The translations under genes were made by a program, and so were the position numbers. This document shows, piece after piece, positions 1-58,930 of a DNA stretch of 58,930 nt. The notes beneath the pieces were generated by a model. That model did not search any database. It saw nothing but the letters and a program-made list of their open reading frames with translations, and had not been told where the DNA came from. The stretch is from the NCBI GenBank assembly GCA_016868295.1, contig VGHJ01000011.1, positions 1 through 58,930 of the forward strand, read 5' to 3'. Position 1 is the stretch's first letter, and every line of letters starts with the position of its first letter. This stretch comes from Betaproteobacteria bacterium (GTDB lineage Bacteria > Pseudomonadota > Gammaproteobacteria > Burkholderiales > Rhodocyclaceae).

Positions 1-125
1 CCACCAAACTTGGTCGACAACACCGTCGTGATCGCCGCCGTCAACGTGGTCTTGCCATGATCCACGTGCCCAATCGTCCCAACGTTCACATGCGGCTTCG
101 TACGTTCGAATTTGCCTTTGGCCAT
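1..125 (-). CDS. tuf: Elongation factor Tu, N-terminal fragment
   Basis: This is the 5' end of the gene for EF-Tu, the GTPase that delivers aminoacyl-tRNA to the ribosome. The reverse complement from the ATG at 125-123 reads [20 protein letters not shown] and continues [21 protein letters not shown], so the GHVDHGKT P-loop (G1 motif) is present at residues 19-26. Only 41 codons are in the window; the rest lies beyond position 1. It follows three tRNA genes on the same strand, the classical tRNA-Tyr/Gly/Thr-tufB arrangement, so it is probably co-transcribed with them. The family assignment is certain; which of the usual two tuf copies this is cannot be told except from that context. Confidence 0.97.
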
Positions 126-164
126 GTCGTTACCCGTATAAAATAATCAACCAAAAAACCACTG

Positions 165-239
165 TGGTGCCCATGGCGTGGATTGAACACGCGACCTCTC
201 CCTTACCAAGGGAGTGCTCTGCCACTGAGCTACATGGGC
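165..239 (-). tRNA. tRNA-Thr (anticodon GGT)
   Basis: A 75-nt cloverleaf with the CCA end encoded. The acceptor stem GCCCATG/CATGGGC pairs perfectly, and the anticodon stem-loop is CTCCC-TTGGTAA-GGGAG, giving GGT. It is the last tRNA before tuf, 39 nt upstream of the tuf start codon. Confidence 0.96.
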
Positions 240-253
240 AGTCAACCTGCTGC

Positions 254-327
<74 letters not shown>

Positions 328-395
328 CCGCCGACCCGCTCACGAACCTGCGCTGCTCAGCTGGTCCGGTCTCAGCTTCATTCCATAAAAAACAC

Positions 396-480
<85 letters not shown>

Positions 481-493
481 AGCGAAACAGCAG

Positions 494-522
494 ATTTTGC
501 TTGTTTTCACAAGAAAAGTCAA
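494..522 (-). promoter_or_regulatory. Sigma70-type promoter of the tRNA-Tyr/Gly/Thr-tuf unit
   Basis: On the minus strand TTGACT (522-517) and CAAAAT (499-494) are separated by exactly 17 bp. The -10 box ends 13 bp before the mature tRNA-Tyr 5' end at 480, a sensible leader for a tRNA operon. Seen in sequence; promoter function is inferred. Confidence 0.7.
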
Positions 523-642
523 ACAACTGTCGGTTTCCGGCAATAACATCGCTTGACGTGCGTTCGGAATGGGCAAAAGGGCGTCGATAGGGCCTTGGCC
601 TCTCCTCGGCGTAGAATCGGGCTCCCTGTGCGAACCGAGAAA

Positions 643-1242
643 ATGATGACCGAACCCTTGAGCCCCTCTGCCATCGACATCCTCTTTCTTCAGGCCAGAA
701 CCCATAACGCATGGCTGGACAAGCCGATCGACGAGGCCATGTTGCGTCGGATATGGAATCTTGCGCGCATGGGCCCGACTTCGGCGAACTGCTGTCCGAT
801 GCGGGTGGTCTTCGTCACAACTCCCGAAGCCAAGGCCCGGCTACAGCCGGCGCTGATGGAAGGCAACCGGGCCAAAACCATGGCGGCACCGCTTACGGCC
901 ATATTCGGCAACGACAGCCGGTTCTATGATTTATTGCCCAAGCTATTCCCTCACACTGACGCGCGGAGCTGGTTTGCCGGTCCGGAGAAAGCGGAGATAG
1001 CGGCCACGACCGCATTTCGAAACGGCACGCTGCAGGCGGCCTACTTCATGCTGGCGACACGTGCGCTCGGGCTCGATTGCGGGCCTATGTCCGGCTTTGA
1101 CAATGCGTGGGTGGATCGCGAGTTCTTCCCTGGCGGCCACATCAAGTCCAACTTCATTTGCAACCTCGGTTACGGCGATCACAGCGCCTTGTTTCCGCGC
1201 AGTCCAAGGCTGGAATTCCAGGAGGCATGCATAATCGCATGA
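643..1242 (+). CDS. Nitroreductase family protein, RutE/HadB-like (probable malonic semialdehyde reductase)
   Basis: A 199-residue FMN-dependent nitroreductase-fold protein. The opening (SPSAIDILFLQARTHNAW, then MGPTSANCCPMRVVFV) matches RutE, which reduces malonic semialdehyde to 3-hydroxypropionate in pyrimidine-ring catabolism; HadB-type nitroreductases share the same architecture. Length is typical (about 196). I place the start at the ATG at 643 (a second ATG follows at 646) because an in-frame extension back to 553 is not family-like. No other rut genes are nearby; the next gene is a D-lactate dehydrogenase 16 bp downstream on the same strand, so substrate identity is a guess and the call is at family level. 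Confidence 0.85.
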   Translation: MMTEPLSPSAIDILFLQARTHNAWLDKPIDEAMLRRIWNLARMGPTSANCCPMRVVFVTTPEAKARLQPALMEGNRAKTMAAPLTAIFGNDSRFYDLLPKLFPHTDARSWFAGPEKAEIAATTAFRNGTLQAAYFMLATRALGLDCGPMSGFDNAWVDREFFPGGHIKSNFICNLGYGDHSALFPRSPRLEFQEACIIA

Positions 1243-1258
1243 TAGTGAGGGCTTATTA

Positions 1259-2656
1259 ATGGATCACCCCTATCCGCCTCATCCATCCCTTCCGCCCCCC
1301 CTGATCTCAGTCTTGTCCGGCCGTTTCGGCGAGCGCTTTTCCACCAGCCAGGCGGTGTGCGACCAGCATGGCCGGGACGAATCGGTACACCCTGCGGCGG
1401 CTCCGGATGCCGTCGTCTTCGCCGAAAGCTCGGAGGAGGTGGCGGACATCGTCCGCTTATGTCGCCAGCACAAAGTGCCGGTCATACCCTTCGGGGCGGG
1501 CAGTTCGGTGGAAGGCCATTTCATTGCCGTACATGGCGGCATCTGCATTGATCTGAGCCGAATGGACAGGATTGTCGCCATACATGCCGAAGATCTTGAC
1601 GCCACCGTCCAGCCCGGAGTCAGCCGCAAGCAGTTGAACGCGGAGTTGCACGACACCGGTCTTTTCTTTCCCATCGATCCCGGCGCCGACGCCTCACTGG
1701 GCGGCATGGCCGCCACGCGCGCCTCGGGAACCAATGCCGTGCGCTACGGCACCATGCGCGACAATGTGCTCGGCATGACGGTGGTGCTGGCCGACGGCCG
1801 TATCATCCGTACCGGCGGACGGGCGAAGAAATCCTCGGCCGGCTATGACCTGACGCGCCTGTTCGTCGGCTCGGAAGGTACGCTCGGCATCATTACCGAA
1901 CTGACCGTGAAGCTCTATCCTGTGCCGGAGGCGATTTCCAGCGCAGTGTGCGCCTTCCCGAGCGTGGATGCCGCCGTCGATACGGTCATTCAGACCATCC
2001 AACTTGGCGTCCCGGTGGCGCGCATCGAACTGCTGGACGCACTCACCATCTCAGCCGTGAACCGCTACAGCAAGACCGCCTTAAAGGAAGCGCCGACGCT
2101 GTTCTTCGAGTTCCACGGCTCGCCCTCCGGCGTCGAGGAACAGGCGACCCTGGTGCAGGAACTCGCCGCCAGCCACGGCGGCATGAACTTCGAATGGGCC
2201 ACACGGCCGGAAGATCGCACCCGTCTCTGGCAGGCGCGCCACGATGCCTACTTCGCCTGCCTGCAACTCAAGCCCGGCGCCCGTGCCTTTCCGACAGACG
2301 TTTGCGTGCCGATCTCGCGACTGGCCGAATGCATTCGCGCCACCAACGAGGACATCGCCCGCAGCACGATCCCCATCCCTCTCTTCGGCCACGTCGGCGA
2401 TGGCAATTTCCATCTGGTCGTGCTCATCGACACGGCCAACCCCCAGGAAGTGGCCGAGGCCGAGAAGATCAACCATGCGGTCGTCGAGCGCGCGCTGGCC
2501 ATGGAAGGCACCTGCACGGGTGAGCACGGCGTCGGCATCGGCAAGCAGAAATTCCTCGTGGCGGAACACGGCGAGGGCGCCGTCGACGTCATGCGCGCGC
2601 TGAAGCTGGCGCTCGACCCCGACAACCTGCTCAATCCGGGCAAGATCCTTCCCTGA
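1259..2656 (+). CDS. FAD-linked D-lactate dehydrogenase (GlcD/Dld type)
   Basis: A 465-residue flavoprotein of the VAO/PCMH type that oxidises D-lactate (or a related 2-hydroxy acid) and passes electrons to cytochrome c or quinone. The FAD-binding domain occupies roughly residues 50-230 (VIPFGAGSSVEGHFI; FPIDPGADASLGGMAATRAS; GSEGTLGIITELTVKLYP), followed by a FAD-oxidase C-terminal domain with GHVGDGNFH and the terminal CTGEHGVGIGKQKFL...LDPDNLLNPGKI signature. Length is normal for single-subunit D-LDH. The start ATG lies 16 bp after the nitroreductase stop. Glycolate oxidase GlcD is the alternative, but no glcE or glcF is adjacent. Confidence 0.9.
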   Translation: MDHPYPPHPSLPPPLISVLSGRFGERFSTSQAVCDQHGRDESVHPAAAPDAVVFAESSEEVADIVRLCRQHKVPVIPFGAGSSVEGHFIAVHGGICIDLSRMDRIVAIHAEDLDATVQPGVSRKQLNAELHDTGLFFPIDPGADASLGGMAATRASGTNAVRYGTMRDNVLGMTVVLADGRIIRTGGRAKKSSAGYDLTRLFVGSEGTLGIITELTVKLYPVPEAISSAVCAFPSVDAAVDTVIQTIQLGVPVARIELLDALTISAVNRYSKTALKEAPTLFFEFHGSPSGVEEQATLVQELAASHGGMNFEWATRPEDRTRLWQARHDAYFACLQLKPGARAFPTDVCVPISRLAECIRATNEDIARSTIPIPLFGHVGDGNFHLVVLIDTANPQEVAEAEKINHAVVERALAMEGTCTGEHGVGIGKQKFLVAEHGEGAVDVMRALKLALDPDNLLNPGKILP

Positions 2657-2773
2657 AGGCTTTGAGCCGCGTGTAGAATCGGCTTGCGGACGGCGCCCAC
2701 AAGGCGCCCGACCGAGCGGGGCTCCACAAACGGCCCCACGTCAAAAACACGATTTTTGCGGAGGAGACATCCT

Positions 2774-5700
2774 ATGGCGGACATCGCCACCCCGGTTCGT
2801 CCCGAACCGGCAGCCGACACCACGCTCGACACCAAGTACACCCTCGAATCCGGCCGCGTCTATCTCACCGGCACCCAGGCGCTCGCCCGCCTGCCGATGA
2901 TGCAGCGCGAACGCGACCTCGCCGCCGGGGTCAACACCGCCGGCTTCATCTCCGGCTACCGCGGCTCGCCGCTGGGCGGGCTCGACCAGACGCTGTGGCG
3001 CGCGAGGAAGCATCTCGACACCCACCACATCAAGTTCCAGCCCGGCGTCAACGAGGATCTCGCCGCCACCGCCATCTGGGGCACGCAGCAGGTCAACCTC
3101 TTCCCCGGCGCCAAATACGACGGCGTGTTCTCGATGTGGTACGGCAAGGGGCCGGGCGTCGACCGCTGCGGCGACGTCTTTCGTCACGCCAATGCCGCCG
3201 GCACGGCGAAATTCGGCGGCGTGCTGGCGGTGGCGGGCGACGACCACGCGGCGCGCTCCTCCACCGTGGCGCACCAGACCGAGCACATCTTCAAGGCCGT
3301 CATGATGCCGGTGCTGGCGCCCTCCGGCGTGCAGGATTACCTCGACCTCGGCCTGCACGGCTGGGCCATGTCGCGCTACTCGGGCTGCTGGGTCGCCTTC
3401 AAGGCGGTGGCGGATACCATCGAATCCTCCGCCTCGGTGTATGTCGACCCGCATCGTGTCGACATCGCGCTGCCCGACTACCCGCTGCCGCCGGGCGGCC
3501 TCAACATCCGCTGGCCGGACGACCGGCTGGTGCAGGAACAGCGCCTGCTGCACCACAAGCTCTACGCCGCGCTGGCCTACGCACGACTCAACAAGCTCAA
3601 CCAGATCGTCATCGACAGCCCGAACCCGCGCATCGGCATCATCACCTGCGGCAAGTCCTACCTCGACGTGCGCCAGGCCTTCGACGATCTCGGCATCGAC
3701 GACCGGCTCGCCACCGAGATCGGCATCCGCCTCTACAAGGTCGGCATGGTGTGGCCGCTCGAATCCGAAGGGGTGCGCCACTTCGCCGAGGGGCTGGAGG
3801 AGATCCTCGTCGTCGAGGAGAAGCGCCAGCTCCTCGAGTACCAGCTGAAGGAGGAGCTCTACAACTGGCGTGAAGACGTGCGCCCGCGCGTCATCGGCAA
3901 GTTCGACGAGAAGGGCGAATGGGCGCAGCCGCACGGCGAATGGCAGCTGCCGGCCTGCGGCGAGCTGACGCCGGCCATGATCGCCCGCGTCATCGCCGGG
4001 CGCATCGGTCGATACGTCACGTCGGACCGCATCCGCGCGCGCCTGGCCTTTCTCGAAGCCAAGGAGCGGGCGCTGGAAAAAACCGTCATTGCGACGCAGC
4101 GCATCCCGCACTTCTGCTCGGGCTGCCCGCACAACACCTCGACGCGCGTGCCCGAGGGCAGCCGTGCGCTCGCCGGCATCGGTTGCCATTTCATGGCGAC
4201 CTGGATGAACCGCTCGACCGCCACCTTCTCGCACATGGGCGGCGAGGGCGCCGCCTGGGTCGGCCAGGCGCCGTTCACCGAAACGCGCCACGTCTTCGCC
4301 AATCTCGGCGACGGCACCTATTTCCACTCCGGCATGCTCGCTGTGCGAGCAGCCGTAGCGGCATTCAACAACCCTCCCCCCACCCCCCTCCCCGAGGGAG
4401 GGGGTGACTGCGGCTCGCTACGCTCGCAGGCCAGCACGGCTCCTAAAGGCATCACCTACAAGATCCTCTACAACGACGCCGTCGCCATGACCGGCGGCCA
4501 GCCCGTCGACGGCAACCTCAGCGTGCCGCAGATGGCGCACCAGCTCGCCGCCGAGGGCGTGAAGCGCATCGTCGTCATCACCGACGGCACCGAGCGCGCC
4601 TACGCCGCGGCCGACCTGCCACAGGGCGTGCCGCTGCGCCACCGCGATGCGCTTGACCTCGTCCAGCGCGAGCTGCGCGAATTCCCCGGCGTCTCGGCGC
4701 TGATTTACGACCAGACCTGCGCCGCCGAGAAACGCAGGCGCAGGAAGCGCGGCAAGTTCCCAGACCCGGCGCGGCGCGTCTTCATCAACGAGGCGGTGTG
4801 CGAGGGCTGTGGTGACTGCTCCGAGCAGTCGAACTGCCTCTCGGTGGTGCCGGTGGACACCGAGTTCGGCCGCAAGCGCGCCATCGACCAGTCTGCCTGC
4901 AACAAGGACTACACCTGCCTTAAAGGCTTCTGTCCCAGCTTTGTCACTGTCGAGGGCGGACGGCTCATCAAGGGCAAAGCGCTCGCCGCCGACGAAAGCG
5001 GCTTCGCCGCCTTGCCCGAGCCGCACATAGCAGAGACCAAGGAGCCCTGGGGCATCCTCATCACCGGCGTCGGCGGCACCGGCGTCATCACCATCGGCGC
5101 CCTCATCGGCATGGCGGCGCACCTCGACGGCAAGGGCGTCACCGCGCTCGACATGACGGGCCTGGCGCAGAAGTTCGGCGCCGTCTTCTCGCACGTGCGC
5201 ATCGCCGAGCGGCCGGAGGACATCCACGCCGTTCGGGTGGCGGCCGGCGAGGCCAATGCAGTGATCGGCGGCGACATCGTCGTCTCCGCCAATCCGGAAG
5301 CACTGGCGAAGATGAAGGCCGGCTTCACGCGCGCCGTCGTCAACTGCGCGGCGACGCCCACGGCGGAATTCATCCGCAATCCGGACTGGCAGTTCCCGCT
5401 GGAGAAGATGCAGCAGACCATTCAGGAAGCCACCGGCGAAGGCCGCGCCGACTTCATCGACGCCAACGGCCTGGCGACGGCGCTGATGGGCGACGCCATT
5501 TTCGGCAACCTGTTCCTGCTCGGCCACGCCTGGCAGCGGGGGATGGTGCCGGTCTCCCTCGACGCCCTGCACAAGGCCATCGCGCTCAACGGCGTGGCGG
5601 TGGACGCCAACCTCAAGGCCTTCCTCTGGGGCCGGCGCGCCGCCCACGACCGCGCCGCGGTGGAGCGCTTCGCCCGCCCGGCCGCGGTGGTCGAACTGCC

Positions 5701-6364
5701 ACGCGTACCGACGCTGGACGATCTCATCACCCGCCGCGTTTCCTATCTGACCGATTACCAGGACACCACCTACGCCGCCCGTTACAGGGCGCTGGTAGAC
5801 AAGGTGCGCGCGGCGGAGGCGCCGCTCGGTTCGACGCGGCTCGCCGAGGCCGTGGCGAAGCACTACTTCAAGCTGCTGGCGGTCAAGGACGAGTACGAGG
5901 TGGCGCGGCTGCACGCCGATCCGGCCTTCCACGCCAGGATCGCCGCCACCTTCGAGGGCGACTACCACCTCAACTTCCACCTGGCGCCTCCGCTGCTGTC
6001 GAAGGCCGATCCCGTCACGGGTCGTCCGCAGAAGCGTGCCTACGGGCCGTGGATGCTGACGGCGTTGCGCTGGCTGGCCAGGCTGAAGTTCCTTCGCGGC
6101 GGCGCGCTGGACGTCTTCGGCCGGACAGCGGAACGCCGCCTGGAGCGGGAACTCATCGCCGAATACGAGAGGGACATCACCGATGCTCTAGCCAAGCTGA
6201 GCACTTCGACCCTCGATACGGCGGTCGCGCTCGCCAGCCTGCCCGAGCAGATCCGCGGCTTCGGCCACGTCAAGCTGCGCGCGGTCGAGGCCGCGCGGGA
6301 AAAACGCAAAGCGCTGCTGTCCGAGCTGAACGGCGCCGCAACGCCTGCCGCGAAGGCAGCCTGA
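2774..6364 (+). CDS. iorAB: Indolepyruvate ferredoxin oxidoreductase, alpha-beta fusion
   Basis: A 1196-residue fused 2-oxoacid:ferredoxin oxidoreductase that decarboxylates aryl pyruvates (indole-, phenyl-, hydroxyphenylpyruvate) to aryl-acetyl-CoA with reduction of ferredoxin. The IorA part has the pyrimidine-binding start (ISGYRGSPLGGLDQ), the TPP region (FCSGCPHNTSTRVPEGS; TGGQPVDG) and a ferredoxin-like region with C676EGCGDC and further CNKDYTCLKGFCPSF; the IorB gamma-like part begins near residue 755 (GILITGVGGTGVITIG). The start follows GGAGGAGACATCCT; an upstream in-frame extension is not family-like. Oddly, residues about 532-559 form an insertion (NNPPPTPLPEGGG...) encoded by a palindromic element where relatives run directly from the AVAA helix into ITYKILYND. 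The frame stays open. Confidence 0.93.
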   Translation: MADIATPVRPEPAADTTLDTKYTLESGRVYLTGTQALARLPMMQRERDLAAGVNTAGFISGYRGSPLGGLDQTLWRARKHLDTHHIKFQPGVNEDLAATAIWGTQQVNLFPGAKYDGVFSMWYGKGPGVDRCGDVFRHANAAGTAKFGGVLAVAGDDHAARSSTVAHQTEHIFKAVMMPVLAPSGVQDYLDLGLHGWAMSRYSGCWVAFKAVADTIESSASVYVDPHRVDIALPDYPLPPGGLNIRWPDDRLVQEQRLLHHKLYAALAYARLNKLNQIVIDSPNPRIGIITCGKSYLDVRQAFDDLGIDDRLATEIGIRLYKVGMVWPLESEGVRHFAEGLEEILVVEEKRQLLEYQLKEELYNWREDVRPRVIGKFDEKGEWAQPHGEWQLPACGELTPAMIARVIAGRIGRYVTSDRIRARLAFLEAKERALEKTVIATQRIPHFCSGCPHNTSTRVPEGSRALAGIGCHFMATWMNRSTATFSHMGGEGAAWVGQAPFTETRHVFANLGDGTYFHSGMLAVRAAVAAFNNPPPTPLPEGGGDCGSLRSQASTAPKGITYKILYNDAVAMTGGQPVDGNLSVPQMAHQLAAEGVKRIVVITDGTERAYAAADLPQGVPLRHRDALDLVQRELREFPGVSALIYDQTCAAEKRRRRKRGKFPDPARRVFINEAVCEGCGDCSEQSNCLSVVPVDTEFGRKRAIDQSACNKDYTCLKGFCPSFVTVEGGRLIKGKALAADESGFAALPEPHIAETKEPWGILITGVGGTGVITIGALIGMAAHLDGKGVTALDMTGLAQKFGAVFSHVRIAERPEDIHAVRVAAGEANAVIGGDIVVSANPEALAKMKAGFTRAVVNCAATPTAEFIRNPDWQFPLEKMQQTIQEATGEGRADFIDANGLATALMGDAIFGNLFLLGHAWQRGMVPVSLDALHKAIALNGVAVDANLKAFLWGRRAAHDRAAVERFARPAAVVELPRVPTLDDLITRRVSYLTDYQDTTYAARYRALVDKVRAAEAPLGSTRLAEAVAKHYFKLLAVKDEYEVARLHADPAFHARIAATFEGDYHLNFHLAPPLLSKADPVTGRPQKRAYGPWMLTALRWLARLKFLRGGALDVFGRTAERRLERELIAEYERDITDALAKLSTSTLDTAVALASLPEQIRGFGHVKLRAVEAAREKRKALLSELNGAATPAAKAA
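4367..4450. repeat. Palindromic element inserted in frame in iorAB
   Basis: A GC-rich insertion of about 84 bp with a perfect 9-bp inverted repeat CCCCCTCCC (4384-4392), 3-nt loop, GGGAGGGGG (4396-4404), followed by CGGCTCGCTACGCTCGCA. It encodes about 28 residues interrupting a conserved region of the IorA domain. It resembles the dispersed palindromes at 17707, 24875 and 31723. Boundaries are estimated from where the family sequence resumes. Confidence 0.7.
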
Positions 6365-6372
6365 GGGTACGC

Positions 6373-7107
6373 GTGTCGGCGCTCAAGGCCCTCGCCGCGC
6401 AGTTCCTGGCCTGGGTGCTGGCCGGGGCGGGTTATCTCGCCCTCGGCCTGCCGCTGACGGCCTCGCTCCCGCTGGCCGTTGTCCAAGGCATTCTCGCTGC
6501 AAGCCTCGGCGCGCTGCTGCGCGCGGAACCCTGGTGGATTCCCATCCACCTGATCTTTTCGCCGGCGCTCGTCCTTGCCCTGCGGCTCGACCTGCCCCCC
6601 GGCCTCTATCTCGCCGTGCTGGCGGGACTGACTTTTGTCTTCTGGACCACCTTTCGCGGCGAAGTGCCGCTGTTCCTCTCAAGCCGCGCCGTGGCGGAAG
6701 CTCTTCTCGGCCTGTTGCCGCAGCACGCCGGCCTGCGGGTAATCGACCTCGGCGCCGGCAGCGGTGGCCTGCTGCGCCGGCTGGCGCGGGCGCGGCCGGA
6801 GGCGCGCTTCACCGGCATCGAGCATGCGCCCCTGCCGTATTTCCTCGCCCGGCTGAACGCCCGCGGCCTGGTCAACCTTGTCATCCGGCGCAGCGATCTG
6901 TGGCGCGAGCCGCTGCACGGGACGGATGTCGTGTTTGTCTTTCTCTCACCCCGGGTCATGCCACGCCTGTGGGAAAAGACGCGCGCGGAGATGCGCCCCG
7001 GGGCCCTGCTGGTCAGCAGCAGTTTTCCGGTGCCGGAAGCGGAACCGGAAAGGGTGGTCGAGGTCGCCGACCGGCGCGGCACGAAGCTGTACTGCTACCG
7101 CATGTAG
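6373..7107 (+). CDS. Membrane-anchored class I SAM-dependent methyltransferase
   Basis: A 244-residue protein with about three N-terminal hydrophobic segments (roughly residues 3-25, 28-52, 57-90) followed by a class I methyltransferase domain: motif I is VIDLGAGSGGLLRRLA, followed by the acidic FTGIEHAP strand and DVVFVFLSPRVM. The GTG start at 6373 has GAGGG five bases upstream and lies 8 bp after the iorAB stop, suggesting translation from the same mRNA. No in-frame ATG fits better. Substrate unknown. One copy of the 25-bp dispersed motif lies at 6612-6636. Confidence 0.8.
   Translation: MSALKALAAQFLAWVLAGAGYLALGLPLTASLPLAVVQGILAASLGALLRAEPWWIPIHLIFSPALVLALRLDLPPGLYLAVLAGLTFVFWTTFRGEVPLFLSSRAVAEALLGLLPQHAGLRVIDLGAGSGGLLRRLARARPEARFTGIEHAPLPYFLARLNARGLVNLVIRRSDLWREPLHGTDVVFVFLSPRVMPRLWEKTRAEMRPGALLVSSSFPVPEAEPERVVEVADRRGTKLYCYRM
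6612..6636 (-). repeat. 25-bp dispersed motif, copy A
   Basis: Minus strand reads AAAAGTCAGT, CCCGCCAGC, ACGGCG. It lies in the methyltransferase gene, antisense to it, where the coding strand reads LAVLAGLTF. It matches the consensus in both blocks. Confidence 0.8.
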
Positions 7108-7188
7108 CGAAATTGCTGGCCAATTCCCCCTCAATTCGCCATATTGGAATCCGGACTTCATGGCAATAATCGGCGCCAAGGAGGCACC

Positions 7189-7902
7189 ATGGCCGAAATC
7201 GTCTGCATCATCGGCAACAAGGGCGGCACGGGCAAGACCACGCTTTCGCACATGCTGTGCCAGGGCATGGGCCTGCTCGGCCAGCGTTCCGTCTGCGTGC
7301 TGACCGACATCCACCGCGAGCCGCTCGATCCGGATGGGCGACGCTACCTCGTCGCCGACGCGCGCACGCGCGAGGCGCTGGGCAAGGTGGCGGACAAGAT
7401 CCGCAGCCTGCAGGGCTGGCTCGGCGTCATCGACGGGGGCGGCAACCGCACCGAAATGGACCGCAAACTCTACGGCCTCGCCAGCCTGGTGCTGCTGCCC
7501 TTCCGCGACTCGCACGAGGACATCCGCACCGTGATCCGCGACCTGGAGATGTTCCCGCGCGCCTGGGCCATCCCGACGCAATGGCCGACCAACCCCTGGC
7601 AGCAGGAGGCGGCGGAAAAAACCGTCAAGGAGCAACTGGACCCGTTCGCCGACCGTCTCCTGCAGCCGGTGAATGCACTCTCGGCAACCAAGCTGCTGCT
7701 GCAGAAGAACATCCCGCCCAAGCTGCCCACCCCGCTGGGCAACGCCTGCCGCGCGTTCGCCTACCAGGTGCTGGATCTGATGGAGATTGCCTGCGAAGCC
7801 CCGTTGGAGGACGTCGAGGAAGCAGCCGGCGAGGAACGACTCGCCAGGCCGCCCGCCGAATCCTACGACGCTCCGGCCGCCCCAAGCCCCACCCGGCACT
7901 GA
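7189..7902 (+). CDS. Orphan ParA/MinD-like P-loop ATPase
   Basis: A 237-residue protein beginning MAEIVCIIGNKGGTGKTTLS, with the deviant Walker A KGGTGKTT at residues 11-18 characteristic of ParA/Soj/MinD ATPases. A Walker B-like strand follows at WLGVIDGGGNR, but without the usual DxxP signature. The C-terminus is Pro/Ala-rich and probably disordered. The start has an ideal AGGAGG, and the in-frame extension to 7144 lacks support. No parB, parS-like site or partner gene is adjacent; the gene converges on a response regulator with a 2-bp gap. The role could be positioning of a cell component, but nothing shows which. Confidence 0.8.
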   Translation: MAEIVCIIGNKGGTGKTTLSHMLCQGMGLLGQRSVCVLTDIHREPLDPDGRRYLVADARTREALGKVADKIRSLQGWLGVIDGGGNRTEMDRKLYGLASLVLLPFRDSHEDIRTVIRDLEMFPRAWAIPTQWPTNPWQQEAAEKTVKEQLDPFADRLLQPVNALSATKLLLQKNIPPKLPTPLGNACRAFAYQVLDLMEIACEAPLEDVEEAAGEERLARPPAESYDAPAAPSPTRH

Positions 7903-7904
7903 CC

Positions 7905-8555
7905 TTACAGTTTCCCGCGGTGCCGCTGGATGAGGGCGATCGCCTCCGCCCGGCTCGACACGCCTAGCTTGCGCAGTATCTTGGAGACATGCACCTTGAC
8001 CGTGCCCTCGGTCAGCACCAGCAGGTCGGCAATCTCCTGGTTCGACTTCCCCTCCCGCATCAGTTCCAGGACGCGCACCTGCCCTTCGGTCAGGCCATAG
8101 CGGGAGGCAACGGAACGGCCGCGGCCGATGCCGCCGCCCAGGGTCACGGAGAGCTTGTCGTGCAGATGCGCGGGGATATAGACCTCGCCCTGCAGGACCC
8201 GCCCGATCGCATCGAGCAGCGTGTCGCTGTTGCCGGACTTGGTCACGTAGCCGGCGGCGCCCAGGCGCAGGGCGCGATTGACCACGTCGACGTCCTCGAG
8301 GGCTGACAGCACCACCACCGGCACGGCCGGAAAGCGCTTGCGCAGGATGCCGAGCAGGGAAAGGCCGTTGGTGCCCGGCAGCATGATGTCGAGCAGGACG
8401 AGGTCGAATTCCCGCTCCGTTTCCAGCAACAGCAGAGCGCTTTCCGCATCGTGCGCCTCGTGCTGGACGACATTCGGGCCGAGCTTGCGCAGGATCTGCA
8501 GCAAACCCTCGCGCACCATGGCGTGATCGTCGATGACCAGCATCCTGAGCGACAC
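7905..8555 (-). CDS. NarL/FixJ-family response regulator
   Basis: A two-component DNA-binding regulator of about 216 residues. The receiver domain has the acidic pair D9-D10 (MLVIDDHAMVREGLL), phosphoacceptor D56 (DLVLLDIMLPG), conserved Ser (VVVLSALED) and Lys (GYVTKSGNS). The C-terminal LuxR-type HTH is LTEGQVRVLELMREGKSNQE onward to GTVKVHVSKILRKLGV. I chose the GTG at 8555 preceded by GGGAGG; an internal ATG at 8543 is possible and a longer frame to 8639 is not family-like. It is divergent from the hybrid kinase at 8668, its likely partner. Confidence 0.9.
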   Translation of the reverse strand: MSLRMLVIDDHAMVREGLLQILRKLGPNVVQHEAHDAESALLLLETEREFDLVLLDIMLPGTNGLSLLGILRKRFPAVPVVVLSALEDVDVVNRALRLGAAGYVTKSGNSDTLLDAIGRVLQGEVYIPAHLHDKLSVTLGGGIGRGRSVASRYGLTEGQVRVLELMREGKSNQEIADLLVLTEGTVKVHVSKILRKLGVSSRAEAIALIQRHRGKL

Positions 8556-8667
8556 GCCTCCTCCCAGTCGAAGTTGTTCTGTTTTGCCGGATGATACGGG
8601 ATAGGACCGGGGCGCGCCAACAGGCGCGCATAATGACAACTGCGTTCAACCCGACGAGGCCCGCACG
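8556..8667. promoter_or_regulatory. Divergent intergenic region of the two-component pair, with inverted repeat
   Basis: This 112-bp gap must hold promoters for both the regulator and the kinase. It contains a perfect 7-bp inverted repeat GCGCGCC (8612-8618), AACA, GGCGCGC (8623-8629), immediately followed by ATAATGAC. The repeat could be an operator or a hairpin in the kinase leader; nothing decides between these. Confidence 0.4.
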
Positions 8668-10452
8668 ATGCGCCCCACCGCGCCCGACAGCGCCCTGCAA
8701 GCCGATCAAGCCGAACTCAATGCCCTTGTCATGGCGGAGCAGGCGCACATGCTCTACAGCCAGTTGATCGTTTCGGTCACCGGAACCATGGCCGGCGCCG
8801 GACTGCTCGTCGCCACCCTGGCCAAAGTCGTCGAACCGCTGACGCTCTGGTCGTGGTTCATGCTGATGTGCGCCAACCAGGGCTGGCGGCTGTTCCTCGG
8901 TGTGCGCTTCAGGCGCAGCGGACTCGACCGCATGAGCGTCGACCGTGCCCTTGCCGTCTGGGCCATAGGGTCGGGCATATCGGGCGTGCTGTGGGGGAGC
9001 GGCTACCTGCTGATGTCACCCGCCGACTCGCCGCTGCATCTGGCGATCATGACCATCCTGATTTTCGGCGTGGCCGCCGGCGCGACGCCCCTGATCGCCT
9101 CGCACGTCCCCTCGTTCTACGCGTTCATCCTCCCGGCGCTGCTGCCCATCGTCGCACGCAATGCCCTGGAAGCCGACAAGCTGCACATCATTCTCGCCTT
9201 CGTTTGTCTGGTCGTAACGCTCGGCATCCTGTCCTTCGGCCGCAAGTACAACCAGCTGCTGACGGAATCCTTGCGCAGCCGCTTACAGAACGAGGCGCTC
9301 GCCGTACAACTGGCCGCCCAGAATCGGGAACTCGAGCAGGCGCGCAACACGGCCGAAATGGCCAGCCGCGCCAAGACCCGGTTCTTCGCCGCCGCCAGCC
9401 ACGACTTGCGCCAGCCCCTGCACGCCATGGGCCTGTTCGCCGCCGCCCTGGCCGATCGGGCGCACGACCCGGAAATCCGCCACTTGGTCGGCAACATCAA
9501 CGCCTCGGTCGACGCGCTCGAATCCCTCTTCAACGAGCTGCTCGACATTTCGAAGATCGACGCAGGCGCCATACGACCGCGCAACGAGCCGCTGCCCCTG
9601 CGCCCGCTGCTGGATCGCTTGCGCACAGACTTCGCGGCGGAAGCGAGCGTCAAGGGCCTGCAACTCCGCGTACGTCCGAGCGACGCCATCGTCTGCAGCG
9701 ACCCCCTGTTGCTCGAGCGGGTCCTGCGCAACCTGATCGACAACGCCATTCGCTACACACGCAGCGGCGGCATTCTGGTCGGCGTCCGCCGGCGCGCCGA
9801 CAACTGGCGCATCGAGGTCCGGGACACGGGCATCGGCATCGCGCCGGACCAGATCGGGCGCGTATTCGACGAGTTCTACCAGATCGGCAATGCCGAGCGC
9901 GACCGGCGCCGGGGCCTCGGCCTGTCCATCGTGCGCCGCCTGGCCGACCTGCTCGGTCATCCCCTGACGCTGCGCTCGCGCCTGGATCGCGGCACGGTAT
10001 TTGCCCTCGAGCTGCCGGCGCTCTGCGCAAATCACCTCGCCGAGCGGGTCGGCGACCCGCTGCCGGCGCTGACCGGTTTCTACGGCCGCCTGATCGTGAT
10101 CGTCGACGACGAGGAATCGGTGCGCGAAAGCATGCACAGCCTCCTGACGGGCTGGGGCGCCGAGGTGATCCTCTGCGGTGGTGTGGCCGATAAGGTGCTA
10201 TCCATCGCCCGCCTGCAGCGGCGGCCGGACATCGTCATCGCCGACTACAGGCTGAGCGGGGGGACCACCGGCATCGACGCCATCCGCGGCGTGCGCGCGC
10301 GCTTCGGCGGCCAGGTGCCGGCCGTCATCGTCACCGGCAGCACCACCGCGCAAATTGCCGGAGAGGCCCAGGCCCTGGGTTGCCCGCTGCTGCTCAAGCC
10401 GGTCATGCCGGCCAAGCTGCGCAGCCTGCTCAATGCCATGCTGCAGGAGTAA
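8668..10452 (+). CDS. Hybrid sensor histidine kinase with C-terminal receiver
   Basis: A 594-residue membrane kinase. Hydrophobic segments in residues about 30-190 form roughly six helices with little periplasmic sequence; a coiled linker (residues 195-235) leads to the H-box with phosphoacceptor H245 (AASHDLRQPLHAMGLF). The ATPase domain has N-box LRNLIDNAIRY, G1 DTGIGIAPDQIGRVFDEFYQ and G2 RRGLGLSIVRRL. The C-terminal receiver starts at IVIVDDEESVRESM, with phosphoacceptor D526 (DIVIADYRL) and the conserved Lys in LLLKPV. HDLRQPLHAMGLF is typical of betaproteobacterial kinases paired with NarL-type regulators, here divergently encoded. The absence of an obvious sensor domain suggests sensing through the membrane helices. 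Confidence 0.9.
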   Translation: MRPTAPDSALQADQAELNALVMAEQAHMLYSQLIVSVTGTMAGAGLLVATLAKVVEPLTLWSWFMLMCANQGWRLFLGVRFRRSGLDRMSVDRALAVWAIGSGISGVLWGSGYLLMSPADSPLHLAIMTILIFGVAAGATPLIASHVPSFYAFILPALLPIVARNALEADKLHIILAFVCLVVTLGILSFGRKYNQLLTESLRSRLQNEALAVQLAAQNRELEQARNTAEMASRAKTRFFAAASHDLRQPLHAMGLFAAALADRAHDPEIRHLVGNINASVDALESLFNELLDISKIDAGAIRPRNEPLPLRPLLDRLRTDFAAEASVKGLQLRVRPSDAIVCSDPLLLERVLRNLIDNAIRYTRSGGILVGVRRRADNWRIEVRDTGIGIAPDQIGRVFDEFYQIGNAERDRRRGLGLSIVRRLADLLGHPLTLRSRLDRGTVFALELPALCANHLAERVGDPLPALTGFYGRLIVIVDDEESVRESMHSLLTGWGAEVILCGGVADKVLSIARLQRRPDIVIADYRLSGGTTGIDAIRGVRARFGGQVPAVIVTGSTTAQIAGEAQALGCPLLLKPVMPAKLRSLLNAMLQE

Positions 10453-10482
10453 GATTCGTACATCTACAGCAAGGAGCCCGCC

Positions 10483-10866
10483 ATGTCCCTAGATGCCGCC
10501 CAGCCGAATACCGACCCGCTGGAGTTCCTCAAAAGCATGTGGGGCAGCATGGGCTTCGCCGTGCCCGGCATGGTGACGCCGACGCTCGACGTCAAAGAGC
10601 TCGACAAGCGCATCGCGGAGATGAAGACCGTCGAGGGCTGGCTGCGCATGAACCTCAACATGCTGCAGATGAGCATCCAGGGCCTCGAGATGCAGCGCGC
10701 CACGCTGGCCGCGATGCAGGCCATCAGCCAGTCGGCCGGCTCGCCGGAGGCCAACGCCAACCCCTTCGCCAATCCCGCCCTCTGGCCCTGGAACATGATG
10801 CAGCCCGGGGCGGGCGCCTCCGCCGCTGCAGCGTCTACGGAAAAACCGGACAGCAAGAAGAAATAA
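10483..10866 (+). CDS. phaM: PhaM-type polyhydroxyalkanoate granule regulator
   Basis: A 127-residue granule-associated protein that activates PHA synthase and links granules to the nucleoid. The family core is present: DPLEFLKSMWGSMGF, then VKELDKRIAEMKTVEGWLRM and LNMLQMSIQGLEMQRATLAA, with a C-terminal NPALWPWNMMQPG and a Lys-rich tail (PDSKKK) in place of the longer KA-rich DNA-binding tail of Ralstonia PhaM. The start follows AAGGAG with normal spacing. It is converged upon by an AEC transporter 7 bp away. It implies that the organism makes PHA, although no phaC lies in the window. Confidence 0.88.
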   Translation: MSLDAAQPNTDPLEFLKSMWGSMGFAVPGMVTPTLDVKELDKRIAEMKTVEGWLRMNLNMLQMSIQGLEMQRATLAAMQAISQSAGSPEANANPFANPALWPWNMMQPGAGASAAAASTEKPDSKKK

Positions 10867-10873
10867 GGCCTGT

Positions 10874-11776
10874 TCAGCCGGCACCGAGGGCGGCAAGCCA
10901 GAACGGCATCGTGAGCATGGCGCCGAGGGTCGTCGCCGAGATGAGCCAGGCCACGCCTGCCCCGTCCCCGCCCATGCGCATCGCCAGGATGTAGGCCGAA
11001 CTGGCTGTCGGCAGCGCGCCGAACATGACCACCACATCGAAGTACACGCCCTGCAGGCCGAGCAGCCGCGCCGCGCCCCAGGCGAGGCTCGGCACGACCA
11101 GCAACTTGATGGCCAGGATTCCGGCCGAGGGCAAGTGATTGCCCGCCTCGCCGCGCAGCTTGAGCGCCGCGCCCACAGCCAGAAGCCCAAGGGCGATCGA
11201 TGCCTCCGAGAGCCGGGCGAGGAACTGCCCCGCCACCTCCGGCAGCGCCGCCCCGCTCAGATTGAACAGCAGACCGGCGACCGTGCCGAGGATGAGCGGG
11301 TTGCGCACGATCTCGCGCACGACCCCCAGTTGGCCATGTCGGGCTAGCATCCAGACCGAGGCGAGATTGGCCAGCGGCACCATGGCGCCGATGAGAATGC
11401 CCATCGCCGCAATGCCGGCCTCGCCATGCAGCTTGCCCGCCACCGCCAGGCCGATATAGGAATTGAAGCGGAAGGCGCACTGGAAGCGGGAGGCGAAGGC
11501 CATGGGATGAGACCCGAACAGGGGCCGCAACAGCAGGCCCAGCAGCATGCCACCGCCCATGGCCGCCGCACCGCTCGCGACGAAAGGCGCGGCGACGGCG
11601 AAATCGATGTGCGTGCGGGCGATGGCGTAAAACAGCAGCGCCGGAAACAGCACGAAATAGATCAGTTTTTCCAGCCCGGTCCAGAAGTGGTCGCCCAGAT
11701 GCATCAGCCGGCGCAGGCCGAAGCCGAGCAGGATGAGGGCGAAATCGGGGAGGAGGACGAGGGCGGAGGCGATCAA
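10874..11776 (-). CDS. AEC-family (auxin efflux carrier-like) transporter
   Basis: A 300-residue integral membrane protein of the AEC permease family (IPR004776), with about ten hydrophobic helices. Recognisable stretches are DFALILLGFGLRRLMH near the start, MGILIGAMVPLANLASVWML and NPLILGTVAGLLFNLSG in the middle, and PTASSAYILAMRMGGD near the end. Such carriers move organic acids such as malate or malonate, or auxin-like compounds. The first codon is TTG at 11776, starting 1 bp after the stop of the upstream FecR-like gene, which suggests coupled translation; no ATG sits earlier. Substrate unknown. Confidence 0.85.
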   Translation of the reverse strand: MIASALVLLPDFALILLGFGLRRLMHLGDHFWTGLEKLIYFVLFPALLFYAIARTHIDFAVAAPFVASGAAAMGGGMLLGLLLRPLFGSHPMAFASRFQCAFRFNSYIGLAVAGKLHGEAGIAAMGILIGAMVPLANLASVWMLARHGQLGVVREIVRNPLILGTVAGLLFNLSGAALPEVAGQFLARLSEASIALGLLAVGAALKLRGEAGNHLPSAGILAIKLLVVPSLAWGAARLLGLQGVYFDVVVMFGALPTASSAYILAMRMGGDGAGVAWLISATTLGAMLTMPFWLAALGAG

Positions 11777-11777
11777 T

Positions 11778-12620
11778 CTATTCGCCGGCGCGTTCCTTCA
11801 GCAGCGGCTCGTCAGGCCGCTCGGCGAGCAGGCGGCGCCACTCCGCCCGTGCGAGGTGAAACGCCTCGTAGCGCTCGAGCATCAGCGCGTAGGCGACCCG
11901 GTCGGAGAACTTCGCGCCATCCGCGGGCTGAATGCGATTGAGGCGGGCGCGCGCCTCCGCATCGAGCACGGCGAAATCGGCCGTACGGCTCAGCTTGCGG
12001 CCGCTGGCGAGGCGCGCCTCGACGCTCCAGGAATACGACTCGCCGGGCTTGAGCCGGACGTTCTCGGGCAGCTGGCCGCTCTCACCCTTCTGCTCGAATT
12101 CGGCCACCGGCTGTCCTGCGCTGTCGATGACCTGCACGCGGTAGCTCTCGGCGCCGCTGACCGCAGCCCAGCGGAATAGCGGCCGTTCGTCGAGCACGCG
12201 CACGGAAACCGGTTCGAGCAGCTTCACCGTCAGGCCCGGCCCGAGGCTGCGCATGACGATGGTCGCCTGCTGCACCGTGGCCGGTTTGACGCGCACGGGC
12301 GGAATGGCATCGACCGGCAGCTTGCGCTTCTCCGGCTGCGCGCCCTGCAGCGCGGTGGGCGCGTTCGGCCCGATCTGATAGCGCCCGGCGCCCTTGAGAC
12401 GGAATTCTTCGCCGCTGGCCAGATAGAGCAGCGTGACCGTGGCGCCCGGTGCCAGGCGCAGCCGGGCGCCGCCCTCCAGTTCGGCCAGAACGCCGACGGC
12501 GACCCCGCCCGGTTCCGCCTCGATGCGGCCCGTGGCGTCGGTGATCATGGCCACGCCCGCCGCCTGCACCGCGCACGCCCAGAGGAACCCCAACAGCGCC
12601 ATGCCATATCTGATCATCAT
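11778..12620 (-). CDS. Exported FecR-domain protein, function unknown
   Basis: A 280-residue protein with an N-terminal signal peptide (about residues 1-20, ending VQAAG), a FecR-like beta domain at residues about 25-85 (GARLRLAPGATVTLLYL; EEFRLKGAGRYQIGP), a linker, a fibronectin-like domain at about 140-215 (RPLFRWAAVSGAESYRVQVI) and a C-terminal helical region resembling half a TPR (ALMLERYEAFHLARAEWRRL). GGAGGGC precedes the start. It lies 18 bp downstream of the CHASE2 cyclase; FecR-like proteins commonly accompany such cyclases, so it probably works in the same envelope-signalling unit. No enzymatic motif is visible. Confidence 0.75.
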   Translation of the reverse strand: MMIRYGMALLGFLWACAVQAAGVAMITDATGRIEAEPGGVAVGVLAELEGGARLRLAPGATVTLLYLASGEEFRLKGAGRYQIGPNAPTALQGAQPEKRKLPVDAIPPVRVKPATVQQATIVMRSLGPGLTVKLLEPVSVRVLDERPLFRWAAVSGAESYRVQVIDSAGQPVAEFEQKGESGQLPENVRLKPGESYSWSVEARLASGRKLSRTADFAVLDAEARARLNRIQPADGAKFSDRVAYALMLERYEAFHLARAEWRRLLAERPDEPLLKERAGE

Positions 12621-12638
12621 GCCCTCCTGTGCCGGCGA

Positions 12639-14414
12639 TCAGTGTAATGCCTTGTCCGGCGGCCGCCAACCGGACACCTCCACCGCGGCGCGCCCCTTGA
12701 TTGCCATCGCCCCCAGCGGCACGAACCCTTCGCGGAAAGTCAGTCGCTGCAGCACGGCGTTCGAGGCCAGCAGGGGATAGCCCGCTTCCTTGGTCAGCCC
12801 CTCGATGCGGGAGGCGGCGTTGACCGCATCGCCGACGGCGGTGTACTCGTGGCGGTCGGCCGCACCGATGTAGCCGACGACCGCCGCGCCGAAATGCAGG
12901 CCGATGCCGATGTGCAGGGACGCGCGGCCTTCCGCTTCCAGTTCGGCATTCAGCGCCGCCAGCTCGCCGAGCATCGCGCGCGCCGTCGCGAAGGCGTCGT
13001 CGCAGGGATTGTCGCGCGGCTGCGGCGCACCGAAGAAGGCCATGATGCCGTCGCCCATGAACTTGTCGAGGGTGCCGCCGTGGGCATGGATCGCCGCCAC
13101 CATGCGCCCGAAATAGCGGTCGAGCAACCGCGTCACCTCCTCCGGCGGCAGCGATTCGGACAGCGTGGTGAAGCCGCGGATGTCGGAAAACAGCAGGCAG
13201 ATCTCGCGCCGCTCGCCGCCCAACTGCGGCTGCAGGCGGCCGGCAAGGATTTCCCGCAATACGTCGGGGCTGACGAAGCCGGTGAAGGCCGCCCGCAGCC
13301 AGCGTTTCTCGCGCATGGCGAACCAGGCTTCCAGGGCCGCGCGCGCGCCGGCCGCCAGCAGGGCCGCCAGCACCGGCCAGGCCAGCGGCACGTGCCGCCC
13401 CTCGCGCAGCAGCAGCATTTCCAACGCCAGCGCGCCGACGACCGCCATGCCGAGCAACACCGCATTGAGGCCGCCGGGACGCAGCCACCAGGCCAGCGCG
13501 GCCGCGAGCGTCGCCAGCAAGGCGATCCCCTCGCCGACGGGACGCACGATGCGCCCCTCCAGGAGGCTGCGCATCTGCTGGGCATGGATGAGCACGCCGT
13601 GGGTCGTGTCGCGATCCCGGTCCCATGCCGCCAGCCGCACCGGCAGCTTGATCTGGTCTTCGTAGGGGAAGACGTTGCCGAGGATGACGACTTTGCCGCC
13701 GAACCGGCGCGCCAGCGCCTCGCCGTCGCCCGCCGCCTGCAGGGCCAGCACCTCGCGCAGGGGCACATAGATGAAGTCCGTGCCGAGCGCGAATTGCACT
13801 AGACCGTATTCGACCGGTACGTCGAGGCGGCGCGCCAGTTGTCCGGCCAGCGTCGGCCCCAGGCCCTCGTCGAAGCGGCGCACCGCTCCATCCTCGTCGA
13901 GTTGCACCAGCGCATAGCCGACGCCCTCTCGCCCGGCGAGGGTGAGGAAGGGCTGATGCACGGGCCGCGGCCTTCCGGCCTCGTCGATGGTGACGCCCAG
14001 CACCAGCGGCGCCACGTTGCGCAGGCGCAGCATGCCGCGCGCGAGCGCGGCGTCCAGCCCCGGCCTGAGGCCGTCGTAGCTCGTCTGCGGCAGGGTAACA
14101 TCGAGGCCGACGGCGCGCGGCTTCGCCGCCGCCATCGCTTCGAGAAAGCGGCCGAGCTCGGCATGCATGGTGGCGAGCGGCAGGTTCATGGCGCGCACGG
14201 AGGCGTCGTCGATGCCGACCACCACGACATCCTGCGCGACGGGCAGCGGCGCATGCGCGCGCAGCAGGCGGAATTGCAGATCGACCCAGGCGAGTTCGAG
14301 CAGACGCGCCGGGAGAAGCAGGCTCATCGCGAGCAGGAAAACGCACGACAGCGCGAAACCGATGCGCAGCTGTGCTGCCTGGGGACTGCCCTGGGAAGAC
14401 TGAGAGACCGACAT
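12639..14414 (-). CDS. CHASE2-domain class III adenylate/guanylate cyclase
   Basis: A 591-residue membrane cyclase making cAMP (or cGMP). An N-terminal helix (about residues 16-36) is followed by a periplasmic CHASE2 sensor (VVVVGIDDASVRAMN; PRAVGLDVTLPQ), three transmembrane helices at about 305-375, and a class III cyclase domain (CLLFSDIRGFTTLSESLP; GTLDKFMGDGIMAFFGAP; DAVNAASRIEGL). The metal-binding Asp residues (FSDIRGF and MGDGI) are present, so the domain should be active. It heads a three-gene unit with the FecR-like protein and AEC carrier. A 25-bp motif copy lies at 12735-12759. Confidence 0.92.
   Translation of the reverse strand: MSVSQSSQGSPQAAQLRIGFALSCVFLLAMSLLLPARLLELAWVDLQFRLLRAHAPLPVAQDVVVVGIDDASVRAMNLPLATMHAELGRFLEAMAAAKPRAVGLDVTLPQTSYDGLRPGLDAALARGMLRLRNVAPLVLGVTIDEAGRPRPVHQPFLTLAGREGVGYALVQLDEDGAVRRFDEGLGPTLAGQLARRLDVPVEYGLVQFALGTDFIYVPLREVLALQAAGDGEALARRFGGKVVILGNVFPYEDQIKLPVRLAAWDRDRDTTHGVLIHAQQMRSLLEGRIVRPVGEGIALLATLAAALAWWLRPGGLNAVLLGMAVVGALALEMLLLREGRHVPLAWPVLAALLAAGARAALEAWFAMREKRWLRAAFTGFVSPDVLREILAGRLQPQLGGERREICLLFSDIRGFTTLSESLPPEEVTRLLDRYFGRMVAAIHAHGGTLDKFMGDGIMAFFGAPQPRDNPCDDAFATARAMLGELAALNAELEAEGRASLHIGIGLHFGAAVVGYIGAADRHEYTAVGDAVNAASRIEGLTKEAGYPLLASNAVLQRLTFREGFVPLGAMAIKGRAAVEVSGWRPPDKALH
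12735..12759 (+). repeat. 25-bp dispersed motif, copy B
   Basis: Reads GAAAGTCAGT, CGCTGCAGC, ACGGCG. It lies in the cyclase gene, antisense to it; the coding strand reads NAVLQRLTF. Confidence 0.8.
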
Positions 14415-14439
14415 GGCCCTCCAGCCCTATTAATCGAGC

Positions 14440-15615
14440 CTAGATTATGCCCTGCCGGCGCAGCTTGTCGATGGCATCCCGGTCGAAGCCGGCATCGCGC
14501 AGGATTTCCTCGCTGTGCTGGCCGGGCGCGGGTGCACTGCGCTCGATGGCGAATTCGTATCCGGACATCTTGTAGGGCGGCCCAATTTGCGGAATGCCGT
14601 CGGCCTCGACCACCATGCCGCGCGCCTGCAGTTGCTCGTTGTCGAGCGCCTCGCCGATGTGGAGCACCGGGGTCACGCAGCAGTCGACCCGGTCGAACAT
14701 GGCGGTCCATTCCGCCTGCGACTTGCCGGCGAAGACGGCGGCAAGTTCCCGCTTCGCCTGCTCCCCTCTAGTGCCGAACGAAAGATGGCAAGGCTTCAGG
14801 TCGGGCCGTTCGAGCGTATCGCAGAGCCGCTCCCAGAACTTTTTCTCGAGCGCGCCGACCGCCATGTGACGGCCGTCGGCCGTCGCGTACACGCCGTAGC
14901 AGGGAACGCCGCCGGAGAGCAGATCCGCCCCGCGCGGCGGCGGCGCCAGGCGCGCCAGCAGGCCGGCGAGCGGAAACACGGCATGCGCCAGCACCGCATC
15001 GGTCATGGCGACATCGACATGACGGCCGCACCCCGTGGCACGCGCATCGATCACCGCGGCAAGCAGGCCGACCAGCGGCGCCAGCGCGCCGCCAAGCAGA
15101 TCGCCGATCTGGAAATTGGGCACCACCGGCGGAGCGCCCGCCGCGCCGATCTGGTCGAGCACGCCGGCATAGCCGATGTAGTTGATGTCGTGCCCGGCGC
15201 GCTGGGCGTAGGGGCCGTCCTGCCCGTAGCCGGTGATGGAGCAGAAGACGAGGCGGGGATTGAGCGCGGACAGGGCTTCGTAGCCTAGCCCAAGTCTTTC
15301 CATGACGCCCGGGCGAAAACCTTCGATGACGACGTCCGCCGACAAAGTCAGTCGCCGGAAGACGGCGACGCCCTCGGGCTGCTTCAGGTCGAGGCGCAGC
15401 GCGCGCTTGTTGCGGTTGACCAGTTTGAAGAAGGCGCTCGTCTCGCCCGGTTTGGCGCCCATCGTACGGGCGTAATCGCCCTCGCCGGTGTCCTCGATCT
15501 TGATGACATCCGCGCCGAGGTCGGCGAGATGCTGGGTGGCAACGGGGCCCGGCAGCAGCCGGGTGAGGTCGAGCACGCGCAGGCCGGCGAGCGGCTCGCG
15601 GCGCGACTCAGTCAT
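14440..15615 (-). CDS. CaiB/BaiF family protein, alpha-methylacyl-CoA racemase-like
   Basis: A 391-residue class III CoA-transferase fold protein. The N-terminus GLRVLDLTRLLPGPVATQHL and EGFRPGVMERLGLGY are family signatures. H142 in GHDINYIGYAGVLDQIG and D206 in VAMTDAVLAHA match the His/Asp pair of alpha-methylacyl-CoA racemase, which interconverts R- and S-2-methylacyl-CoA during branched-chain and sterol side-chain breakdown; D206 also aligns with the nucleophilic Asp of formyl-CoA transferase, so CoA transfer is not excluded. The start ATG at 15615 overlaps the end of the upstream ligase by 8 bp, indicating coupling; the longer frame to 15720 is a shadow. Last gene of the liv operon. Confidence 0.85.
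   Translation of the reverse strand: MTESRREPLAGLRVLDLTRLLPGPVATQHLADLGADVIKIEDTGEGDYARTMGAKPGETSAFFKLVNRNKRALRLDLKQPEGVAVFRRLTLSADVVIEGFRPGVMERLGLGYEALSALNPRLVFCSITGYGQDGPYAQRAGHDINYIGYAGVLDQIGAAGAPPVVPNFQIGDLLGGALAPLVGLLAAVIDARATGCGRHVDVAMTDAVLAHAVFPLAGLLARLAPPPRGADLLSGGVPCYGVYATADGRHMAVGALEKKFWERLCDTLERPDLKPCHLSFGTRGEQAKRELAAVFAGKSQAEWTAMFDRVDCCVTPVLHIGEALDNEQLQARGMVVEADGIPQIGPPYKMSGYEFAIERSAPAPGQHSEEILRDAGFDRDAIDKLRRQGII
15343..15367 (+). repeat. 25-bp dispersed motif, copy C
   Basis: Reads CAAAGTCAGT, CGCCGGAAG, ACGGCG. It lies in the racemase-like gene, antisense to it (coding strand VAVFRRLTL). The middle block is the most divergent of the ten copies. Confidence 0.75.
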
Positions 15616-16837
15616 ACTTCCTGGCGTCGTCGATGACCTTGCCGTCGTTGGGCAGTTCCCCCGCGCCAGCGAACGCCACTTCGCCACGCAGCTTGGTGAC
15701 ATCGCGGACGCTGTCGGCAATCGCCCTGGCCAGCGTTTCCGTCGCCACGGCCTCGCAGCGCAGAGTCATGCGGTCCTGGCCGGTCTCGTTGTCGACCACC
15801 AGCCGGGCCTTGCCGACTTCGGGGTGACGCTTGACGACTTCCGCCACCTGGCTCGGATGCACGAACATGCCCTTCACCTTGGCGGTCTGGTCGGCGCGGC
15901 CCATCCAGCCCTTGATGCGCACGTTGCTGCGGCCGCAGGGGCTGATGCCGGGCAGCACGGCGGAGAGGTCGCCGGTGCCGAAGCGGATCAGCGGGTAATC
16001 CGGGTTGAAGCTGGTGACCACCACCTCGCCGACCTCGCCGTCCGCCACCGGGTCGCCGGTGCCGGGGCGCACGATCTCGAGGATCAGCGACTCCTCCAGC
16101 ACGAGGCCCTCGCGCGCCTCGGTCTCGTAGGCGACGAGTCCGAGATCGGCGGTACCGTAAGCCTGCAGCGCGGCGATGCCGCGCTCGGCGCACAGCGCCT
16201 TCTGATTCGGGAAGAAGGCCTCGCCCGAAACCACCGCCTTCCTCAGGCTGGAGACGTCCGTCTTCAACTCGTCGGCCTTCTCGAGGATGATCTTCAGGAA
16301 CGACGGCGTGCCGATGTAGCCGGCCGGCCTCAGCTCGGCGATGGCCTGCACCTGCATCTCGGTCTGCCCGACGCCGGCGGGAAACACCGCGCAGCCGATC
16401 TTGCGCGCCGCACCGTCGGTCATGAAGCCGGCCGGCGTGAAGTGGTAGGAGAAGGTGTTGTGCACCAGGTCGCCGGCGCGGAAGCCCGCCGCGTAGAGCG
16501 AGCGGGCGAAGCGCCACCAGTCGTCGCCGCTGCCCTCCGGATCGTAGATCGGGCCGGGAGAACTGAAAACGCGGCCGAGTTGCGCCAGGGGTGTCGCGGT
16601 CAGCCCGCCGAAGGGCGGCAGGGCCTTCTGTCTTTCGTTCAATTCGTGCTTGCGGATCACCGGCAGGCGCGCCAGTGCCGCGCGGCTTGTCACGGCCGCC
16701 GGATCGATGTCCTTGTAGAGCTCGGCGAAGGCCGGGGCGTTCGCCCTGGCATGCGCCACCTGCTTCGGCAAGGCGGCAAACAGATCCCGCTCACGCTGCT
16801 CGGGATCGCGGGTTTCCAGCGAATCGAAGTATTTCAT
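15608..16837 (-). CDS. Phenylacetate-CoA ligase family protein (PaaK-like adenylate-forming enzyme)
   Basis: A 409-residue ANL-superfamily enzyme of the compact PaaK branch, predicted to activate an aromatic or other carboxylic acid to its CoA thioester using ATP. Family features are the MKYFDSLETRDPEQRERDL opening, the P-loop region replaced by VFSSPGPIYDPEGSGDDWW, then GTPSFLKIILEKA, AYGTADLGLVAYE, FNPDYPLIRFGTGDLSAV and the C-terminal GRADQTAKVKGMFVHPSQV. The usual TSGTTGxP loop is altered to SSPGPIY, as in many PaaK-like paralogues. It lies 21 bp downstream of livF and overlaps the racemase-like gene. Substrate not determinable. Confidence 0.88.
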   Translation of the reverse strand: MKYFDSLETRDPEQRERDLFAALPKQVAHARANAPAFAELYKDIDPAAVTSRAALARLPVIRKHELNERQKALPPFGGLTATPLAQLGRVFSSPGPIYDPEGSGDDWWRFARSLYAAGFRAGDLVHNTFSYHFTPAGFMTDGAARKIGCAVFPAGVGQTEMQVQAIAELRPAGYIGTPSFLKIILEKADELKTDVSSLRKAVVSGEAFFPNQKALCAERGIAALQAYGTADLGLVAYETEAREGLVLEESLILEIVRPGTGDPVADGEVGEVVVTSFNPDYPLIRFGTGDLSAVLPGISPCGRSNVRIKGWMGRADQTAKVKGMFVHPSQVAEVVKRHPEVGKARLVVDNETGQDRMTLRCEAVATETLARAIADSVRDVTKLRGEVAFAGAGELPNDGKVIDDARKYD

Positions 16838-16858
16838 CAGGATGGCGGCCTGCGGCGA

Positions 16859-17674
16859 TTAGGCAAGCCAGCGCTTTCTGCGGCGGTAGTGCTTGACGTC
16901 GCGGAAGCTCTTGCGTCCGGCGGACGACAGGCCGAGGTAGAACTCCTTGACGTCCTCGTTGGCGGCCAGATCCTTGGCGGCGCCTTCCATGACGACGCGG
17001 CCGTTCTCGAGGATGTAGCCGAAATCGGCATAGCGCAGCGCCATGTTGGTGTTCTGCTCGGCCAGCAGGAAGGTGACCTTTTCCTTCTGGTTGAGGTCCC
17101 TGACGATCGAGAACACCTCGTCGACGATCTGCGGCGCGAGGCCCATCGAGGGCTCGTCCAGCAGCACCATGCGCGGGTTGGCCATCAGGGCGCGGCCGAT
17201 GGCGCACATCTGCTGCTCGCCGCCCGAGGTGTACGCCGCCTGGCTGCCGCGGCGCGTCTTCAGGCGCGGGAAATACGTGTAGACTTTCTCCAGCGTCTCG
17301 GCCACGGCCGCCTTGCCATCCTGTCTGGTATAGGCGCCGGTAAGCAGGTTTTCCTCGATGGTGAGATGCCCGAAACAATGTCTCCCTTCCATGACCTGGA
17401 TGACGCCGCGCTTGACCAGTTCGGCCGGAGTCAGCGCCTCGATGCGCTCACCGTGCAGCTCGATCGAGCCCTTGGTCACCTCGCCCCGCTCGCCATGCAG
17501 CAGGTTGCTCACCGCGCGCAGCGTCGTCGTCTTGCCGGCACCGTTGCCGCCAAGGAGCGCGACGATGCCGCCTTCCGGCACCTGGAAGGAAACGCCCTTC
17601 AGCACGAGAATGACGTGGTTGTAGATGACCTCGATGCTGTTCACATTGAGGAAGGTGTGGGCGGTGGCGCTCAT
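16859..17674 (-). CDS. livF: Branched-chain amino acid-type ABC transporter, ATPase LivF
   Basis: A 271-residue ABC ATPase. Walker A is GGNGAGKTT, the signature TSGGEQQMCAIGRAL and Walker B MVLLDEPSMGLAP; LLAEQNTNMALRYADFGYILENG carries the switch region. The C-terminus is about 30 residues longer than E. coli LivF and rich in Arg/Lys (KHYRRRKRWLA). With LivG, LivH, LivM and the binding protein it forms a complete Liv-type importer; the gene order, next to acyl-CoA ligases, argues for a carboxylic acid rather than an amino acid substrate. It is separated from the binding-protein gene by 76 bp containing a strong hairpin. Confidence 0.92.
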   Translation of the reverse strand: MSATAHTFLNVNSIEVIYNHVILVLKGVSFQVPEGGIVALLGGNGAGKTTTLRAVSNLLHGERGEVTKGSIELHGERIEALTPAELVKRGVIQVMEGRHCFGHLTIEENLLTGAYTRQDGKAAVAETLEKVYTYFPRLKTRRGSQAAYTSGGEQQMCAIGRALMANPRMVLLDEPSMGLAPQIVDEVFSIVRDLNQKEKVTFLLAEQNTNMALRYADFGYILENGRVVMEGAAKDLAANEDVKEFYLGLSSAGRKSFRDVKHYRRRKRWLA

Positions 17675-17706
17675 GGCATGGCCTGGCTTGTCGGCTGTAG
17701 AGATCC

Positions 17707-17740
17707 ATCCGTTCCCCTTCCGGGCGGAAGGGGAACGGAT
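17707..17740. repeat. Perfect 15-bp hairpin between the binding-protein gene and livF
   Basis: ATCCGTTCCCCTTCC (17707-17721), loop GGGC, then GGAAGGGGAACGGAT (17726-17740). There is no T-tract on the minus strand, so it is not a canonical terminator. It resembles an intercistronic REP-like element that would stabilise the 3' end of the upstream binding-protein message, and shares the CCCCTTCC/GGAAGGGG core with the palindrome at 24875. Confidence 0.75.
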
Positions 17741-17750
17741 GCTGCGGCAA

Positions 17751-19088
17751 TTACTGCTTGCACTGCTCCGGCGTGCGCGGCGTGATCTTCTTCTCTTCCG
17801 CGTAGCGGCCGGAAGCGAGCATCACCATCGGCCGGATGACCTTCTCGTCGGCCTGGTACCAGTCGGAGGTAAACTCCCACTTGGAACCATTCCAGGTATG
17901 GATGCGCGCCCAGGCCGAACCCATGTGGTCGAGGCAGGACGTCTGCACCGGCCGCATTACCCCGGCGAAGCCTAAGCCGTCCAGCGTCTTCTGGTCGAGG
18001 TTCAGGTTCTCCAGGCCCCAGCGCACCTGCTCCCCGGACATCCACTTGCCCTTGCCGTAGCGCTCCTGCGCCTTCTTCACGCCTTCCACCGTCAGCATGG
18101 CAGCGATCATGCCGCGCATGTAGAGCACCTGGCCGACCTCCTCCTTCGGACCGGTGCCCTGGCCCTTGGCATGCAGCGTGGCCTGGATGTCCTTGACGAT
18201 CTTGGCGTTCGGCTCGGCGCCGTGCTGCTTGGCCAGGGCGTTGTAGCCCTTGGCGCCGTCGCCGACGTCCTTGACATCGGGCTCGGCGCCCGACCACCAG
18301 ACGCCGTACATCTTCTCGCGCGGGTAGCCGGTGGCCTGGGCTTCCTTGATCGAGGTGGAGTTCATGACGCCCCAGCCCCAGAGCAGGACGTAGTCGGGCC
18401 GGTTCTGGCGGATCTGCAGCCAGGTCGCCTTCTGCTCGACGCCCGGATGCGCCACCGGCAGCAGCATGACCTCGAAACCGTGCATCCTGGCGCGCTCCTG
18501 CAGCAGGGCGATCGGCTCCTTGCCGTAGGGGCTGTCGTGGTAGACCAGGGCGATCTTCTTGCCCTTCAGTTTGTCGAGGCCGCCCTCCTTCTTGCCGATG
18601 TGCTGGATGAGCACGTCGGCCGCCATCCAGTAGGTGCCGAGCAGCGGGAAGTTCCAGGTGAACACGGCGCCGTTCTGCGATTCGCTGCGGCCGTAGCCGG
18701 CGGTCACCAGCGGGATCTTGTCCACCGGCACTTTCTCGGTCAGGGCGAAAGTGACGCCGGTCGACAGCGGGTGCACCGCCGTGCCGCCGCCGTGCTTGCT
18801 CTTCAGGCGCTCGTAGCACTCGACGCCTCGGTCGGTGGCATAGCCGAACTCGCATTCCTCGAAGGAAATCTTGACGCCGTTGATGCCGCCCTTGGCGTTG
18901 ATGTACTTGAGGTAGTCGACGTAGCCGTTGGCCCACGGCGCGCCGTTGGGGCCATAGGCGCCGGTGCGATAGGACAGCACCGGGAAGAACTGCTCCTTGG
19001 CCTGCGCCAGGGCCGCGGGCGCCGTCAGGACGGTGCTCAGGCCGAGGACGGCCATCGAAGTAGCCAGTGCGAGCTTGCGTATTCTCAT
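17751..19088 (-). CDS. Liv-type ABC transporter substrate-binding protein
   Basis: A 445-residue periplasmic binding protein of type 1 (LivK-like). The signal peptide is residues 1-28 (MRIRKLALATSMAVLGL... cut after ALA). The mature part begins KEQFFPVLSYRTGAYGPNG and contains WANGYVDYLKYINAKGGING and KIALVYHDSPYGKEP. It is longer than E. coli LivK (about 370), as in binding proteins tied to aromatic and fatty-acid gene sets. I chose the ATG at 19088 with GGAGAG upstream; the frame extends further but only as non-coding. It is followed by a hairpin, consistent with higher expression than livF. Confidence 0.9.
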   Translation of the reverse strand: MRIRKLALATSMAVLGLSTVLTAPAALAQAKEQFFPVLSYRTGAYGPNGAPWANGYVDYLKYINAKGGINGVKISFEECEFGYATDRGVECYERLKSKHGGGTAVHPLSTGVTFALTEKVPVDKIPLVTAGYGRSESQNGAVFTWNFPLLGTYWMAADVLIQHIGKKEGGLDKLKGKKIALVYHDSPYGKEPIALLQERARMHGFEVMLLPVAHPGVEQKATWLQIRQNRPDYVLLWGWGVMNSTSIKEAQATGYPREKMYGVWWSGAEPDVKDVGDGAKGYNALAKQHGAEPNAKIVKDIQATLHAKGQGTGPKEEVGQVLYMRGMIAAMLTVEGVKKAQERYGKGKWMSGEQVRWGLENLNLDQKTLDGLGFAGVMRPVQTSCLDHMGSAWARIHTWNGSKWEFTSDWYQADEKVIRPMVMLASGRYAEEKKITPRTPEQCKQ

Positions 19089-19143
19089 GGTGCTCTCTCC
19101 TCCTTGAAAAAAGTGAATGCTCAGCCGGGCGACAGCATGCCCG

Positions 19144-20220
19144 TCAGTGCGGGAACGGCCAAAGCCGCAACTTCTCCTTGCCGATGGACCACAGCCTGGC
19201 CAGGCCGTGCGGCTCGACAATCAGGAAAAACACGATCAGGACGCCGAAAATCATGAACTCAGCGTGGGACACGGTTGCCGTCGACACCGCCAGACCGACC
19301 AGCCCGCCCAGCCAGGGCAGGAACTGGTTGAGGAAGATCGGCAGCACGACGATGAAGGCCGCGCCGAAGAAACTGCCCATGATGGAACCCATGCCGCCTA
19401 TGATAACCATGAACAGCAGCTGGAAGGAGCGGTCGACGGAAAACGCCGCCGGCTCCCACGAGCTGAGATGGATGAAGCCCCACAGCGCGCCGGCGACGCC
19501 GACGATGAAGGAGCTGACGGCGAAGGCCGACAGCTTGGCGAACATCGGCCGGATGCCGATCACCTCGGCCGCGACGTCCATGTCGCGGATGGCCATCCAC
19601 TGGCGCCCGATGGCCGAGCGCACCATGTTTTTCGCCAGCAGGGCGAATACCACCAGGACGGCTAGGCACAGCAGGTAGCGATCGACCGGGGAATCGATCT
19701 TCCAGCCCAGCACGTGCAAATTCGCCACGGAAACCGAACCGGAAGGAGAGTCGTTGGTAAACCACTTGATGCGCAGGAAGGCCCAGTCGGCAAGGAACTG
19801 CGCCGCCAGGGTGGCCACCGCCAGATAGAGCCCGCGCACGCGCAGGCTGGGCACGCCGAAGACGATGCCGACGGCGGCGGCGGTCAGCCCGCCCAGCAGC
19901 AACGCGGCCAGCAGCGGCATGCCGTCGACGCGGATGAAAAAATTGTAGGCGGCATAGGCACCCACCGCCATGAAAGCGCCGGCGCCGAGCGTGATCTGGC
20001 CGCAATAGCCGACCAGCAGGTTCACGCCGAGCGCGGCCAGCGCCAGGATGAGGAACGGGACGAGGATGGCGCTCAGCAGGTACTCGTTCGCCAGCAGCGG
20101 CACAGCGGCGAAGGCGAAGGCGACGATGCCGAGGATGGCCCAGCGGTCCTGCACGATCGGGAAGATCTGCTGGTCCGCCGCATAGCTGCTCTTGAATTGT
20201 CCGTTTTCCCTGTAAAGCAT
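19144..20220 (-). CDS. livM: Liv-type ABC transporter permease LivM
   Basis: A 358-residue inner-membrane permease with about ten hydrophobic helices. The family signature LNLLVGYCGQITLGAGAFMAVGAYAA appears here as NLLVGYCGQITLGAGAF, followed by GVPSLRVRGLYLAVATLAAQ and the coupling-helix region WMAIRDMDVAAEVIGIRP. It begins 4 bp after livH and is followed 55 bp later by the binding-protein gene, all in one operon. Confidence 0.92.
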   Translation of the reverse strand: MLYRENGQFKSSYAADQQIFPIVQDRWAILGIVAFAFAAVPLLANEYLLSAILVPFLILALAALGVNLLVGYCGQITLGAGAFMAVGAYAAYNFFIRVDGMPLLAALLLGGLTAAAVGIVFGVPSLRVRGLYLAVATLAAQFLADWAFLRIKWFTNDSPSGSVSVANLHVLGWKIDSPVDRYLLCLAVLVVFALLAKNMVRSAIGRQWMAIRDMDVAAEVIGIRPMFAKLSAFAVSSFIVGVAGALWGFIHLSSWEPAAFSVDRSFQLLFMVIIGGMGSIMGSFFGAAFIVVLPIFLNQFLPWLGGLVGLAVSTATVSHAEFMIFGVLIVFFLIVEPHGLARLWSIGKEKLRLWPFPH

Positions 20221-20224
20221 GGCT

Positions 20225-21154
20225 CTATACCCGGTCGATGATCTTTTCGCCGAAGAGTCCCTGCGGCCGGAACAGCAGGAACACCAGCGCCAGCACGTAG
20301 GCGAACCAGATCTCGATGCCGCCCCCGACCATGGGGCCGAGATAGACCTCCGAGAGCTTTTCGCCGACGCCGATGATGAGGCCGCCGATGATGGCGCCCG
20401 GCACGGACGTGAGGCCGCCGAGAATGACCACCGGCAGCGCGCGCAGCGCCACCGTCGCCAGCGAGAACTGCACGCCCAGCTTCGAGCCCCAGATGATGCC
20501 GGCCACCAGCGCCGTGATGCCCGCCACGCACCAGACGATCACCCAGATGCGGTTGAGCGGAATGCCGATCGACTGGGCGGCCTGGTGGTCGTCGGCCACG
20601 GCGCGCAAGGCGCGCCCGGTCGGCGTTTTCTGGAAGAACAGCGCCAGCGCGCCGACCAGGGCGGCGGCGATGAGGGCGGCAATGAAATCCTCCTTGTTGA
20701 TGAGGATGCCGCCCTCGAAGACGCTCTCCAGCATCATGACGGGATCCTTCGGCATGCCGACATCGATCTTGTAGATGTCGCTGCCGAATACCGTCTGTCC
20801 CACCCCCTCCAGAAAATAGGCGATGCCGAGGGTGGCCATCAGCAGCGTCGCGCCTTCCTGGTTGACCAGATGGCGCAGCACCAGCCGCTCGACCAGCCAG
20901 GCCACGGCGAACATGATCGCCACCGAAATGATGAAGGCCATCACGTTGGCCAGGACCGGATTGCCGATGCCGGTCCAGGCCGGCAGCCATTCGGCGAAGC
21001 GCGCCATGGCGAGGGCGGCGAACAGCACCATGGCGCCCTGGGCGAAATTGAATACTCCGGAAGCCTTGAAGATGAGCACGAAGCCCAGCGCCACCAGAGA
21101 GTAAAGCATGCCGGCCATCAGGCCGCCGATCAGGGTTTCGAGAAAGAAGCTCAC
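20225..21154 (-). CDS. livH: Liv-type ABC transporter permease LivH
   Basis: A 309-residue membrane permease with the LivH signature ALGFVLIFKASGVFNFAQGA near the N-terminus and RALRAVADDHQAAQSIGIPL in the cytoplasmic coupling loop, ending VLVFRPQGLFGEK-like (LVFLLFRPQGLFGEKI). The start codon is GTG at 21154. It lies 12 bp after livG and 4 bp before livM. It pairs with LivM to form the translocation channel. Confidence 0.92.
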   Translation of the reverse strand: MSFFLETLIGGLMAGMLYSLVALGFVLIFKASGVFNFAQGAMVLFAALAMARFAEWLPAWTGIGNPVLANVMAFIISVAIMFAVAWLVERLVLRHLVNQEGATLLMATLGIAYFLEGVGQTVFGSDIYKIDVGMPKDPVMMLESVFEGGILINKEDFIAALIAAALVGALALFFQKTPTGRALRAVADDHQAAQSIGIPLNRIWVIVWCVAGITALVAGIIWGSKLGVQFSLATVALRALPVVILGGLTSVPGAIIGGLIIGVGEKLSEVYLGPMVGGGIEIWFAYVLALVFLLFRPQGLFGEKIIDRV

Positions 21155-21166
21155 GCCGTCTGTTCC

Positions 21167-21949
21167 TCAGTGACTTGCGCCCAGATAGGCGCTGATGACT
21201 TCCTCGTTGCTGCGCACCTCGTCCGGCGTGCCGTCGCCGATCTTCTTGCCGTAATCGAGCACGACGACGCGGTCGGAGATGTCCATCACCACGCCCATGT
21301 CATGCTCGATCAGCACGATGGTGGTGCCGAGCTGGTCGTTTACGTCGAGGATGAAGCGGCTCATGTCCTGCTTCTCTTCGACGTTCATGCCGGCCATCGG
21401 CTCGTCGAGCAGCAGGATCTGCGGCTCCATCGCCAGCGCACGGCCGAGATCGACGCGCTTCTGCAGGCCGTAGGGCAACCGGCCCACCGGCGTCTTGCGG
21501 ATATGCTGGATCTCGAGAAAGTCGATGATCTCCTCCACCTTGGCCCGGTGCTCGAGTTCCTCGCGCCAGGCCGGTCCCAGGCGGAAGGCCTGCTGCACCA
21601 GGTTCGACTTCATCTTCAGGGTGCGCCCGGTCATGATGTTGTCGAGCACGCTCATGCCCTTGAACAGGGCGATGTGCTGGAAAGTGCGGGCGATGCCGGA
21701 CTGCGCCGCCTTGTAGGGCGACATGCGCGAAAAATGCTCGCCGCGCAGGACGATCTCGCCCTCCTGCGGGCGGTAGACGCCGTTGATGACGTTGAGCATC
21801 GAGCTCTTGCCGGCGCCGTTCGGCCCGATGATGGCGCGGACCTCGTGCTCGCGGACGTCGAAGGAGATGTCGGAAAGCGCCTTGACCCCGCCGAAGGAGA
21901 GGGAGACGTTGTTCAGGTCGAGGACGACCTCGCCGATTGTCCGGCCCAT
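21167..21949 (-). CDS. livG: Liv-type ABC transporter, ATPase LivG
   Basis: A 260-residue ABC ATPase with Walker A GPNGAGKSS, Q-loop IARTFQHIALFKGMSV, signature LPYGLQKRVDLGRAL and Walker B ILLLDEPMAGMN, ending with the LivG-type DKVVVLDYGKKI-like (DRVVVLDYGKKIGDGTP). LPYGLQKR is a variant of the usual LSYGxQR signature. Its ATG overlaps the TGA of the upstream acyl-CoA synthetase gene by one base (TGATG), so it is translationally coupled to that enzyme; this ties import to CoA activation. Confidence 0.93.
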   Translation of the reverse strand: MGRTIGEVVLDLNNVSLSFGGVKALSDISFDVREHEVRAIIGPNGAGKSSMLNVINGVYRPQEGEIVLRGEHFSRMSPYKAAQSGIARTFQHIALFKGMSVLDNIMTGRTLKMKSNLVQQAFRLGPAWREELEHRAKVEEIIDFLEIQHIRKTPVGRLPYGLQKRVDLGRALAMEPQILLLDEPMAGMNVEEKQDMSRFILDVNDQLGTTIVLIEHDMGVVMDISDRVVVLDYGKKIGDGTPDEVRSNEEVISAYLGASH

Positions 21950-23910
21950 CAGGCGGCCCTCCTCGCGGCGACGGGGCAGGTCTTCGCCTCGCGGATCTTC
22001 AGGTCGGCCGACACCTTGCCCTTGCGGCCGTCCTCGAACTTCACCTCGGTCTCGATGAACTGCGAAGTCTTGCCCGAATACAGGGCGTCGATCAGCGCGC
22101 CGTACTTGTCGGCGATGAAGCCGCGCCGCACCTTGCGCGTGCGGGTCAGCTCGTCGTCATCCGGGTCGAGCTCCTTGTGCAGCACGATGAAGCGATGCAC
22201 CTGCGAATCGGCCAGCATGGGGTCGTGCGCCAGCTCGGCATTGGCCTGCTCGACACACTCCTGCACGAGCTGGAGCACCTCGCCTTTGGTCGCCAGGTCG
22301 ACATAGCCGGAATAGGCGATGCCGCGCCGCTCGGCCCAGTTGCCGACGGCGCCCATGTCGATGTTGATGAAGGCGCATACTTCGCTGCGGTCGTGGCCGA
22401 AGCAGACCGCCTCCTTGATCTGCGGGAAGAACTTCAGCTTGTTCTCGATGTAGTTGGGCGCGAACATGGCGCCGTTGGCGAGCTTGCCGACATCCTTGGC
22501 CCGATCGATGATCTTCAGGTGGCCGTCCTCGTCGAAGAAGCCGGCATCCCCCGTGTGGAAATAGCCCTCGGCGTCGATCACCTCGGCGGTGGCGTCGGGA
22601 CGCTTGTAGTACTCCTTGAGCATGACCTTGCCGCGCACCAGCACCTCGCCGCTGTCGGCGATCTTCACCTCGACGCCGGGCGCCGGCGGGCCGACGGTAT
22701 CCAGCTTGATCTGGCCGTCGGGCTGCAGGCAGACGGCGGCGCAGGTCTCGGTCGAGCCGTAGAGCTGCTTGAGATTCACGCCGATCGAGCGGTAGAAGCG
22801 GAACAGGTCCGGCCCGATGGCGGCGCCCGCCGTGTAGGCGACACGGATGCGGCTCATGCCGAGCACGTTCTTGAGCGGGCCATAGACCAGCAGGTTGCCG
22901 AAGGCGTAGAGCAGGCGGTCGCCCGCCGCGACCGGCTTGCCGTCGAGAATCTCGGCGCCGCAGCGGCGCGCCACTTCCATGAAATAGTGGAACATGCCGC
23001 GCTTCAGGGCGCCGGCATCCTCCATGCGGATCATCACCGTCGTCAGCAGATTCTCGAATACCCGCGGCGGCGCGAAGTAATAGCTCGGGCCGATCTCGCG
23101 CAGGTCCGTCATCACCGTGTCGCTGGATTCGGGGCAGTTGATGGTGAAGCCGGCCCAGGCGGCCTGGGCGAAGGAGAACAGGTGGTCGCCCACCCAGGCC
23201 ATCGGCAGGTAGGACAGGATGTTGTCGTCGGGCCCGAGCCTGTCGAATTCGCAGCCGATGCGTCCGGCCTCGATGAAGGAGGCCTGGGTCTGGCAGACGC
23301 CCTTCGGCTTGCCGGTGGTGCCGGAGGTGTACAACATCACCGAGACGTCATCCGGCCCTCCCTTCTCGATTTCCGCATCGAGGAAATCCGGATGGTTGCG
23401 GTTGTGGATGCGCCCCATCTCCCGCACTTCGTCCAGCCCGTGCAGAAAGGTCTGGCTATAGTGGCGCAGGCCGCGCGGGTCGTCGTAGAGGATGTGCTGC
23501 AGATCCGGACACTGCGACCTGTTTTCCAGCAGCTTGTCGACCTGCTCCTGGTCCTCGACGATGGCAAACTTGATGCCGGCATCCTGGAGCACGAAGACCA
23601 TCTCGCCCGCCACGGCATCCTGGTACATCGGCACCGGCACGCCGCCCAGGCACTGCGCCGCGGCCATGGCCCAGTACAGGCGCGGACGATTGTCGCCGAT
23701 GATGGCCAGATTGTCGCCGCGCTTGAAGCCGAGTTGGGCCAGCCCGCAGGCCATGGCGCGCACTTCTTCGGCCACCTGCGACCAAGTCCAGGTCTGCCAG
23801 ATGCCCAGATACTTCTCGCGCGTGGCGGGATGGTTCGGGCGCACCTGGGCGTGCTGCATCAAAAGGCGAGGAAACGTGCTGAGCGATTGCGGTCGAACAT
23901 CGTTCGACAT
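21949..23910 (-). CDS. Long-chain-type acyl-CoA synthetase (AMP-binding)
   Basis: A 653-residue adenylate-forming enzyme of the long-chain acyl-CoA ligase family. The P-loop is MLYTSGTTGKPKGVCQTQ, the A4/A5 region QLYGSTETCAAVCLQPDG, A7 YFHTGDAGFFDEDGHLKIIDRAKD and A8 KLANGAMFAPNYIENKLKF. It should activate a carboxylic acid with ATP and CoA. The start ATG at 23910 has AGGAGGAG upstream; the extension to 23997 is non-coding. It is the first gene of the eight-gene liv operon, with a promoter-like sequence at 23989-24017, and diverges from a Crp/Fnr regulator. Confidence 0.92.
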   Translation of the reverse strand: MSNDVRPQSLSTFPRLLMQHAQVRPNHPATREKYLGIWQTWTWSQVAEEVRAMACGLAQLGFKRGDNLAIIGDNRPRLYWAMAAAQCLGGVPVPMYQDAVAGEMVFVLQDAGIKFAIVEDQEQVDKLLENRSQCPDLQHILYDDPRGLRHYSQTFLHGLDEVREMGRIHNRNHPDFLDAEIEKGGPDDVSVMLYTSGTTGKPKGVCQTQASFIEAGRIGCEFDRLGPDDNILSYLPMAWVGDHLFSFAQAAWAGFTINCPESSDTVMTDLREIGPSYYFAPPRVFENLLTTVMIRMEDAGALKRGMFHYFMEVARRCGAEILDGKPVAAGDRLLYAFGNLLVYGPLKNVLGMSRIRVAYTAGAAIGPDLFRFYRSIGVNLKQLYGSTETCAAVCLQPDGQIKLDTVGPPAPGVEVKIADSGEVLVRGKVMLKEYYKRPDATAEVIDAEGYFHTGDAGFFDEDGHLKIIDRAKDVGKLANGAMFAPNYIENKLKFFPQIKEAVCFGHDRSEVCAFINIDMGAVGNWAERRGIAYSGYVDLATKGEVLQLVQECVEQANAELAHDPMLADSQVHRFIVLHKELDPDDDELTRTRKVRRGFIADKYGALIDALYSGKTSQFIETEVKFEDGRKGKVSADLKIREAKTCPVAARRAA

Positions 23911-24117
23911 GAACTCCTCCTGTTCCTGACTGCCGGCGTCCGGGCAATATGCCAGCCGGCGCCTTCTTATTCGTTGCCGCGGCCGATGATTCTCCATCGG
24001 ACGCGGTACCGAGTCAAACCGGGCCGCGCGGCCAGCCTACCCGACTCAAACGATATAGATTACTGAAGACACCGATGCCACGCTGTCATCCGACAGACAA
24101 TCCGGTAATATGCTTGC
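23911..24117. promoter_or_regulatory. Divergent control region of the liv operon and the Crp/Fnr regulator
   Basis: This 207-bp gap holds a minus-strand promoter TTGACT (24017-24012), 17 bp, GAGAAT (23994-23989) for the liv operon. Direct repeats CCGAGTCAAAC (24009-24019) and CCGACTCAAAC (24041-24051) are 32 bp apart and flank a perfect palindrome GGCCGCGCGGCC (24022-24033). The first repeat covers the -35 box, so a protein bound there would affect the liv promoter. Control by the adjacent Crp/Fnr protein is an inference; no TTGAT-N4-ATCAA FNR site is visible. Confidence 0.55.
24083..24111 (+). promoter_or_regulatory. Promoter of the Crp/Fnr regulator gene, possibly leaderless
   Basis: CTGTCA (24083-24088), 17 bp, TAATAT (24106-24111). 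The -10 box ends only 6 bp before the ATG at 24118, so transcription would begin at or next to the A of the start codon; no Shine-Dalgarno sequence precedes that ATG. Confidence 0.55.
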
Positions 24118-24792
24118 ATGCCTTCACTTGGCGACATGCTGAAAGCCAGTCTCTGGTCGCGTTCCCTCGGCGCCGAGCAAATGCGGCGCGTGGAGAGCGA
24201 AACCCTGACGCGCCAGATCCCGGCCGGCGGTTTCGTCTGCCGCAAGGGGGAACCGGTCGAGCACTGGGTCGGGGTGATCGACGGCCTGGTGAAGATGACC
24301 AACCTGTCGGCCGACGGTAAGCCTACCACTTTCACCGGCTTGCCCACCGGCGGCTGGTTCGGCGAGGGCTCCCTGTTCAAGGATGAGCCGCGCCGCTACG
24401 ACGTTGTTGCGCTGCGCAATAGCCACGTCGCCTACATGCCCAAGGCGACCTTCATGCGACTGCTGGACAGCAGCATCGAATTCAACCGCTTCCTCCTGGT
24501 GCAGTTGAACGAGCGGCTCGGCCAGTTCATCGCCATGGTCGAGTACGACCGGCTGCTCGAGCCCGATGCGCGCGTGGCGCGCAGCCTGGCGGCCATGTTC
24601 AACCCCCACCTCTACCCGGGCATCGGCCCGCAGCTGCAGATTTCGCAGGAGGAGATCGGTTACCTTGCCGGCCTCTCGCGCCAGCGCGCCAACCAGGCGC
24701 TGAAAGCCCTGGAAAAGGCCGGCCTGGTGCGCATCGAGTACGGCGGCATCACCGTGCTCGACCTCGACGGCTTGAGGAACTACGAGGGGTAG
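24118..24792 (+). CDS. Crp/Fnr-family transcriptional regulator
   Basis: A 224-residue regulator with an N-terminal cyclic-nucleotide-binding-type beta-barrel (residues about 30-125: GGFVCRKGEPVEHWVGVIDG; GGWFGEGSLFKDEPRRYDVV), a long dimerisation helix and a C-terminal Crp-type winged helix (QISQEEIGYLAGLSRQRANQ, ALKALEKAGLVRIEYGGI). There is no N-terminal Cys cluster, so it is not an Fe-S FNR; the GEGSLF motif does not carry the full cAMP-binding RPSR set of E. coli CRP (it reads RRYDVVALR). The effector is therefore open. It is divergent from the liv/acyl-CoA operon, its likely target. Confidence 0.9.
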   Translation: MPSLGDMLKASLWSRSLGAEQMRRVESETLTRQIPAGGFVCRKGEPVEHWVGVIDGLVKMTNLSADGKPTTFTGLPTGGWFGEGSLFKDEPRRYDVVALRNSHVAYMPKATFMRLLDSSIEFNRFLLVQLNERLGQFIAMVEYDRLLEPDARVARSLAAMFNPHLYPGIGPQLQISQEEIGYLAGLSRQRANQALKALEKAGLVRIEYGGITVLDLDGLRNYEG

Positions 24793-24908
24793 ACCGGCTC
24801 GTGCCGTCCGCCGGGCCGCCCCAAGGACGGCACAGACAACAACACGGAGCCGCGCGGCGGCGAACTACCATCACCCCCTTCCCGGGGAAGGGGACGGGGG
24901 GAAGGTCG
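24793..24908. other. Convergent intergenic region with two inverted repeats
   Basis: Between the regulator and icmF (tail to tail). It has a perfect 9-bp inverted repeat GTGCCGTCC (24801-24809) and GGACGGCAC (24825-24833) with a 15-nt loop, then a GC-rich palindrome CCCCTTCCC (24875-24883) and GGGAAGGGG (24885-24893). Neither is followed by a T-tract, so intrinsic termination is not assured. The second belongs with the palindromes at 4384, 17707 and 31723. Confidence 0.6.
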
Positions 24909-27900
24909 TCACATACTTCTCCGGTACTGTCCGCCCACCTCGAACAGCGCCTGGGTGACCTGACCCAGCGAACATACCCGCACCGCGTCCACCAGCACCG
25001 CGAAGACGTTGCCGTTCTCGATGACGGTCTGCTTCAGGTGCGCCAGCATCGGGGCGGCCTCGGCGGCATGGCGGCTCTGGAAGTCGGCCAGTCTTGAGAG
25101 TTGCGACTGCTTCTCCTCCTCCGTCGAGCGCGCCAGCTCGACCTTCTCGGGCACGCCGTCGCCGTGCGGGTTGCGGAAGGTGTTTACGCCGATGATCGGG
25201 TAGGAGCCGTCGTGCTTGCGGTGCTCGTAGTAGAGCGACTCCTCCTGGATCTTGCCGCGCTGGTAGCCGGTCTCCATGGCGCCGAGTACGCCGCCGCGCG
25301 AAGAAATGGCCTCGAACTCCTTCAGCACCGCCTCTTCGACCAGATCGGTCAGTTCGTCTATGACGAAAGCCCCCTGGTTCGGGTTCTCGTTCTTCGCCAG
25401 GCCCCACTCGCGGTTGATGACCAGCTGGATGGCCATGGCGCGGCGCACCGATTCCTCGGTCGGCGTGGTGATGGCCTCGTCGTAAGCATTGGTGTGCAGG
25501 CTGTTGCAGTTGTCGTAGATGGCGATCAGGGCCTGCAGGGTGGTGCGGATGTCGTTGAAGGCCATCTCCTGGGCGTGCAGCGAGCGGCCGGAAGTCTGCA
25601 CATGGTATTTGAGCTTTTGCGAGCGCTCGTTGGCGCCGTAGCGGTTCTTCATCGCCACCGCCCAGATGCGGCGGGCGACACGGCCGATCACCGTGTACTC
25701 CGGGTCCATGCCGTTGGAGAAGAAGAAGGACAGGTTGGGCGCGAAGTCGTCGATGTGCATGCCGCGGGCGAGGTAGGTCTCGACGTAGGTGAAGCCGTTG
25801 GCCAGCGTGAAGGCCAGCTGCGAGATCGGGTTCGCCCCGGCCTCGGCGATGTGGTAGCCGGAGATCGACACCGAGTAGAAGTTCTTCACGTCGTGGTGGA
25901 CGAAGTACTCCTGGATGTCGCCCATCATCTTCAGGGCGAACTCAGTGGAGAAGATGCAGGTGTTCTGGCCCTGGTCCTCCTTCAGGATGTCGGCCTGCAC
26001 GGTGCCGCGCACGTTCGACAGCGTCCACTCGCGGATCTTGTCGGCCTCGTCCTCGGTCGGCTCGCGCCGGTTGTCGGCGCGGAACTTGTCGATCTGCTGG
26101 TCGAGCGCGGTGTTGAAGAACATGGCGAGGATCACCGGCGCCGGGCCGTTGATGGTCATCGACACCGAGGTGGTCGGGCAGACCAGGTCGAAGCCCGAGT
26201 ACAGCACCTTCATGTCGTCGAGCGTGGCGATCGACACGCCCGAGTTGCCGACCTTGCCGTAGATGTCCGGCCGCAGGTCCGGGTCGCAGCCGTAGAGCGT
26301 CACCGAGTCGAAGGCCGTCGACAGGCGGTGCGCCGGCATGCCCTCGGAGACCTTCTTGAAGCGGCGGTTGGTGCGGAAGGCATCGCCCTCGCCGGCGAAC
26401 ATGCGCGTCGGGTCTTCATTTTCGCGCTTGAAGGCGAAGACACCGGCGGCATACGGGAAGGAGCCGGGCACGTTCTCCTTCATGAGGAAGCGCAGCGTCT
26501 CGCCCTCGTCCTCGAACTTCGGCAGCACCACCTTGCGGATCTTGGTGCCGGAGAGGCTCTCAGAGACCAGGCCGGTGCGCACCTCCTTGTCGCGGATCTT
26601 CACGACGTACTCGTCGCCCGAGTACGCGCGCTGCATGTCGGGCCACATCTCCAGCAGCTTCTTGGCGCGCGGGTCGAGCTGGCCGTCCTTCCAGGCGATG
26701 AGTTCGTCGAACTGCGCAACGTCCTTGCCGCAGCCCTCGAACAGCGCCTTGGCCGTGCGCAGGCTCTGCCGCTCGCGGGCGATCGTCGCCTGCTCGGCGG
26801 TGTGCCGGTGGTAGCCGCGCACCGCATCGGCGATGTCGGCGAGGTAGCGCACGCGCTCGGCCGGCACGATGGCGCGGCCGCGCGAGGATTGGCGCACCGC
26901 CACCTTCGGCAGCTTGCCGGGGGCGGTCTTCAGGCCCAGCGCATTGAGCTTCGGCAGCAGCGCCTGATACAGGGCCGTAACGCCGTCGTCGTTGAAGCGC
27001 GCCGCCATGGTGCCGAACACCGGCATTTCGTCCACCGGGGTCGTGAACAGCTCGCGGTTGCGCTGCACCTGCTTCCTCACGTCGCGGAAGGCATCCTCCG
27101 CCCCCTTGCGGTCGAACTTGTTGATGGCGACGAAGTCGGCGAAGTCGAGCATGTCGATTTTCTCGAGCTGGCTGGCGGCGCCGAACTCGGGAGTCATGAC
27201 ATAGAGCGAGGCGTCGACGTGCGGCACGATGGCGGCGTCGCCCTGGCCAATGCCGGAGGTCTCGACGACGACGAGGTCGAAGCCGGCCAGCTTGCAGGCG
27301 GCGATCACTTCCGGCAGGGCGGCGGAGATCTCCGAGCCCGTGTCGCGCGTGGCCAGCGAGCGCATGAAGATGTTGGGATGGCCGATGGCGTTCATGCGGA
27401 TGCGGTCGCCGAGCAGTGCGCCGCCGGTGCGCTTGCGCGAGGGGTCGACCGCCACCACGGCAATCTTGAGGGAGTCGTTCTGGTCGAGGCGCAGGCGGCG
27501 GATCAGTTCGTCGGTAAGGCTCGACTTGCCCGAGCCGCCGGTGCCGGTGATGCCGAGGGTCGGCACCTTGGCCTGAGCGCCGTCCTGCAGAAGCTGACTT
27601 TTCAGCTTGTCGGGCACCGCGCCGTTTTCCAGCGCGGTGATCAGGCGGGAAAGCGCGCGGCGGTCGCCGGCGGCCACCGCCTTCAGGTCCGGCGCGCCGG
27701 AAATGGCCACGTCGCACTGCGCCACCATGTCGTTGATCATGCCCTGCAGGCCCATCCTGCGGCCGTCCTCGACCGAATAGATGTGGGCGACGCCGTAGGC
27801 GTGCAGTTCGCGGATCTCTTCCGGCACGATCACCCCGCCGCCGCCGCCGAAGACCCTGATGTTCTCGCCGCCGCGGCTCTTCAGCAGATCGACCATGTAC

Positions 27901-28160
27901 TTGAAGTACTCGACGTGGCCGCCCTGGTAGGAGGAGACGGCGATGCCCTGCACGTCCTCCTGCAGCGCCGCCGTGACGATCTCCTCGACCGAGCGGTTGT
28001 GGCCGAGGTGAATCACCTCGGCGCCGGTCGACTGGAGGATGCGCCGCATGATGTTGATCGAGGCGTCGTGGCCGTCGAACAGCGAGGCGGCGCTGACGAA
28101 GCGCACCTTGTGCTGCGGCTTGTAGGCGGCGATCTTCTGGCTCACGCTCAAATCGGTCAT
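24909..28160 (-). CDS. icmF: Fused isobutyryl-CoA mutase
   Basis: A 1083-residue adenosylcobalamin enzyme interconverting isobutyryl-CoA and n-butyryl-CoA. Domains in order: B12-binding (residues about 18-150, with [16 protein letters not shown]; His31 is the cobalt ligand), G-protein chaperone of the MeaB/MeaI type (P-loop GTGGSGKSS; later [12 protein letters not shown]), and the mutase barrel ([56 protein letters not shown]). Having the chaperone between the B12 and substrate domains is diagnostic of IcmF rather than methylmalonyl-CoA mutase. Relatives also act on isovaleryl/pivalyl-CoA. I chose the ATG at 28160; the extension to 28259 runs through the promoter. Confidence 0.95.
27578..27602 (-). 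repeat. 25-bp dispersed motif, copy D
   Basis: Minus strand reads AAAAGTCAGC, TTCTGCAGG, ACGGCG. It lies in icmF, sense to it, where it encodes KSQLLQDGA, a frame different from copies A-C. Confidence 0.78.
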
Positions 28161-28197
28161 GGCAACCACTCCGGAAGCGGCGGGTGTCGGAACGGGC

Positions 28198-28226
28198 AAT
28201 CTAACTGACGTTGACGTCAACGTCAA
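28198..28226 (-). promoter_or_regulatory. icmF promoter with an operator in its spacer (MerR-type, LiuR-like)
   Basis: Minus strand: TTGACG (28226-28221), 17 bp, TAGATT (28203-28198). The spacer and -35 are filled by the dyad TTGACGT-CA-ACGTCAA (plus strand 28211-28226), overlapped by TGACGT-TG-ACGTCA (28206-28219). The 7-2-7 ACGT dyad resembles sites of the MerR-family LiuR regulators of branched-chain acyl-CoA catabolism, as I recall them. The regulator gene is not in the window. Confidence 0.65.
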
Positions 28227-28292
28227 CCTGCCCGGGGCTCCAAGTGCCTGTCGGGGCACGGGATTTGTCGTCGGGACGGCAATCTTGCGCCG

Positions 28293-29813
28293 TCAGAGGC
28301 GCTTGCGCAACTCGGTCTTCAGGACCTTGCCGGTGGCGTTCTTCGGCAGGGCGTCGAGGAAGACGTAGCGCTTCGGCCGCTTGAAGCGGGCGATGTGGCC
28401 GAGGCAGAGGGCATCCAGTTCGTCGGCGCCGACTTGCATGCCGGGCCGCGCCGCGACGAAGGCCAGCACAATTTCGCCCCACTCCGCGTCCGGGGCGCCG
28501 ACCACCGAGGCCTCGGCCACGGCCGGATGGCGCAGCAGCACCTCCTCCACCTCGCGCGGGTAGATGTTCGAGCCGCCGCTGATGATGAGGTCCTTGCTGC
28601 GGTCGCGCAGGGTGAGGAAGCCCTCCTCGTCGAGAAAGCCGACGTCGCCGGTATGCAGCCAGCCGTTGCGCAGGGTCTGCAGCGTCGCCTCGGGGTTGTT
28701 CAGGTAGCCGGCCATCACGGTCGGGCCGCGCACCAGCACCTCGCCGATCTCACCGGCCGGCAGGGGGTTGTCGTCGATGTCGGCGACGCGCACCTCGATG
28801 CCGGCGAAGGGCCGGCCGACCGAGGCCAGCCTTTGCTCGTAGCGCGGATGCGCGGTGTCGGCATGCAGCGCCTTGTCCATCGCGGTGATGGTCATCGGGC
28901 TCTCACCCTGGCCGTAGATCTGCGCCAGCTTGCAGCCGAAAACCCTCATCGCCGCCTTGCAGTCCTCGACGTACATCGGCCCGCCGCCGTAAACGATGGT
29001 CTTCAGGTTCGTGCATTCCGGCCGCGCCCGCTCGGCGAACGCGACGAGGCGCTTGACCATGGTCGGCGCGGCGAACAGCGTCACGCCGCGGTGGGCGCGC
29101 AGGAGGTCGAAGATCTCCGCCTCGTCGAAGCCGCCCGATTCGGGCACGACGTTGCAGGCGGCCTGGATGACGTGCGGCAGGATGTAGAGGCCCGAGCCGT
29201 GCGACATCGGCGCGGCGTGCAGGATGGACTCCCCGGGCGCAATGGTGTCGACGTCGGCGAAGTAGGCCAGCGCCGCCGCCAGCAGGTTGGCATGGCTGAG
29301 CATGACGCCCTTCGGCTTGCCGGTGGTACCGCTGGTGTAGAACAGCCAGGCCAGATCGTCCGTCGCGACATCGGCCGGCGCCAGCGGTGCGTGCCGCAGC
29401 AGCGCATCGTAATCGGCGCCATCGACATCGATCACGCTCGCCAGCGCCGGCGATTCCGCCTGCGCGGCAGCCACGCCTTCGGCCAGATCCGCAGTCACGA
29501 AGCAGGCGCCGGCGGCGGTATCGCGGAAGATGAACGCCAGCTCGCGCGGATGCAGCTTGGCGTTGACCGGCACGGCGCACAGCCCGGCCTGCCAGCAGGC
29601 GAAGAGCAGTTCGACGTACTGCGGACAGTTCTTCATGACCAGCGCCACGCGCTGTCCCGGCAGCAGACCGAGCCCTTCGCGCAGCCCGCCGGCGAGCCGC
29701 GCGACGCGCCCCGCCAGCACGGCGTAATCGTGCAGGACGCGAGCGCCCAGCGCTACCGCCGGCTGGCGCGGAAAGGCGCGGGCGCTGCGTTCCAGCAGAA
29801 GGGCGAGATTCAC
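28293..29813 (-). CDS. Class I adenylate-forming acyl-CoA ligase
   Basis: A 506-residue acyl-CoA ligase of the FadD/medium-chain type. P-loop WLFYTSGTTGKPKGVMLSHA, A5 IYGQGESPMT, A7 GWLHTGDVGFLDEEGFLTLRD, A8 RSKDLIISGGSNIYPREVEE, and the catalytic A10 Lys in PKNATGKVLKTELRKRL. GQGESPM in place of YGxTE is found in a subset of these ligases. GTG start at 29813 with GGAGG upstream. It precedes icmF by 132 bp, but icmF has its own promoter in that gap; the pair could activate and isomerise a branched short-chain acid such as isobutyrate. Confidence 0.9.
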   Translation of the reverse strand: MNLALLLERSARAFPRQPAVALGARVLHDYAVLAGRVARLAGGLREGLGLLPGQRVALVMKNCPQYVELLFACWQAGLCAVPVNAKLHPRELAFIFRDTAAGACFVTADLAEGVAAAQAESPALASVIDVDGADYDALLRHAPLAPADVATDDLAWLFYTSGTTGKPKGVMLSHANLLAAALAYFADVDTIAPGESILHAAPMSHGSGLYILPHVIQAACNVVPESGGFDEAEIFDLLRAHRGVTLFAAPTMVKRLVAFAERARPECTNLKTIVYGGGPMYVEDCKAAMRVFGCKLAQIYGQGESPMTITAMDKALHADTAHPRYEQRLASVGRPFAGIEVRVADIDDNPLPAGEIGEVLVRGPTVMAGYLNNPEATLQTLRNGWLHTGDVGFLDEEGFLTLRDRSKDLIISGGSNIYPREVEEVLLRHPAVAEASVVGAPDAEWGEIVLAFVAARPGMQVGADELDALCLGHIARFKRPKRYVFLDALPKNATGKVLKTELRKRL

Positions 29814-29835
29814 GGCGTCACCTCCGCCCGCGATT

Positions 29836-32800
29836 TTACCGCTTCGCCTCCCGCGCCTTCACCAGCGCATAGATCGCCGGAATCACGATCAGCGTCAGCA
29901 GGGTCGACGACACCATGCCGCCGACCATCGGCGCGGCGATGCGGCGCATCACCTCGGAGCCGGTGCCCGTCCCCCACATGATGGGCAGGAGGCCGGCCAT
30001 GATGGCGACCACGGTCATCATCTTCGGCCGCACGCGCTCCACCGCCCCTTCCATCACCGCGGCGTAGAGGTCGTCAAGGCCCGGGCGCCGTCCCGCGGCG
30101 GCTGACTTTTGCTGCGCCGACTGCCAGGCGTGGTCGAGGTAGATCAGCATCACCACGCCGGTCTCGGCCGCCACGCCGGCCAGGGCGATGAAGCCCACCG
30201 CCACCGCCACCGAAAGGTTGTAGCCGAGCAGCCACATCAGCCAGACGCCGCCGACCAGGGCGAAGGGCACCGAGAGCATGACGATGAGGGTCTCGGTGAG
30301 GCGCCGGAAGTTGAGGTAGAGCAGCAGGAAGATGGTGAGGAGCGTCGCCGGCACGACGATCTTCATGCGCTCGACGGCGCGCTCCATGTACTCGAACTGG
30401 CCGCTCCAGGCGACGTAGTAGCCGGGCGGGAAGGCCACCTTCTCCGCCACCGCCCGCTTCGCCTCGGCGACGTAGCCGCCGATGTCTCGCTCGCGGATGT
30501 CGACGTAGATGTAGGCCGAGAGCAGCGCGTTCTCGGTGCGGATGGCCGGCGCGCCCCGGCTGATCGAGACCTGCGCCACCTGGCCGAGCGGGACCATGGC
30601 AAACCCGGTGGCGCCGCCCATAGCCGGCACCAGCACCTCGCGCGCGATGCGTTCCGGATCCGAGCGCAGCTCGCGCGGGTAGCGGACGGCGACGCCATAG
30701 CGCTCGCGCCCCTCGACGGTGGTGGTCACCATCTCGCCGCCGAGCGCGGTGCCGATGACGTCCTGCAGCTCACCGACCGTGAGGCCGAGCCGGGCGAGGC
30801 GCGCGCGGTCCGGCACGATGTCGAGATAGTAGCCGCCGGTGAGGCGCTCGGCGAAGGCGCTCGTCGTGCCCGGGACGGCTTTCACCACCGCCTCGATCTC
30901 CTTCGCCAGGCGCTCCATGCCGGCGAGGTCCTTGCCGAATACCTTGATGCCGATCGGCGTGCGGATGCCGGTCGACAGCATGTCGATGCGCGCCTTGATC
31001 GGCATGGTCCACGCGTTCGACACGCCGGGGAACTGCAGCGCGCGGTCCATCTCGGCGATCAGCTTGTCGATGTCCATGCCGGGCCGCCATGCGGACTCGG
31101 GCTTGAGGTTGATCACCGTCTCGAACATCTCGGTCGGCGCCGGGTCGGTGGCGGTGTTGGCGCGGCCGGCCTTGCCGATCACCGAAGCCACCTCGGGAAA
31201 GCTCCTGATGATCTTGTTCTGCGTCTGCAGGACTTCGGCCGCCTTGGTGATCGACATGCCGGGCAGCGAGGTCGGCATGTAGAACAGCGTGCCCTCGTTC
31301 AGCGTCGGCATGAATTCCGAGCCGAGCCGGCTCGCCGGGACAAAAGTCAATCCCAGCGACACGGCGGCCAGGGCCAGGGTCAGGCCCTTCCTCCGCATCA
31401 CCCAGGCGATCACCGGCCGGTAGGCGCGGATGAGGGCGCGGTTCACCGGGTTCTGCGCCTCGGGCAGGATGCGGCCGCGGATGAAGAGCAGCATCAGCAC
31501 CGGCACCAGGGTGACCGAGAGCAGCGCCGCGCCGGCCATGGCGAAGGTCTTGGTCCACGCCAGCGGCGCGAACAGCCGCCCCTCCTGCGCCTCCAGCGTG
31601 AACACCGGCAGGAAGGAGACGGTGATGATGAGCAGCGAGAAGAACAGCGCCGGGCCGACTTCCTTGCAGGCGACGACGATGGCTTCGGCGCGTTGCTTGA
31701 ACGCGGCTACCCTCTCCCCCGGCCCCTCTCCCGCTTGCGGGAGAGGGGAGCTGGGAGGCAAGCGTTCGAGGTGCTTGTGCGCGTTCTCGATCATGACGAT
31801 GGCCGCGTCGATCATGGCGCCGATGGCGATGGCGATGCCGCCGAGGCTCATCAGGTTGGAGTTCATGCCGAGCAGGCGCATGGCGATGAAGGCGACCAGC
31901 ACGCCGACCGGCAGCATGAGGATGGCGACCAGGGCGCTCCTCACGTGCAGCAGGAAGACGACGCAGACGAGGGCGACGATCAGCGCCTCTTCGATCAGCG
32001 TGCGCTTGAGCGTGTCGATGGCGCGGTGGATCAGCTCGGAGCGGTCGTACACCGTCTCCACCGTCACGCCCGCCGGCAGACCCGAGGAGACCTCGGCGAT
32101 CTTCGCCTTGACGTTGTGGATCACTTCGAGGGCGTTCTGGCCGTAGCGTGCCATGGCGATGCCGGAGACCACCTCGCCCTCGCCGTTGAGCTCCGTCAGG
32201 CCGCGCCGCTCGTCGGGCACCAGTTCGACACGGGCGATGTCGCGGATCGTCACCGGCGTGCCCTGCTCGGCTTTCACGACGAGCTGCTCGATGTCCTCGC
32301 GCCCGCGCAGATAGCCGCGGCCGCGCACCATGTACTCGGTCTCGGCCATCTCGACGACGCGGCCGCCGACGTCGCGGTTGGAGTCGCGGATGACCTGCGC
32401 CACCTTCATCAGCGGGATGCCGTAGGCACGCAGCGCCACCGGATCCACCGTCACCTGGTAGGTCTGCACGAAGCCGCCGATCGAGGCGACTTCCGCCACG
32501 CCCGGCGCCTTGGTCAGCTGGTAGCGCAGGAACCAGTCCTGGATGGAGCGCAGCTCGGCCAGCGTCTTGTCCTTCGCCAGCAGGGCGTACTGGTAGACCC
32601 AGCCGACGCCGGTGGCGTCCGGGCCGATCTGCGGGGTGACGCCCTTCGGCATGCGGCCGGCGGCGAAGTTGAGGTACTCGAGCACGCGCGAGCGCGCCCA
32701 GTAGATGTCGGTGCCGTCCTCGAAGATGACGTAGACGAAGGAGGCGCCGAAGAAGGAGAAACCGCGCACCACTTTCGACTTCGGCACCGACAGCATGGCG

Positions 32801-33012
32801 CTGGTGAGCGGATAGGTGACCTGGTCCTCCACCACCTGCGGCGCCTGGCCGGGTACTTCGGTGTAGACGATGACCTGCACGTCGGAGAGGTCCGGCAGGG
32901 CGTCGATCGGCGTGCGCAGCACGGCGAAGACGCCGGCCAGCACGATGAACAGCGTGCCGAGCAGGACGAGGAAGCGGTTGCGCGCCGACCAGTCGATGAC
33001 GGCATTCAGCAT
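29836..33012 (-). CDS. cusA: Cu(I)/Ag(I) RND efflux pump, inner-membrane component
   Basis: A 1058-residue heavy-metal RND permease that exports Cu(I)/Ag(I) through the CusCBA complex. The three methionines lining the CusA metal site are conserved in context: FYMPTSLPG, PTEMFETVINL and RIDMLSTGIRTPIGI. Twelve transmembrane helices are expected; TM4 carries the IAIGAMIDAAIVMIENAHKHL segment with the proton-relay Asp. An in-frame insertion of about 20 residues (PPSSPLPQAGEGPGERV) follows HKHLER, created by the palindrome at 31723. The start overlaps the cusB end closely (1 bp between). Two copies of the 25-bp motif lie in this gene. Confidence 0.95.
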   Translation of the reverse strand: MLNAVIDWSARNRFLVLLGTLFIVLAGVFAVLRTPIDALPDLSDVQVIVYTEVPGQAPQVVEDQVTYPLTSAMLSVPKSKVVRGFSFFGASFVYVIFEDGTDIYWARSRVLEYLNFAAGRMPKGVTPQIGPDATGVGWVYQYALLAKDKTLAELRSIQDWFLRYQLTKAPGVAEVASIGGFVQTYQVTVDPVALRAYGIPLMKVAQVIRDSNRDVGGRVVEMAETEYMVRGRGYLRGREDIEQLVVKAEQGTPVTIRDIARVELVPDERRGLTELNGEGEVVSGIAMARYGQNALEVIHNVKAKIAEVSSGLPAGVTVETVYDRSELIHRAIDTLKRTLIEEALIVALVCVVFLLHVRSALVAILMLPVGVLVAFIAMRLLGMNSNLMSLGGIAIAIGAMIDAAIVMIENAHKHLERLPPSSPLPQAGEGPGERVAAFKQRAEAIVVACKEVGPALFFSLLIITVSFLPVFTLEAQEGRLFAPLAWTKTFAMAGAALLSVTLVPVLMLLFIRGRILPEAQNPVNRALIRAYRPVIAWVMRRKGLTLALAAVSLGLTFVPASRLGSEFMPTLNEGTLFYMPTSLPGMSITKAAEVLQTQNKIIRSFPEVASVIGKAGRANTATDPAPTEMFETVINLKPESAWRPGMDIDKLIAEMDRALQFPGVSNAWTMPIKARIDMLSTGIRTPIGIKVFGKDLAGMERLAKEIEAVVKAVPGTTSAFAERLTGGYYLDIVPDRARLARLGLTVGELQDVIGTALGGEMVTTTVEGRERYGVAVRYPRELRSDPERIAREVLVPAMGGATGFAMVPLGQVAQVSISRGAPAIRTENALLSAYIYVDIRERDIGGYVAEAKRAVAEKVAFPPGYYVAWSGQFEYMERAVERMKIVVPATLLTIFLLLYLNFRRLTETLIVMLSVPFALVGGVWLMWLLGYNLSVAVAVGFIALAGVAAETGVVMLIYLDHAWQSAQQKSAAAGRRPGLDDLYAAVMEGAVERVRPKMMTVVAIMAGLLPIMWGTGTGSEVMRRIAAPMVGGMVSSTLLTLIVIPAIYALVKAREAKR
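30086..30110 (-). repeat. 25-bp dispersed motif, copy E
   Basis: Minus strand reads AAAAGTCAGC, CGCCGCGGG, ACGGCG. It lies in cusA, sense to it, encoding KSAAAGRR in a loop of low conservation. Confidence 0.78.
31342..31366 (+). repeat. 25-bp dispersed motif, copy F
   Basis: Reads AAAAGTCAAT, CCCAGCGAC, ACGGCG. It lies in cusA, antisense to it (coding strand AAVSLGLTFVPA), 1.2 kb from copy E. Confidence 0.75.
31723..31748. repeat. Palindromic element inserted in frame in cusA
   Basis: CCCCTCTCCCGC (31723-31734), TT, GCGGGAGAGGGG (31737-31748): a perfect 12-bp stem inside cusA. Translated on the gene strand it gives SSPLPQAGEGPGE, the peptide typical of a widespread proteobacterial palindromic repeat. 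It sits in a cytoplasmic loop after TM4, where insertion is tolerable. Confidence 0.8.
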
Positions 33013-33013
33013 G

Positions 33014-34558
33014 TCAGTGTCCCGCGTGGCCGTGGGCCGAGAACCGCGCCGCGCCGCCCGCCTCGAGCTTGTAGATCACCCACTCGCCCGGCTTGCGCTC
33101 GACGAACTCGAAGGCGATCGGGCTGCCGGGCTTGAGCGATCCGACGAGCGAGGGGTTGGCCAGCACGAAGTCCATGGTCATCGAAGGCCAGCCGAGGCTC
33201 GCCACCGGTTCGTGGCTCACGCTCACCGTGCCGGCGGCGGCGTCGATGGCCTTCAGCGTGCCCTCCGCTTTGTGCGAAGCGGCCGGCTTCGCCGTGTCGC
33301 CGGGACTGACTTTTCCGAAACCGCCCAAGCCACCGAGTGCCGCCTTGAGGTTACTCTCGGCGTCGATGAGAAAGTTGGCGGCGACCACCACCGCCTCGCC
33401 CTCCTTGACGCCCTCGCGCACCTCGACGTAGTCGCCGGCGCGCACGCCGAGCTTCACTTCGCGCGGCTCGAAGCGCCCTTCTGCCATCTGCACCAGCACG
33501 ACGCGGCGCACGCCGCTGTCGATCACCGCCGAGGTCGGCACCGCCAGCACCTTGGCGCCGCCGGCAGGCGCCAGCTCCAGCGTCGCGAACATGGCGGGTT
33601 TCAGCAGCCCGCCGGGATTCGCCAGCTCGACCCGCACCGGCACGCTGCGCGTCTCCGCCTTCAGCGTCGGATAGACGTAGCTCACCGCGCCCTCGAACAC
33701 CTTGTCGGGGTAGGCGTCGACGCGCAGCCGCGCCTTCTGGCCGACGCGCACGCTGCCGATGTCCTGCTCGAAGACGTCGGCGACGGCCCACACCGCGGAC
33801 AGGTCGGCGATCTGGTAGAGCGCCTCGCCCGGCATGAAGCGCATGCCGGCGACGGCCTTCTTCTCCATGACGATGCCGGAAGCCGGCGCGCGCAGCGTCA
33901 GCGTGCGGCGCGCCTCGCCCGACTCGCGCAGGTGCGCAATCTGTTCGTCGGAGATGTCCCAGTTGCGCAGCCGCGCCAGGCTCGACTCGGCGAGCCGCCG
34001 CATGCCGGCCTGGGCCTCGCCGCCCGCTTCCCTGAGCGAGCGCTCGCCCTGGGCGGCGATGGCGTATTCCTTCTGCACCGAGACCAGTTCCGGGCTGTAC
34101 ACCTCGGCCAGCGTCTGGCCGCGGCCGACCGGCTGGCCGCTGGCGTTCACGTGCAGGCGCTCGATCCAACCCTCGAATTTCGGCGCGACGGCGTACAGGC
34201 GCCGCTCGTCCACCTCGATGCGAGCGGCGGCGCGCAGCTCGCGCGACAGCGCACGCAGCGCCGCGGCCTCGGTGCGCACGCCGAGCTTCTGCACCTTCTC
34301 CGTGCTGACGACGATGCCGCTGTCCGCGGCCGGCTCCTCGCCCGCGTAGACCGGAATGTAGTCCATGCCCATCGGATCCTTCTTCGGCACCGGCGAGGTG
34401 TCGGGCAGGCCCATCGGGTTGCGGTAGTAGAGCGGCTTGCGCTCGGCCGGGGCGGCCGCCTGCGGCGCGGCCGCTTCGTGCCCGCCGCGGCCGCCCAGCC
34501 AGTAGCCGAGGCCGAGCGCGGCCGCCACCAGCACGAGAGTGAGCATGGATTTATTCAC
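33014..34558 (-). CDS. cusB: Cu(I)/Ag(I) efflux periplasmic adaptor with C-terminal CusF-like domain
   Basis: A 514-residue adaptor. An N-terminal hydrophobic anchor (about residues 5-22) is followed by a heavy-metal-binding segment at 43-75 (YYRNPMGLPDTSPVPKKDPM, GMDYIPVY), lipoyl/hairpin/barrel domains (VYSPELVSVQKEYAIAAQGE; LRAPASGIVMEKKAVAGMRF), and, after a linker, a CusF-like domain at about 435-500 (HEPVASLGWPSMTMDFVL; the Trp and two Met of the Cu(I) site are kept) with a His-rich tail (SAHGHAGH). The GTG start at 34558 overlaps the cusC stop as GTGA. E. coli CusB lacks the appended chaperone domain. A longer frame to 35944 is a shadow of cusC. Confidence 0.93.
   Translation of the reverse strand: MNKSMLTLVLVAAALGLGYWLGGRGGHEAAAPQAAAPAERKPLYYRNPMGLPDTSPVPKKDPMGMDYIPVYAGEEPAADSGIVVSTEKVQKLGVRTEAAALRALSRELRAAARIEVDERRLYAVAPKFEGWIERLHVNASGQPVGRGQTLAEVYSPELVSVQKEYAIAAQGERSLREAGGEAQAGMRRLAESSLARLRNWDISDEQIAHLRESGEARRTLTLRAPASGIVMEKKAVAGMRFMPGEALYQIADLSAVWAVADVFEQDIGSVRVGQKARLRVDAYPDKVFEGAVSYVYPTLKAETRSVPVRVELANPGGLLKPAMFATLELAPAGGAKVLAVPTSAVIDSGVRRVVLVQMAEGRFEPREVKLGVRAGDYVEVREGVKEGEAVVVAANFLIDAESNLKAALGGLGGFGKVSPGDTAKPAASHKAEGTLKAIDAAAGTVSVSHEPVASLGWPSMTMDFVLANPSLVGSLKPGSPIAFEFVERKPGEWVIYKLEAGGAARFSAHGHAGH
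33290..33314 (-). repeat. 25-bp dispersed motif, copy G
   Basis: Minus strand reads AAAAGTCAGT, CCCGGCGAC, ACGGCG. It lies in cusB, sense to it, encoding GKVSPGDTAK in the linker before the CusF-like domain; a third reading frame relative to the other copies. Confidence 0.8.
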
Positions 34559-35820
34559 AGTTCTTCCCCCAGCAGTCGTTCGATGTCGGCCAGGCGCAGC
34601 TGCGCCTCGGCCTGCGCCTTGAGTCGGTCGAGCTTCGCCTTGCGCAGCTGGCGCTGCGCCTCCAGCAGCGTGGCGAAGTCCAGGCGGCCCGTCTCGTAGC
34701 CGGCCAGCGCCGCCTGGAAGGCGACGTCCGCCTGCGGCAGCAGGGCGGTGGCGACGAGCTGTTCCAGGCGCCGCGCGGCATCCAGCGCCGAGAGGTTTTC
34801 CGCCAGCTCGGCCGAGACCTGACTGAGCGCGGCCTCCTTGCGCGCACGGGCGGCGGAGGCCATCGCCGCCGCCTCGCGTTCCTGCGCGCGGCGGCTCTCC
34901 TGCCGCAGCGGAATGTTGATCTCGAACATCAGCTCCCATTCGCTGACGCGGTTGCGCGTCTGGATCGGCGAGACGCCGACGGTGAGGTCCGGGTAGCGGT
35001 TCTTCGTCACCAGCTCGCGGTTCTTGTCGGCGGCGGCGATCTGCGCCTCCTGCACGGCAAGCTGCGGGTTGGCGGCGAGCAGGCGCGCTTCCAGCGCGGT
35101 GTAATCGAGCTTCGCGGCGGCCGGCAGCGGGCGCAACGCCTGCGGCTCGGCCAGCGCGGCCTGGGGCGGGCGGCGCAGCAGGGCGTTCAGCCGCGCCGCG
35201 GCATGGTGGTGTTCGGTTTCCATCATCAGCAGTTCGCTGCGCAGCGCCGTGCGTTCGACCTGGGCGCGCACCACGTCCTGCTGCGGCACCAGGCCGTCGA
35301 CGTAGCGCGCCTGCGCCAGCTGCTCCAGGCTGCCGGCGAGGCGCAGCAATTCCCGCGTGATCTTCAGGTTTTGGCCGACGAGGTAGTACTGGGCGAAGGC
35401 GGCCTTCACCCTCGCCGCCAGCTCGGCCCAGGTGCCGCTGCGGCGCGCCTGCGCCTGCGCGGCATCGGCCGCGGCCACCTCGCGGCGCAGGTCGCGCTTG
35501 CCCCACAGCGGGATGGTCTGCGTCACGGTGTACTTCGTGCTGCCGACGCGCGCCGGCAGCAGGTTGAAGTCGCCGTTGCCCATCTGGTTGCCGACGTCGC
35601 GCAGCTCCATCCGGCCCATCGGGTCGGGCAGCGCGCCGGCCGGCTGCACGCGCTCGCGCGCCGCCTCGACCTCGAAACCCATCGCCGCCAATTCGGGGTT
35701 CTGCCGCCGCGCCAGTTCGAGCAGTTCCTCGACGCGCGCGCCGGGCACCTGTGCGCCGGCCAGGCCGCCCCACAGGCAGACGCCCAGCGCCACCGCTTTC
35801 TTCAGCATGACTCGTCGCAT
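34555..35820 (-). CDS. cusC: TolC-family outer-membrane component of the Cus efflux system
   Basis: A 421-residue outer-membrane factor. The signal peptide (MRRVMLKKAVALGVCLWGGL, ending AGAQ) precedes two OEP repeats: RVEELLELARRQNPELAAMG with PAGALPDPMGRMELRDVG, and the second LLAANPQLAVQEAQIAAADK. Long coiled-coil helices are evident (LDAARRLEQLVATALLPQAD). No Cys lipobox follows the signal sequence, unlike E. coli CusC. I prefer the ATG at 35820, which has GGAGG upstream; an in-frame GTG at 35832 or ATG at 35808 are alternatives. It overlaps cusB by 4 bp. Confidence 0.88.
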   Translation of the reverse strand: MRRVMLKKAVALGVCLWGGLAGAQVPGARVEELLELARRQNPELAAMGFEVEAARERVQPAGALPDPMGRMELRDVGNQMGNGDFNLLPARVGSTKYTVTQTIPLWGKRDLRREVAAADAAQAQARRSGTWAELAARVKAAFAQYYLVGQNLKITRELLRLAGSLEQLAQARYVDGLVPQQDVVRAQVERTALRSELLMMETEHHHAAARLNALLRRPPQAALAEPQALRPLPAAAKLDYTALEARLLAANPQLAVQEAQIAAADKNRELVTKNRYPDLTVGVSPIQTRNRVSEWELMFEINIPLRQESRRAQEREAAAMASAARARKEAALSQVSAELAENLSALDAARRLEQLVATALLPQADVAFQAALAGYETGRLDFATLLEAQRQLRKAKLDRLKAQAEAQLRLADIERLLGEEL

Positions 35821-35837
35821 GCCGCCTCCCACATGAT

Positions 35838-36131
35838 TTATTTCTCCGGCGCGATGCGCGAAATGACGTACTGGCCGTCGGCGCCCTTGACGAGGCCGAA
35901 GTCAACTTTCTGCTCCGGCTTGAGGCCGGAGAGCTGCTTCGCATCCTTGACCTTGAGGTCCATGGTCATGGCCGGCCACTTTATTGAGGGAATCGGCTCG
36001 TGGGCGAGCTTGACGACACCAGCGGCGACATCGACCTTCTTGACGACGCCCTTGCCCGCCACTTCATTGGATGCGACGGCGACGAAGGGGACGGCGGCAA
36101 GCAGCAGTGCGGTTGCGATCAGTTTCTTCAT
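35838..36131 (-). CDS. cusF: Periplasmic copper-binding protein CusF-like
   Basis: A 97-residue exported protein: signal peptide MKKLIATALLLAAVPFVAVA, then a small OB-fold domain of the CusF/YdeP-like type. The Cu(I) ligands of CusF are preserved as H in AHEPIPSIKW, the capping Trp, and both Met of PAMTMDLKV. It should carry Cu(I) to CusB. The cluster therefore encodes this domain twice: here and at the C-terminus of CusB. The ATG at 36131 follows a plausible AAGGAGA; the frame beyond it is non-coding. Confidence 0.92.
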   Translation of the reverse strand: MKKLIATALLLAAVPFVAVASNEVAGKGVVKKVDVAAGVVKLAHEPIPSIKWPAMTMDLKVKDAKQLSGLKPEQKVDFGLVKGADGQYVISRIAPEK

Positions 36132-36153
36132 GATGGGTCTCCTTGTGGACATA

Positions 36154-36612
36154 TCAGCGATGGCTTTCATAGACGGCGGTCTTGCCGGCCTTGTCGAAGC
36201 CGACGACGTCGTAGGGGTCCTTCTTCCCGGGCACTTCCATGCCCGGCGAGCCGAGCGGCATGCCCGGCGAGCCGAGCGGCATGCCCGGCACCGAGACGCC
36301 GGCCAGCGCCGGCTTCTCGCGCAGCAGGCGCCTGATGGCGGAGGCCGGCACATGGCCCTCGACGACGTAGTTGCCCACCTTGGCGGTGTGGCAGGAAGTC
36401 AGTCGCTGCGGCACGGCGAAGCGCCGCTTGACCGATTCCATGTCGTTCGTGGCGACCGTCTTCACGCGGAAGCCGTTGGCCTCCAGATGCTCCGCCCAGG
36501 CGCCGCAGCAGCCGCAGTTGGGATCCTTGTACATCAGGACCTGCGGCAGCGGTTCCGCGGCCATCGCTCCGGTCGCGGCCAGAAGGGCGAGTGCGGCAAT
36601 CCATTTGTTCAT
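36154..36612 (-). CDS. DUF411 metal-binding exported protein
   Basis: A 152-residue protein: signal peptide to residue about 20 (IAALALLAATGAMAA), then the DUF411 domain with MYKDPNCGCCGAWAEHLEAN (CxCC), SCHTAKVGNYVVEGHVPA and the typical GVSVPGMPLGSPGMEV. DUF411 proteins occur in copper- and mercury-resistance clusters, with the CGCC and CH residues as likely ligands; their exact role is not known. A 21-bp tandem repeat duplicates the GMPLGSP unit. The start is the ATG at 36612. A 25-bp motif copy lies at 36394-36418. Confidence 0.88.
   Translation of the reverse strand: MNKWIAALALLAATGAMAAEPLPQVLMYKDPNCGCCGAWAEHLEANGFRVKTVATNDMESVKRRFAVPQRLTSCHTAKVGNYVVEGHVPASAIRRLLREKPALAGVSVPGMPLGSPGMPLGSPGMEVPGKKDPYDVVGFDKAGKTAVYESHR
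36238..36279. repeat. Two-copy 21-bp tandem repeat in the DUF411 gene
   Basis: Identical 21-bp units at 36238-36258 and 36259-36279, with a partial third copy (CATGCCCGGC) at 36280. They duplicate the seven-residue GMPLGSP motif near the C-terminus, probably by replication slippage. Confidence 0.9.
36394..36418 (+). repeat. 25-bp dispersed motif, copy H
   Basis: Reads GGAAGTCAGT, CGCTGCGGC, ACGGCG. It lies in the DUF411 gene, antisense to it; the coding strand gives FAVPQRLTSCH, overlapping the conserved SCH. Confidence 0.75.
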
Positions 36613-36747
36613 GCGCGTCGCTCCATGCATCATCGATATGGCGTACACCCGGTGTCAGCGGGCGTCCGCAATTTGATTGAGCGTGCGCGACGAATACCGG
36701 CTCCTAACGGTGCCGGCGGACGGGCTTGTGGAACGAGGCGCCCGCTC

Positions 36748-37116
36748 TCAGGAGCGGGTGGCGACAGGGGGCGGGTTGGGTTCTTCCGGCGTGTGCGAGG
36801 CCGGCATAGGCTCGGCCGCGGCGAGGAAGACGCGGGGAACGGCCACGCTCGGGGCGGTGGCCTCGGCAACGGGGATCATGCCGGAGCAGGCGAGGTGGCA
36901 GATGCCGCACTGCTCGCAGGCAAGGCCGCCAGCATTCTGCGGCTGCGCGTCGACCGCGCCGTCATGCCCGGGGCAGTGCTCGGCCTGGACGGCCATGTCC
37001 GTGGCCACACCCTGCATCGGCATGGCCTGGGCGGTCAGCGTCTGCAGCGGCAGCAGCAAGGCGATCAGCAGGGCGAAAAGCTTGCGCAATTCAATTGTCC
37101 CGGAAACCGACAACAC
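36748..37116 (-). CDS. Small Cys/His-rich exported protein (DUF2946-like)
   Basis: Up to 122 residues: an N-terminal hydrophobic signal (LRKLFALLIALLLPLQTLTA) and a Cys/His-rich part (AEHCPGHD; LACEQCGICHLACSGM), then a Pro-rich tail. Small proteins of this pattern (DUF2946) are common at the head of copper-resistance operons, and the Cys/His spacing suggests metal binding. The start is uncertain: GTG at 37116 is the longest, TTG at 37089 directly precedes the signal sequence. Function unknown; context points to copper. Confidence 0.6.
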   Translation of the reverse strand: MLSVSGTIELRKLFALLIALLLPLQTLTAQAMPMQGVATDMAVQAEHCPGHDGAVDAQPQNAGGLACEQCGICHLACSGMIPVAEATAPSVAVPRVFLAAAEPMPASHTPEEPNPPPVATRS

Positions 37117-37156
37117 CTTGAAAGACCGGGCATTGCCGTGAAAGTTCAGCCCTAAC

Positions 37157-38977
37157 TTACTCCACCGTCACGGATTTCGCAAGGTTGCGCGGTTTATCCA
37201 CGTCGGTCCCCTTGACCAGGGCGGCATGGTAGGCGAGCAACTGCAGGGGCACGACGTGCAGCACCGGCGAGAGCAAACCGTAGTGCTCGGGCATGCGCAG
37301 GATATGCACGCCTTCCGACTCCGGGATCTCGCTGCCGGCATCGGCAAAGACGAACAGCTCGCCTCCGCGGGCGCGCACTTCCTGCAGGTTCGACTTGAGT
37401 TTCTCCAGCAGGGCGTCGTTCGGCGCCACGGCAATCACCGGCATGTCCTGGTCGACCAGCGCCAGCGGGCCGTGCTTGAGCTCGCCGGCCGGATAGGCCT
37501 CGGCGTGGATGTAGGAGATTTCCTTCAGCTTCAGCGCACCTTCGAGCGCGATCGGGTAGTGCAGGCCGCGGCCGAGAAACAGGGCATGGTGTCGGCCGGC
37601 GAACTGTTTGGCCCAGGCGGCGATGTCCTTCTCCAGTTCCAGCACGCGGCCCACCGCCAGCGGCAGGTGGCGCATGGCCGTGAGGTGGGCCGATTCCTCG
37701 CGCGCGTCGATGCGGTCGTTCAGCCGCGCCAGCGTCACCGCCAGCAGGAAGAGGGCGGCGAGCTGAGTGGTGAAGGCCTTGGTCGACGCCACGCCGATCT
37801 CCGGGCCGGCCCGGGTGAGGAACTTCAGCGCCGCCTCGCGCACGATGGCCGACTCGGGCACGTTGCAGATGGCGAGCGTGCGCGACTGGCCGAGCACGCG
37901 CGCGTGCTTGAGCGCCGCCAGCGTGTCGGCCGTCTCGCCCGACTGCGAGATGGCCACCACCAGCGCCTCGGGATTGGGCACCGAGGCGCGGTAGCGGTAC
38001 TCGCTGGCGATCTCGACGCTGCAGGACAGTCCGGCGAGCTGCTCGATCCAGTAGCGTGCGGTCAGTCCCGCGTGGTAGCTGGTGCCGCAGGCGAGGATGA
38101 GCACGCTCCTGGCGTCGCGCAACATCTCCTCCGCGCCGGCGCCGAAGAGCTGCGGCGCCGCCGACTGCGCCGCGCCGATCATCTCGAGCGTATTCGCCAG
38201 GGCCTGCGGCTGCTCGAAGATCTCCTTCTGCATGTAGTGCCGGTAGTGGCCGAGCTCGACGGCGTCCGCCGAGAGCGTGCTCTCGTGCGCCGGCCGCTCG
38301 GCCGGCGAGCCGTCGGCGCGCACGATGCGCACGCCGCCGCGGGCGATCTCGGCGATGTCGCCGTCTTCCAGATAAATCAGGGTGCGCGTCACCTGCAGCA
38401 GCGCCGCCGCGTCCGAGGCGGCGTAGTGGCCGTCTTCGCCCAGCCCGAGCAGCAGCGGCGCGCCGTGCCGCGCGACGACGATGCGCAGCGGCTCCTTCTC
38501 CGAGAGCACGGCGATGGCGTAGGCGCCGATCAGCTCGGCGCAGGCGGCGCGCACGGCAGCCAGCAGATCGGCCTGCGACTTCAGCTTGTGCTCGATGAGG
38601 TGGGCGATGACCTCGGTGTCGGTCTCCGAGGCGAAGGCGTAGCCCTGGCCGGCCAGGCGGGCCTTGATCTCGGCGTAATTCTCGATGATGCCGTTGTGCA
38701 CCACCGCCAGTCCGCCGGAAACATGCGGGTGGGCGTTGCGCTCGGAGGGCACGCCGTGCGTGGCCCAGCGCGTGTGGGCGATGCCGGTGCCGGCCGAGAG
38801 CCCCTCGGCGCGCGTCGCCAGCTCGGCGACGCGGCCGACGGCGCGCAGGCGGTGCATGGCGCCGTTGTGCACGGCCAGGCCGGCCGAGTCGTAGCCGCGG
38901 TATTCGAGCTTGCGCAGGCCTTCGATCAGGATGGGAACGATGTTGCGGTCGGCGACCGCGGCGACGATGCCGCACAT
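37157..38977 (-). CDS. glmS: Glutamine-fructose-6-phosphate aminotransferase (isomerizing)
   Basis: A 606-residue enzyme making glucosamine-6-phosphate, the first step to UDP-GlcNAc. The N-terminal glutaminase has the nucleophile Cys2 ([11 protein letters not shown]), with [18 protein letters not shown] and [12 protein letters not shown]; two SIS isomerase domains follow ([55 protein letters not shown]), ending with the typical [13 protein letters not shown]. Length matches E. coli GlmS (609). It begins 1 bp after the glmU stop. No glmS riboswitch is present, as expected in this group. Confidence 0.98.
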
Positions 38978-38978
38978 A

Positions 38979-40334
38979 TTATTTCTTCTTGATAGGCCGC
39001 TTCCAACCGGGCACGGTGAGCTGCTTCACCCGCGTGAGGGTCAGCTTCTCCGGCGGCGCATCCTGCGTCAGCGTGGTGCCGGCGCCGAGCGTGGCGCCTC
39101 GGCCGACCGTGACGGGCGCCACCAGCTGCGTGTCTGAGCCGATGAAGACGTCGTCCTCGATCACCGTGCGGTGCTTGTTGGCGCCGTCGTAGTTGCAGGT
39201 GATGGTGCCGGCGCCGACGTTGACGTTTTTGCCCACGGTGGCGTCGCCGACGTAGGCGAGATGGTTGGCCTTCGATTTGTCGGCAACCGTGCTGTTCTTC
39301 ACCTCGACGAAGTTGCCGATGTGCACCTCATCGGCCAGCCTGGTGCCTGGGCGCAGGCGCGCAAAGGGGCCGATGCGGCAGTCCCTGCCCGCCTCGGCCT
39401 CCTCGATATGGCTGAAGGGCGCGATGCGCGTGCCGGCGCCGATCACGGCGTTCCTGAGCACGCAGTGGGCACCGACCTCGACGCCGTTGCCGAGCACGAC
39501 GCGGCCCTCGAAGACGCAGTTCACGTCGATCGACACGTCGCGGCCGCAATCGAGCTCGCCACGCACGTCGATGCGCTCCGGGTCGGCCAGGGTGACGCCG
39601 CTCTCCATCAACAGCAGCGCGTTGTTGCGCTGGTGGATGCGCTCGAGCTCGGCCAGCTGGACCTTGCTGTTCACGCCGAGCACTTCCCAGCCGGCGTCGG
39701 GCTGGGTGGTGGCCACCGCCATGTCCTCGCCGATGGCGAGTCGGACGATGTCGGTCAGGTAGTACTCCCCCTGCGCGTTGTTGTTGCCCAGCGCCGGCAG
39801 CCAGCGCTTGAGCGCCGCGGTCGGCGCGGCCATGAAGCCGGTGTTGATCTCGTCGATGGCACGCTCGTCGTCGGAGGCGTCGCGATGCTCGACGATGCGC
39901 CGCACCCTGCCATCGTCGTCACGCACGATGCGGCCGTAGCCGGTCGGATCTTCGAGGAACTCGGTCAGCACGGCGAGGCCGTTGCCGGCCACTTCGGCCA
40001 GGCGCGAGAGAGTGGCGGCGCCGATCAGCGGCACGTCGCCATAGAGCACCAGGGTGGGTGCGCCGTCGTCGAGAAAAGTCAGTGTCTGCAGCACGGCGTG
40101 GCCGGTGCCGAGCTGGAGTTCCTGCTTGACCCAGATCAGGTCGGGTGCGTCGAGCGCCTCGCGCACCGATTCGCCGCCGTGGCCGTAGACGACGCAGATT
40201 TTCCCGGCGCCCAGTTCGCGCGCCGTCTCCAGCACATGCCCCAGCAGCGGCCGCCCGCCGAGGCGGTGCAGCACCTTGGGCAGGTCCGAGCGCATGCGCT
40301 TGCCTTGTCCGGCGGCGAGGATGACGACGTTCAT
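38979..40334 (-). CDS. glmU: Bifunctional N-acetylglucosamine-1-phosphate uridyltransferase / glucosamine-1-phosphate acetyltransferase
   Basis: A 451-residue enzyme for the last two steps of UDP-GlcNAc synthesis. The N-terminal pyrophosphorylase has [18 protein letters not shown] and [10 protein letters not shown]; the C-terminal left-handed beta-helix has [19 protein letters not shown] and [19 protein letters not shown]. The start ATG at 40334 begins [11 protein letters not shown]. It is in an operon with glmS. A 25-bp motif copy lies at 40074-40098. Confidence 0.98.
40074..40098 (+). repeat. 25-bp dispersed motif, copy I
   Basis: Reads AAAAGTCAGT, GTCTGCAGC, ACGGCG. It lies in glmU, antisense to it; the coding strand gives [13 protein letters not shown]. 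Confidence 0.8.
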
Positions 40335-40395
40335 GACGCAGGAATGGGGTGAGAGTGGGGAAATTCTAGCATGCGTCCCGCGGGAACCCTGAAAC

Positions 40396-40423
40396 GGCAA
40401 GGGCGGCCACAGCCGCCCTTGCC
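40396..40423 (-). terminator. Hairpin downstream of gltD
   Basis: A perfect 12-bp stem GGCAAGGGCGGC / GCCGCCCTTGCC around CACA, 16 bp after the gltD stop. On the minus strand only GTTTC follows, so it is a weak intrinsic terminator or a 3'-end stabiliser separating gltBD from glmUS. Confidence 0.65.
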
Positions 40424-40438
40424 CCTCGGCCGGAACGT

Positions 40439-41902
40439 TCAGCGCGGCAAAGTCGAGCCGCCCATGAGGAACTCATCGACAGCGCGGGCGCACTGGCGTC
40501 CCTCGCGGATCGCCCAGACGACGAGCGACTGGCCGCGGCGCATGTCGCCGGCGGCAAAGACCTTGGCGACATTGGTCTGGTAGCAGCCGGCGCCGTCGGT
40601 CGCCGCCTGGGCGTTGCCGCGTGCGTCCTTCGCCACGCCGAAGGCGTCGAGCACGCCGCCCGCGGGAGAGACGAAACCCATGGCGAGGAAGACGAGATCG
40701 GCCTTGACGGTAAACTCGCTGCCGGGAATCTCGCTCATCTTGCCGTCCTTCCAGTCGAGGCGGACGCACTTGAGCGCCTTCAGCTTGCCTTTGTCGCCGA
40801 CGAAGGCCTTGGTGGCGACGGACCAGTCGCGCTGGCAGCCCTCGTGATGCGAGGAGGAGGTTCGCATCTTGGTCGGCCAGTAGGGCCAGACGAGCGGCTT
40901 GTTCTCCTGTTCGGGGGGGCGCGGCAGCAGCTCGAACTGGGTGACCGAGGCGGCGCCCTGGCGGTTCGAGGTGCCGACGCAGTCGGAGCCGGTGTCGCCG
41001 CCGCCGATGACGACGACGCGCTTGCCCTTGGCCGAGATCGGGTTCCCGCCGTCGCCGGCGACTTCCTTGTTCTGCTGGATGAGGAACTCGAGCGCGAAAT
41101 GCACGCCGGCCAGGTCACGGCCGGGGACGGGCAGGTCGCGCGGGTGCTCCGCCCCGCCGGCCAGCACCACGGCGTGGAAATCCTTGAGCAGCTTTTCGGC
41201 GTTGACGGTCTTCTTCGCGTCATTGGCCACGCCCTGCGGCAGGACGGCGCCGGTGACCATGATCCCGGTCCTGAACGTGACACCTTCGGCTGCGAGCTGG
41301 GCCATGCGCCAGTCGATCAGGCGCTTGTCGAGCTTGAAGTCGGGAATGCCGTAGCGCATCAGGCCGCCGATGCGGCTGTTCTTCTCGAACACGGTGACGT
41401 CGTGGCCGACGCGCGCCAACTGCTGCGCCGCCGCCAGGCCGGCCGGGCCGGAGCCGACCACCGCCACCTTCCTGCCGGTCTTCCTCGCCGGAGGCTGCGG
41501 CAGCACCCAGCCGCTCTCGCCGGCCTTGTCGATGATGGCGTGCTCGATCGACTTGATGCCGACGGCATCGGTGTTGATGTTGAGCGTACACGCCGCCTCG
41601 CAGGGCGCCGGGCAGATGCGGCTGGTGACTTCCGGGAAGTTGTTGGTCGAATGCAGCACCTCGATGGCCTGCTTCCAGTTGCCGCGATAGACGAGGTCGT
41701 TCCAGTCCGGGATGACGTTGTTCACCGGACAGCCGCTCGAGCAGAACGGGATGCCGCAGTCCATGCAGCGCGCCCCCTGCTGGGCGGCCTGCTCGTCGGT
41801 GAGAGGTAAGACGAATTCCCGATAGTGCTTCAGGCGCGCATCCCTGGCCTCGTAGACCTCTGACAGGCGCTGGAATTCCATGAATCCTGTGGGTTTGCCC
41901 AT
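40439..41902 (-). CDS. gltD: Glutamate synthase (NADPH) small subunit
   Basis: A 487-residue flavoprotein that feeds NADPH electrons to GltB. The N-terminal Fe-S region is [20 protein letters not shown] with [12 protein letters not shown]; the FAD site is [20 protein letters not shown] and the NADPH site [16 protein letters not shown]. Length is normal. It lies directly after gltB; the gltB stop codon starts at 41903, one base beyond the gltD ATG, so the two are tightly coupled. Confidence 0.97.
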
Positions 41903-46546
<4,644 letters not shown>

Positions 46547-46583
46547 CTCAGTTTCCTCAATACAAGCGTTCCTGCCCGGCCGT

Positions 46584-46619
46584 GAAAAAAAGCCGGCGCA
46601 TGATGGGGCGCACCGGCTT
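46584..46619 (-). terminator. Terminator-like hairpin in the gltB leader (attenuator candidate)
   Basis: On the minus strand AAGCCGG (46619-46613) and GCG (46610-46608) pair with CGC and CCGGCTT (46599-46590), with a two-base bulge, and are followed by a run of seven T (46591-46585). This is a good intrinsic terminator, but it lies between the gltB promoter and the gltB start codon, about 40 bp upstream of the ATG, so it would act as a leader attenuator. Confidence 0.7.
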
Positions 46620-46647
46620 CTCTTTAAACCGTTAGGGCGAACCGTGA

Positions 46648-46676
46648 AATATACTGCCAATCGGCGGCAGCTTCAA
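46648..46676 (-). promoter_or_regulatory. gltBD promoter
   Basis: Minus strand TTGAAG (46676-46671), 17 bp, TATATT (46653-46648), giving a start near 46641 and a leader of about 95 nt containing the terminator-like hairpin. Confidence 0.7.
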
Positions 46677-46708
46677 GAAGAAAAGCCTATCGAGGGGCCT
46701 GCCCGGGC

Positions 46709-47830
46709 TTATATCTCGCCGACCGCGAACAGGCGGCGGTGCTCGCGGATGGCGTAGCGGTCGGTCATGCCCGCGACGTAGTCGGCGATGGCGCGCGGCT
46801 TGTCGTTGCGGGCCATCTGCTGGTACTGCGGCGGCAGGAGGCGAGGATCCTCCATGAAAGCGCCGAAGAGGTCGGAAATGATGCGCCGCGCCTTGTTGGT
46901 CATGCGCAGCACCTGGTAGTGCTGGTAGAGGTTGATGCGCAGAAAGTGCTTGAGCGCCTTGTGCTCGGCATGCATGGCCTGGCTGAAGGCCGCCAGTGGG
47001 GCCGCCTCGCGCACGTCGTCCAGCGTCCGGATGCCTGCCGCGGCGATATTGCGTCCCGTCTCCTCGATCAGGTCCACTGCGAGGGAGTTGATCATGCGCC
47101 GCACCGTTTCATGGATCAGGCGGCGTCCGCCTATCTGCGGAAATTCACTCCGCGCCTCGGCGGCGTGGCACGTCCAGATGCCGACCTCCTCGAGCTGCTC
47201 CAGGTTGATCAGGCCGGAGCGCAGGCCGTCGTCCACATCGTGGTTGTTGTAGCCGATCTCGTCTGCCAGATTGCACAACTGGGCCTCGAGCGAGGGTTGC
47301 GTGCCCTCGATAAAACGCCGGCCGAGTTCGCCCAGCTCAGGCGCCTTCTTCGGGGAGCAGTGCTTGAGGATGCCCTCGCGCGTCTCGTAGGTCAGGTTGA
47401 GTCCGTCGAAGGCCCCATAGCGTTCCTCCAACTGGTCGACCGTGCGCAAACTCTGCAGGTTGTGCTCGAAGCCGCCGTGATCGCGCATGCAGGCGTTGAG
47501 GGCATCCTGGCCGGCGTGGCCGAACGGGGTGTGGCCCAGGTCGTGCGAGAGGGCGATGGCCTCGGCGAGGTCTTCGTTGAGGCTCAGCGCGCGTGCCAGG
47601 GTGCGCGCAATCTGCGCCACCTCGATGCTGTGGGTGAGGCGGGTGCGGAACAGGTCGCCCTCGTGATTGACGAAGACCTGCGTCTTGTATTCGAGGCGGC
47701 GGAAGGCCGTCGAGTGCACGACGCGGTCGCGGTCGCGCTGGAACTCGCTGCGAGCGGCCGGCTGCGGTTCGGGGTGGCGACGGCCGCGAGAGTTCGCCGC
47801 GCTGACGGCATGGGGCGCCAGCTCAACCAT
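46709..47830 (-). CDS. Deoxyguanosinetriphosphate triphosphohydrolase-like HD protein
   Basis: A 373-residue HD-domain protein of the Dgt-like family that cleaves dNTPs to deoxynucleosides and tripolyphosphate. The metal site is visible as [17 protein letters not shown], the HD pair in [16 protein letters not shown], and a later Asp in [17 protein letters not shown]. The start ATG at 47830 overlaps the aroB stop by 8 bp (ATGGTTGA), and the frame beyond is a shadow of aroB. It is the usual gene between aroB and gltB in betaproteobacteria. Confidence 0.92.
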
Positions 47831-48908
47831 GGCAGCAGGCCTCGATGGCGGCACGGATGTCGGCTTCGCCCGCTTCCGCGCTGACCACGCCCTCGCCGAT
47901 CCGCTTGAGCAGGACCAGGCGCAGCTTCCCGGCGGCAACCTTCTTGTCGAGCGACATGAGTTCGAGATAGCGCCCGGCGCCCAGCGCCGGCCCGGCGACG
48001 GGCAGGCCTGCCTCCTTCAGCAGGGCGGCGATGCGCTTGCAGTCCGGCTCCGACAGCCAGCCGAGGCGGCGCGACAGTTCGGCCGCCATCACCATGCCGG
48101 CGGCGACCGCCTCGCCGTGCAGCCACTCGCCGTAGCCCAGGCCGGCCTCGATGGCGTGACCGAAGGTGTGTCCGAGATTGAGCAGGGCGCGCACGCCGGA
48201 CTCGGTTTCGTCCTCGGCCACGATTTCGGCCTTGTCGATGCAGGAGCGGGCGATGGCATGGGTGAGCGCCTCGGTATCCCGCGCCAGCAGCCGCGCCATG
48301 TTCTGCTCCAGCCATTCGAGGAAAGGCCGGTCGCGTATCAATCCGTACTTGATCACCTCGGCCAGACCGGCACGCAGTTCCCGATCGGGCAGAGTGGCCA
48401 GCGTGTCGATGTCGGCCAGCACGAGGCGCGGTTGCCAGAAGGCGCCGATCATGTTCTTGCCGAGCGGATGGTTGATGCCGGTCTTGCCGCCGACGGAGGA
48501 GTCGACTTGCGCCAGCAACGTTGTCGGTATCTGGATGAAGGGCACGCCGCGCTGGTAACTGGCTGCCGCGAAGCCGGCCAGGTCGCCGACGACGCCGCCG
48601 CCCAATGCGATGATCGTCGTCGCCCGTTCGCAGCGGTTTTCGAGCAGCGCGTCGAATATGCGATTCAGCGTCCTCCAGTTCTTGTGTTCCTCCCCGTCGG
48701 GCAAAACGATGTCGGTCACCTTCACCCCTTTCGCACGCAGGGGAGCGGCCAGTCGGGACAGGTATAGCGGCGCCACGGTCTCGTTGCTGACCACCGCGAC
48801 GAACGGGGCCTTCAGGTGGGGCAGTACCAGGTCGGCATTCCCCAGCAGGCCGCTGCCGATCTGAATGGGGTAGCTGCGTTCGCCGAGGGATACTTTCAGG
48901 GTTTGCAT
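47823..48908 (-). CDS. aroB: 3-dehydroquinate synthase
   Basis: A 361-residue shikimate-pathway enzyme converting DAHP to 3-dehydroquinate. NAD-binding and active-site stretches are visible: [76 protein letters not shown], and the metal-binding His residues in [13 protein letters not shown] and [13 protein letters not shown]. It overlaps aroK by 13 bp, consistent with coupled translation. Confidence 0.98.
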
Positions 48909-49423
48909 GACTTCAGGATTTCCTGCTCAAGCTGCCGGGCGACCGCCAGGGGCGTCCTGCCACCGCCCTCCAGCACGATGTCGGCGATTTCACGATACAA
49001 GGGGTCGCGCTGCGCGTGCAATTCGCGGATCCTTTCCTGCGGATTGTCCACCTGGAGCAGAGGGCGGTTGCGATCGTGCTTGGTTCGCGCATAGAGTTCG
49101 TCAGGCGGCACGCACAGGTAGATCACCAGTCCCGTCCCGGCCAGCAGGCAGCGATTCTGCGGTGCCAGAACGGCACCGCCGCCGGTGGCCAGCACCAGGC
49201 CGCGCTCCTCCGCGAGTGCTTCGAGCACCTGCGATTCCCGTTTGCGGAAACCCACCTCCCCCTCGATGTCGAAGATGACGGGGATGCGCACGCCGGTGCG
49301 CGCCTCGATCTCGTGGTCGCAGTCGACAAAGCGCTTCTTCAGCCGTCGGGCAAGATGTCGGCCGATCGTCGTCTTGCCCGCCCCCATCATGCCCACGAAA
49401 TAGATGTTCTCGCAGGATTTCAC
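48896..49423 (-). CDS. aroK: Shikimate kinase
   Basis: A 175-residue P-loop kinase phosphorylating shikimate. Walker [16 protein letters not shown], the DxD segment [42 protein letters not shown] and the lid [12 protein letters not shown] are all in order. The start is a GTG at 49423. It is preceded by an intrinsic terminator 34 bp upstream, so aroK may have its own promoter or depend on read-through from the pilus locus, with which it is conventionally linked. Confidence 0.97.
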
Positions 49424-49456
49424 CCGGGAATTCTAGCAGGGGGCCGGCACCCCCGG

Positions 49457-49483
49457 AAAAAGAAGGGCCGGCTGGGCCGGCCC
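49457..49483 (-). terminator. Intrinsic terminator after the pilM'-'pilQ fusion
   Basis: Minus strand: GGGCCGGC, loop CCA, GCCGGCCC (plus 49465-49483), followed by TTCTTTTT (49464-49457). It is placed 20 bp after the fusion stop codon and ahead of aroK. Confidence 0.8.
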
Positions 49484-49502
49484 CGGAACGCTTGCGCGTG
49501 GC

Positions 49503-50372
49503 TCAGCGAATGGCCAACTCCTGGCTGATGATCTTCGGCGTGATGAAGACCAGCAGCTCGGTCTTGTTGTCCTTCTGCTCCTTGTGCCGGAAGAGGAAGC
49601 CGACATAGGGCACGTCGCCCAGGAGGGGGATCTTCGTATTGATGACCCGCTCGTCCTGCGTATAGATGCCGCCGATGACAACGGTGCCACCGTTCTCCAC
49701 CAGCACCTCGGTCTTGACGTGCTTGGTGTCGATGGCCACGCCGGCGCCAGTCGATATCGTGGTGTTGGGCGAGTCCTTGTTGACGTCCACCGTCAGGTTG
49801 ACGCGGCCGTCGGGCGCAATCTGCGGCTTGACCTTGAGCGAGAGATTGGCCTTGCGGAAGGAAACGCTGGTCGCGCCGGAGCTGGTCGCCTGCTGGTAGG
49901 GAATCTCGACGCCCTGCTCGATCAGCGCCTCGACCTGGTCGGCCGTGATGACGCGCGGACTGGAAATGATCTTACCCTTGCCGTCCGCTTCCAACGCACT
50001 CACCTCGAGGTTCAGGATGTACTGGTTGGCTTCGGATTCGACCTGCACTTCGAGTTCCCGCTCGCGCAACCCGGCCTGGACGATGATCTTCTTGGTGATC
50101 ACCGCCGCCGCCGGCAACGCCATGGCGACGAACTTCGTCGAGGTACCCATGCGCTTCCAGGCGCGCTTGACGGCATCGGCGACCGCTTCGAGATTCGTGA
50201 TGTTCCCATCCACCACGGCGTCCCGCGGCAGGGTCTCGATCGCGTAGCGCTCGATTCGGTAGTTCCCTTTCGACGCCTCCGACAGTTCGACCATCTTCAC
50301 CGATGACGAACTGATGTCGAGCCCCAATAGCGGGCGCGCCTTCGGGTTGAATATCGAGAGATCTATTTGCAA
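49503..50372 (-). pseudogene. In-frame pilM'-'pilQ deletion fusion (type IV pilus locus remnant)
   Basis: The 289-residue product joins two proteins. Residues 1-119 are the N-terminus of PilM, the cytoplasmic actin-like pilus platform protein (LLGLDISSSSVKMVELSEAS; KFVAMALPAAAVITKKIIVQ; VQVESEANQYI). From about residue 120 it is the C-terminal secretin domain of PilQ, the outer-membrane pore (SALEADGKGKIISSPRVITA; QGVEIPYQQATSSGATSVSF; LLGDVPYVGFLF; TELLVFITPKI). The seam is near 50016. Missing are the rest of pilM, all of pilN, pilO, pilP, and the pilQ signal peptide and N-domains. The product can be neither a functional PilM nor an exported secretin. Start: TTG at 50372 with AAGGA upstream. 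Natural deletion and mis-assembly are both possible. Confidence 0.9.
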
Positions 50373-50647
50373 GGAAAATCCTTTTGTATTCTCGTTAGTT
50401 AGGCGCAATACGGATAATTTACATTAAATCCTAGCAACAACTATGCCCCCTGTAAAGTTTTTTTTAGCACGGCATGTCTCCAAATTACGGCACCCTCATA
50501 GCAGTCTCTCCACTAATGGTTAATTAATTGATTATTAAGTCACAAACCATCTCGATCGACATCGGGTCGCGGCGCCGCGCCCTGGTCGCAAGCCACCGGG
50601 ACAGGCAAGGCATATAATGGCGCGCTTTCTTATCATGCGAGTTCCGC
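50373..50647. promoter_or_regulatory. AT-rich divergent region between pilM' and mrcA
   Basis: A 275-bp gap noticeably richer in A+T than the genes around it, including a run of eight T (near 50458-50465) and TTAATTAATTGATTATTAA (near 50520-50538). Besides the pilM promoter it holds TATAAT at 50613-50618, a likely -10 box for mrcA on the plus strand with no convincing -35. I see no gene in it. Confidence 0.5.
50428..50456 (-). promoter_or_regulatory. Promoter upstream of the pilM start
   Basis: Minus strand TTTACA (50456-50451), 17 bp, TAGGAT (50433-50428). It gives a leader of about 50 nt to the TTG start, so the fusion gene should still be transcribed. Confidence 0.6.
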
Positions 50648-52972
50648 TTGCCTGCAGTTTTGCGCTGGGTCGCCTACCCCTTCCTGTTCCTTGCCGGCCT
50701 TGCTTTGATCGGCGTTGCGCTGGTGGCGATCGTTGTCGTGCTGGCGTATCCGCAGCTCCCCTCGCTCGAGGTGCTCACCGACTACCAGCCCAAGATTCCG
50801 CTGCGGATCTATACGGCCGACGGCCACCTGATCGGAGAATTCGGCGAGGAGCGCCGCGCCCTCGTGCGCATACAGGACGTGCCTCCGGCCATGAAGCAGG
50901 CCATCCTGGCCGCCGAGGACGAGCGCTTCTACCAGCACCCCGGCGTGGACACCCTCGGCGTGCTGCGTGCGGCGTATGCCAACTTCACCAGCGGCGGCAA
51001 GCGCCAGGGCGCCAGCACCATCACCATGCAGGTGGCGCGCAATTTCTTCCTCTCGAGCGAAAAGACGCTGACGCGCAAGGTGTACGAAGCCTTGCTCGCC
51101 TTCAAGATCGAGAACAATCTCAGCAAGGACGAGATACTCGAGGTCTACGTCAACCAGATCTATCTCGGTCAGCGCGCCTATGGTTTCGCGGCCGCGGCCC
51201 AGATCTACTACGGCAAGCCGCTGAAGAGCCTTTCCGTCGCCGAGATGGCCATGCTGGCCGGACTGCCCAAAGCCCCTTCCAGCTTCAATCCGGTCGCCAA
51301 CCCGAAGCGCGCCAAGCAGCGCCAGCTCTACGTCTTGCGCCGCATGCGCGAACTCGGCTTCATCGACGACGCCCAGCTTGCCGAGGCGCAAAAACAGGAC
51401 CTGCGCATCAAGCGCGACGTCAATGAATTCGCCGTGCGCGCCGACTATGTCGCGGAAATGGCGCGCCAGATCGCCTTCGAGCGATTCCAGGAGGAGGCGT
51501 ACACGCGCGGCCTGCGCGTCATCACCACCATCCTGAAGGCGGACCAGGAGGCAGCCTACGCCAGCCTGCGCCGCGGCGTCCTCGACTACGACAGGCGCCA
51601 CGGCTATCGCGGCGCGAAAGGCTATGTTGATCTGGGGCAGCCCGGCACGGCCCTGGACGAGACGCTGGAGGAGGCGCTGCACGACGAGATCGATTCGGAC
51701 GACATCCACGCCGCCATCGTCCTCGAGTCGGGTCCGAAGCTGGTGAAAGCCTACCGCCGCGGCGGCGAGACGGTGCAGATCTCCGGCGACGGCCTCAAGT
51801 TCGCGCAGCGCATGCTCGACGACAAGGCGCCCGCCAACAAACGGCTGCGCCGCGGCGCCCTCGTCCATGTGCTGAAGGACGACAAAGGCAGCTGGCAGAT
51901 CGTCCAGCTGCCCGAGGTCGAGGCGGCCTTCGTCGCGGCCAGCCCGGTCGACGGCGCCGTCCGCGCCCTGGTCGGCGGATTCGATTTCAGCCGCAACAAG
52001 TTCAACCATGTGACGCAGGCCTGGCGCCAGCCGGGTTCGAGCTTCAAGCCCTTCATCTATTCCGCCGCCCTGGAGAAGGGCTACACCCCGGCCAGCGTCA
52101 TCCAGGACGAGCCGTTGGTCGTTTCCGCCGAGGAAACCGGCAGCCAGGTATGGGAGCCGAAGAACTACGACGGCAAGTTCGAGGGGCCCATGAGCATGCG
52201 CACGGGGCTGGCCAAATCGAAGAACCTCGTCTCCATCCGCATCCTGAGGTCGATCGGCACGCACTATGCGCAGGACTACGTCACGCGCTTCGGCTTCGAG
52301 GCCGACAAGCACCCGCCCTATTTCACCATGGCGCTGGGTGCGGGCAGCGTGACGCCCTGGCAGCAGCTGACAGGCTATGCCGTCTTCGCCAACGGCGGCT
52401 ACCGCGTCCAGCCGTATGTGGTGCAGCAGATCCTCGATGACAATGGCAACGTGCTGGCGGAGGCCCAGCCCGTCGTCGCCGGCGACGAGAACCTGCGCGT
52501 CATCGATCCGCGCAACGCCTTTCTGATGGACAGCATGATGCACGACGTCGTGCGGCGCGGCACTGCGACGCGCGCCCAGGCGCTCAAGCGCGGCGACCTT
52601 GCCGGAAAGACGGGCACCACGAACGATTTCGTCGACGCCTGGTTCTGCGGCTATCAGCCGACGCTGGTCGGCATCGCCTGGATCGGCTTCGATCGGCCGA
52701 AGAAGCTGGGCAATGGCGAGACGGGCGGCTTTGCCGCCCTGCCAATCTGGATCGGCTACATGGAGAAGGCCCTGAAGGGCGTGCCCGAATCCAGCATGCC
52801 GACGCCGGAAGGGCTGGTCAGCATCAAGATACCGGCGGAAGACTCGGGCGAGGCAGGCAAGGGCACCGAGCTGATCTACAAGGAAAGCCTGCCGCCGCCG
52901 CAGGAGCAGGGCGAGCCGGGCGCGCCGCAGCGGATGACCATTCCGCCACCCAATTCGAACATCTCCGGCTGA
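50648..52972 (+). CDS. mrcA: Penicillin-binding protein 1A (bifunctional transglycosylase/transpeptidase)
   Basis: A 774-residue peptidoglycan synthase. A membrane anchor (residues about 8-34) is followed by the glycosyltransferase domain with catalytic E90 (LAAEDERFYQHPGVD; GASTITMQVARNFFL; EILEVYVNQIYLGQRAYGF), an OB-like insert, and the transpeptidase with S464 of SSFKPF, SKN in GLAKSKNLVSIRI and KTGTTNDF. The only start in frame before the anchor is TTG at 50648 (another TTG at 50660); the ATG at 50635 is out of frame. It is divergent from pilM, the usual betaproteobacterial arrangement, and converges on cyaY with adjoining stop codons. Confidence 0.95.
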   Translation: MPAVLRWVAYPFLFLAGLALIGVALVAIVVVLAYPQLPSLEVLTDYQPKIPLRIYTADGHLIGEFGEERRALVRIQDVPPAMKQAILAAEDERFYQHPGVDTLGVLRAAYANFTSGGKRQGASTITMQVARNFFLSSEKTLTRKVYEALLAFKIENNLSKDEILEVYVNQIYLGQRAYGFAAAAQIYYGKPLKSLSVAEMAMLAGLPKAPSSFNPVANPKRAKQRQLYVLRRMRELGFIDDAQLAEAQKQDLRIKRDVNEFAVRADYVAEMARQIAFERFQEEAYTRGLRVITTILKADQEAAYASLRRGVLDYDRRHGYRGAKGYVDLGQPGTALDETLEEALHDEIDSDDIHAAIVLESGPKLVKAYRRGGETVQISGDGLKFAQRMLDDKAPANKRLRRGALVHVLKDDKGSWQIVQLPEVEAAFVAASPVDGAVRALVGGFDFSRNKFNHVTQAWRQPGSSFKPFIYSAALEKGYTPASVIQDEPLVVSAEETGSQVWEPKNYDGKFEGPMSMRTGLAKSKNLVSIRILRSIGTHYAQDYVTRFGFEADKHPPYFTMALGAGSVTPWQQLTGYAVFANGGYRVQPYVVQQILDDNGNVLAEAQPVVAGDENLRVIDPRNAFLMDSMMHDVVRRGTATRAQALKRGDLAGKTGTTNDFVDAWFCGYQPTLVGIAWIGFDRPKKLGNGETGGFAALPIWIGYMEKALKGVPESSMPTPEGLVSIKIPAEDSGEAGKGTELIYKESLPPPQEQGEPGAPQRMTIPPPNSNISG

Positions 52973-53290
52973 TCAGGCCAGGACGATGTCCTCGCCCGCC
53001 TGGCCGGAAGCGAGCCGGCGCAGCGATTCGAACAGCTCCGCGCCACTGCGCGTATCGACCCACCGCCCGCCCTCGAGGCGGAAGTGAAAGCCGCCGGCAC
53101 GCGCCGCCACCCAGATCTCGCGCGCGGCGGCATGGCGATTGACGATGATCCTGCTGCCGTCGCCAAACTCGATCTCGAGCACGCCGCCGGGCTGCAATTC
53201 GTAATCGACGTCGGCCGTGCAGACGTCCAGCGCCTGTTCCAGCCTCGCCAGCACGGCCGTGGCCGCCGTGTCGAATTCGGTTTCTTCCAT
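52973..53290 (-). CDS. cyaY: Iron donor protein CyaY (bacterial frataxin)
   Basis: A 105-residue frataxin that binds iron and tunes the cysteine desulfurase in Fe-S cluster assembly. The N-terminal helix EETEFDTAATAVLARLEQAL carries the acidic ridge, followed by the beta-sheet motifs VLEIEFGDGSRIIVNRH and REIWVAARAGGFHFR with GRWVDTRSGAELFESL. Length is typical (about 106). It is divergent from lptM by 29 bp, the usual cyaY/lptM-lysA arrangement. Confidence 0.96.
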   Translation of the reverse strand: MEETEFDTAATAVLARLEQALDVCTADVDYELQPGGVLEIEFGDGSRIIVNRHAAAREIWVAARAGGFHFRLEGGRWVDTRSGAELFESLRRLASGQAGEDIVLA

Positions 53291-53319
53291 CTCTGACCTT
53301 CTGCTAACATCGCTGCATC

Positions 53320-53514
53320 ATGCGTACACCGGCCATCGTCTTCCGCGCAGCCTGCACACTCTGCGCCGCCCTGCTCCTCGTCGCCTGCGGCACGCGGACC
53401 ATCCTCAAACTGCCGCCCAAACCCGTCGCGACGGAAAGTGCGCAACCCTCCTCTTCGCCAGCCGCGCCGTCCAAGGCCGATGATAGCAAAGCCGGGGACA
53501 ACGCCTCGCGATGA
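53320..53514 (+). CDS. lptM: LptM-like small lipoprotein
   Basis: A 64-residue lipoprotein: signal peptide with lipobox LLVAC, the lipidated Cys at residue 23, then CGTRTILKLPPKP in place of the usual CGxKGPLYLP, and a low-complexity Ser/Ala/Asp tail. In E. coli LptM (YifL) assists oxidative maturation of the LptD LPS translocon. Its place between cyaY and lysA is conserved and supports the call; its stop overlaps the lysA start as ATGA. Confidence 0.85.
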   Translation: MRTPAIVFRAACTLCAALLLVACGTRTILKLPPKPVATESAQPSSSPAAPSKADDSKAGDNASR

Positions 53515-54755
53515 ACCTCTTCGACTACCGTGACGGGGTCCTCTGCGCCGAAGGCGTGCCATTGCCGCAGATCGCGGCCGAACACGGCACGCCTTGCTTC
53601 GTCTATTCACGCGCCGCCCTGATCGCGCGGCTGGACGAATACCGCCAGGTCGTGGCCGAACGCGACGCGCTGATCTGCTACGCAGTCAAGGCCAACTCGA
53701 ATCTCGCCATCCTGAATCTCTTCGCCCGCGCCGGCGCCGGCTTCGACATCGTCTCCGGCGGCGAACTGGCGCGCGTGCGCGCCGCCGGCGGCAACCCGGC
53801 CAAGGTGGTGTTCTCGGGCGTGGGCAAATCGCGACATGAAATGCGCGCGGCGCTGGAAGCGGGCATCCTCTGCTTCAACGTCGAGTCGGCCGCCGAACTC
53901 GAAGCGCTGAACGAAGTCGCCGGCAGCCTGGGCCGGCGCGCGCCGGTGTCGCTGCGCGTGAACCCGGATGTCGATCCGAAGACGCACCCCTACATCGCCA
54001 CCGGCCTGAAGAACACCAAGTTCGGCATCCCCTTCGACGAGGCGCTGCCGCTGTACCGGCACGCCCGCTCGCTGCCGCACGTGGACGTCCGCGGCATCGA
54101 CTGCCACATCGGCTCGCAGCTGCTCGATCCGGCGCCGGCCGCCGAGGCCGCCGCCAGGCTGCTCGGCCTGGTCGACGCGCTCGCCGCCGAAGGCATCGCC
54201 CTCGCCCACATCGACGTCGGCGGCGGCATGGGCATCCGCTACCGCGACGAGCCGGCGCCGACGGCCGGGGAATATCTGGCGCCGCTGCTCGCCGTGCTCT
54301 CCGGCCGGCGGGAGAAGCTGCTGTTCGAACCGGGCCGCTCGCTGGTCGGCAACGCCGGCATCCTGCTCACCCGCATCGAATACCTCAAGCATGGCGAGGA
54401 GAAGCACTTCGCCGTCGTCGATGCCGCCATGAACGACCTGATGCGGCCCGCGCTCTACGACGCCTGGCACGACATCGAGCCGGTCCGGCAGCGGCCTGGC
54501 GCGGCGACGGAATACGAGGTCGTCGGGCCGGTGTGCGAGTCGGGCGACTTCCTCGGCCACGGCCGGCGCCTGGCGGTCGAGGCGGGGGATCTCCTCGCCA
54601 TCCGTTCCGCCGGCGCCTACGGCATGGCGATGAGCTCCAATTACAACACCCGCCCGCGCGCCGCCGAGGTGATGGTCGACGGCGGCCGCATCCATCTCGT
54701 GCGCGAACGGGAACAAGTCGCGCAGCTTTTCGCCGGCGAGCATGTCCTGCCCTGA
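53511..54755 (+). CDS. lysA: Diaminopimelate decarboxylase
   Basis: A 414-residue PLP enzyme for the last step of lysine synthesis. The PLP Lys is in CYAVKANSNLAILNL; other landmarks are FDIVSGGELARVRAAG, HPYIATGLKNTKFGIPFDEA, GIDCHIGSQLLD, HIDVGGGMGIRY, EPGRSLVGNAGILLTR, GPVCESGDFLG and SAGAYGMAMSSNYNTRPRAA. Its ATG overlaps the lptM stop by 4 bp and its end runs next to the efflux adaptor gene. Confidence 0.97.
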   Translation: MNLFDYRDGVLCAEGVPLPQIAAEHGTPCFVYSRAALIARLDEYRQVVAERDALICYAVKANSNLAILNLFARAGAGFDIVSGGELARVRAAGGNPAKVVFSGVGKSRHEMRAALEAGILCFNVESAAELEALNEVAGSLGRRAPVSLRVNPDVDPKTHPYIATGLKNTKFGIPFDEALPLYRHARSLPHVDVRGIDCHIGSQLLDPAPAAEAAARLLGLVDALAAEGIALAHIDVGGGMGIRYRDEPAPTAGEYLAPLLAVLSGRREKLLFEPGRSLVGNAGILLTRIEYLKHGEEKHFAVVDAAMNDLMRPALYDAWHDIEPVRQRPGAATEYEVVGPVCESGDFLGHGRRLAVEAGDLLAIRSAGAYGMAMSSNYNTRPRAAEVMVDGGRIHLVREREQVAQLFAGEHVLP

Positions 54756-54765
54756 CCGCGATGCC

Positions 54766-55920
54766 ATGAGCCGCCGACTTCCCCTTCTGCTCGTCGCAAC
54801 GCTGGCGCTCGTCGCCTGCCAGAAAACGGAGGAAAAAAAGGTACCCGGCCCGCCGCCGACCCTGATCACCGTCACCCAGGCCAAGGCCGGCGCCATGGAG
54901 GTCGTCGAGGAAACCCTCGGCGCGCTGGAATCGGAACTCGACCCGAAGATCGGCGCGGAGGTCGCCGGCAAAGTCGTCCGGATGCTCGCCTCCTCGGGCA
55001 AGACGGTCAGGAAAGGGGAACTGCTGGCGGTCATCGACGCCACGGATTTCGCGCTGCAGAACCGCGCGGACGAAGCCGAGCGCAAGCGCACCGAGGCCCT
55101 GCTGGCCCAGCAGGAGCGTGTCGTCGAGCGCCAGCAGCAACTGGTGCAGAAGGGCTTCATTTCGCAGAACGCCGCCGACGATGCCCGCGCCCAGCGCGAC
55201 GCGCTGCGCGAACAGCTGGTCGCGGCGAGCGCGCGCGGCGACCTGAGCCGTCGCAGCCAGGGCAAGGCGCGCGTGGTGGCCCCCTTCGACGGCACCGTGG
55301 AGACCGCCATCGCCTCGGCCGGAGACTACGTCAAGGTCGGCGACCCGCTGTTCCAGTTCGTCTCTTCCAGGAAACTGCGCGCCCACCTGCCCTTTCCGGA
55401 ATCCGCCGCGCCGCGCCTGAAGAAAGGCCAGGCCGTCATCCTCACCTCCCCCCTGCTGCCGGGCCGGGAGATCCGTGCCGCCGTCAGCGACATCAAGCCC
55501 GGCGTGTCGGAGACGGGCCGCGCACTCGACGTCATCGTCGACATCGACAACCGGGCAGGCTACAGGCCCGGCGGCACAGTCAACGCCGCGGTCATCGTCG
55601 CCCGACGCGAGGATGCCGTGCTGGTGCCGGAGCAGAGCGTCGTGCTGCGTCCGGCCGGCAAGGTGGTGTACGCCATCGCCGAGGGCAAGGCGCAGCAGCG
55701 CATCGTCGAGGTCGGCGCCAAGCGCGGCGGCATGGTGGAGATTCTCAAGGGCCTGCCGGCCGGCACCACCGTTGCGCTGGACGGTGCCGGCTTCCTCACG
55801 AATAACGCTTCGGTCGTCGTCAAGGAGCCGGGCAAGCCGGCGACGGCGAAACCAGCGGAAAGTCAGTCCCCGCAGCACGGCGCCGAAGCCCAGCCCGCCG
55901 CACAGCCCGCCAGGAAATGA
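54766..55920 (+). CDS. RND efflux system periplasmic adaptor (lipoprotein)
   Basis: A 384-residue membrane-fusion protein. MSRRLPLLLVATLALVAC forms a signal peptide with a lipobox and lipidated Cys18. The lipoyl half-motifs are LDPKIGAEVAGKVVRML and SQGKARVVAPFDGTVETAI, with a helical hairpin between (RKRTEALLAQQERVVERQQQ), then beta-barrel and membrane-proximal domains (AVLVPEQSVVLRPAGKVVYA). I chose the ATG at 54766 because it starts a clean lipoprotein signal; the ATG at 54742 inside lysA is possible. It overlaps the pump gene by ATGA. A 25-bp motif copy lies in its disordered C-terminus. Confidence 0.9.
   Translation: MSRRLPLLLVATLALVACQKTEEKKVPGPPPTLITVTQAKAGAMEVVEETLGALESELDPKIGAEVAGKVVRMLASSGKTVRKGELLAVIDATDFALQNRADEAERKRTEALLAQQERVVERQQQLVQKGFISQNAADDARAQRDALREQLVAASARGDLSRRSQGKARVVAPFDGTVETAIASAGDYVKVGDPLFQFVSSRKLRAHLPFPESAAPRLKKGQAVILTSPLLPGREIRAAVSDIKPGVSETGRALDVIVDIDNRAGYRPGGTVNAAVIVARREDAVLVPEQSVVLRPAGKVVYAIAEGKAQQRIVEVGAKRGGMVEILKGLPAGTTVALDGAGFLTNNASVVVKEPGKPATAKPAESQSPQHGAEAQPAAQPARK
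55858..55882 (+). repeat. 25-bp dispersed motif, copy J
   Basis: Reads GAAAGTCAGT, CCCCGCAGC, ACGGCG. It lies in the adaptor gene, sense to it, encoding ESQSPQHGA in the low-complexity C-terminal tail. Confidence 0.8.
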
Positions 55921-58900
55921 CCCTGCCCGAGCTTTCCATCAGGCGCCACGTCCTCGCCTGGATGCTGAGCGGTGTGCTGGTGCTGTTCGGCGTCATCAGC
56001 TACCAGCGCATCGGCATGGACCGGCTGCCCTACATCGAATTTCCGGTCGTCTCGATCACCACGGCGCTGCGGGGCGCCAATCCCGACATCGTCGATGCCA
56101 GCATCACCAACCTGCTCGAGACCTCGGTGAATAGCGTGCCGGGCATCGAGCACATCCAGTCCACCTCCTCACCCGGCATTTCGGTGATCAACATCACCTT
56201 CGGCCTGGAGAAGAAGATCGACGTCGCCTTCAACGAGGTGCAGGCCAAGGTGAACCAGGTGCTGCGCCGCCTGCCCAAGGACGTCGACCCGCCGGTGGTG
56301 GCCAAGGTGGAAACCAACGCCCAGCCGATTTTCTGGATGGCGCTGCAGGGCGACCGCACCCAGCAGCAGCTCAACCAGTACGCCATCAACGTCGTCAAGA
56401 AGAAGCTGGAGACCATCGACGGCGTCGGCGAGGTGCGCCTCGGCGGGCGGCGCGACCGCACCATTCGCGTGAATCTGCGGCCAGACCGCATGGCCGCCTT
56501 CGCCGTCACGGCGCAGGACATCAACGAGGCCTTCGCCCGGGAGCACATCCAGCTCGCCGGCGGCTTCGTCGTCGGCAAAACCACCGAGAGCCTGGTCAAG
56601 CTCGACCTCGAATTCCACCGCCTCGACGACCTGGCGCAGATGATCGTCGGGTACAAGGGCAAGTCGGCCATCCGCCTGAAGGACATCGCCGAACTGGAGG
56701 ACGGGCTCACCGACAACCGCCAGCTGGCGCGCTTCAACGGCGAGACCACCATTGGCCTCGGCATCGTCAAGATCGCCAACACCAACACCGTCGAAACAGT
56801 CGAGCGGATCAAGGCGCGCCTCGAGAACGAGATCCGCCCGCAACTGCCACCCGGCATGCGCATCACCGTCGTCTCCAACGACGCCGTCTTCATCCTCGAG
56901 ATCGTCAACTCGCTGAAGGAACACCTGCTCGAGGGCACGCTCCTCGCCGCGATCGTCGTCTGGTTCTTCCTGCGCTCGGTGCGCTCGACGCTGATCATCT
57001 CGCTCGCCATCCCCGTCTCGCTGATGGGCGCCATCGCCGTCATCTACTTCTTCGGCTTCACGCTCAACTCGCTCACCATGCTGGCGCTGCTGCTCCTGAT
57101 CGGCGTGGTAGTGGACGATTCAATCGTCGTGCTGGAGAACATCTTCCGCCACCGCGAGGAACTCGACCCCGATCCGGTGTCTGCCGCGGTCAACGGCGCC
57201 AACGAGGTGGTCTTCGCCGTCATCGCCGCCACCCTCTCGCTGGTGTCGATCTTCGCGCCGGTGATCTTTATGAGCGGCATCATCGGCCAGTTCTTCCGCT
57301 CCTTCGCCGTCGTCGTCACCTTCGGCGTGCTGGTCTCGCTCTTCGTCTCGCTGACGCTGACGCCGATGCTCTGCTCGCGCTACCTGAAGGTGGAAAAGCA
57401 GCACGGCCCCCTCTATCACCGGCTCGACCGCTTCTTCGAGGGCCTCGACCGCCTCTATCGCAACCTGCTCGACAAGGCCTTGCGCCACCGCTGGAAGGTG
57501 GTGGCCCTGACCTTGGCGACGCTGGCGGCGAGCTGGCTGCCCTTCGCCACCATCGGCAAGGGCTTCGCGCCGGAACAGGACGAGGGGCGCTTCCTCGTCT
57601 ACCTGCGCACGCCGCTCGGTTCGAGCATCGACTACACCGACTCGCGCCTGCGCATGGTCGAGGAGATCCTCGACAGGCACAAGGAGATCGTCACCGAGTT
57701 CGCCCTCATCGGCCTCGGCAGCGCGGGTCAGGTGAACCAGGGCACGGTGGTGGTGCGCATGGCGCCGCGCGAGGAGCGCGCGCTCAAGCAGCAGGAGATC
57801 ATCCCCATCATCCGCAAGGAGCTGGCGACCATCCCGGGCGCGCGCGCCTTCGCCGCGCCCTATCCGCTGGTGCAGGGCCAGCGCGGCGAGCCGCTGCAGT
57901 TCGTGCTGGTCGGCGAAAACCTGCAGGAGGTCGGCCGCCTGACGCGGGAATTGCAAGGCCGGCTCGCCGCCGAGCCGGGCATCGGCCGCCTCGACACCGA
58001 CCTGCAGCTCGACCTGCCGCAACTCGTCTTCCAGCCCGACCGCACGCGCATCGCCGCCGCCAACCTCACCTCGCAGGATGCGGCGCTGGCGGTGAACATG
58101 CTCACCGGCGGCATCGACATCGCCAAGTTCAACGACGAGCCGGGCGACGGCAGCCGCTATGACATCCGCGTCAAGGGCCGCGAGGGCGAGTTCACGCAGC
58201 CCGCCGACCTGGCGAAGATCTTCCTGCGTTCGAAGGACGGCAAGCTGGTGCGCCTCGACTCGGTGGCGACCTTCAAGGAGCAGCTCGGCCCCGCCGTGAT
58301 CGGCCGCTTCGACCTGCAGTACGCCGCCACCTTCTTCGCCTCGCCGGCCATCCCGCTCGGCGACGCCGTGGCCAAGGTGCGCGAGATCGCCGGCGAGCTG
58401 CTGCCGCCGGGCTACCAGGTCAAGTTCATCGGCCAGGCCGAGGAATTCGGCAAGACCGTCAAGTACATGGTGTTCGCCTTCGCTCTGGCGCTGGTGCTGC
58501 TCTACATGGTGCTCGCCAGCCAGTTCAACTCCTTCCTGCAACCGCTCATCATCATGCTGGCGCAGCCGCTCGCCATCATCGGCGGCGTCGCCGCGCTGTG
58601 GCTGTTCGGCCAGTCGCTCAACATCTACTCGATGATCGGGCTGGTGCTGCTGATCGGCCTGGTGGCGAAAAACTCCATCCTGCTGGTCGACCTCACCAAC
58701 CAGCGGCGCGGCGAGGGCCTGGGCGTGGACGAGGCGCTGCGCAATGCCTGCCCGATCCGCATGCGGCCGGTGCTGATGACCTCGGCGACGATCATCCTCG
58801 CCCTCTTCCCGGCGGCGCTCGGCTTGGGCGCGGGCAGCGAAACCAACCAGCCGCTGTCGATCGCCGTCATCGGCGGCATGGTCTCCTCGACGTTATTGAC

Positions 58901-58930
58901 GCTGGTGGTGGTGCCGGCGGTGTATTCGCT
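55917..58930 (+). CDS. RND multidrug-type efflux pump, inner-membrane subunit (3' end outside window)
   Basis: At least 1004 codons of an open frame that runs off the window end, so it is partial. It begins MTLPELSIRRHVLAWMLSGV with the first transmembrane helix, followed by GMDRLPYIEFPVVSITTALR and the porter domain. TM4 carries the paired Asp of proton-driven RND pumps (LLLIGVVVDDSIVVLENIFR); later segments include YMVLASQFNSFLQPLIIMLA and LIGLVAKNSILLVDLTNQRR. It lacks the heavy-metal RND signatures seen in cusA, so it is a drug/lipophile-type pump. It is coupled to the adaptor by ATGA overlap. No outer-membrane factor is seen before the window ends. Confidence 0.93.
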   Translation, partial: MTLPELSIRRHVLAWMLSGVLVLFGVISYQRIGMDRLPYIEFPVVSITTALRGANPDIVDASITNLLETSVNSVPGIEHIQSTSSPGISVINITFGLEKKIDVAFNEVQAKVNQVLRRLPKDVDPPVVAKVETNAQPIFWMALQGDRTQQQLNQYAINVVKKKLETIDGVGEVRLGGRRDRTIRVNLRPDRMAAFAVTAQDINEAFAREHIQLAGGFVVGKTTESLVKLDLEFHRLDDLAQMIVGYKGKSAIRLKDIAELEDGLTDNRQLARFNGETTIGLGIVKIANTNTVETVERIKARLENEIRPQLPPGMRITVVSNDAVFILEIVNSLKEHLLEGTLLAAIVVWFFLRSVRSTLIISLAIPVSLMGAIAVIYFFGFTLNSLTMLALLLLIGVVVDDSIVVLENIFRHREELDPDPVSAAVNGANEVVFAVIAATLSLVSIFAPVIFMSGIIGQFFRSFAVVVTFGVLVSLFVSLTLTPMLCSRYLKVEKQHGPLYHRLDRFFEGLDRLYRNLLDKALRHRWKVVALTLATLAASWLPFATIGKGFAPEQDEGRFLVYLRTPLGSSIDYTDSRLRMVEEILDRHKEIVTEFALIGLGSAGQVNQGTVVVRMAPREERALKQQEIIPIIRKELATIPGARAFAAPYPLVQGQRGEPLQFVLVGENLQEVGRLTRELQGRLAAEPGIGRLDTDLQLDLPQLVFQPDRTRIAAANLTSQDAALAVNMLTGGIDIAKFNDEPGDGSRYDIRVKGREGEFTQPADLAKIFLRSKDGKLVRLDSVATFKEQLGPAVIGRFDLQYAATFFASPAIPLGDAVAKVREIAGELLPPGYQVKFIGQAEEFGKTVKYMVFAFALALVLLYMVLASQFNSFLQPLIIMLAQPLAIIGGVAALWLFGQSLNIYSMIGLVLLIGLVAKNSILLVDLTNQRRGEGLGVDEALRNACPIRMRPVLMTSATIILALFPAALGLGAGSETNQPLSIAVIGGMVSSTLLTLVVVPAVYS

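What the first reader, a model, noticed from the sequence alone, without database searches (positions are those of the whole stretch)
6612..55882. Ten copies of a 25-bp bipartite DNA motif dispersed inside genes
The motif is AAAAGTCAGT, then nine partly conserved bases (C S C N G C R G C), then ACGGCG. Copies: 6612-6636(-), 12735-12759(+), 15343-15367(+), 27578-27602(-), 30086-30110(-), 31342-31366(+), 33290-33314(-), 36394-36418(+), 40074-40098(+), 55858-55882(+). All ten keep AGTCA and ACGGCG at exactly the same spacing. At an assumed 67% G+C those 11 fixed bases should occur about 0.04 times in this window by chance (my rough estimate). They lie in nine unrelated genes, sense and antisense, and encode different peptides ([32 protein letters not shown]), so selection is on DNA, not protein. 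Density is about one per 6 kb. The behaviour recalls DNA uptake sequences of Neisseria and Pasteurellaceae, but those motifs differ; an architectural or protein-binding site, or a miniature insertion element, are alternatives.
Basis: partly seen in the sequence, partly recalled or inferred. Interest (0 to 1): 0.9.

Follow-up and report, generated by a model that had tools for sequence, protein, structure and literature searches.

The report
Dispersed 25-bp uptake-like DNA signal
Some bacteria of the family Rhodocyclaceae carry hundreds of scattered copies of one 25-letter DNA signal, in lineage-specific dialects; it looks like a self-recognition tag for taking up DNA from relatives, but that function is inferred and not yet shown.

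Summary
In detail: all ten copies are present (29-41 bits each on a matrix trained on another species; no other window site reaches 10). The strict core occurs 360 times in the 2.67-Mb genome, against 0 for the reversed pattern. The host belongs to the 'Candidatus Desulfobacillus denitrificans' group. The motif is 25 bp without flanking homology, on both strands, inside and between genes, and at the sites traced it changes by substitution in codon register, not insertion. Of 15 genus mates, 12 are rich in it; seven other genera of the family carry related dialects; some congeners lack it; none of 386 sampled genomes outside the family in the order is clearly enriched. Dispersed, nearly strand-neutral, dialected and patchy, it behaves like the uptake sequences of Neisseriaceae and Pasteurellaceae, which a 2025 paper calls the only families known to use them. 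Sequence, length and density differ from both. Uptake is inferred. Against it: no ComP-like reader found, inverted pairs rare, and canonical ComEA detected in only 2 of 36 motif-rich genomes versus 16 of 32 motif-poor ones of other genera.

The parts
6612..6636 (-). motif copy AAAAGTCAGTCCCGCCAGCACGGCG
   Evidence: 40.4 bits
12735..12759 (+). motif copy GAAAGTCAGTCGCTGCAGCACGGCG, antisense in a CHASE2/adenylate cyclase gene (12639-14414 -)
   Evidence: 37.6 bits; gene
15343..15367 (+). motif copy CAAAGTCAGTCGCCGGAAGACGGCG, antisense in a CoA-transferase III gene (14440-15720 -)
   Evidence: 31.9 bits; gene
27578..27602 (-). motif copy AAAAGTCAGCTTCTGCAGGACGGCG, sense in a fused methylmalonyl-CoA mutase/MeaB gene (24909-28259 -)
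   Evidence: 29.1 bits; gene
30086..30110 (-). motif copy AAAAGTCAGCCGCCGCGGGACGGCG, sense in an AcrB/RND pump gene (29836-33012 -)
   Evidence: 32.7 bits; gene
31342..31366 (+). motif copy AAAAGTCAATCCCAGCGACACGGCG, antisense in the same RND pump gene
   Evidence: 33.3 bits; gene
33290..33314 (-). motif copy AAAAGTCAGTCCCGGCGACACGGCG, sense in an HlyD/CusB-CusF gene (33014-35944 -)
   Evidence: 40.9 bits; gene
36394..36418 (+). motif copy GGAAGTCAGTCGCTGCGGCACGGCG, in a stretch whose two tested ORFs have no Pfam match
   Evidence: 32.1 bits
40074..40098 (+). motif copy AAAAGTCAGTGTCTGCAGCACGGCG, antisense in a GlmU-like gene (38979-40400 -); the site whose history was traced
   Evidence: 36.6 bits
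55858..55882 (+). motif copy GAAAGTCAGTCCCCGCAGCACGGCG, sense in an HlyD-family gene (54742-55920 +)
   Evidence: 39.1 bits; gene

Best explanation
The motif is a DNA uptake-type self-recognition sequence of a Rhodocyclaceae lineage. A DNA-binding receptor at the cell surface, probably part of the type IV pilus, prefers fragments that carry the 25-bp bipartite signal. Imported fragments replace homologous chromosomal segments, so alleles that happen to carry the signal spread by biased uptake (molecular drive), in any gene, frame or strand that tolerates it. Lineages whose receptor drifts evolve dialects; lineages that lose the receptor lose the motif by point mutation. Shown here: the motif, its boundaries, dispersion, dialects, in-place change at the traced sites, and its family-limited distribution in the genomes sampled. 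Inferred: the receptor, the uptake, the drive and the direction of change (gain or loss) at most sites.
For: 360 strict cores against 0 reversed controls in the genome; 158-487 in 12 of 15 genus mates. 25 bp with no more than 0.26 bit at any of 30 flank positions per side, 76 and 88 sites. Strands balanced: 181/179 in G000, 233/239 in complete G002. In 32 sampled 20-kb stretches round G002, 28 hold at least one copy, 35 sites in the first half of the chromosome and 53 in the second. Intergenic 42 of 164 sites, against 10.6% and 14.5% non-coding DNA by my gene-calling script. At the GlmU-like site 9 of 9 motif-rich congeners with a full match have the motif, 3 of 3 motif-poor congeners and 14 of 14 other genomes do not, with no gap inside the site. 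At 7 ungapped G002-to-G009 sites the 25-mer is 58% identical against 82% for flanks; random 25-mers 82% against 85%. Dialects in eight genera, one of them (g47) from 3 sampled sites. G009 and G013 group with motif-rich G008 in the GlmU tree (99/97), which suggests loss (one gene). ComEC in 54 of 60 genomes, DprA in 52 of 54 (50 over cut-off), a GspH/FimT-type pilin in 35 of 37. Motif density falls with G+C, rho 0.61, as expected if recently imported DNA lacks it. Dialects and hundreds to thousands of copies are published hallmarks of uptake sequences (PMC12616744, Introduction read; PMC3630211, passages).
Against: No uptake datum exists. Canonical ComEA (TIGR00426 over cut-off) was found in 2 of 36 motif-rich genomes, 0 of 12 motif-poor or intermediate genomes of motif-bearing genera and 16 of 32 other motif-poor genomes, an inverse association. 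The same search missed the HHH region of a probable Tex protein in 14 of 15 host-genus genomes, so its sensitivity there is doubtful; but in 17 of the 24 motif-rich genomes of other genera it found the Tex-sized protein and no ComEA. ComEC, DprA and GspH/FimT do not separate motif-rich from motif-poor genomes; motif-rich G001 and G015 had no DprA match and G016 only a marginal one; motif-rich G002 and G084 had no GspH match. In the host genome PF07963 found only a probable major pilin and a minor-pilin cluster, no orphan ComP-like pilin. Only one inverted pair within 200 bp among the 164 sampled sites, though the listing shows another (C1 167632/167680). Copy number is at the low end, about 150-210 per Mb.
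Confidence: 0.55

Rival explanations
1. Binding site of an intracellular DNA-organising protein (nucleoid-associated or chromosome-segregation factor) that needs a site every 6 kb or so.
For: High information content, change in place, use of both strands, dispersion along the complete G002 chromosome. ComEA poorly detected in motif-rich genomes.
Against: Not enriched in 60 of 68 sampled genera of the family and scarce in some congeners, odd for a core chromosome function. No confinement to one part of the chromosome and no strong polarity, unlike matS- or KOPS-type sites (recalled). Dialects differ between genera.
Confidence: 0.22
2. Signal for another exchange or recombination route: a packaging site for gene-transfer particles or a long Chi-like hotspot, spreading by the same drive.
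For: Same molecular-drive predictions as uptake; does not need ComEA.
Against: No such 25-bp dispersed signal is known to me (recall). Chi sites are short and strand-biased (recall), not so here. Particle genes were not sought.
Confidence: 0.1
3. Transcription terminator or regulatory element, with intragenic copies as by-products.
For: 42 of 164 sites are fully intergenic and many lie just past a stop codon. In two of 28 folded copies (L110 near 4486, L111 near 1458) the ACGGCG end forms one arm of a hairpin followed by a T run.
Against: 111 of 164 sites lie wholly inside genes, in both orientations. By eye the other folded copies show no common hairpin (28 chosen by hand out of the 53 copies not wholly inside a gene). 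No excess of half-motifs: AAAGTCAG occurs 82 times in the sample that has 76 strict cores.
Confidence: 0.06
4. Miniature insertion element or other mobile repeat.
For: Dispersed, fixed length; 10 of 38 non-intact orthologous sites align with gaps, most of them in poorly matching pairs.
Against: No longer flanking homology; 25 bp is not a codon multiple, yet the GlmU-like gene stays in frame with no gap inside the site in 26 genomes; 28 of 38 non-intact orthologous sites ungapped; 20 of 24 ungapped in the G000/G002/G009 set.
Confidence: 0.01
5. Chance, codon bias or a repeated peptide.
For: Strong frame preference (60 of 65 antisense copies).
Against: 0 reversed-pattern controls against 360; Markov windows; intergenic and other-frame copies.
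Confidence: 0.01

Closest known systems
DUS of Neisseriaceae (receptor ComP)
   Same: Genome-wide enrichment, clade-specific dialects, two dialects in one genome possible, family members without the motif (PMC3630211, passages).
   Different: DUS is a continuous motif of up to about 13 nt with core CTG (PMC12616744) in thousands of copies. Here 25 bp, bipartite, other sequence, about 150-210 per Mb, few inverted pairs, no ComP-like gene found.
USS of Pasteurellaceae (proposed receptor ComN/PpdA)
   Same: Discontinuous long motif (up to 32 nt) and two types; frame-orientation and gene-end biases are reported for uptake sequences (PMC2346458, abstract).
   Different: USS has a 9-nt core (AAGTGCGGT or ACAAGCGGT) and AT-rich tracts. 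Here the second block is GC-rich ACGGCG at fixed spacing, there is no AT tract, and the bacteria are not Pasteurellaceae.
Chromosome-organising motifs (matS, KOPS, Chi, parS; recalled)
   Same: Many specific sites recognised by one DNA-binding protein.
   Different: No confinement to one part of the chromosome, no strong polarity, patchy within one family.

Membership tests
DNA uptake sequences in general | Short motif present in hundreds or thousands of copies, far above chance | tested here: met
   360 against 0; 101-710 in the 45 motif-rich genomes; low end of the published range
DNA uptake sequences in general | Dispersed on both strands without strong replication polarity | tested here: met
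   181/179 and 233/239; G002 sample 17+/18- and 36+/17- by half, so a weak bias is possible
DNA uptake sequences in general | Dialects that follow clades | tested here: met
   two genus mates mix two forms
DNA uptake sequences in general | Arise in place by mutation and recombination, not insertion | tested here: met
   on the sites tested
DNA uptake sequences in general | Common but not defining: inverted pairs acting as terminators | tested here: not met
   one pair within 200 bp among 164 sampled sites; another in the listing
DNA uptake sequences in general | Raises DNA uptake or transformation | not testable with these tools
   needs experiments
DNA uptake sequences in general | Host has the competence machinery | tested here: inconclusive
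   ComEC 54/60, DprA 52/54, GspH/FimT-type pilin 35/37; ComEA 2 of 36 motif-rich
Neisseriaceae DUS | DUS sequence with CTG core and ComP receptor | tested here: not met
   continuous 12-nt-type motif not present in the logo; no orphan ComP-like pilin seen in G000, a search of limited sensitivity
Pasteurellaceae USS | AAGTGCGGT or ACAAGCGGT core with two AT-rich tracts | tested here: not met
   logo has neither
Miniature insertion element | Presence/absence as an inserted block | tested here: not met
MSHA-type pilin cluster as reader | Present in motif-rich, absent in motif-poor genomes | tested here: not met
   no match better than 1e-10 in motif-rich G000, G222, G084 and none better than 1e-9 to 1e-10 in G162, G174; matches of 1e-37 or better in motif-poor G017, G022, G025, G032

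The most novel reading that the evidence does not exclude
Rhodocyclaceae have evolved, independently of Neisseriaceae and Pasteurellaceae, a third sequence-specific DNA uptake system: a 25-bp bipartite signal with several dialects, read by a receptor that is neither ComP nor an MSHA pilin, in lineages most of which lack a recognisable ComEA. It has been lost repeatedly within genera, which gives natural before-and-after genomes.
Probability: 0.45. Interest if true: 0.9.

Novelty: new variant of a known kind. Interest (0 to 1): 0.82.

Why it matters
[quoted passage not shown] A third, unrelated case would let the origin, drive and loss of uptake specificity be tested by comparison: congeneric motif-rich and motif-poor species are at hand, dialects differ at single bases, and the receptor can be sought by genome subtraction. 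It would also suggest that environmental denitrifiers of this group (anammox-reactor and groundwater lineages, partly recalled, partly from record titles) exchange genes by selective transformation.

Tried and rejected
MSHA-type pilin as reader: a second weak GspH hit seemed to track the motif, but a profile of nine MshC-like proteins has no strong match in several motif-rich genomes and strong ones in motif-poor genomes. GspH/FimT, ComEC and DprA do not discriminate. PF07963 was run on seven genomes and ORFs of 15 of the loci inspected: the host genome showed no orphan pilin; the other six genomes were not compared systematically. Terminator reading: 28 hand-picked copies folded, no shared hairpin except two cases named under rivals. 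Motif remnants in G009: only a slight excess at 10-21 bits. The eleventh core match near 21154 was dropped. Viral contigs: 8 stretches hold the pattern; only L094 matched DNA that I held; not pursued. Literature: no paper in the held library holds 'DNA uptake sequence' with 'Rhodocycl' or 'DNA uptake', 'uptake signal sequence' and 'Rhodocyclaceae' together; motif strings hit 12 papers, the 10 listed being unrelated by title; the rows listed (capped lists) show no report of this motif by title. Preprints and most subscription journals are not held, so this is not proof of absence. G094's 16 hits include several on two contigs and look like mis-binned DNA; not counted as a positive genus. G079 (13 against 2) and G230 (11 against 3), G046 and G381 are mild excesses left unexplained.
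Full report
Observation. The ten copies are real and exact. A position matrix trained only on strict-core sites of G002 (a genus mate) scores them at 29.1-40.9 bits, finds no other window site at 10 bits or more, and 200 Markov versions of the window never exceed 22.1 bits. My first test pattern had the wrong spacer by one base. In the whole genome (G000, 2.67 Mb) the strict core AGTCA-N11-ACGGCG occurs 181 times forward and 179 times reverse, with 0 and 0 for the pattern read backwards. The top over-represented 10-mer in the G000 and G002 samples is AAAGTCAGTC, 50 against 0.07 expected in 459 kb of G000.

Anatomy. Aligned copies (76 in G000, 88 in G002) show information from position -3 to +21, 25 bp, consensus RAAAGTCAGTCSCNSCRRSACGGCG, and at most 0.26 bit at any of 30 flank positions on either side. 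Counting by matrix, G000 has 209 sites per Mb and G002 (the training genome) 178 per Mb at 15 bits or more, against 0 and 2 per Mb for the reversed matrix. So the population is sharply near-consensus with few half-decayed sites.

Host. NCBI places the genus in Betaproteobacteria incertae sedis. 'Family', 'order' and 'genus' below are the tool's; that the family is GTDB Rhodocyclaceae is my inference from those titles.

Genomic setting. In samples of 17% of G000 and 20% of G002, with genes called by a simple codon-usage script, 46 of 164 sites are sense in a gene, 65 antisense, 42 fully intergenic and 11 overlap a gene end; non-coding DNA is 10.6% and 14.5%. Many intergenic copies lie just after a stop codon. 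Frames are uneven: 60 of 65 antisense copies use one frame (AVLxxLTF type), 28 of 46 sense copies another. A published survey reports orientation and gene-end biases for known uptake sequences (PMC2346458, abstract only). In complete G002 the strands are equal overall (233/239); the sample is 17+/18- in the first half and 36+/17- in the second, and 28 of 32 stretches hold a copy, so no strong polarity or confinement, though a weak strand bias is possible. Counts per 20 kb have mean 2.75 and variance 4.26 and rise with G+C (rho 0.61, p 0.0002). Inverted pairs are rare: one within 200 bp in the sample, one more in the listing.

Distribution and dialects. Of 15 genus mates, 12 have 158-487 strict cores and three (G009 8, G012 25, G013 42) have few. 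The variant AGTCGG is rare in most genus mates but makes 132 and 195 copies in G003 and G007, which also keep 158 and 179 of the A form. In two other genera it is abundant: 547 in G016 and 689 in G023, with another spacer. A third form ends in ACGGCA in G033 and is mixed with ACGGCG in G162 (17 A, 10 G, 1 T). G076, G102 and G138 have the G form with spacer near CGCTGGCGR; G061 has an A form on 3 sampled sites. With the dialect-neutral pattern AAGTCNG-N10-ACGGC, 45 of 297 family genomes, in 8 of 68 genera, have 80 or more copies (101-710). Another genus (g90) has 2-67, and nearly all the rest are near the reversed control; G094 16, G079 13 and G230 11 are mild excesses (the tally of 45 is my count from the printed rows). 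Low counts inside motif-bearing genera recur: G279 1 and G291 8 in a genus whose other nine sampled members have 165-587, G121 3 beside G061 101, G275 21 and G288 46 in a genus whose other ten have 134-428 (some of these genomes are incomplete, but no incompleteness explains such gaps). In the order, none of 386 genomes outside the family (completeness 80% or more) is clearly enriched; the highest is G381 with 18 against a control of 7. G046, outside the family, has three cores that fit the G-form spacer. Other orders were not scanned.

History of sites. Across held loci, 192 motif-to-ortholog alignments gave 154 intact and 38 non-intact partners, 28 of the latter ungapped. Many query loci there were chosen because they hold the motif and near-identical species are included, so the 154 is inflated. 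In the unbiased G000/G002/G009 set numbers are small: 8 of 11 ungapped G000-G002 comparisons keep the core (both directions, so a site can count twice; 3.0 expected from flank identity, and 66 of 181 for random positions), and 0 of 9 do so in G009. At the 7 ungapped G002-to-G009 sites the 25-mer is 58% identical while flanks are 82%; random 25-mers nearly match their flanks (82% and 85%). The GlmU-like site in the window (40074-40098) is the clearest case. All 9 motif-rich congeners with a full match carry it; the three motif-poor congeners and the 14 genomes of other genera carry other sequences, several of them near-versions, in the same codon register with no gap inside the 25 bp (G005, G006, G007 and G015 had no full match). 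Six genomes of other genera (G061, G162, G117, G076, G033, G222) have own-dialect cores elsewhere in the gene or within 60 bp of it. In the GlmU protein tree G009 and G013 group with motif-rich G008 (99/97), so their low counts look like loss, on the evidence of one gene; G012 branches first in the genus and could be primitively poor.

Mechanism. A long, near-perfect motif that changes in place in hundreds of genes on both strands, is confined to some genera, changes dialect between them and is scarce in some of their species is what biased DNA uptake with homologous recombination predicts. It is hard to reconcile with insertion, codon bias or a core chromosome function. The machinery test is mixed. 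ComEC was found in 54 of 60 genomes, DprA in 52 of 54 (50 over cut-off), GspH/FimT-type pilins in 35 of 37, none of them discriminating. An MSHA-type pilin, my best early candidate, failed. Canonical ComEA was over cut-off in 18 of 80 genomes: 2 of 36 motif-rich (G102, G184), 0 of 12 motif-poor or intermediate genomes of motif-bearing genera, 16 of 32 other motif-poor genomes (my grouping). Of four such stretches fetched, my script showed the ORF in two (G020, G031): short, apparently secreted HHH proteins, as expected of ComEA. tblastn with these found none in 3.58 Mb of held loci, a small part of each genome. Most remaining hits are about 800-residue proteins, which I take for Tex (recall). 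In the host genus that region too was found in only 1 of 15 genomes, so absence there is weakly supported; in 17 of 24 motif-rich genomes of other genera it was found while ComEA was not. I therefore hold uptake at 0.55.

Known relatives. [quoted passage not shown]). The dialect paper describes eight DUS dialects and family members without DUS (PMC3630211, passages only). The present motif has the population features of these systems but neither sequence, so it is not filed as DUS or USS; it works like them if the inference holds.

Noticed in passing
L057, L070, L083: Exact motif copies in records named Geobacteraceae, Gammaproteobacteria and Thermomonas; perhaps mis-binned Rhodocyclaceae contigs, so the motif might help detect contamination (compare G094 contigs C66 and C104).
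   Followed up: no
L089-L096: Eight IMG/VR viral contigs carry the motif; three of them (L093, L095, L096) hold both an A-form and a G-form copy. Phages of these hosts or host DNA.
   Followed up: partly
window 33014-35944 (-): HlyD/CusB-type membrane fusion protein with a C-terminal CusF copper-binding domain, next to an RND pump.
   Followed up: no
window 24909-28259 (-): B12-binding, MeaB-type GTPase and methylmalonyl-CoA mutase domains in one 1116-aa ORF (IcmF-like by recall).
   Followed up: no
window 165-480 (-): tRNA-Thr, tRNA-Gly and tRNA-Tyr cluster at the window edge.
   Followed up: no
L161-L165 (G032), L176-L180 (G020), L196-L200 (G018): Other strongly over-represented k-mers in motif-poor genera, such as AGGCCGGGGTC (30 against 0.12) in G032, CTCCCACAGCA (11 against 0.01) in G020 and AAAGCGAATCC (8 against 0.01) in G018; nature unknown.
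   Followed up: no
G003 and G007: Two genus mates hold the A and G forms of the motif in similar numbers (158/132 and 179/195), as if caught in a dialect change.
   Followed up: no
L110 near 4486, L111 near 1458: Two intergenic copies whose ACGGCG end forms one arm of a hairpin with a T run after it, like an intrinsic terminator.
   Followed up: no
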